A program made the translations under genes and the position numbers. The notes under the pieces were generated by a model. That model was not told the origin of the DNA, searched no databases, and saw only the letters and a list, made by a program, of their open reading frames with translations. This document shows positions 1 to 45,403 of a stretch of DNA of 45,403 nucleotides, one piece after another. Each line of letters opens with the position of its first letter. The stretch's first letter is position 1. Source of the stretch: Saccoglossus kowalevskii (Eukaryota > Hemichordata > Enteropneusta > Harrimaniidae); assembly GCF_000003605.2 (NCBI RefSeq), contig NW_003133884.1, positions 1-45,403 of the forward strand. Direction: 5' to 3'.

Positions 1-300
1 TGGCGTACAGTAACAACGAAGTGCAATAATAATGACGTACAGTAGCTATGAAGGGCAGTAAAATTGGGGTACAGTAACAATGAAGTGCAATAATAATGAC
101 GTACAGTAGCTATGAAGGGCAGTAAAATTGGGGTACAGTAACAATGAAGTGCAATAACAATGACGTACAATAGCTATGAAGGGCAGTAAAATTGGCGTAC
201 AGTCAAAATGAAGTGCAATAATAATGACGTACAATAGCTATGAAGGGCAGTAAAATTGGCGTACAGTAACAATGAAGTGCAATAATAATGACGTACAATA
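1..300 (+). repeat. Island of consecutive 64-bp monomers (left end)
   Basis: At least four successive units carry gaaggg in the fourth subunit, at about 49, 113, 177 and 241, spaced exactly 64 bases. The first ones also share cgtacagtag (instead of cgtacaatag), ggggtacag and, at the very start, taacaacgaag. The same variant combination recurs at about 25,240-25,330 and 43,890-44,010, so the three places are related copies. Since the window starts here, the true left extent is unknown. Confidence 0.85.
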
Positions 301-1081
301 GCTATGGGGGCAGTAAAATTGGCTTACAGTAACAATGAAGTGCAATAACAATGACGTACAATAGCTATGAAGGGCAGTAAATTTGGCGTACAGTAACAAT
401 GAAGTGCAATAATAATGACGTACAATAGCTATGGGACAGTAAAATTGGCTCACAGTAACAATGAAGTGCAATAATAATGACGTACAATAGTTATGGGGGC
501 AGTAAAATTGACGTACAGTAACAATGAAGTGCAATAATAATGACGTACAATAGCTATGGCGGCACTAAAATTGGCGTACAGTAACAATGAAGTGCAATAA
601 TAATGACGTACAATAGCTATGGGGGCAGTAAAATTGGCTTACAGTAACAATGAAGTGCAATAACAATGACGTACAATAGCTATAGGGGCAGTAAAATTGG
701 CGTACAGTATCAATGAAGTGCATTAACAATGATGTACAATAGCTCCGGGGGCAGTAAAAATGGCGTACAGTAACAATGAAGTGCAATAACAATGACGTAC
801 AATAGCTATGGGGGCAGTAAAATTGGCTTACATTAACAATGAAGTGCAATAACAATGGCGTACAATAGCTATGAAGGGCAGTAAAATTGGCGTACAGTGA
901 CAATGAAGTGCAATAACGGTGACGTACAATAGCTATGGAGGCAGTAAAATTGGCGTACAGTAACAATGAAGTGCAATAACAATGACGTACAATAGCTATG
1001 GAGGGAAGTAAAATTGGCTTACAGTAACAATGAAGTGCAATAACAATGACGTACAATAGCTATGGGGGCAGTAAAATTGGC
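287..1081 (+). repeat. 795-bp duplicated block, left copy
   Basis: By line-by-line comparison this segment is identical to 44,047-44,841 (offset 43,760). Rare private variants are shared in the same order: aaatttggcg, atgggacag, ggctcacag, ggcactaaaa, ctataggggc, agctccggg, ggcttacattaac and caataacggtg. The block ends at a mismatch at 1,082 (t against g at 44,842) and begins after a mismatch at 286 (t against c at 44,046). It contains one agctccggg marker monomer (741-746). Confidence 0.93.
741..746 (+). repeat. First of 21 agctccggg marker monomers
   Basis: A distinctive monomer has gtatcaatgaagtgcattaac, gatgtac and agctccggg in place of agctatggg, and is followed by aaaaatggcg. The six-base marker starts at 741, 4,335, 5,409, 6,412, 10,866, 11,181, 11,635 (agctct), 13,906, 17,667 (agatcc), 20,319, 21,013, 22,756, 26,488, 27,308, 30,776 (agctccc), 34,621, 35,632, 40,162, 41,109, 42,372 and 44,501. 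Spacing is irregular (315 bases to about 4.5 kb), so it is spread by block copying rather than as a fixed higher-order unit. Confidence 0.85.
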
Positions 1082-2783
1082 TTACAGTAACAATGAAGTG
1101 CAATAATAATGACGTACAATAGTTATGGGGGCAGTAAAATTGACGTACAGTAACAATGAAGTGCAATAATAGTGACGTACAATAGCTATGGCGGCAGTAA
1201 AATTGGCGTACAGTAACAATGAAGTGCAATAATAATGACGTACAATAGCTATGGGGGCAGTAAAATTGGCGTACAGTAACAATGAAGTGCAATAATAATG
1301 ACGTACAATAGCTATGGGGGCAGTAAAATTGGCGTACAGTATCAATGAAGTGCAATAATAATGACGTACAATAGCTATGGGGGCAGTAAAATTGGCTTAC
1401 AGTAACAATGAAGTGCAATAATAATGACGTACAATAGCTATGGGGGCAGTAAAATTGGCTTACAGTAACAATGAAGTGCAATAATAATGACGTACAATAG
1501 TTATGGGGGCAGTAAAATTGACGTACAGTAACAATGAAGTGCAATAATAATGACGTACAATAGCTATGGCGGCAGTAAAATTGGCGTACAGTAACAATGA
1601 AGTGCAATAATAATGACGTACAATAGCTATGGGGGCAGTAAAATTGGCTTACAGTAACAATGAAGTGCAATAATAATGACGTACAATAGTTATGGGAGCA
1701 GTAAAATTGACGTACAGTAACAATGAAGTGCAATAATAATGACGTACAATAGCTATGGGGGCAGTAAAATTGGCGTACAGTAATAATGAAGTGCAATAAT
1801 AATGACGTACAATAGTTATGGGGGCAGTAAAATTGACGTACAGTAACAATGAAGTGCAATAATAATGACGTACAATAGCTATGGCGGCAGTAAAATTGGC
1901 GTACAGTAACAATGAAGTGCAATAATAATGACGTACAATAGCTATGGGGGCAGTAAAATTGGCTTACAGTAATAATGAAGTACAATAATAATGACGTACA
2001 ATAGCTATGGGGGCAGTACAATTGGCGTACAGTAACAATGAAGTGCAATAATAATGACGTACAATAGCTATGGGGCAGTAAAATTGGCTTACAGTAACAA
2101 TGAATTGCACTAATAATGACGTACAATAGCTATGGGGGCAGTAAAAATGGCGTACAGTAACAATGAAGTGCAATAACAATGACGTACAATAGCTATGGAG
2201 GGCAGTAAAATTGGCTTACAGTAACAATGAAGTGCAATAATAATGACGTACAATAGCTATGGGGGCAGTAAAATTGGCTTACAGTAACAATGAAGTGTAA
2301 TAATAATGACGTACAATAGCTATGGCGGCAGTAAAATTGGCGTACATTAACAATGAAGTGCAATAATAATGACGTACAATAGCTATGGGGGCAGTAAAAT
2401 TGGCTTACAGTAACAATGAAGTGCAATAATAATGACGTACAATAGCTATGGCGGCAGTAAAATTGGCGTACAGTAACAATGAAGTGCAATAACAATGGTG
2501 TACAATAGCTATGAAGGGCAGTAAAATTGGCGTACAGTGACAATGAAGTGCAATAACAATGACGTACAATAGCAATGGGGGCAGTAAAATTGGCTTACAG
2601 TAACAATGAAGTGCAATAATAATGACGTACAATAGTTATGGGGGCAGTAAAATTGACGTACAGTAACAATGAAGTGCAATAATAATGACGTACAATAGCT
2701 ATGGCGGCAGTAAAATTGGCGTACAGTAACAATGAAGTGCAATAATAATGACGTACAATAGCTATGGGGGCAGTAAAATTGGC

Positions 2784-3040
2784 TTACAGTAATAATGAAG
2801 TACAATAATAATGACGTACAATAGCTATGGGGGCAGTACAATTGGCGTACAGTAACAATGAAGTGCAATAATAATGACGTACAATAGCTATGGGGCAGTA
2901 AAATTGGCTTACAGTAACAATGAAGTGCAATAATAATGACGTACAATAGCTATGGGGGCAGTAAAAATGGCGTACAGTAACAATGAAGTGCAATAACAAT
3001 GACGTACAATAGCTATGGAGGGCAGTAAAATTGGCTTACA
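2784..3040 (+). repeat. Variant module with cagtacaattgg, 62-bp unit and aaaaatggcg
   Basis: A characteristic order of variants is seen: taataatgaagtacaat, cagtacaattgg, a 62-bp unit with gggg, aaaaatggcg, then a 64-bp ggaggg unit. The same module occurs near 1,964, 6,805, 8,753, 23,793 and 31,180. Some copies carry gtgcactaat (6.9, 8.9 kb; gttcactaat near 31.3 kb) where this one has gtgcaataat. I list this copy as the representative; the limits are approximate. Confidence 0.7.
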
Positions 3041-4975
3041 GTAACAATGAAGTGCAATAATAATGACGTACAATAGCTATGGGGGCAGTAAAATTGGCTT
3101 ACAGTAACAATGAAGTGTAATAATAATGACGTACAATAGCTATGGCGGCAGTAAAATTGGCGTACATTAACAAGGAAGTGCAATAATAATGACGTACAAT
3201 AGCTATGGGGGCAGTAAAATTGGCTTACAGTAACAATGAAGTGCAATAATAATGACGTACAATAGCTATGTCGGCAGTAAAATTGGCGTACAGTAACAAT
3301 GAAGTGCAATAATAATGACGTACAATAGCTATGGGGGCAGTAAAATTGGCTTACAGTAATAATGAAGTGCAATAATAATGACGTACAATAGTTATGGGGG
3401 CAGTAAAATTGGCGTACAGTAACAATGAAGTGCAATAATAATGACGTACAATAGCTATGGGGGCAGTAAAATTGGCTTACAGTAACAATGAAGTGCAATA
3501 ATAATGACGTACAATAGCTATGGGGGCAGTAAAATTGGCTTACAGTAACAATGAAGTGCAATAATAATGACGTACAATAGTTATGGGGACAGTAAAATTG
3601 GCGTACAGTAACAATGAAGTGCAATAATAATGACGTACAATAGCTATGGGGGCAGTAAAATTGGCTTACAGTAACAATGAAGTGCAATAATAATGACGTA
3701 CAATAGCTATGGGGGCAGTACAATTGGCGTACAGTAACAATGAAGTGCAATAACAATGACGTACAATAGCTATGGGGGCAGTAAAATTGGCGTACAGTAT
3801 CAATGAAGTGCAATAACAATGACGTACAATAGCTATGGGGGCAGTAAAAATGGCGTACAGTAACAATGAAGTGCAAAGACAATGACGTACATTAGCTATG
3901 GGGGCAGTAAAATTGGCTTACAGTAACAATGAAGTGCAATAATAATGACGTACAATAGTTATGGGGGCAGTAAAATTGACGTACAGTAACAATGAAGTGC
4001 AATAATAATGACGTACAATAGCTATGGCGGCAGTAAAATTGGCGTACAGTAACAATGAAGTGCAATAATAATGACGTACAATAGCTATGGGGGCAGTAAA
4101 ATTGGCTTACAGTAACAATGAAGTGCAATAATAATGACGTACAATAGCTATGGGGGCAGTAAAATTGGCTTACAGTAACAATGAAGTGCAATAATAATGA
4201 CGTACAATAGCTATGGGGGCAGTAAAATTGGCGTACAGTAACAATGAAGTGCAATAACAATGACGTACAATAGCTATGGGGGCAGTAAAATTGGCGTACA
4301 GTATCAATGAAGTGCATTAACAATGATGTACAATAGCTCCGGGGGCAGTAAAAATGGCGTACAGTAACAATGAAGTGCAATAACAATGACGTACAATAGC
4401 TATGGGGGCAGTAAAATTGGCTTACAGTAACAATGAAGTGCAATAACAATGGTGTACAATAGCTATGAAGGGCAGTAAAATTGGCGTACAGTGACAATGA
4501 AGTGCAATAACAATGACGTACAATAGCAATGGGGGCAGTAAAATTGGCTTACAGTAACAATGAAGTGCAATAATAATGACGTACAATAGTTATGGGGGCA
4601 GTAAAATTGACGTACAGTAACAATGAAGTGCAATAATAATGACGTACAATAGCTATGGCGGCAGTAAAATTGGCGTACAGTAACAATGAAGTGCAATAAT
4701 AATGACGTACAATAGCTATGGGGGCAGTAAAATTGGCTTACAGTAATAATGAAGTACAATAATAATGACGTACAATAGCTATGGGGGCAGTACAATTGGC
4801 GTACAGTAACAATGAAGTGCAATAATAATGACGTACAATAGCTATGGCGGCAGTAAAATTGGCTTACAGTAACAATGAAGTGCAATAATAATGACGTACA
4901 ATAGCTATGGGGGCAGTAAAAATGGCGTACAGTAACAATGAAGTGCAATAACAATGACGTACAATAGCTATGGAG

Positions 4976-5487
4976 GGCAGTAAAATTGGCTTACAGTAAC
5001 AATGAAGTGCAATAATAATGACGTACAATAGTTATGGGGGCAGTAAAATTGACGTACAGTAACAATGAAGTGCAATAATAATGACGTACAATAGCTATGG
5101 CGGCAGTAAAATTGGCGTACAGTAACAATGAAGTGCAATAATAATGACGTACAATAGCTATGGGGGCAGTAAAATTGGCGTACAGTAATAATGAAGTGCA
5201 ATAATAATGACGTACAATAGCTATGGGGGCAGTAAAATTGGCTTACAGTAACAATGAAGTGCAATAATAATGACGTACAATAGCTATGAAGGGCAGTAAA
5301 ATTGGGGTACAGTAACAATGAAGTGCAATAACAATGACGTACAATAGCTATGGGGGCAGTAAAATTGGCGTACAGTATCAATGAAGTGCATTAACAATGA
5401 TGTACAATAGCTCCGGGGGCAGTAAAAATGGCGTACAGTAACAATGAAGTGCAATAACAATGACGTACAATAGCTATGGGGGCAGTA
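4976..5487 (+). repeat. About 512-bp block matching 20,580-21,091
   Basis: Offset 15,604. The same monomer order is seen, including the taataatgaag unit, the 64-bp gaaggg/ggggtac unit and agctccggg at 5,409. The match ends at cagtacaattgg (5,488; cagtaaaattgg elsewhere). The left limit is set by a ggaggg (64-bp) unit here against a ggggg unit in the other copy. Confidence 0.8.
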
Positions 5488-5918
5488 CAATTGGCTTACA
5501 GTAACAATGAAGTGCAATAACAATGGCGTACAATAGCTATGAAGGGCAGTAAAATTGGCGTACAGTGACAATGAAGTGCAATAACAATGACGTACAACAG
5601 CTATGGAAGCAGTAAAATTGGCGTACAGTAACAATGAAGTGCAATAACAATGACGTACAATAGCTATGGGGGCAGTAAAATTGGCTTACAGTAACAATGA
5701 AGTGCAATAATAATGACGTACAATAGTTATGGGGGCAGTAAAATTGACGTACAGTAACAATGAAGTGCAATAATAGTGACGTACAATAGCTATGGCGGCA
5801 GTAAAATTGGCGTACAGTAACAATGAAGTGCAATAATAATGACGTACAATAGCTATGGGGGCAGTAAAATTGGCGTACAGTATCAATGAAGTGCAATAAT
5901 AATGACGTACAATAGCTA

Positions 5919-5965
5919 TGGGGGCAGTAACAATGAAGTGCAATAATAATGACGTACAATAGCTA
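5919..5965 (+). repeat. 47-bp monomer lacking subunit A
   Basis: Here the short D subunit caatagctatggggg is followed directly by B (cagtaacaatgaagtg, 5,935-5,950); the 16-base A subunit is absent. The loss is exactly one subunit, which supports the 16-base modular view. It shifts the minus-strand frame. The same deletion with the same neighbours occurs at about 42,683. Confidence 0.88.
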
Positions 5966-7554
5966 TGGGGGCAGTAAAATTGGCTTACAGTAACAATGAA
6001 GTGCAATAATAATGACGTACAATAGTTATGGGGGCAGTAAAATTGACGTACAGTAACAATGAAGTGCAATAATAATGACGTACAATAGCTATGGGGGCAG
6101 TACAATTGGCGTACAGTAACAATGAAGTGCAATAACAATGACGTACAATAGCTATGGGGGCAGTAAAATTGGCTTACAGTAACAATGAAGTGCAATAATA
6201 ATGACGTACAATAGCTATGGGGGCAGTAAAATTGGCTTACAGTAACAATGAAGTGCAATAATAATGACGTACAATAGCTATGGGGGCAGTAAAATTGGCG
6301 TACAGTAACAATGAAGTGCAATAACAATGACGTACAATAGCTATGGGGGCAGTAAAATTGGCGTACAGTATCAATGAAGTGCATTAACAATGATGTACAA
6401 TAGCTCCGGGGGCAGTAAAAATGGCGTACAGTAACAATGAAGTGCAATAACAATGACGTACAATAGCTATGGGGGCAGTAAAATTGGCTTACAGTAACAA
6501 TGAAGTGCAATAACAATGGTGTACAATAGCTATGAAGGGCAGTAAAATTGGCGTACAGTGACAATGAAGTGCAATAACAATGACGTACAATAGCTATGGG
6601 GACAGTAAAATTGGCTTACAGTAACAATGAAGTGCAATAATAATGACGTACAATAGTTATGGGGGCAGTAAAATTGACGTACAGTAACAATGAAGTGCAA
6701 TAATAATGACGTACAATAGCTATGGCGGCAGTAAAATTGGCGTACAGTAACAATGAAGTGCAATAATAATGACGTACAATAGCTATGGGGGCAGTAAAAT
6801 TGGCTTACAGTAATAATGAAGTACAAAAATAATGACGTACAATAGCTATGGGGGCAGTACAATTGGCGTACAGTAACAATGAAGTGCAATAATAATGACG
6901 TACAATAGCTATGGGGCAGTAAAATTGGCTTACAGTAACAATGAAGTGCACTAATAATGACGTACAATAGCTATGGGGGCAGTAAAAATGGCGTACAGTA
7001 ACAATAAAGTGCAATAACAATGACGTACAATAGCTATGGAGGGCAGTAAAATTGGCTTACAGTAACAATGAAGTGCAATAATAATGACGTACAATAGCTA
7101 TGGGGGCAGTAAAATTGGCTTACAGTAACAATGAAGTGTAATAATAATGACGTACAATAGCTATGGCGGCAGTAAAATTGGCGTACTGTTAACAATGAAG
7201 TGCAATAATAATGACGTACAATAGCTATGGGGGCAGTAAAATTGGCTTACAGTAACAATGAAGTGCAATAATAATGACGTACAATAGCTATGGCGGCAGT
7301 AAAATTGGCGTACAGTAACAATGAAGTGCAATAATAATGATGTACAATAGCTATGGGGGCAGTAAAATTGGCTTACAGTAACAATGAAGTACAATAACAA
7401 TGACGTACAATAGCTATGGGGGCAGTAAAATTGGCGTACAGTATCAATGAAGTGCAATAACAATGACGTACAATAGCTATGGGGGCAGTAAAAATGGCGT
7501 ACAGTAACAATGAAGTGCAAAAACAATGACGTACATTAGCTATGGGGGCAGTAA

Positions 7555-7770
7555 AATTGGGCTTACAGTACAATGAAGTGCAATAATAATGACGTACAAT
7601 AGTTATGGGGGCAGTAAAATTGACGTACAGTAACAATGAAGTGCAATAATAATGACGTACATAGCTATGGCGGCAGTAAAATGGCGTACAGTACCATGAA
7701 GTGCATATAATGACGTACAATAGCTATGGGGGCAGTAAAATGGCTTACAGTAACATGAAGTGCACTAATA
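7555..7770. other. Cluster of single-base indels in the array
   Basis: Within about 215 bases there are many one-base losses or gains in short runs: gggcttac, gtacaatgaag, cgtacatagc, aaaatggcg, gtaccatgaag, gtgcatataatg, aaaatggcttac, gtaacatgaag. Single-base losses of this kind are rare in most of the array. The pattern fits low-quality consensus or a contig join better than biological divergence. Confidence 0.65.
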
Positions 7771-8311
7771 ATGACGTACAATAGCTATGGGGGCAGTAAA
7801 AATGGCGTACAGTAACAATGAAGTGCAATAACAATGACGTACAATAGCTATGGAGGGCAGTAAAATTGGCTTACAGTAACAATGAAGTGCAATAATAATG
7901 ACGTACAATAGCTATGGGGGCAGTAAAATTGGCTTACAGTAACAATGAAGTGTAATAATAATGACGTACAATAGCTATGGCGGCAGTAAAATTGGCGTAC
8001 ATTAACAATGAAGTGCAATAATAATGACGTACAATAGCTATGGGGGCAGTAAAATTGGCTTACAGTAACAATGAAGTGCAATAATAATGACGTACAATAG
8101 CTATGGCGGCAGTAAAATTGGCGTACAGTAACAATGAAGTGCAATAATAATGACGTACAATAGCTATGGGGGCAGTAAAATTGGCTTACAGTAATAATGA
8201 AGTGCAATAATAATGACGTACAATAGTTATGGGGGCAGTAAAATTGGCGTACAGTAACAATGAAGTGCAATAATAATGACGTACAATAGCTATGGGGGCA
8301 GTAAAATTGGC

Positions 8312-8541
8312 TTACAGTAACAATGAAGTGCAATAATAATGACGTACAATAGCTATGGGGGCAGTACAATTGGCGTACAGTAACAATGAAGTGCAATAAC
8401 AATGACGTACAATAGCTATGGGGGCAGTAAAATTGGCGTACAGTATCAATGAAGTGCAATAACAATGACGTACAATAGCTATGGGGGCAGTAAAAATGGC
8501 GTACAGTAACAATGAAGTGCAAAAACAATGACGTACATTAG
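8312..8541 (+). repeat. Variant module ending in cgtacattagc
   Basis: The order here is cagtacaattgg, caataacaatg, gtatcaatgaag, aaaaatggcg, gtgcaaaaacaatgacgtacattagc. The terminal marker gtacattagc is at 3,887, 7,531, 8,532, 9,351, 10,168, 15,647, 24,770 and 31,652. The 3.9-kb copy has caaagacaatg instead of caaaaacaatg. In this marker unit subunit D reads cattagctatggggg. This is the representative copy. Confidence 0.7.
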
Positions 8542-11500
8542 CTATGGGGGCAGTAAAATTGGCTTACAGTAACAATGAAGTGCAATAATAATGACGTACA
8601 ATAGTTATGGGGGCAGTAAAATTGACGTACAGTAACAATGAAGTGCAATAATAATGACGTACAATAGCTATGGCGGCAGTAAAATTGGCGTACAGTAACA
8701 ATGAAGTGCAATAATAATGACGTACAATAGCTATGGGGGCAGTAAAATTGGCTTACAGTAATAATGAAGTACAATAATAATGACGTACAAGAGCTATGGG
8801 GGCAGTACAATTGGCGTACAGTAACAATGAAGTGCAATAATAATGACGTACAATAGCTATGGGGCAGTAAAATTGGCTTACAGTAACAATGAAGTGCACT
8901 AATAATGACGTACAATAGCTATGGGGGCAGTAAAAATGGCGTACAGTAACAATGAAGTGCAATAACAATGACGTACAATAGCTATGGAGGGCAGTAAAAT
9001 TGGCTTACAGTGACAATGAAGTGCAATAATAATGACGTACAATAGCTATGGGGGCAGTAAAATTGGCTTACAGTAACAATGAAGTGTAATAATAATGACG
9101 TACAATAGCTATGGGGGCAGTAAAATTGGCTTACAGTAACAATGAAGTGCAATAATAATGACGTACAATAGCTATGGGGGCAGTAAAATTGGCTTACAGT
9201 AACAATGAAGTGCAATAATAATGACGTACAATAGCTATGGCGGCAGTAAAATTGGCGTACAGTAACAATGAAGTGCAATAATAATGACGTACAATAGCTA
9301 TGGGGGCAGTAAATTGGCGTACAGTAACAATGAAGTGCAAAAACAATGACGTACATTAGCTATGGGGGCAGTAAAATTGGCTTACAGTAACAATGAAGTG
9401 CAATAATAATGACGTACAATAGTTATGGGGGCAGTAAAATTGACGTACAGTAACAATGAAGTGCAATAATAATGACGTACAATAGCTATGGCGGCAGTAA
9501 AATTGGCGTACAGTAACAATGAAGTGCAATAATAATGACGTACAATAGCTATGGGGGCAGTAAAATTGGCTTACAGTAACAATGAAGTGCAATAATAATG
9601 ACGTACAATAGCTATGGGGGCAGTAAAATTGGCGCACAGTAACAATGAAGTGCAATAATAATGACGTATAATAGCTATGGGGGCAGTAAATTGGCTTACA
9701 GTAACAATGAAGTGCAATAATAATGACGTACAATAGCTATGGCGGCAGTAAAATTGGCGTACAGTAACAATGAAGTGCAATAATAATGACGTACAATAGC
9801 TATGGTGGCAGTAAAATTGGCTTACAGTAATAATGAAGTGCAATAATAATGACGTACAATAGCTATGGGGGCAGTAAAATTGGCTTACAGTAACAATGAA
9901 GTGCAATAATAATGACGTACAATAGCTATGGGGGCAGTAAAATTGGCTTATAGTAACAATGAAGTGCAATAATAATGACGTACAATAGCTATGGGGGCAG
10001 TAAAATTGGCTTACAGTAACAATGAAGTACAATAACAATGACGTACAATAGCTATGGGGGCAGTAAAATTGGCGTACAGTATCAATGAAGTGCAATAACA
10101 ATGACGTACAATAGCTATGGGGGCAGTAAAAATGGCGTACAGTAACAATGAAGTGCAAAAACAATGACGTACATTAGCTATGGGGGCAGTAAAATTGGCT
10201 TACAGTAACAATGAAGTGCAATAATAATGACGTACAATAGTTATGGGGGCAGTAAAATTGACGTACAGTAACAATGAAGTGCAATAATAATGACGTACAA
10301 TAGCTATGGCGGCAGTAAAATTGGCGTACAGTAACAATGAAGTGCAATAATAATGACGTACAATAGCTATGGGGGCAGTAAAATTGGCTTACAGTAACAA
10401 TGAAGTGCAATAATAATGACGTACAATAGCTATGGGGGCAGTAAAATTGGCGCACAGTAACAATGAAGTGCAATAATAATGACGTATAATAGCTATGGGG
10501 GCAGTAATTGGCTTACAGTAACATGAAGTGCAATAATAATGACGTACAATAGCTATGGCGGCAGTAAAATTGGCGTACAGTAACAATGAAGTGCAATAAT
10601 AATGACGTACAATAGCTATGGTGGCAGTAAAATTGGCTTACAGTAATAATGAAGTGCAATAATAATGACGTACAATAGCTATGGGGGCAGTAAAATTGGC
10701 TTACAGTAACAATGAAGTGCAATAATAATGACGTACAATAGCTATGGGGGCAGTAAAATTGGCGTACAGTAACAATGAAGTGCAATAACAATGACGTACA
10801 ATAGCTATGGGGGTAGTAAAATTGGCGTACAGTATCAATGAAGTGCATTAACAATGATGTACAATAGCTCCGGGGGCAGTAAAAATGGCGTACAGTAACA
10901 ATGAAGTGCAATAACAATGACGTACAATAGCTATGGGGGCAGTAAAATTGGCGTACAGTAACAATGAAGTGCAATAATAATGACGTACAATAGCTATGGG
11001 GGCAGTAAAATTGGCTTACAGTAACAATGAAGTGCAATAATAATGACGTACAATAGCTATGGGGGCAGTAAAATTGGCGTACAGTAACAATGAAGTGCAA
11101 TAACAATGACGTACAATAGCTATGGGGGCAGTAAAATTGGCGTACAGTATCAATGAAGTGCATTAACAATGATGTACAATAGCTCCGGGGGCAGTAAAAA
11201 TGGCGTACAGTAACAATGAAGTGCAATAACAATGACGTACAATAGCTATGGGGGCAGTAAAATTGGCTTACAGTAACAATGAAGTGCAATAATAATGACG
11301 TACAATAGCTATGGGGGCAGTAAAATTGGCTTACAGTAACAATGAAGTGCAATAATAATGACGTACAATAGCTATGGGGGCAGTAAAATTGGCTTACAGT
11401 AACAATTGAAGTGCAATAATAATGACGTACAATAGCTATGGGGGCAGTAAAAATTGGCGTACATTAACAATGAAGTGCAATAATAATGACGTACAATAGC

Positions 11501-14299
11501 TATGGCGGGCAGTAAAATTGGCGTACAGTAACAATGAAGTGCAATGACAATGACGTACAATAGCTATGGGGGCAGTAAAATTGGCGTACAGTATCAATGA
11601 AGTGCATTAACAATGATGTACAATAGCTCTGGGGGCAGTAAAAATGGCGTACAGTAACAATGAAGTGCAATAACAATGACGTACAATAGCTATGGGGGGC
11701 AGTAAAATTGGCTTACAGTAACAATGAAGTGCAATAACAATGGCGTACAATAGCTATGAAGGGCAGTAAAATTGTCGTACAGTAACAATGAAGTGCAATA
11801 ATAATGACGTACAATAGCTATGGAGGGAAGTAAAATTGGCTTACAGTAACAATGAAGTGCAATAACAATGACGTACAATAGCTATGGGGGCAGTAAAATT
11901 GGCTTACAGTAACAATGAAGTGCAATAACAATGGCGTACAATAGCTATGAAGGGCAGTAAAATTGGCTTACAGTAACAATGAAGTGCAATAACAATGACG
12001 TACAATAGCTATGGGGGCAGTAAAATTGGCTTACAGTAACAATGAAGTGCAATAACAATGACGTACAATAGCTATGGAGGCAGTAAAATTGGCGTACAGT
12101 AACAATGAAGTGCAATAACAATGACGTACAATAGCTATGGGGGCAGTAAAATTGGCGTACATTAACAATGAAGTGCAATAACAATGACGTACAATAGCTA
12201 TGGAGGCAGTAAAATTGGCGTACAGTAACAATGAAGTGCAATAATAATGACGTACAATAGCTATGGAGGCAGTAAAATTGGCGTACAGTAACAATGAAGT
12301 GCAATAATAATGACGTACAATAGCTATGGGGGCAGTAAAATTGGCTTACAGTAACAATGAAGTGCAATAATAATGACGTGCAATAGCTATGGGGGCAGTA
12401 AAATTTGCGTACAGTAACAATGAAGTGCAATAACAATGACGTACAATAGCTATGGAGGGCAGTAAAATTGGCTTACAGTGACAATGAAGTGCAATAATAA
12501 TGACGTACAATAGCTATGGGGCAGTAAAATTGGCTTACAGTAACAGTGAAGTGCAATAATAATGACGTACAATAGCTATGGCGGCAGTAAAATTGGCTTA
12601 CAGTAAAAATGAAGTGCAATAATAATGACGTACAATAGCTAAGGAGGGCAGTAAAATTGGCTTACAGTGACAATGAAGTGCAATAATAATGACGTACAAT
12701 AGCTATGGGGCAGTAAAATTGGCTTACAGTAACAGTGAAGTGCAATAATAGTGACGTACAATAGCTATGGCGGCAGTAAAATTGGCTTACAGTAACAATG
12801 AAGTGCAATAATAATGACGTACAATAGCTATGGGGGCAGTAAAATTGGCTTATAGTAACAATGAAGTGCAATAATAATGACGTATAATAGCTATGGGGTC
12901 AGTAAAATTGGCTTACAGTAACAATGAAGTGCAATAATAATGACGTACAATAGCTATGGGGGCAGTAAAATTGGCTTATAGTAACAATGAAGTGCAATAA
13001 TAATGACGTACAATAGCTATGGGGCAGTAAAATTGGCTTACAGTAACAATGAAGTGCAATAATAATGACGTACAATAGTTATGGGGGCAGTAAAATTGGC
13101 GTACAGTAACAATGAAGTGCAATAATAATGACGTACAATAGCTATGGGGGCAGTAAAATTGGCTTACAGTAATAATGAAGTGCAATAATAATGACGTACA
13201 ATAGCTATGGGGGCAGTAAAATTGGCGTACAGTAACAATGAAGTGCAATAACAATGACGTACAATAGCTATGGGGGCAGTAAAATTGGCTTACAGTAACA
13301 ATGAAGTGCAATAATAATGACGTACAATAGCTATGGGGGCAGTAAAATTGGCGTACAGTAACAATGAAGTGCAATAACAATGACGTACAATAGCTATGGC
13401 GGCAGTAAAATTGGCGTACATTAACAATGAAGTGCAATAATAATGACGTACAATAGCTAAGGCGGCAGTAAAATTGGCGTACAGTAACAATGAAGTGCAA
13501 TAATAATGACGTACAATAGCTATGGTGGCAGTAAAATTGGCTTACAGTAATAATGAAGTGCAATAATAATGACGTACAATAGTTATGGGGGCAGTAAAAT
13601 TGACGTACAGTACCAATGAAGTGCAATAATAATGACGTACAATAGCTATGGGGGCAGTAAAATTGGCTTACAGTAACAATGAAGTGCAATAATAATGACG
13701 TACAATAGCTATGGGGGCAGTAAAATTGGCTTACAGTAACAATAAAGTGCAATAATAATGACGTACAATAGCTATGGGGGCAGTAAAATTGGCGTACAGT
13801 AACAATGAAGTGCAATAACAATGACGTACAATAGCTATGGGGGCAGTAAAATTGGCGTACAGTATCAATGAAGTGCATTAACAATGATGTACAATAGCTC
13901 CGGGGGCAGTAAAAATGGCGTACAGTAACAATGAAGTGCAATAACAATGACGTACAATAGCTATGGGGGCAGTAAAATTGGCTTACAGTAACAATGAAGT
14001 GCAATAACAATGGCGAACAATAGCTATGAAGGGCAGTAAAATTGGCGTACAGTGACAATGAAGTGCAATAACAATGGCGTACAATAGCTATGGGGGCAGT
14101 AAAATTGGCTTACAGTAACAATGAAGTGCAATAATAATGACGTACAATAGTTATGGGGGCAGTAAAATTGACGTACAGTAACAATGAAGTGCAATAATAA
14201 TGACGTACAATAGCTATGGCGGCAGTAAAATTGGCGTACAGTAACAATGAAGTGCAATAATAATGACGTACAATAGCTATGGGGGCAGTAAAATTGGCT

Positions 14300-15300
14300 T
14301 ACAGTAACAATGAAGTGCAATAATAATGACGTACAATAGCTATGGGGGCAGTAAAATTGGCTTACAGTAACAATGAAGTGCAATAATAATGACGTACAAT
14401 AGGTATGGGGGCAGTAAAATTGGCTTACAGTAACAATGAAGTGCAATAATAATGACGTACAATAGCTATGGGGGCAGTAAAATTGGCTTACAGTAACAAT
14501 GAAGTGCAATAATAATGACGTACAATAGGTATGGGGGCAGTAAAATTGGCTTACAGTAACAATGAAGTGCAATAATAATGACGTACAATAGCTATGGGGG
14601 CAGTAAAATTGGCTTACAGTAACAATGAAGTGCAATAATAATGACGTACAATAGCTATGGCGGCAGTAAAATTGGCGTACATTAACAATGAAGTGCAATA
14701 ATAATGACGTACAATAGCTAAGGCGGCAGTAAAATTGGCGTACAGTAACAATGAAGTGCAATAATAATGAGGTACAATAGCTATGGTGGCAGTAAAATTG
14801 GCTTACAGTAATAATGAAGTGCAATAATAATGACGTACAATAGCTATGGGGGCAGTAAAATTGGCTTACAGTAACAATGAAGTGCAATAATAATGACGTA
14901 CAATAGCTATGGCGGCAGTAAAATTGGCGTACATTAACAATGAAGTGCAATAATAATGACGTACAATAGCTAAGGCGGCAGTAAAATTGGCGTACAGTAA
15001 CAATGAAGTGCAATAATAATGACGTACAATAGCTATGGTGGCAGTAAAATTGGCTTACAGTAACAATGAAGTGCAATAATAATGACGTACAATAGCTATG
15101 GGGGCAGTAAAATTGGCTTATAGTAACAATGAAGTGCAATAACAATGACGTACAATAGCTATGGGGGCAGTAAAATTGGCTTACAGTAACAATGAAGTGC
15201 AATAATAATGACGTACAATAGCTATGGCGGCAGTAAATTGGCGTACATTACATGAAGTGCATATAATGACGTACATAGCTATGGCGGCAGTAAAATTGGC
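14300..15300 (+). repeat. Block with paired agctaaggcgg variants, copy 1
   Basis: The variant agctaaggcgg occurs at 14,716 and 14,968, 252 bases (4 x 63) apart. Between them lies the rare aatgaggtac (about 14,770). The same trio in the same spacing occurs near 33.3-33.55 kb and 37.83-38.09 kb. Single agctaaggcgg copies are also present near 13,455, 28,002, 29,641 and 36,325. The block runs into an indel-rich stretch at 15,232-15,285. Limits are approximate. Confidence 0.75.
15232..15285. other. Indel-rich stretch
   Basis: The sequence reads cagtaaattgg, cgtacattacatgaag, gtgcatataatg, gtacatagc. The same two monomers in the related blocks near 33,890 and 38,350 are full length (cgtacattaacaatgaag, gtgcaataataatg, gtacaatagc). 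The losses are therefore confined to this copy and are probably sequencing or assembly errors. Confidence 0.65.
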
Positions 15301-16179
15301 GCACAGTAACAATGAAGTGCAATAATAATGACGTACAATAGCTATGGGGCAGTAAAATTGGCTTACAGTAACAATGAAGTGCAATAATAATGACGTACAA
15401 TAGCTATGGCGGCAGTAAAATTGGCGTACAGTAACAATGAAGTGCAATAATAATGACGTACAATAGCTATGGGGGCAGTAAAATTGGCTTACAGTAACAA
15501 TGAAGTACAATAACAATGACGTACAATAGCTATGGGGGCAGTAAAATTGGCGTACAGTATCAATGAAGTGCAATAACAATGACGTACAATAGCTATGGGG
15601 GCAGTAAAAATGGCGTACAGTAACAATGAAGTGCAAAAACAATGACGTACATTAGCTATGGGGGCAGTAAAATTGGCTTACAGTAACAATGAAGTGCAAT
15701 AATAATGACGTACAATAGTTATGGGGGCAGTAAAATTGACGTACAGTAACAATGAAGTGCAATAATAATGACGTACAATAGCTATGGCGGCAGTAAAATT
15801 GGCGTACAGTAACAATGAAGTGCAATAATAATGACGTACAATAGCTATGGGGGCAGTAAAATTGGCTTACAGTAACAATGAAGTGCAATAATAATGACGT
15901 ACAATAGCTATGGGGGCAGTAAAATTGGCGCACAGTAACAATGAAGTGCAATAATAATGACGTATAATAGCTATGGGGGCAGTAAATTGGCTTACAGTAA
16001 CAATGAAGTGCAATAATAATGACGTACAATAGCTATGGCGGCAGTAAAATTGGCGTACAGTAACAATGAAGTGCAATAATAATGACGTACAATAGCTATG
16101 GTGGCAGTAAAATTGGCTTACAGTAATAATGAAGTGCAATAATAATGACGTACAATAGTTATGGGGGCAGTAAAATTGG

Positions 16180-17250
16180 CTTACAGTAACAATGAAGTGC
16201 AATAATAATGACGTACAATAGCTATGGGGGCAGTAAAATTGGCTTATAGTAACAATGAAGTGCAATAACAATGACGTACAATAGCTATGGGGGCAGTAAA
16301 ATTGGCTTACAGTAACAATGAAGTGCAATAATAATGACGTACAATAGCTATGGCGGCAGTAAAATTGGCGCACAGTAACAATGAAGTGCAATAATAATGA
16401 CGTATAATAGCTATGGGGGCAGTAAAATTGGCTTACAGTAACAATGAAGTGCAATAATAATGACGTACAATAGCTATGGCGGCAGTAAAATTGGCGTACA
16501 GTAACAATGAAGTGCAATAATAATGACGTACAATAGCTATGGGGGCAGTAAAATTGGCGTACAGTAACAATGAAGTGCAATAATAATGACGTACAATAGC
16601 TATGGGGGCAGTAAAATTGGCTTACAGTAACAATGAAGTGCAATAATAATGACGTACAATAGTTATGGGGGCAGTAAAATTGACGTACAGTAACAATGAA
16701 GTGTAATAATAATGACGTACAATAGCTATGGCGGCAGTAAAATTGGCTTACAGTAACAATGAAGTGCAATAATAATGACGTACAATAGCTATGGGGGCAG
16801 TAAAATTGGCTTACAGTAACAATGAAGTGCAATAATAATGACGTACAATAGCTATGGGGGCAGTAAAATTGGCTTATAGTAACAATGAAGTGCAATAACA
16901 ATGACGTACAATAGCTATGGGGGCAGTAAAATTGGCTTACAGTAACAATGAAGTGCAATAATAATGACGTACAATAGCTATGGCGGCAGTAAAATTGGCG
17001 CACAGTAACAATGAAGTGCAATAATAATGACGTATAATAGCTATGGGGGCAGTAAAATTGGCTTACAGTAACAATGAAGTGCAATAATAATGACGTACAA
17101 TAGCTATGGCGGCAGTAAAATTGGCGTACAGTAACAATGAAGTGCAATAATAATGACGTACAATAGCTATGGGGGCAGTAAAATTGGCGTACAGTAACAA
17201 TGAAGTGCAATAATAATGACGTACAATAGCTATGGGGGCAGTAAATTGGC
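16180..17250 (+). repeat. 630-bp higher-order repeat (10 monomers), partial tandem
   Basis: The ggcttatag variant occurs at 16,243 and 16,873, and the ggcgcacag variant at 16,367 and 16,997. Both are spaced 630 bases (10 x 63) with a constant 124-base internal distance. The same two-marker module recurs at 36.5 and 37.0 kb. At 28,214 and 28,592 the ggcttatag marker is repeated at 378 bases (6 x 63). Outer limits given are approximate. Confidence 0.7.
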
Positions 17251-17779
17251 TTACAGTAATAATGAAGTGCAATAATAATGACGTACATAGTTATGGGGGC
17301 AGTAAAATTGACGTACAGTACCAATGAAGTGCAATAATAATGACGTACAATAGGTATGGGGGCAGTAAAATTGGCGTACAGTAACAATGAAGTGCAATAA
17401 TAATGACGTACAATAGGTATGGGGGCAGTAAAATTGGGTTACAGTAACAATGAAGTGCAATAATAATGACGTACAATAGGTATGGGGGCAGTAAAATTGG
17501 ATTACAGTAACAATAAAGTGCAATAATAATGACGTACAATAGCTATGGGGGCAGTAAAATTGGCGTACAGTAACAATGAAGTGCAATAACAATGATGTAC
17601 AATAGCTATGGGGGCAGTAAAATTGGGGTACAGTATCAATGAAGTGCATTAACAATGATGTACAATAGATCCGGGGGCAGTAAAAATGGCGTACAGTAAC
17701 AATGAAGTGCAATAACAATGACGTTCAATAGGTATGGGGGCAGTAAAATTGGCTTACAGTAACAATGAAGTGCAATAAC

Positions 17780-18185
17780 AATGGCGAACAATAGCTATGA
17801 AGGGCAGTAAAATTGGCGTACAGTAACAATGAAGTGCAATAACAATGGCGTACAATAGCTATGGAGGGCAGTAAAATTGGCTTACAGTAACAATGAAGTG
17901 CAATAATAATGACGTAAAGTAGCTATGAAGGGCAGTAAAATTGGCGTACAGTAACAATGAAGTGCAATAATAATGACGTACAATAGCTATGAAGGGCAGT
18001 AAAATTGGCGTACAGTAATAATGAAGTGCAATAATAATGACGTACAATAGCTATGAAGGGCAGTAAAATTGGCGTACAGTAACAATGAAGTGCAATAATA
18101 ATGACGTACAATAGCTATGGAGGGCAATTAAATTGGCGTAAAGTAACAACGAAGTGCAATAACAATGACGTACAATAGCTATGGG
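17780..18185 (+). repeat. Island of consecutive 64-bp monomers
   Basis: Fourth subunits of the gaaggg or ggaggg type follow each other at 64-base steps (about 17,797, 17,861, 17,925, 17,989, 18,053, 18,117). The last unit is more diverged than most array monomers (gagggcaattaaattggcgtaaag, with taacaacgaag following). The unit near 17,915 has cgtaaagtagc, a rare variant. The island is bordered on both sides by ordinary 63-bp monomers. Confidence 0.8.
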
Positions 18186-20719
18186 GGCAGTAAAATTGGC
18201 TTACAGTAACAATGAAGTGCAATAATAATGACGTACAATAGCTATGGAGGGCAGTAAAATTGGCTTACAGTAACAATGAAGTGCAATAATAATGACGTAC
18301 AATAGCTATGGGGGCAGTAAAATTGGCGTACAGTATCAATGAAGTGCAATAATAATGACGTACAATAGCTATGGGGGCAGTAAACTTGGCGTACAGTAAC
18401 AATGAATTGCAATAATAATGACGTACAATAGCTATGGGGGCAGTAAAATTGGCTTACAGTAACAATGAAGTGCAATAATAATGACGTACAATAGCTATGG
18501 GGGCAGTAAAATTGGCATACAGTAACAATGAAGTGCAATAATAATGACGTACAATAGCTATGGGGGCAGTAAAATTGGCTTACAGTAACAATGAAGTGCA
18601 ATAATAATGACGTACAATAGCTATGAAGGGCAGTAAAATTGGCGTACAGTAACAATGAAGTGCAATAACAATGACGTACAATAGCTATGGGGGCAGTAAA
18701 ATTGGCGTACAGTAACAATGAAGTGCAATAATAATGACGTACAATGGCTATGGAGGGCAGTAAAATTGGCGTACAGTAACAATGAAGTGCAATAATAATG
18801 ACGTACAATAGCTATGGGGGCAGTAAAATTGGCTTACATTAACAATGAAGTGCAATAATAATGACGTACAATAGCTATGGCGGCAGTAAAATTGGCTTAC
18901 ATTAACAATGAAGTGCAATAATAATGACGTACAATAGCTATGGGGGCAGTAAAATTCGCTTACAGTAACAATGAAGTGCAATAATAATGACGTACAATAG
19001 CTATGGGGGCAGTAAAATTGGCGTACAGTAACAATGAAGTGCATTATATGACGTACAATAGCTATGGGGGCAGTAAAATTGGCTTACAGTAATATGAAGT
19101 GCAATAATAATGACGTACAATAGCTATGGGGGCAGTAAAATTGGCTTACAGTAACAATGAAGTGCAATAATAATGACGTACAATAGCTATGGGGGCAGTA
19201 AAATTGGCTTATAGTAACAATGAAGTGCAATAACAATGACGTACAATAGCTATGGGGGCAGTAAAATTGGCTTACAGTAACAATGAAGTGCAATAATAAT
19301 GACGTACAATAGCTATGGCGGCAGTAAAATTGGCGTACAGTAACAATGAAGTGCAATAATAATGACGTACAATAGCTATGGGGGCAGTAAAATTGGCGTA
19401 CAGTAACAATGAAGTGCAATAATAATGACGTACAATAGCTATGGGGGCAGTAAAATTGGCTTACAGTAACAATGAAGTGCAATAATAATGACGTACAATA
19501 GTTATGGGGGCAGTAAAATTGACGTACAGTAACAATGAAGTGTAATAATAATGACGTACAATAGCTATGGCGGCAGTAAAATTGGCGTACAGTAACAATG
19601 AAGTGCAATAATAATGACGTACAATAGCTATGGGGGCAGTAAAATTGGCTTACAGTAACAATGAAGTGCAATAATAATGACGTACAATAGCTATGGGGGC
19701 AGTAAAATTGGCGCACAGTAACAATGAAGTGCAATAATAATGACGTATAATAGCTATGGGGGCAGTAAAATTGGCTTACAGTAACAATGAAGTGCAATAA
19801 TAATGACGTACAATAGCTATGGCGGCAGTAAAATTGGCGTACAGTAACAATGAAGTGCAATAATAATGACGTACAATAGCTATGGGGGCAGTAAAATTGG
19901 CGTACAGTAACAATGAAGTGCAATAATAATGACGTACAATAGCTATGGGGGCAGTAAAATTGGCTTACAGTAACAATGAAGTGCAATAATAATGACGTAC
20001 AATAGTTATGGGGGCAGTAAAATTGACGTACAGTAACAATGAAGTGTAATAATAATGACGTACAATAGCTATGGCGGCAGTAAAATTGGCGTACAGTAAC
20101 AATGAAGTGCAATAATAATGACGTACAATAGCTATGGGGGCAGTAAAATTGGCTTACAGTAACAATGAAGTGCAATAATAATGACGTACAATAGCTATGG
20201 GGGCAGTAAAATTGGCGTACAGTAACAATGAAGTGCAATAACAATGACGTACAATAGCTATGGGGGCAGTAAAATTGGCGTACAGTATCAATGAAGTGCA
20301 TTAACAATGATGTACAATAGCTCCGGGGGCAGTAAAAATGGCGTACAGTAACAATGAAGTGCAATAACAATGACGTACAATAGCTATGGGGGCAGTAAAA
20401 TTGGCTTACAGTAACAATGAAGTGCAATAATAATGACGTACAATAGGTATGGGGGCAGTAAAATTGACGTACAGTAACAATGAATTGCAATAATAATGAC
20501 GTACAATAGCTATGGCGGCAGTAAAATTGGCGTACAGTAACAATGAAGTGCAATAATAATGACGTACAATAGCTATGGGGGCAGTAAAATTGGCTTACAG
20601 TAACAATGAAGTGCAATAATAATGACGTACAATAGTTATGGGGGCAGTAAAATTGACGTACAGTAACAATGAAGTGCAATAATAATGACGTACAATAGCT
20701 ATGGCGGCAGTAAAATTGG

Positions 20720-21463
20720 CGTACAGTAACAATGAAGTGCAATAATAATGACGTACAATAGCTATGGGGGCAGTAAAATTGGCGTACAGTAATAATGAAG
20801 TGCAATAATAATGACGTACAATAGCTATGGGGGCAGTAAAATTGGCTTACAGTAACAATGAAGTGCAATAATAATGACGTACAATAGCTATGAAGGGCAG
20901 TAAAATTGGGGTACAGTAACAATGAAGTGCAATAACAATGACGTACAATAGCTATGGGGGCAGTAAAATTGGCGTACAGTATCAATGAAGTGCATTAACA
21001 ATGATGTACAATAGCTCCGGGGGCAGTAAAAATGGCGTACAGTAACAATGAAGTGCAATAACAATGACGTACAATAGCTATGGGGGCAGTAAAATTGGCT
21101 TACAGTAACAATGAAGTGCAATAACAATGGCGTACAATAGCTATGAAGGGCAGTAAAATTGGCGTACAGTGACAATGAAGTGCAATAACAATGACGTACA
21201 ACAGCTATGGAAGCAGTAAAATTGGCGTACAGTAACAATGAAGTGCAATAACAATGACGTACAATAGCTATGGAGGGAAGTAAAATTGGCTTACAGTAAC
21301 AATGAAGTGCAATAACAATGACGTACAATAGCTATGGGGGCAGTAAAATTGGCTTACAGTAACAATGAAGTGCAATAATAATGACGTACAATAGTTATGG
21401 GGGCAGTAAAATTGACGTACAGTAACAATGAAGTGCAATAATAGTGACGTACAATAGCTATGG
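20720..21463 (+). repeat. 744-bp duplicated block, middle copy
   Basis: Identical by direct comparison to 39,869-40,612 (offset 19,149). Over 20,486-21,098 it is also identical to 41,845-42,457, and its first part matches about 4,976-5,487. Order of marker monomers: taataatgaag, then a 64-bp gaaggg unit with ggggtac, gtatcaatgaagtgcattaac with gatgtac and agctccggg, aaaaatggcg, caataacaatggcg, a 64-bp gaaggg unit, gtacagtgac, acaacagctatggaagcag, ggagggaag, and caataatagtgacg. Confidence 0.9.
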
Positions 21464-22699
21464 CGGCAGTAAAATTGGCGTACAGTAACAATGAAGTGCA
21501 ATAATAATGACGTACAATAGCTATGGGGGCAGTAAAATTGGCGTACAGTATCAATGAAGTGCAATAATAATGACGTACAATAGCTATGGGGGCAGTAAAA
21601 TTGGCTTACAGTAACAATGAAGTGCAATAATAATGACGTACAATAGCTATGGGGGCAGTAAAATTGGCTTACAGCAACAATGAAGTGCAATAATAATGAC
21701 GTACAATAGCTATGGGGGCAGTAAAATTGGCTTACAGTAACAATGAAGTGCAATAATAATGACGTACAATAGCTATGGCGGCAGTAAAATTGGCGTACAG
21801 TAACAATGAAGTGCAATAATAATGACGTACAATAGCTATGGCGGCATTAAAATTGGCGTACATTAACAATGAAGTGCAATAATAATGACGTACAATAGCT
21901 ATGGCGGCAGTAAAATTGGCGTACAGTAACAATGAAGTGCAATAATAATGACGTACAATAGCTATGGGGGCAGTAAAATTGGCTTACAGTAACAATGAAG
22001 TGCAATAATAATGACGTACAATAGCTATGGGGGCAGTAAAATTGGCGCACAGTAACAATGAAGTGCAATAATAATGACGTATAATAGCTATGGGGGCAGT
22101 AAATTGGCTTACAGTAACAATGAAGTGCAATAATAATGACGTACAATAGCTATGGCGGCAGTAAAATTGGCGTACAGTAACAATGAAGTGCAATAATAAT
22201 GACGTACAATAGCTATGGTGGCAGTAAAATTGGCTTACAGTAATAATGAAGTGCAATAATAATGACGTACAATAGCTATGGGGGCAGTAAAATTGGCTTA
22301 CAGTAACAATGAAGTGCAATAATAATGACGTACAATAGCTATGGGGGCAGTAAAATTGGCTTATAGTAACAATGAAGTGCAATAACAATGACGTACAATA
22401 GCTATGGGGGCAGTAAAATTGGCTTACAGTAACAATGAAGTGCAATAATAATGACGTACAATAGCTATGGCGGCAGTAAAATTGGCGTACAGTAACAATG
22501 AAGTGCAATAATAATGACGTACAATAGCTATGGGGGCAGTAAAATTGGCGTACAGTAACAATGAAGTGCAATAATAATGACGTACAATAGCTATGGGGGC
22601 AGTAAAATTGGCTTACAGTAACAATGAAGTGCAATAATAATGACGTACAATAGTTATGGGGGCAGTAAAATTTGACGTACAGTACATGAAGTGTAATAA

Positions 22700-22749
22700 N
22701 NNNNNNNNNNNNNNNNNNNNNNNNNNNNNNNNNNNNNNNNNNNNNNNNN
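22700..22749. other. 50-base assembly gap (N)
   Basis: Fifty Ns. Flanking bases show extra or missing run bases (aaaatttgacg, gtacatgaag on the left; caattaagctcc, aaaaaatggcg on the right), typical of read ends. The gap size is a placeholder. The left flank resembles 19,980-20,050, and the right flank begins inside an agctccggg marker monomer. In the 20-kb relative these points are about 270 bases apart, so several monomers may be missing. Confidence 0.95.
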
Positions 22750-23364
22750 CAATTAAGCTCCGGGGGCAGTAAAAAATGGCGTACAGTAACAATGAAGTGC
22801 AATAACAATGACGTACAATAGCTATGGGGGCAGTAAAATTGGCTTACAGTAACAATGAAGTGCAATAACAATGGCGTACAATAGCTATGAAGGGCAGTAA
22901 AATTGGCGTACAGTGACAATGAAGTGCAATAACAATGACGTACAACAGCTATGGAAGCAGTAAAATTGGCGTACAGTAACAATGAAGTGCAATAACAATG
23001 ACGTACAATAGCTATGGAGGGAAGTAAAATTGGCTTACAGTAACAATGAAGTGCAATAACAATGACGTACAATAGCTATGGGGGCAGTAAAATTGGCTTA
23101 CAGTAACAATGAAGTGCAATAATAATGACGTACAATAGCTATGGGGGCAGTAAAATTGGCTTACAGTAACAATGAAGTGCAATAATAATGACGTACAATA
23201 GCTATGGCGGCAGTAAAATTGGCGTACATTAACAATGAAGTGCAATAATAATGACGTACAATAGCTATGGCGGCAGTAAAATTGGCGTACAGTAACAATG
23301 AAGTGCAATAATAATGACGTACAATAGCTATGGGGGCAGTAAAATTGGCTTACAGTAATAATGA

Positions 23365-23605
23365 AGTGCAATAATAAATGACGTACAATAGCTATGGGGG
23401 CAGTAAAATTGGCGTACAGTAATAATGAAGTGCAATAATAATGACGTACAATAGCTATGGGGGCAGTAAAATTGGCTTACAGTAACAATGAAGTGCAATA
23501 ATAATGACGTACAATAGCTATGAAGGGCAGTAAAATTGGCGTACAGTGACAATGAAGTGCAATACAATGACGTACAATAGCTATGGGGGCAGTAAAATTT
23601 GGCTT
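23365..23605. other. Minor indel cluster
   Basis: One-base changes in short runs are concentrated here: aataataaatgacg, gcaatacaatgacg, aaaatttggc. Otherwise the monomers are ordinary. Probably a consensus problem near a read boundary. Confidence 0.45.
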
Positions 23606-24960
23606 ACAGTAACAATGAAGTGCAATAATAATGACGTACAATAGTTATGGGGGCAGTAAAATTGACGTACAGTAACAATGAAGTGCAATAATAATGACGT
23701 ACAATAGCTATGGCGGCAGTAAAATTGGCGTACAGTAACAATGAAGTGCAATAATAATGACGTACAATAGCTATGGGGGCAGTAAAATTGGCTTACAGTA
23801 ATAATGAAGTACAATAATAATGACGTACAATAGCTATGGGGGCAGTACAATTGGCGTACAGTAACAATGAAGTGCAATAATAATGACGTACAATAGCTAT
23901 GGGGCAGTAAAATTGGCTTACAGTAACAATGAAGTGCAATAATAATGACGTACAATAGCTATGGGGGCAGTAAAAATGGCGTACAGTAACAATGAAGTGC
24001 AATAACAATGACGTACAATAGGTATGGAGGGCAGTAAAATTGGCTTACAGTAACAATGAAGTGTAATAATAATGACGTACAATAGCTATGGCGGCAGTAA
24101 AATTGGCGTACATTAACAATGAAGTGCAATAATAATGACGTACAATAGCTATTGGGGCAGTAAAATTGGCTTACAGTAACAATGAAGTGCAATAATAATG
24201 ACGTACAATAGCTATGGCGGCAGTAAAATTGGCGTACAGTAACAATGAAGTGCAATAATAATGACGTACAATAGCTATGGGGGCAGTAAAATTGGCTTAC
24301 AGTAATAATGAAGTGCAATAATAATGACGTACAATAGTTATGGGGGCAGTAAAATTGGCGTACAGTAACAATGAAATGCAATAATAATGACGTACAATAG
24401 CTATGGGGGCAGTAAAATTGGCTTACAGTAACAATGAAGTGCAATAATAATGACGTACAATAGCTATGGGGGCAGTACAATTGGCGTACAGTAACAATGA
24501 AGTGCAATAATAATGACGTACAATAGCTATGGGGGCAGTAAAATTGGCTTACAGTAACAATGAAGTGCAATAATAATGACGTACAATAGCTATGGGGGCA
24601 GTACAATTGGCGTACAGTAACAATGAAGTGCAATAACAATGACGTACAATAGCTATGGGGGCAGTAAAATTGGCGTACAGTATCAATGAAGTGCAATAAC
24701 AATGACGTACAATAGCTATGGGGGCAGTAAAAATGGCGTACAGTAACAATGAAGTGCAAAAACAATGACGTACATTAGCTATGGGGGCAGTAAAATTGGC
24801 TTACAGTAACAATGAAGTGCAATAACAATGGCGTACAATAGCTATGAAGGGCAGTAAAATTGGCGTACAGTGACAATGAAGTGCAATAACAATGACGTAC
24901 AATAGCTATGGAGGCAGTAAAATTGGCGTACAGTAACAATGAAGTGCAATAACAATGACG

Positions 24961-25440
24961 TACAACAGCTATGGAGGGAAGTAAAATTGGCGTACAGTAA
25001 CAATGAAGTGCAATAATAATGACGTACAATAGCTATGGAGGGAAGTAAAATTGGCGTACAGTAACAATGAAGTGCAATAATAATGACGTACAATAGCTAT
25101 GGAGGGCAGTAAAATTGGCGTACAGTAACAATGAAGTGCAATAATAATGACGTACAATAGCTATGGAGGGCAGTAAAATTGGATTACCGTAACAATGAAG
25201 TGCAATAATAATGACGTACAATAGCTATGGAGGGCAGTAAAACTGGCGTACAGTAACAACGAAGTGCAATAATAATGACGTACAGTAGCTATGAAGGGCA
25301 GTAAAATTGGGGTACAGTAACAATGAAGTGCAATAACAATGACGTACAATAGCTATGAAGGGCAGTAAAATTGGCTTACAGTAACAATGAAGTGCAATAA
25401 CAATGGCGTACAATAGTTATGAAGGGCAGTAAAATTGGCG
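24961..25440 (+). repeat. Island of eight consecutive 64-bp monomers
   Basis: Eight fourth subunits of 16 bases occur at 24,973, 25,037, 25,101, 25,165, 25,229, 25,293, 25,357 and 25,421, all spaced 64. The island includes ggagggaag and ggagggcag forms, then gaagggcag forms, and contains the taacaacgaag plus cgtacagtagc combination that also marks the left end of the window and the 43.9-kb region. Private variants here (ggattaccg, aaactggcg) suggest less homogenisation than in the 63-bp bulk. Confidence 0.85.
25293..25356 (+). repeat. Example 64-bp monomer showing 4 x 16 subunit structure
   Basis: This unit has the full-length form of the fourth subunit (caatagctatgaaggg, 16 bases). Aligning the four subunits A cagtaaaattggcgta, B cagtaacaatgaagtg, C caataataatgacgta and D caatagctatgaaggg gives invariant c1, a2, t4, a5, t10, g11 and g14. 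Pairwise identity is 12/16 for A-C, B-C and B-D, and 10/16 for C-D. This supports origin of the monomer by two rounds of doubling, or one fourfold amplification, of a 16-base ancestor. The monomer here uses the local variants ggggtac (A) and caataacaatgacgta (C). Confidence 0.8.
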
Positions 25441-28400
25441 TACAGTGACAATGAAGTGCAATAACAATGACGTACAACAGCTATGGAAGCAGTAAAATTG
25501 GCGTACAGTAACAATGAAGTGCAATAACAATGACGTACAATAGCTATGGAGGGAAGTAAAATTGGCTTACAGTAACAAAGAAGTGCAATAACAATGACGT
25601 ACAATAGCTATGGGGGCAGTAAAATTGGCTTACAGTAACTATGAAGTGCAATAATAATGACGTACAATAGTTATGGGGGCAGTAAAATTGACGTACAGTA
25701 ACAATGAAGTGCAATAATAATGACGTACAATAGCTATGGGGGCAGTAAAATTGGCGTACAGTAACAATGAAGTGCAATAATAATGACGTACAATAGCTAT
25801 GGGGGCAGTAAAATTGGCGTACAGTAACAATGAAGTGCAATAATAATGACGTACAATAGCTATGGGGGCAGTAAAATTGGCTTACAGTAACAATGAAGTG
25901 CAATAATAATGACGTACAATAGCTATGGGGGCAGTAAAATTGGCTTACAGTAACAATGAAGTGCAAGAACAATGACGTACAATAGCTATGGAGGGCAGTA
26001 AAATTGGCTTACAGTAACAATGAAGTGCAAGAACAATGACGTACAATAGCTATGGGGGCAGTAAAATTGGCTTACAGTAACAATGAAGTGCAATAATAAT
26101 GACGTACAATAGTTATGGGGGCAGTAAAATTGACGTACAGTAACAATGAAGTGCAATAATAATGACGTACAATAGCTATGGCGGCAGTAAAATTGGCGTA
26201 CAGTAACAATGAAGTGCAATAATAATGACGTACAATAGCTATGGGGGCAGTAAAATTGGCTTACAGTAACAATGAAGTGCAATAATAATGACGTACAATA
26301 GCTATGGGGCAGTAAAATTGGCTTACAGTAACAATGAAGTGCAATAATAATGACGTACAATAGCTATGGGGGCAGTAAAATTGGCGTACAGTAACAATGA
26401 AGTGCAATAACAATGACGTACAATAGCTATGGGGGCAGTAAAATTGGCGTACAGTATCAATGAAGTGCATTAACAATGATGTACAATAGCTCCGGGGGCA
26501 GTAAAAATGGCGTACAGTAACAATGAAGTGCAATAACAATGACGTACAATAGCTATGGGGGCAGTAAAATTGGCTTACAGTAACAATGAAGTGCAATAAC
26601 AATGGTGTACAATAGCTATGAAGGGCAGTAAAATTGGCGTACAGTGACAATGTAGTGCAATAACAATGACGTACAATAGCAATGGGGGCAGTAAAATTGG
26701 CTTACAGTAACAATGAAGTGCAATAATAATGACGTACAATAGTTATGGGGGCAGTAAAATTGACGTACAGTAACAATGAAGTGCAATAATAATGACGTAC
26801 AATAGCTATGGCGGCAGTAAAATTGGCTTACAGTAACAATGAAGTGCAATAATAATGACGTACAATAGCTATGGAGGCAGTAAAATTGACGTACAGTAAC
26901 AATGAAGTGCAATAATAATGACGTACAATAGTTATGGGGGCAGTAAAATTGACGTACAGTACCAATGAAGTGCATTAATAATGACGTACAATAGCTATGA
27001 CGGCAGTAAAATTGGCGTACAGTAACAATGAAGTGCAATAATAATGACGTACAATAGCTATGGGGGCAGTAAAATTGGCTTACAGTAACAATGAAGTGCA
27101 ATAATAATGACGTACAATAGCTATGGGGGCAGTAAAATTGGCTTACAGTAACAATGAAGTGCAATAATAATGACGTACAATAGCTATGGGGGCAGTAAAA
27201 TTGGCGTACAGTAACAATGAAGTGCAATAACAATGACGTACAATAGCTATGGGGGCAGTAAAATTGGCGTACAGTATCAATGAAGTGCATTAACAATGAT
27301 GTACAATAGCTCCGGGGGCAGTAAAAATGGCGTACAGTAACAATGAAGTGCAATAACAATGACGTACAATAGCTATGGGGGCAGTAAAATTGGCTTACAG
27401 TAACAATGAAGTGCAATAACAATGGCGTACAATAGCTATGAAGGGCAGTAAAATTGGCGTACAATGACAATGAAGTGCAATAACAATGACGTACAATAGC
27501 TATGGGGGCAGTAAAATTGGCTTACAGTAACAATGAAGTGCAATAATAATGACGTACAATAGTTATGGGGGCAGTAAAATTGACGTACAGTAACAATGAA
27601 GTGCAATAATAATGACGTACAATAGCTATGGCGGCAGTAAAATTGGCGTACAGTAACAATGAAGTGCAATAATAATGACGTACAATAGCTATGGGGGCAG
27701 TAAAATTGGCTTACAGTAACAATGAAGTGCAATAATAATGACGTACAATAGCTATGGGGGCAGTAAAATTGGCTTACAGTAACAATGAAGTGCAATAATA
27801 ATGACGTACAATAGGTATGGGGGCAGTAAAATTGGCTTACAGTAACAATGAAGTGCAATAATAATGACGTACAATAGCTATGGGGGCAGTAAAATTGGCT
27901 TACAGTAACAATGAAGTGCAATAATAATGACGTACAATAGCTATGGCGGCAGTAAAATTGGCGTACATTAACAATGAAGTGCAATAATAATGACGTACAA
28001 TAGCTAAGGCGGCAGTAAAATTGGCGTACAGTAACAATGAAGTGCAATAATAATGACGTACAATAGCTATGGTGGCAGTAAAATTGGCTTACAGTAATAA
28101 TGAAGTGCAATAATAATGACGTACAATAGCTATGGGGGCAGTAAAATTGGCTTACAGTAACAATGAAGTGCAATAATAATGACGTACAATAGCTATGGGG
28201 GCAGTAAAATTGGCTTATAGTAACAATGAAGTGCAATAACAATGACGTACAATAGCTATGGGGGCAGTAAAATTGGCTTACAGTAACAATGAAGTGCAAT
28301 AATAATGACGTATAATAGCTATGGGGGCAGTAAAATTGGCTTACAGTAACAATGAAGTGCAATAATAATGACGTACAATAGCTATGGCGGCAGTAAAATT

Positions 28401-31400
28401 GGCGTACAGTAACAATGAAGTGCAATAATAATGACGTACAATAGCTATGGTGGCAGTAAAATTGGCTTACAGTAATAATGAAGTGCAATAATAATGACGT
28501 ACAATAGCTATGGGGGCAGTAAAATTGGCTTACAGTAACAATGAAGTGCAATAATAATGACGTACAATAGCTATGGGGGCAGTAAAATTGGCTTATAGTA
28601 ACAATGAAGTGCAATAACAATGACGTACAATAGCTATGGGGGCAGTAAAATTGGCTTACAGTAACAATGAAGTGCAATAATAATGACGTACAATAGCTAT
28701 GGCGGCAGTAAAATTGGCGCACAGTAACAATGAAGTGCAATAACAATGACGTACAATAGGTATGGAGGGCAGTAAAATTGGCTTACAGTAACAATGAAGT
28801 GCAATAATAATGACGTACAATAGCTATGGCGGCAGTAAAATTGGCGTACAGTAACAATGAAGTGCAATAATAATGACGTACAATAGCTATGGGGGCAGTA
28901 AAATTGGCGTACAGTAACAATGAAGTGCAATAATAATGACGTACAATAGCTATGGGGGCAGTAAAATTGGCTTACAGTAACAATGAAGTGCAATAATAAT
29001 GACGTACAATAGCTATGGGGGCAGTAAAATTGGCTTACAGTAACAATGAAGTGCAATAATAATGACGTACAATAGTTATGGGGGCAGTAAAATTGACGTA
29101 CAGTAACAATGAAGTGTAATAATAATGACGTACAATAGCTATGGCGGCAGTAAAATTGGCGTACAGTAACAATGAAGTGCAATAATAATGACGTACAATA
29201 GCTATGGGGGCAGTAAAATTGGCTTACAGTAACAATGAAGTGCAATAATAATGACGTACAATAGCTATGGGGGCAGTAAAATTGGCGTACAGTAACAATG
29301 AAGTGCAATAACAATGACGTACAATAGGTATGGGGGCAGTAAAATTGGCTTACAGTAACAATGAAGTGCAATAATAATGACGTACAATAGCTATGGGGGC
29401 AGTAAAATTGGCGTACAGTAACAATGAAGTGCAATAACAATGACGTACAATAGGTATGGGGGCAGTAAAATTGGCTTACAGTAACAATGAAGTGCAATAA
29501 TAATGACGTACAATAGCTATGGGGGCAGTAAAATTGGCTTACAGTAACAATGAAGTGCAATAATAATGACGTACAATAGCTATGGCGGCAGTAAAATTGG
29601 CGTACATTAACAATGAAGTGCAATAATAATGACGTACAATAGCTAAGGCGGCAGTAAAATTGGCGTACAGTAACAATGAAGTGCAATAATAATGACGTAC
29701 AATAGCTATGGTGGCAGTAAAATTGGCTTACAGTAATAATGAAGTGCAATAATAATGACGTACAATAGCTATGGGGGCAGTAAAATTGGCTTACAGTAAC
29801 AATGAAGTGCAATAATAATGACGTACAATAGCTATGGGGGCAGTAAAATTGGCTTATAGTAACAATGAAGTGCAATAACAATGACGTACAATAGCTATGG
29901 GGGCAGTAAAATTGGCTTACAGTAACAATGAAGTGCAATAATAATGACGTATAATAGCTATGGGGGCAGTAAAATTGGCTTACAGTAACAATGAAGTGCA
30001 ATAATAATGACGTACAATAGCTATGGCGGCAGTAAAATTGGCGTACAGTAACAATGAAGTGCAATAATAATGACGTACATAGCTATGGTGGCAGTAAAAT
30101 TGGCTTACAGTAATAATGAAGTGCAATAATAATGACGTACAATAGCTATGGCGGCAGTAAAATTGGCTTACAGTAACAATGAAGTGCAATAATAATGACG
30201 TACAATAGCTATGAAGGGCAGTAAAATTGGGGTACAGTAACAATGAAGTGCAATAACAATGACGTACAATAGCTATGGCGGCAGTAAAATTGGCTTACAG
30301 TAACAATGAAGTGCAATAATAATGACGTACAATAGCTATGGCGGCAGTAAAATTGGCGTACATTAACAATGAAGTGCAATAATAATGACGTACAATAGCT
30401 ATGGCGGCAGTAAAATTGGGGTACAGTAACAATGAAGTGCAATAATAATGACGTACAATAGCTATGGGGGCAGTAAAATTGGCTTACAGTAATAATGAAG
30501 TGCAATAATAATGACGTACAATAGCTATGGGGGCAGTAAAATTGGCGTACAGTAATAATGAAGTGCAATAATAATGACGTACAATAGCTATGGGGGCAGT
30601 AAAATTGGCTTACAGTAACAATGAAGTGCAATAATAATGACGTACAATAGCTATGAAGGGCAGTAAAATTGGGGTACAGTAACAATGAAGTGCAATAACA
30701 ATGACGTACAATAGCTATGGGGGCAGTAAAATTGGCGTACAGTATCAATGAAGTGCATTAACAATGATGTACAATAGCTCCCGGGGGCAGTAAAAATGGC
30801 GTACAGTAACAATGAAGTGCAATAACAATGACGTACAATAGCTATGGGGGCAGTAAAATTGGCTTACAGTAACAATGAAGTGCAATAACAATGGTGTACA
30901 ATAGCTATGAAGGGCAGTAAAATTGGCGTACAGTGACAATGAAGTACAATAACAATGACGTACAATAGCAATGGGGGCAGTAAAATTGGCTTACAGTAAC
31001 AATGAAGTGCAATAATAATGACGTACAATAGTTATGGGGGCAGTAAAATTGACGTACAGTAACAATGAAGTGCAATAATAATGACGTACAATAGCTATGG
31101 CGGCAGTAAAATTGGCGTACAGTAACAATGAAGTGCAATAATAATGACGTACAATAGCTATGGGGGCAGTAAAATTGGCTTACAGTAATAATGAAGTACA
31201 ATAATAATGACGTACAATAGCTATGGGGGCAGTACAATTGGCGTACAGTAACAATGAAGTGCAATAATAATGACGTACAATAGCTATGGGGCAGTAAAAT
31301 TGGCTTACAGTAACAATGAAGTTCACTAATAATGACGTACAATAGCTATGGGGGCAGTAAAAATGGCGTACAGTAACAATGAAGTGCAATAACAATGACG

Positions 31401-32869
31401 TACAATAGCTATGGAGGGCAGTAAAATTGGCTTACAGTAACAATGAAGTGCAATAATAATGACGTACAATAGCTATGGGGGCAGTACAATTGGCGTACAT
31501 TAACAATGAAGTGCAATAACAATGACGTACAATAGCTATGGGGGCAGTAAAATTGGCGTACAGTATCAATGAAGTGCAATAACAATGACGTACAATAGCT
31601 ATGGGGGCAGTAAAAATGGCATACAGTAACAATGAAGTGCAAAAACAATGACGTACATTAGCTATGGGGGCAGTAAAATTGGCTTACAGTAACAATGAAG
31701 TGTAATAATAATGACGTACAATAGCTATGGCGGCAGTAAAATTGGCGTACATTAACAATGAAGTGCAATAATAATGACGTACAATAGCTATGGGGGCAGT
31801 AAAATTGGCTTACAGTAACAATGAAGTGCAATAATAATGACGTACAATAGCTATGGCGGCAGTAAAATTGGCGTACAGTAACAATGAAGTGCAATAATAA
31901 TGACGTACAATAGCTATGGGGGCAGTAAAATTGGCTTACAGTAATAATGAAGTGCAATAATAATGACGTACAATAGTTCTGGGGGCAGTAAAATTGGCGT
32001 ACAGTAACAATGAAGTGCAATAATAATGACGTACAATAGCTATGGGGGCAGTAAAATTGGCTTACAGTAACAATGAAGTGCAATAATAATGACGTACAAT
32101 AGCTATGGGGGCAGTACAATTGGCGTACAGTAACAATGAAGTGCAATAACAATGACGTACAATAGCTATGGGGGCAGTAAAATTGGCGTACAGTATCAAT
32201 GAAGTGCAATAACAATGACGTACAATAGCTATGGGGGCAGTAAAAATGGCATACAGTAACAATGAAGTGCAATAATAATGACGTACAATAGCTATGGGGG
32301 CAGTAAAATTGGCTTACAGTAACAATGAAGTGCAATAATAATGACGTACAATAGCTATGGCGGCAGTAAAATTGGCGTACAGTAACAATGAAGTGCAATA
32401 ATAATGACGTACAATAGCTATGGGGGCAGTAAAATTGGCTTACAGTAATAATGAAGTGCAATAATAATGACGTACAATAGTTATGGGGGCAGTAAAATTG
32501 GCGTACAGTAACAATGAAGTGCAATAATAATGACGTACAATAGCTATGGGGGCAGTAAAATTGGCTTACAGTAACAATGAAGTGCAATAATAATGACGTA
32601 CAATAGCTATGGGGGCAGTACAATTGGCGTACAGTAACAATGAAGTGCAATAATAATGACGTACAATAGCTATGGGGGCAGTAAAATTGGCTTACAGTAA
32701 TAATGAAGTGCAATAATAATGACGTACAATAGCTATGGGGGCAGTAAAATTGGCGTACAGTAATAATGAAGTGCAATAATAATGACGTACAATAGCTATG
32801 GGGGCAGTAAAATTGGCTTACAGTAACAATGAAGTGCAATAATAATGACGTACAATAGCTATGAAGGCA

Positions 32870-33030
32870 GTAAAATTGGCTTAAAGTAACAATGAAATGG
32901 AATAACCATGACCTACCATAACTATGGGGGCCATAAAATTGGCTTAACTTAACCATGAAATGGCATTATAATGACTGACCATTACTATGGGGGCAATAAA
33001 ATTGGCCCACCTGAACCATGAAATGGCATA
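32870..33030. other. Degraded patch of about 2.5 monomers
   Basis: The 63-base rhythm persists but many positions change at once: aatgaaatggaataacc, atgacctaccataac, ggccataaaattgg, aaccatgaaatggc, atgactgaccattac, ggcccacctgaacc. Many changes replace A or G with C next to an existing C. Both sides are ordinary monomers with sharp transitions. This looks like a low-quality read end stitched into the assembly, though an old diverged insertion cannot be excluded. Confidence 0.6.
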
Positions 33031-33039
33031 ATAATGACG

Positions 33040-33960
33040 TACAATAGCTATGGGGGCAGTAAAATTGGCTTACAGTAACAATGAAGTGCAATAATAATGA
33101 CGTACAATAGGTATGGGGGCAGTAAAATTGGCTTACAGTAACAATGAAGTGCAATAATAATGACGTACAATAGCTATGGGGGCAGTAAAATTGGCTTACA
33201 GTAACAATGAAGTGCAATAATAATGACGTACAATAGCTATGGCGGCAGTAAAATTGGCGTACATTAACAATGAAGTGCAATAATAATGACGTACAATAGC
33301 TAAGGCGGCAGTAAAATTGGCGTACAGTAACAATGAAGTGCAATAATAATGAGGTACAATAGCTATGGTGGCAGTAAAATTGGCTTACAGTAATAATGAA
33401 GTGCAATAATAATGACGTACAATAGCTATGGGGGCAGTAAAATTGGCTTACAGTAACAATGAAGTGCAATAATAATGACGTACAATAGCTATGGCGGCAG
33501 TAAAATTGGCGTACATTAACAATGAAGTGCAATAATAATGACGTACAATAGCTAAGGCGGCAGTAAAATTGGCGTACAGTAACAATGAAGTGCAATAATA
33601 ATGACGTACAATAGCTATGGTGGCAGTAAAATTGGCTTACAGTAATAATGAAGTGCAATAATAATGACGTACAATAGCTATGGGGGCAGTAAAATTGGCT
33701 TACAGTAACAATGAAGTGCAATAATAATGACGTACAATAGCTATGGGGGCAGTAAAATTGGCTTATAGTAACAATGAAGTGCAATAACAATGACGTACAA
33801 TAGCTATGGGGGCAGTAAAATTGGCTTACAGTAACAATGAAGTGCAATAATAATGACGTACAATAGCTATGGCGGCAGTAAAATTGGCGTACATTAACAA
33901 TGAAGTGCAATAATAATGACGTACAATAGCTATGGCGGCAGTAAAATTGGCGCACAGTAA
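33040..33960 (+). repeat. Block with paired agctaaggcgg variants, copy 2
   Basis: Markers are at 33,298 and 33,550 (252 apart), with aatgaggtac near 33,352. The monomer order matches copy 1 at offset 18,582 from the aggtatgggg unit through the second marker. It then differs slightly (taataatgaag against taacaatgaag). This block begins directly after the degraded patch that ends near 33,030. Confidence 0.75.
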
Positions 33961-36330
33961 CAATGAAGTGCAATAATAATGACGTATAATAGCTATGGGG
34001 GCAGTAAAATTGGCTTACAGTAACAATGAAGTGCAATAATAATGACGTACAATAGCTATGGCGGCAGTAAAATTGGCGTACAGTAACAATGAAGTGCAAT
34101 AATAATGACGTACAATAGCTATGGGGGCAGTAAAATTGGCGTACAGTAACAATGAAGTGCAATAATAATGACGTACAATAGCTATGGGGGCAGTAAAATT
34201 GGCTTACAGTAACAATGAAGTGCAATAATAATGACGTACAATAGCTATGGGGGCAGTAAAATTGGCTTACAGTAACAATGAAGTGCAATAATAATGACGT
34301 ACAATAGTTATGGGGGCAGTAAAATTGACGTACAGTAACAATGAAGTGTAATAATAATGACGTACAATAGCTATGGCGGCAGTAAAATTGGCGTACAGTA
34401 ACAATGAAGTGCAATAATAATGACGTACAATAGCTATGGGGGCAGTAAAATTGGCTTACAGTAACAATGAAGTGCAATAATAATGACGTACAATAGCTAT
34501 GGGGGCAGTAAAATTGGCGTACCGTAACAATGAAGTGCAATAACAATGACGTACAATAGCTATGGGGGCAGTAAAATTGGCGTACAATATCAATGAAGTG
34601 CATTAACAATGATGTACAATAGCTCCGGGGACAGTAAAAATGGCGTACAGTAACAATGAAGTGCAATAACAATGACGTACAATAGCTATGGGGGCAGTAA
34701 AATTGGCTTACAGTAACAATGAAGTGCAATAATAATAATGACGTACAATAGCTATGGGGGCATTAAAATTGGCTTACAGTAACAATGAAGTGCAATAATA
34801 ATGAAGTACAATAGCTATGGGGGCAGTAAAATTGGCTTACAGTAACAATGAAGTGCAATAACAATGACGTACAATAGCTATGGCGGCAGTAAAATTGGCG
34901 TACATTAACAATGAAGTGCAATAATAATGACGTACAATAGCTATGGCGGCAGTAAAATTGGCGTACAGTAACAATGAAGTGCAATAATAATGACGTACAA
35001 TAGCTATGGGGGCAGTAAAATTGGCTTACAGTAATAATGAAGTGCAATAATAATGACGTACAATAGCTATGGGGGCAGTAAAATTGGCGTACAGTAACAA
35101 TGAAGTGCAATAATAATGACGTACAATAGCTATGGGGGCAGTAAAATTGGCTTACAGTAACAATGAAGTGCAATAATAATGACGTACAATAGCTATGGAG
35201 GCAGTAAAATTGGCTTACAGTAACAATGAAGTGCAATAATAATGACGTACAATAGTTATGGGGGCAGTAAAATTGACGTACAGTACCAATGAAGTGCATT
35301 AATAATGACGTACAATAGCTATGACGGCAGTAAAATTGGCGTACAGTAACAATGAAGTGCAATAATAATGACGTACAATAGCTATGGGGGCAGTAAAATT
35401 GGCTTACAGTAACAATGAAGTGCACTAATAATGACGTACAATAGCTATGGGGGCAGTAAAATTGGCTTACAGTAACAATGAAGTGCAATAATAATGACGT
35501 ACAATAGCTATGGGGGCAGTAAAATTGGCGTACAGTAACAATGAAGTGCAATAACAATGACGTACAATAGCTATGGGGGCAGTAAAATTGGCGTACAGTA
35601 TCAATGAAGTGCATTAACAATGATGTACAATAGCTCCGGGGGCAGTAAAAATGGCGTACAGTAACAATGAAGTGCAATAACAATGACGTACAATAGCTAT
35701 GGGGGCAGTAAAATTGGCTTACAGTAACAATGAAGTGCAATAACAATGGCGTACAATAGCTATGAAGGGCAGTAAAATTGGCGTACAATGACAATGAAGT
35801 GCAATAACAATGACGTACAATAGCTATGGGGGCAGTAAAATTGGCTTACAGTAACAATGAAGTGCAATAATAATGACGTACAATAGTTATGGGGGCAGTA
35901 ATATTGACGTACAGTAACAATGAAGTGCAATAATAATGACGTACAATAGCTATGGCGGCAGTAAAATTGGCGTACAGTAACAATGAAGTGCAATAATAAT
36001 GACGTACAATAGCTATGGGGGCAGTAAAATTGGCTTACAGTAACAATGAAGTGCAATAATAATGACGTACAATAGCTATGGGGGCAGTAAAATTGGCTTA
36101 CAGTAACAATGAAGTGCAATAATAATGACGTACAATAGGTATGGGGCAGTAAAATTGGCTTACAGTAACAATGAAGTGCAATAATAATGACGTACAATAG
36201 CTATGGGGGCAGTAAAATTGGCTTACAGTAACAATGAAGTGCAATAATAATGACGTACAATAGCTATGGCGGCAGTAAAATTGGCGTACATTAACAATGA
36301 AGTGCAATAATAATGACGTACAATAGCTAA

Positions 36331-37277
36331 GGCGGCAGTAAAATTGGCGTACAGTAACAATGAAGTGCAATAATAATGACGTACAATAGCTATGGTGGCA
36401 GTAAAATTGGCTTACAGTAATAATGAAGTGCAATAATAATGACGTACAATAGCTATGGGGGCAGTAAAATTGGCTTACAGTAACAATGAAGTGCAATAAT
36501 AATGACGTACAATAGCTATAGGGGCAGTAAAATTGGCTTATAGTAACAATGAAGTGCAATAACAATGACGTACAATAGCTATGGGGGCAGTAAAATTGGC
36601 TTACAGTAACAATGAAGTGCAATAATAATGACGTACAATAGCTATGGCGGCAGTAAAATTGGCGCACAGTAACAATGAAGTGCAATAATAATGACGTATA
36701 ATAGCTATGGGGGCAGTAAAATTGGCTTACAGTAACAATGAAGTGCAATAATAATGACGTACAATAGCTATGGCGGCAGTAAAATTGGCGTACAGTAACA
36801 ATGAAGTGCAATAATAATGACGTACAATAGCTATGGTGGCAGTAAAATTGGCTTACAGTAATAATGAAGTGCAATAATAATGACGTACAATAGCTATGGG
36901 GGCAGTAAAATTGGCTTACAGTAACAATGAAGTGCAATAATAATGACGTACAATAGCTATGGGGGCAGTAAAATTGGCTTATAGTAACAATGAAGTGCAA
37001 TAACAATGACGTACAATAGCTATGGGGGCAGTAAAATTGGCTTACAGTAACAATGAAGTGCAATAATAATGACGTACAATAGCTATGGCGGCAGTAAAAT
37101 TGGCGCACAGTAACAATGAAGTGCAATAATAATGACGTATAATAGCTATGGGGGCAGTAAAATTGGCTTACAGTAACAATGAAGTGCAATAATAATGACG
37201 TACAATAGCTATGGCGGCAGTAAAATTGGCGTACAGTAACAATGAAGTGCAATAATAATGACGTACAATAGCTATGG
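36331..37277 (+). repeat. 441-bp higher-order repeat (7 monomers), about 2.1 tandem copies
   Basis: Variant monomers recur at exactly 441 bases: ggcttatag at 36,537 and 36,978, and ggcgcacag at 36,661 and 37,102, each with the same neighbours (ggtggcag with taataatgaag before, cgtataatag after). One mismatch is visible at 36,520 (ctatagggg against ctatggggg at 36,961). The repeat ends where ggtgg gives way to ggggg near 37,278. 441 is 7 x 63, so this is a true higher-order unit. Confidence 0.85.
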
Positions 37278-37344
37278 GGGCAGTAAAATTGGCGTACAGT
37301 AACAATGAAGTGCAATAATAATGACGTACAATAGCTATGGGGGC

Positions 37345-37610
37345 AGTAAATTGGCTTACAGTACAATGAAGTGCAATATAATGACGTACATAGTTATGGG
37401 GGCCGTAAAATTGACGTACAGTATCAATGGAGGGCCTTAACAATGAAGTTAAATATGTAGGGGGGCAGTAAAAATTGGGTCCCGTTACCAATGAAGTGAA
37501 ATAAAAAGGAGTTACAATAGTTAGGGGGCCATTAAAATTGGTTTCCATTACCAATGAAGTCCATTAATAAGGAGGTCCAATAGTTAGGGGGGCAGTAAAA
37601 TTGGCGTACA
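37345..37610. other. Degraded patch of about four monomers
   Basis: The patch begins with single-base losses (gtaaattgg, gtacaatgaag, gcaatataatg, gtacatagtt) and worsens to heavily altered units (ggagggccttaac, gaagttaaatatgtag, gggtcccgttacc, aaataaaaaggag, gtttccattacc, aaggaggtccaatag). Normal monomers resume near 37,600. The gradual left-to-right decay, followed by abrupt recovery, fits a read running into poor quality. Confidence 0.6.
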
Positions 37611-38450
37611 GTAACAATGAAGTGCAATAACAATGACGTACAATAGTTATGGGGGCAGTAAAATTGGCTTACAGTAACAATGAAGTGCAATAATAATGAC
37701 GTACAATAGTTATGGGGGCAGTAAAATTGGCTTACAGTAACAATGAAGTGCAATAATAATGACGTACAATAGCTATGGCGGCAGTAAAATTGGCGTACAT
37801 TAACAATGAAGTGCAATAATAATGACGTACAATAGCTAAGGCGGCAGTAAAATTGGCGTACAGTAACAATGAAGTGCAATAATAATGAGGTACAATAGCT
37901 ATGGTGGCAGTAAAATTGGCTTACAGTAATAATGAAGTGCAATAATAATGACGTACAATAGCTATGGGGGCAGTAAAATTGGCTTACAGTAACAATGAAG
38001 TGCAATAATAATGACGTACAATAGCTATGGCGGCAGTAAAATTGGCGTACATTAACAATGAAGTGCAATAATAATGACGTACAATAGCTAAGGCGGCAGT
38101 AAAATTGGCGTACAGTAACAATGAAGTGCAATAATAATGACGTACAATAGCTATGGTGGCAGTAAAATTGGCTTACAGTAACAATGAAGTGCAATAATAA
38201 TGACGTACAATAGCTATGGGGGCAGTAAAATTGGCTTATAGTAACAATGAAGTGCAATAACAATGACGTACAATAGCTATGGGGGCAGTAAAATTGGCTT
38301 ACAGTAACAATGAAGTGCAATAATAATGACGTACAATAGCTATGGCGGCAGTAAAATTGGCGTACATTAACAATGAAGTGCAATAATAATGACGTACAAT
38401 AGCTATGGCGGCAGTAAAATTGGCGCACAGTAACAATGAAGTGCAATAAT
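37610..38450 (+). repeat. Block with paired agctaaggcgg variants, copy 3
   Basis: Markers are at 37,834 and 38,086 (252 apart), with aatgaggtac at about 37,888. Offset to copy 2 is 4,536 (72 x 63). The downstream order ggtgg, ggcttatag, caataacaatg, ggcgg with cgtacattaac, ggcgg with gcgcacag agrees with copy 1, but without copy 1's small deletions. Like copy 2, it starts right after a degraded patch. Confidence 0.75.
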
Positions 38451-38894
38451 AATGACGTACAATAGCTATGGCGGCAGTAAAATTGGCGTACAGTAACAAT
38501 GAAGTGCAATAATAATGACGTACAATAGCTATGGGGGCAGTAAAATTGGCGTACAGTAACAATGAAGTGCAATAATAATGACGTACAATAGCTATGGGGG
38601 CAGTAAAATTGGCTTACAGTAACAATGAAGTGCAATAATAATGACGTACAATAGCTATGGGGGCAGTAAAATTGGCTTACAGTAACAATGAAGTGCAATA
38701 ATAATGACGTACAATAGTTATGGGGGCAGTAAAATTGACGTACAGTAACAATGAAGTGTAATAATAATGACGTACAATAGCTATGGCGGCAGTAAAATTG
38801 GCGTACAGTAACAATGAAGTGCAATAATAATGACGTACAATAGCTATGGGGGCAGTAAAATTGGCTTACAGTAACAATGAAGTGCAATAATAAT

Positions 38895-39015
38895 GACGTA
38901 CATAGCTATGGGGGCAGTAAAATTGGCGTACCGTAACAATGAAGTGCAATACAATGACGTACATAGCTATGGGGGCAGTAAAATGGCGTACAGTAACATG
39001 AAGTGCATAACAATG
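38895..39015. other. Indel-rich stretch
   Basis: Losses: gtacatagc (twice), gtaccgtaac, gcaatacaatg, aaaatggcg, gtaacatgaag, gtgcataac. The related segments near 20,940-21,060 and 41,030-41,160 contain an additional agctccggg monomer at this place, so the stretch may also hide a collapsed unit. Confidence 0.6.
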
Positions 39016-39868
39016 ACGTACAATAGCTATGGGGGCAGTAAAATTGGCTTACAGTAACAATGAAGTGCAATAACAATGGCGTACAATAGCTATGAAGGGC
39101 AGTAAAATTGGCGTACAGTGACAATGAAGTGCAATAACAATGACGTACAACAGCTATGGAAGCAGTAAAATTGGCGTACAGTAACAATGAAGTGCAATAA
39201 CAATGACGTACAATAGCTATGGAGGGAAGTAAAATTGGCTTACAGTAACAATGAAGTGCAATAACAATGACGTACAATAGCTATGGGGGCAGTAAAATTG
39301 GCTTACAGTAACAATGAAGTGCAATAATAATGACGTACAATAGTTATGGGGGCAGTAAAATTGACGTACAGTAACAATGAAGTGCAATAATAGTGACGTA
39401 CAATAGCTATGGCGGCAGTAAAATTGGCGTACAGTAACAATGAAGTGCAATAATAATGACGTACAATAGCTATGGGGGCAGTAAAATTGGCGTACAGTAT
39501 CAATGAAGTGCAATAATAATGACGTACAATAGCTATGGGGGCAGTAAAATTGGCTTACAGTAACAATGAAGTGCAATAATAATGACGTACAATAGCTATG
39601 GGGGCAGTAAAATTGGCTTACAGTAACAATGAAGTGCAATAATAATGACGTACAATAGTTATGGGGGCAGTAAAATTGACGTACAGTAACAATGAAGTGC
39701 AATAATAATGACGTACAATAGCTATGGCGGCAGTAAAATTGGCGTACAGTAACAATGAAGTGCAATAATAATGACGTACAATAGCTATGGGGGCAGTAAA
39801 ATTGGCTTACAGTAACAATGAAGTGCAATAATAATGACGTACAATAGTTATGGGAGCAGTAAAATTGA

Positions 39869-40612
39869 CGTACAGTAACAATGAAGTGCAATAATAATGA
39901 CGTACAATAGCTATGGGGGCAGTAAAATTGGCGTACAGTAATAATGAAGTGCAATAATAATGACGTACAATAGCTATGGGGGCAGTAAAATTGGCTTACA
40001 GTAACAATGAAGTGCAATAATAATGACGTACAATAGCTATGAAGGGCAGTAAAATTGGGGTACAGTAACAATGAAGTGCAATAACAATGACGTACAATAG
40101 CTATGGGGGCAGTAAAATTGGCGTACAGTATCAATGAAGTGCATTAACAATGATGTACAATAGCTCCGGGGGCAGTAAAAATGGCGTACAGTAACAATGA
40201 AGTGCAATAACAATGACGTACAATAGCTATGGGGGCAGTAAAATTGGCTTACAGTAACAATGAAGTGCAATAACAATGGCGTACAATAGCTATGAAGGGC
40301 AGTAAAATTGGCGTACAGTGACAATGAAGTGCAATAACAATGACGTACAACAGCTATGGAAGCAGTAAAATTGGCGTACAGTAACAATGAAGTGCAATAA
40401 CAATGACGTACAATAGCTATGGAGGGAAGTAAAATTGGCTTACAGTAACAATGAAGTGCAATAACAATGACGTACAATAGCTATGGGGGCAGTAAAATTG
40501 GCTTACAGTAACAATGAAGTGCAATAATAATGACGTACAATAGTTATGGGGGCAGTAAAATTGACGTACAGTAACAATGAAGTGCAATAATAGTGACGTA
40601 CAATAGCTATGG
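39869..40612 (+). repeat. 744-bp duplicated block, right copy
   Basis: Identical to 20,720-21,463. It differs at 40,613, where ggggg replaces ggcgg. A shorter relative starts at 42,079 and stays identical for 379 bases until 42,458 (gggttac against ggcttac). The neighbouring segments near 39,050-39,840 and 41,200-41,985 also match each other at offset 2,147, so this part of the array has been locally duplicated more than once. Confidence 0.9.
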
Positions 40613-41844
40613 GGGCAGTAAAATTGGCTTACAGTAACAATGAAGTGCAATAATAATGACGTACAATAGCTATGGGGGCAGTAAAATTGGCTTACAGTAA
40701 CAATGAAGTGCAATAATAATGACGTACAATAGTTATGGGGGCAGTAAAATTGACGTACAGTAACAATGAAGTGCAATAATAATGACGTACAATAGCTATG
40801 GCGGCAGTAAAATTGGCGTACAGTAACAATGAAGTGCAATAATAATGACGTACAATAGCTATGGGGGCAGTAAAATTGGCTTACAGTAACAATGAAGTGC
40901 AATAATAATGACGTACAATAGCTATGGGGGCAGTAAAATTGGCTTACAGTAACAATGAAGTGCAATAATAATGACGTACAATAGCTATGGGGGCAGTAAA
41001 ATTGGCGTACAGTAACAATGAAGTGCAATAACAATGACGTACAATAGCTATGGGGGCAGTAAAATTGGCGTACAGTATCAATGAAGTGCATTAACAATGA
41101 TGTACAATAGCTCCGGGGGCAGTAAAAATGGCGTACAGTAACAATGAAGTGCAATAACAATGACGTACAATAGCTATGGGGGCAGTAAAATTGGCTTACA
41201 GTAACAATGAAGTGCAATAACAATGGCGTACAATAGCTATGAAGGGCAGTAAAATTGGCGTACAGTGACAATGAAGTGCAATAACAATGACGTACAACAG
41301 CTATGGAAGCAGTAAAATTGGCGTACAGTAACAATGAAGTGCAATAACAATGACGTACAATAGCTATGGAGGGAAGTAAAATTGGCTTACAGTAACAATG
41401 AAGTGCAATAACAATGACGTACAATAGCTATGGGGGCAGTAAAATTGGCTTACAGTAACAATGAAGTGCAATAATAATGACGTACAATAGTTATGGGGGC
41501 AGTAAAATTGACGTACAGTAACAATGAAGTGCAATAATAGTGACGTACAATAGCTATGGCGGCAGTAAAATTGGCGTACAGTAACAATGAAGTGCAATAA
41601 TAATGACGTACAATAGCTATGGGGGCAGTAAAATTGGCGTACAGTATCAATGAAGTGCAATAATAATGACGTACAATAGCTATGGGGGCAGTAAAATTGG
41701 CTTACAGTAACAATGAAGTGCAATAATAATGACGTACAATAGCTATGGGGGCAGTAAAATTGGCTTACAGTAACAATGAAGTGCAATAATAATGACGTAC
41801 AATAGTTATGGGGGCAGTAAAATTGACGTACAGTAACAATGAAG

Positions 41845-42457
41845 TGCAATAATAATGACGTACAATAGCTATGGCGGCAGTAAAATTGGCGTACAGTAAC
41901 AATGAAGTGCAATAATAATGACGTACAATAGCTATGGGGGCAGTAAAATTGGCTTACAGTAACAATGAAGTGCAATAATAATGACGTACAATAGTTATGG
42001 GGGCAGTAAAATTGACGTACAGTAACAATGAAGTGCAATAATAATGACGTACAATAGCTATGGCGGCAGTAAAATTGGCGTACAGTAACAATGAAGTGCA
42101 ATAATAATGACGTACAATAGCTATGGGGGCAGTAAAATTGGCGTACAGTAATAATGAAGTGCAATAATAATGACGTACAATAGCTATGGGGGCAGTAAAA
42201 TTGGCTTACAGTAACAATGAAGTGCAATAATAATGACGTACAATAGCTATGAAGGGCAGTAAAATTGGGGTACAGTAACAATGAAGTGCAATAACAATGA
42301 CGTACAATAGCTATGGGGGCAGTAAAATTGGCGTACAGTATCAATGAAGTGCATTAACAATGATGTACAATAGCTCCGGGGGCAGTAAAAATGGCGTACA
42401 GTAACAATGAAGTGCAATAACAATGACGTACAATAGCTATGGGGGCAGTAAAATTGG
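41845..42457 (+). repeat. 613-bp block identical to 20,486-21,098
   Basis: Offset 21,359. The left limit is a private gaattgc in the middle copy (20,485), and the right limit is gggttac here (42,458). It carries the agctccggg marker at 42,372. After the block, this copy diverges into the 47-bp-monomer neighbourhood at 42.5-42.7 kb. Confidence 0.85.
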
Positions 42458-42682
42458 GTTACAGTAACAATGAAGTGCAATAACAATGGCGTACAATAGA
42501 TATGAAGGGCAGTAAAATTGGCGTACAGTATCAATGAAGTGCAATAATAGTGACGTACAATAGCTATGGCGGCAGTAAAATTGGCGTACAGTAACAATGA
42601 AGTGCAATAATAATGACGTACAATAGCTATGGGGGCAGTAAAATTGGCGTACAGTATCAATGAAGTGCAATAATAATGACGT

Positions 42683-42729
42683 ACAATAGCTATGGGGGCA
42701 GTAACAATGAAGTGCAATAATAATGACGT
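42683..42729 (+). repeat. 47-bp monomer lacking subunit A, second copy
   Basis: The B subunit begins at 42,699 directly after a short D subunit. The preceding monomers (caataatagtgacg, ggcgg, ggcgtac, gtatcaatgaagtgcaataat) match those before the 5.9-kb copy in order, so this is one deletion spread by later block copying over about 36.8 kb. The match ends downstream at gttatggg (gctatggg at 5.9 kb). Confidence 0.88.
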
Positions 42730-43889
42730 ACAATAGTTATGGGGGCAGTAAAATTGACGTACAGTAACAATGAAGTGTAATAATAATGACGTACAATAGC
42801 TATGGCGGCAGTAAAATTGGCTTACAGTAATAATGAAGTGCAATAATAATGACGTACAATAGCTATGGGGGCAGTAAAATTGGCTTACAGTAACAATGAA
42901 GTGCAATAATAATGACGTACAATAGCTATGGGGGCAGTAAAATTGGCTTATAGTAACAATGAAGTGCAATAACAATGACGTACAATAGCTATGGGGGCAG
43001 TAAAATTGGCTTACAGTAACAATGAAGTGCAATAATAATGACGTACAATAGCTATGGCGGCAGTAAAATTGGCGCACAGTAACAATGAAGTGCAATAATA
43101 ATGACGTATAATAGCTATGGGGGCAGTAAAATTGGCTTACAGTAACAATGAAGTGCAATAATAATGACGTACAATAGCTATGGCGGCAGTAAAATTGGCG
43201 TACAGTAACAATGAAGTGCAATAATAATGACGTACAATAGCTATGGGGGCAGTAAAATTGGCGTACAGTAACAATGAAGTGCAATAATAATGACGTACAA
43301 TAGCTATGGGGGCAGTAAAATTGGCTTACAGTAACAATGAAGTGCAATAATAATGACGTACAATAGTTATGGGGGCAGTAAAATTGACGTACAGTAACAA
43401 TGAAGTGTAATAATAATGACGTACAATAGCTATGGCGGCAGTAAAATTGGCGTACAGTAACAATGAAGTGCAATAATAATGACGTACAATAGCTATGGGG
43501 GCAGTAAAATTGGCTTACAGTAACAATGAAGTGCAATAATAATGACGTACAATAGCTATGGGGGCAGTAAAATTGGCGCACAGTAACAATGAAGTGCAAT
43601 AATAATGACGTATAATAGCTATGGGGGCAGTAAAATTGGCTTACAGTAACAATGAAGTGCAATAATAATGACGTACAATAGCTATGGCGGCAGTAAAATT
43701 GGCGTACAGTAACAATGAAGTGCAATAATAATGACGTACAATAGCTATGGGGGCAGTAAAATTGGCGTACAGTAACAATGAAGTGCAATAATAATGACGT
43801 ACAATAGCTATGGGGGCAGTAAAATTGGCTTACAGTAACAATGAAGTGCAATAATAATGACGTACAATAGTTATGGGGGCAGTAAAATT

Positions 43890-44135
43890 GACGTACAGTA
43901 ACAACGAAGTGCAATAATAATGACGTACAGTAGCTATGAAGGGCAGTAAAATTGGGGTACAGTAACAATGAAGTGCAATAATAATGACGTACAGTAGTTA
44001 TGAAGGGCAGTAAAATTGGGGTACAGTAACAATGAAGTGCAATAACAATGACGTACAATAGCTATGGGGGCAGTAAAATTGGCTTACAGTAACAATGAAG
44101 TGCAATAACAATGACGTACAATAGCTATGAAGGGC
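43890..44135 (+). repeat. Short 64-bp island near the right end
   Basis: Two or three gaaggg-type units (about 43,938, 44,002 and 44,128), preceded by taacaacgaag and cgtacagtagc, resemble the left end of the window and 25,240-25,330. Relative to the left end, two 64-bp units are missing: the alignment offset is 43,888 at the left marker but 43,760 from base 287 on. Confidence 0.75.
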
Positions 44136-44841
44136 AGTAAATTTGGCGTACAGTAACAATGAAGTGCAATAATAATGACGTACAATAGCTATGGGACAGT
44201 AAAATTGGCTCACAGTAACAATGAAGTGCAATAATAATGACGTACAATAGTTATGGGGGCAGTAAAATTGACGTACAGTAACAATGAAGTGCAATAATAA
44301 TGACGTACAATAGCTATGGCGGCACTAAAATTGGCGTACAGTAACAATGAAGTGCAATAATAATGACGTACAATAGCTATGGGGGCAGTAAAATTGGCTT
44401 ACAGTAACAATGAAGTGCAATAACAATGACGTACAATAGCTATAGGGGCAGTAAAATTGGCGTACAGTATCAATGAAGTGCATTAACAATGATGTACAAT
44501 AGCTCCGGGGGCAGTAAAAATGGCGTACAGTAACAATGAAGTGCAATAACAATGACGTACAATAGCTATGGGGGCAGTAAAATTGGCTTACATTAACAAT
44601 GAAGTGCAATAACAATGGCGTACAATAGCTATGAAGGGCAGTAAAATTGGCGTACAGTGACAATGAAGTGCAATAACGGTGACGTACAATAGCTATGGAG
44701 GCAGTAAAATTGGCGTACAGTAACAATGAAGTGCAATAACAATGACGTACAATAGCTATGGAGGGAAGTAAAATTGGCTTACAGTAACAATGAAGTGCAA
44801 TAACAATGACGTACAATAGCTATGGGGGCAGTAAAATTGGC
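44047..44841 (+). repeat. 795-bp duplicated block, right copy
   Basis: Identical to 287-1,081. After 44,841 this copy runs into diverged edge monomers (cgtacattaac, caataactatgacgtataat), whereas the left copy continues into typical array. The block therefore sits about 300 bases inside the right array boundary. It contains the agctccggg marker at 44,501. Confidence 0.93.
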
Positions 44842-45147
44842 GTACATTAACAATGAAGTGCAATAACTATGACGTATAATAGCTATGGAGGGCAGTAAAA
44901 TTGGCTTACAGTAACAATGAAGTGCAATAATAATGACGTACAATAGCTATGGGGGGCAGTAAAATTGGCTTACAGTAACAATGAAGTGCAATAATAATGA
45001 CGTACAATAGCTATGGAGGCAGTAAAATTGGCTTACAGTAACAATGAAGTGCAATAATAATGACGTACAATAGATATGGAGGGCAGTGAAATTGGCGTTC
45101 AGTAACAATGAAGTGAATTGACAATGACGTAAAATACCGATGGAGTA
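44842..45147 (+). repeat. Diverged edge of the array
   Basis: The last five or so monomers have increasing private changes: cgtacattaac, caataactatgacgtataat, gggggg, gatatggag, cagtgaaattgg, cgttcag, aagtgaattgac, cgtaaaatacc. The final recognisable subunits are C-like aattgacaatgacgta and D-like aaataccgatggagta, ending near 45,147. Four of the last five units have a 64-bp-type D (ggaggg or gggggg). Decay toward the edge is normal where unequal exchange homogenises an array interior. Confidence 0.85.
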
Positions 45148-45403
45148 TGGTGGACTGACTCAATGGTCTAGTAATATATCATGTCGTGACTAGTATATTA
45201 TGTATATCTAATGCATACGTATTTGTTGAGATTGAGCTGAGAATCACATATATTACCGATTCAACATTAGTGCATATAAGCCAAAACAAGTATCTGGTAT
45301 AGGGTACTATCATGAACAGTTGGTTAAAAAATAATATTTTCATGAAAAGTAGGGCCAGTAATAATGTTGTGTTCAAATCAAATTAAACAAATCAAGTCAA
45401 ATG
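45148..45403. other. AT-rich single-copy flank, nothing recognised
   Basis: This 256-base stretch has no similarity to the monomer that I can see and no telomeric repeat. A minus-strand open frame of 65 codons spans 45,179-45,376. It needs a TTG start, has a hydrophobic, low-complexity composition and no recognisable domain, so I do not call it a gene. A short inverted pair, taatata (45,172) and tatatta (45,194), is within chance expectation for such AT-rich sequence. Confidence 0.8.

Follow-up and report, generated by a model that had tools for sequence, protein, structure and literature searches.

The window analysed here is the whole of a Saccoglossus kowalevskii contig of 45,403 bp. Except for the last 256 bases, it consists of one tandem array of 63- and 64-bp units, which begins at contig base 1 and whose final recognisable unit stops at 45147, the end point given in the original prediction. 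The units are short and lie head to tail in a single orientation, as expected of a satellite or a minisatellite, and the extent of tens of kilobases (45.1 kb in the contig, with one gap and the left end outside) is that of a satellite rather than a minisatellite.

Table 1. Positions of the array, its edge units and its flank in the window
Feature	Position	Strand	Basis or remark
Tandem array of 63/64-bp units	1..45147	+	716 units by cyclic alignment; left end outside contig
Block repeated near the other end	117..1128	+	98.2% to 43877-44888, 1012 bp ungapped
50-N gap within array	22700..22749		Hides the true array length
Overlap with same-genome contig C721	44653..45403	+	Array part identical; six single-base deletions, 45269-45388
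64-bp unit near right edge, S3 tail GGGGG after ATG	44909..44972	+	Unit table
63-bp unit near right edge, intermediate tail GAGG	44973..45035	+	Unit table
Last full unit, 64 bp, tail GAGGG	45036..45099	+	Unit table
Degenerate edge unit, 48 bases	45100..45147	+	S1, then two diverged 16-base subunits
Right flank	45148..45403		Found only in this contig and C721 in the one search made

Units were defined by cyclic alignment to a 64-column unit. Most of them (590) have 63 bp; 84 units have 64 bp, 28 have 62 bp, and the remaining 14 have other lengths. Each can be divided into four subunits: S1, CAGTAACAATGAAGTG; S2, CAATAA[T,C]AATGACGTA; S3, CAATAGCTATG followed by a variable tail; and S4, CAGTAAAATTGGCGTA. 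S3 has 15 bases in 612 of the 716 units, 16 in 79, 14 in 21 and another length in 4. Most 16-base copies of S3 end in AAGGG or GAGGG, and most 15-base copies in GGGG or GCGG. This agrees with the earlier description of a 64-bp unit made of four 16-base subunits, one of which has 15 bases in the 63-bp form. The short subunit is the third as the unit is cut here, and it becomes the fourth, as originally described, only when CAGTAAAATTGG is taken as the start of the unit.

The subunits of the degenerate unit at the right edge were delimited by hand; the length of 51 bp that this unit has in the cyclic alignment is an effect of the alignment cut. Its S1 matches the consensus at 16/16 bases, its second subunit matches S2 at 13/16, and its third subunit, AAATACCGATGGAGTA, has 16 bases and matches S3 and S2 alike at 11/16. 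At this end, the contig of the window and C721 overlap yet stay separate in the assembly. The six single bases that the window lacks relative to C721 are all in runs of two to four equal bases, and they fall within 135 bases of the window end, in unique flank; to judge from this alignment, the window end looks poorly polished. Odd indels are also seen beside the N gap (22650-22800), for example AAAATTTGACG and GTACATGAAG, and suggest raw-read errors.

A spindle-E-like ORF (C721:258029-258400; L009:1030-1401) lies on the + strand and is directed towards the array, whose edge is about 3.5 kb away. The best PDB sequence match of this ORF was the helicase Spindle-E (E = 5.7e-7, residues 21-111). 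No Pfam family scored above the cut-off for five flank ORFs, the spindle-E-like ORF included. The flank ORF at L009:2357-3013 had no PDB match, either whole or with its first 104 aa, and the one at L009:4254-4670 had PDB matches only at E >= 1.1.

The consensus of the array has two open frames on the minus strand, and mechanical ORFs reach up to 633 aa. A coding repeat (63 = 3 x 21) was rejected: excess synonymous change was found in none of the six frames, and the frame is broken in 122 of the 716 units. The array is non-coding, as satellites and minisatellites are.

Sixteen-base ancestry of the repeat unit

The original prediction held that the monomer is a tetramer of a 16-base ancestor and proposed that its self-similarity at lag 16 be compared with that of shuffled monomers. 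The excess proved to be clear. The 64-bp consensus is identical with itself at 42/64 positions at lag 16 and at 48/64 at lag 32, where about 18 are expected from shuffles, and none of the 20,000 shuffles of each kind, mononucleotide and dinucleotide, came to 42 at any of the lags 4-32. The 63-bp consensus has a lag-16 identity of 36/63, which none of 20,000 mononucleotide shuffles attained, also when the maximum over lags 4-31 was taken. Furthermore, TRF reported, unprompted, a period of 16 over 8-45127 with 60% matches. Internal sub-repeats above chance are the mark of a satellite grown from a shorter repeat, and the sequence comparison strongly supports a 16-base ancestry of the unit, as had been predicted.

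Positions 1, 2, 4, 5, 10, 11 and 14 are invariant across the four subunits of the 64-bp consensus, compared with at most four invariant columns in the shuffles (20,000 trials of each of the two kinds). The seven invariant positions claimed earlier are therefore present in the consensus, but the claim does not extend to single units: all seven are kept in only 202 of 714 units and six in 385, and at position 14 of S4 the 716 units are split mainly between G (382 units) and T (329). In the same set of 714, the number of units with a subunit nearer to the consensus of another position was 0, 21, 0 and 1 for the four positions in order. Because the subunits hold to their own positions in this way, the divergence of the four would have come before their joint amplification as a long unit.

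A weak point for four-fold homology is that S3 and S4 agree at just 7/16 bases; the identities of the other pairs are 13 (S1-S2), 12 (S1-S3 and S2-S4) and 11 (S1-S4 and S2-S3). Among the three possible splits, the one that separates S1 and S3 from S2 and S4 was the best, with a bootstrap value that changed with the variant taken (0.71, 0.80 or 0.58). Such a split is the trace expected of doubling from 16 to 32 to 64 bases, and we take it as a hint only. The higher identity at lag 32 than at lag 16 weakly suggests, in the same sense, that the unit grew from 16 through 32 to 64 bases and not in one step.

Order of the 64-bp and 63-bp forms

The original prediction gave the change of length a direction, from 64 to 63 bp, and several observations favour it. 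S1, S2 and S4, the siblings of S3, each have 16 bases. The S3 tail AAGGG is equal to S1 at 4/5 bases, whereas GAGGG, GCGG and GAGG share at most three bases, and GGGG at most two, with their best sibling. Near the right edge, where the degenerate unit, as delimited by hand, has a 16-base third subunit, four of the final six full units contain a 16-base S3, as do 75 of the remaining 709 (p = 0.0018, uncorrected); with the last 10 and 15 units, the enrichment has p = 0.0024 and 0.018, again uncorrected. The within-class difference outside the tail was 3.17 positions among units with 16-base S3 versus 2.87. The former comprise 41 distinct forms in 79 units as against 142 in 612, a ratio that is sensitive to sample size.

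Trees rooted at the edge were built from 705 of the 716 units (those with no N, no insertion and a position before 45100) and then from the 684 that are ungapped outside S3, with one filter applied to both lengths. The root state was 64 in three of the four settings and 63 in the other. These trees took the place of a first monomer tree, which was set aside for a lopsided filter (single-copy 64-bp rows were in and single-copy 63-bp rows out) and a misaligned edge unit, and which carried no support values. In that first tree, about 15 of 41 64-bp rows sit inside a large, mostly 63-bp clade. Nesting of 64-bp units within 63-bp clades had been named in advance as the finding that would speak against the 64-to-63 order; it was thus seen for a part of the rows in the lopsided tree, but three of the four edge-rooted trees place 64 at the root. 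Taken together, the siblings, the tail, the edge unit, the edge enrichment and these three trees indicate that the 64-bp form is probably older than the 63-bp form. The predicted polarity is in our view favoured, not proven, given that one tree roots at 63 and that many 64-bp types nest among 63-bp types.

A C at column 23, the base that S1 and S3 also have, is a marker 20 bases away. It was present in 50 of 79 64-bp units versus 144 of 611 when counted by unit, but the units are copies of one another. By tail, the marker was found in 22/32 units with GGAGGG, 26/43 with GAAGGG, 121/427 with GGGGG, 3/116 with GGCGG and 0/12 of the 62-bp units with GGGG. Counted by distinct haplotype, the figures were 21/41 versus 40/121 (p = 0.042), and without the column-28 G lineage, which is one 64-bp lineage, they were 12/32 versus 39/120; the association was gone. 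The tail, body and haplotype counts were made on the same 684 units as the ungapped tree set. Of 132 unit bodies, nine are shared by the two lengths; among these are the bodies that single-copy 64-bp units with the tails CGGGGG (after CC) and GGCGGG have in common with 63-bp units. A single deletion followed by a takeover would be too clean an account of these sequences; a fair statement is that a base was probably lost, with some regain or exchange. Of the proposal that a one-base-deleted version took over most of the array, the outcome stands, in that 63-bp units now make up the majority, but not the clean single event.

One could envision the opposite order, in which 63 bp was the original unit of the array, the base having been lost before the spread, and 64-bp units arose by later insertions or exchanges. 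Such an order would agree with the predominance of 63-bp units (590/716), with the one edge-rooted tree that has 63 at its root, with the nested 64-bp rows of the first tree and with the two single-copy 64-bp types on 63-bp bodies. If this were true, however, an insertion would have to recreate the S1-like bases of the common 64-bp tails AAGGG and GAGGG, and both the 16-base third subunit in the edge unit and the enrichment of 16-base S3 near the edge argue against it. We regard this order of events as possible but unlikely. Alternatively, the length difference might be largely an assembly artefact, caused by single-base deletions in homopolymer runs of unpolished long reads. The bases missing near the end of the window, all in short runs, and the odd indels on both sides of the N gap are what such an artefact would leave, but the window and C721 show no disagreement in either length over their common 495 bp of array, although the same reads may underlie the two contigs. 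In addition, the GGCGG tails of 116 of the 684 gap-free units represent a 15-base S3 without a long G run, and blocks that lie far apart repeat the length variants in an unchanged order of units. An artefact of this extent is very improbable. The identical overlap with C721, in which both lengths occur, and the GGCGG tails make it very likely that the 63-bp form is real; rare length variants may be errors.

A different kind of explanation is that selection maintains the seven shared positions because they form a repeated protein-binding site; the 16-base period would then be functional and not historical. The median number of units with a minor allele is indeed 3 at these positions as compared with 11.5 elsewhere (59 of the 64 columns, five being left out), but this difference has p = 0.055 and the number of alternative alleles p = 0.70, neither of which amounts to significantly lower variability; the frequent T at position 14 of S4 also runs counter to a conserved site. 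We consider selection for such a site extremely improbable, and we give scarcely any credence to the further proposal that CA.TA....TG..G is a selected binding site through which the array acts on the spindle-E-like gene, for instance as a multi-site regulatory or chromatin element. The array itself is most likely without a selected function.

Spread, proposed history and known systems

Units differ from their neighbours at 3.77 positions on average, from those 21-400 units away at 4.03-4.06 and from those beyond at 4.53. There are 135 exact repeat pairs of at least 300 bp; the longest is 848 bp, and in several of the longest the two copies are separated by 18-24 kb. The block at 117-1128 and its counterpart at 43877-44888, 43.76 kb apart, either reflect the duplication of a block over a long distance or were produced by a join in the assembly; their exact core is 795 bp, from 287 and from 44047. 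No dominant higher-order period was found at lags below 200 units, where the best exact identity of lags 1-200 was 0.074 versus 0.045 expected, and the high value at lag 694 (0.5 of 22 pairs) reflects the duplication between the two ends of the array. An alpha-like satellite with higher-order repeats was rejected, there being no regular multi-unit period. The possibility that the two halves of the scaffold are two haplotypes was also rejected: exact pairs of at least 500 bp number 14 between the halves versus 4 and 5 within them, and the 300-bp offsets are not collinear. Growth and mixing through unequal exchange and block duplication would fit the shared exact blocks and the slight decay of similarity with distance.

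A search of the animal's own genome (572 Mb, 4,830 contigs) with one 100-base query found the array only in this contig and the overlapping C721 among the two of three candidates that were scored, the counts being lower bounds; a chromosome-wide or centromeric satellite family would have many arrays in the genome. A 28-base pattern of the array had 0 exact matches in the viral and in the prokaryote collections.

We propose, with a probability of about 0.7, that the array, which was seen at a single locus, is a satellite, or else a large minisatellite, that does not code for protein and in which a unit of 16-base origin reached 64 bp and then lost a base to give the 63-bp majority. The copies of a 16-base tandem repeat would have drifted apart, a 32-base dimer perhaps being an intermediate, and four adjacent copies would have become a new 64-base unit of amplification; the four-fold homology is observed, and the steps are reconstructed from it. 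The 63-base units, today the majority in the array, would have followed when the G-rich tail of one subunit became a base shorter. Loss and gain in the tail, or exchange of a short tail segment between units, would have taken place more than once, and growth and mixing would continue through unequal exchange and long-distance block duplication.

The process is textbook knowledge from other satellites, of which the array is a tidy, ordinary example, and it leaves the current understanding of satellite evolution unchanged. Satellite units often arise from shorter repeats by cycles of duplication and divergence, according to the portion of PMC5615363 drawn on here, which traces the centromeric satellites of mouse, tilapia and sparids to a nine-nucleotide monomer. 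Those satellites form a centromeric family (PMC5615363, same portion), whereas the present array has a 16-base ancestor and a 63/64-bp unit and was seen at one locus near a likely gene. A plant satellite is FabTR-53 of Lathyrus, whose monomers are interpreted, in an excerpt of PMC7004042, as former higher-order repeats of shorter units on the basis of extra periodicity peaks. It resembles the present array in having a monomer built from shorter units, but its monomers are 368-660 bp long and it occurs in a plant, in many arrays (PMC7004042, same excerpt). TCsat18 of Tribolium is described in part of PMC10218199 as a low-copy satellite with a 73-bp monomer and variants of 63 and 82 bp. It is similar in the length variants of one short monomer and, to judge from the one genome search, in its low copy number; unlike the forms described here, its variants are about 10 bp apart and make up dimeric higher-order repeats, and that part of the account does not mention a 16-base ancestry (PMC10218199).

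Hypervariable minisatellites, or VNTRs, have units of 10-100 bp, as stated in the same portion of PMC5615363. The array is like them in the size of its unit and in being a mosaic of unit variants. Its length of 45 kb or more exceeds the usual length of hypervariable minisatellites and VNTRs. Set beside these systems, the array is a clear example of a short repeat turning into a longer satellite unit, in which the change between 63 and 64 bp helps to order the events inside one array.
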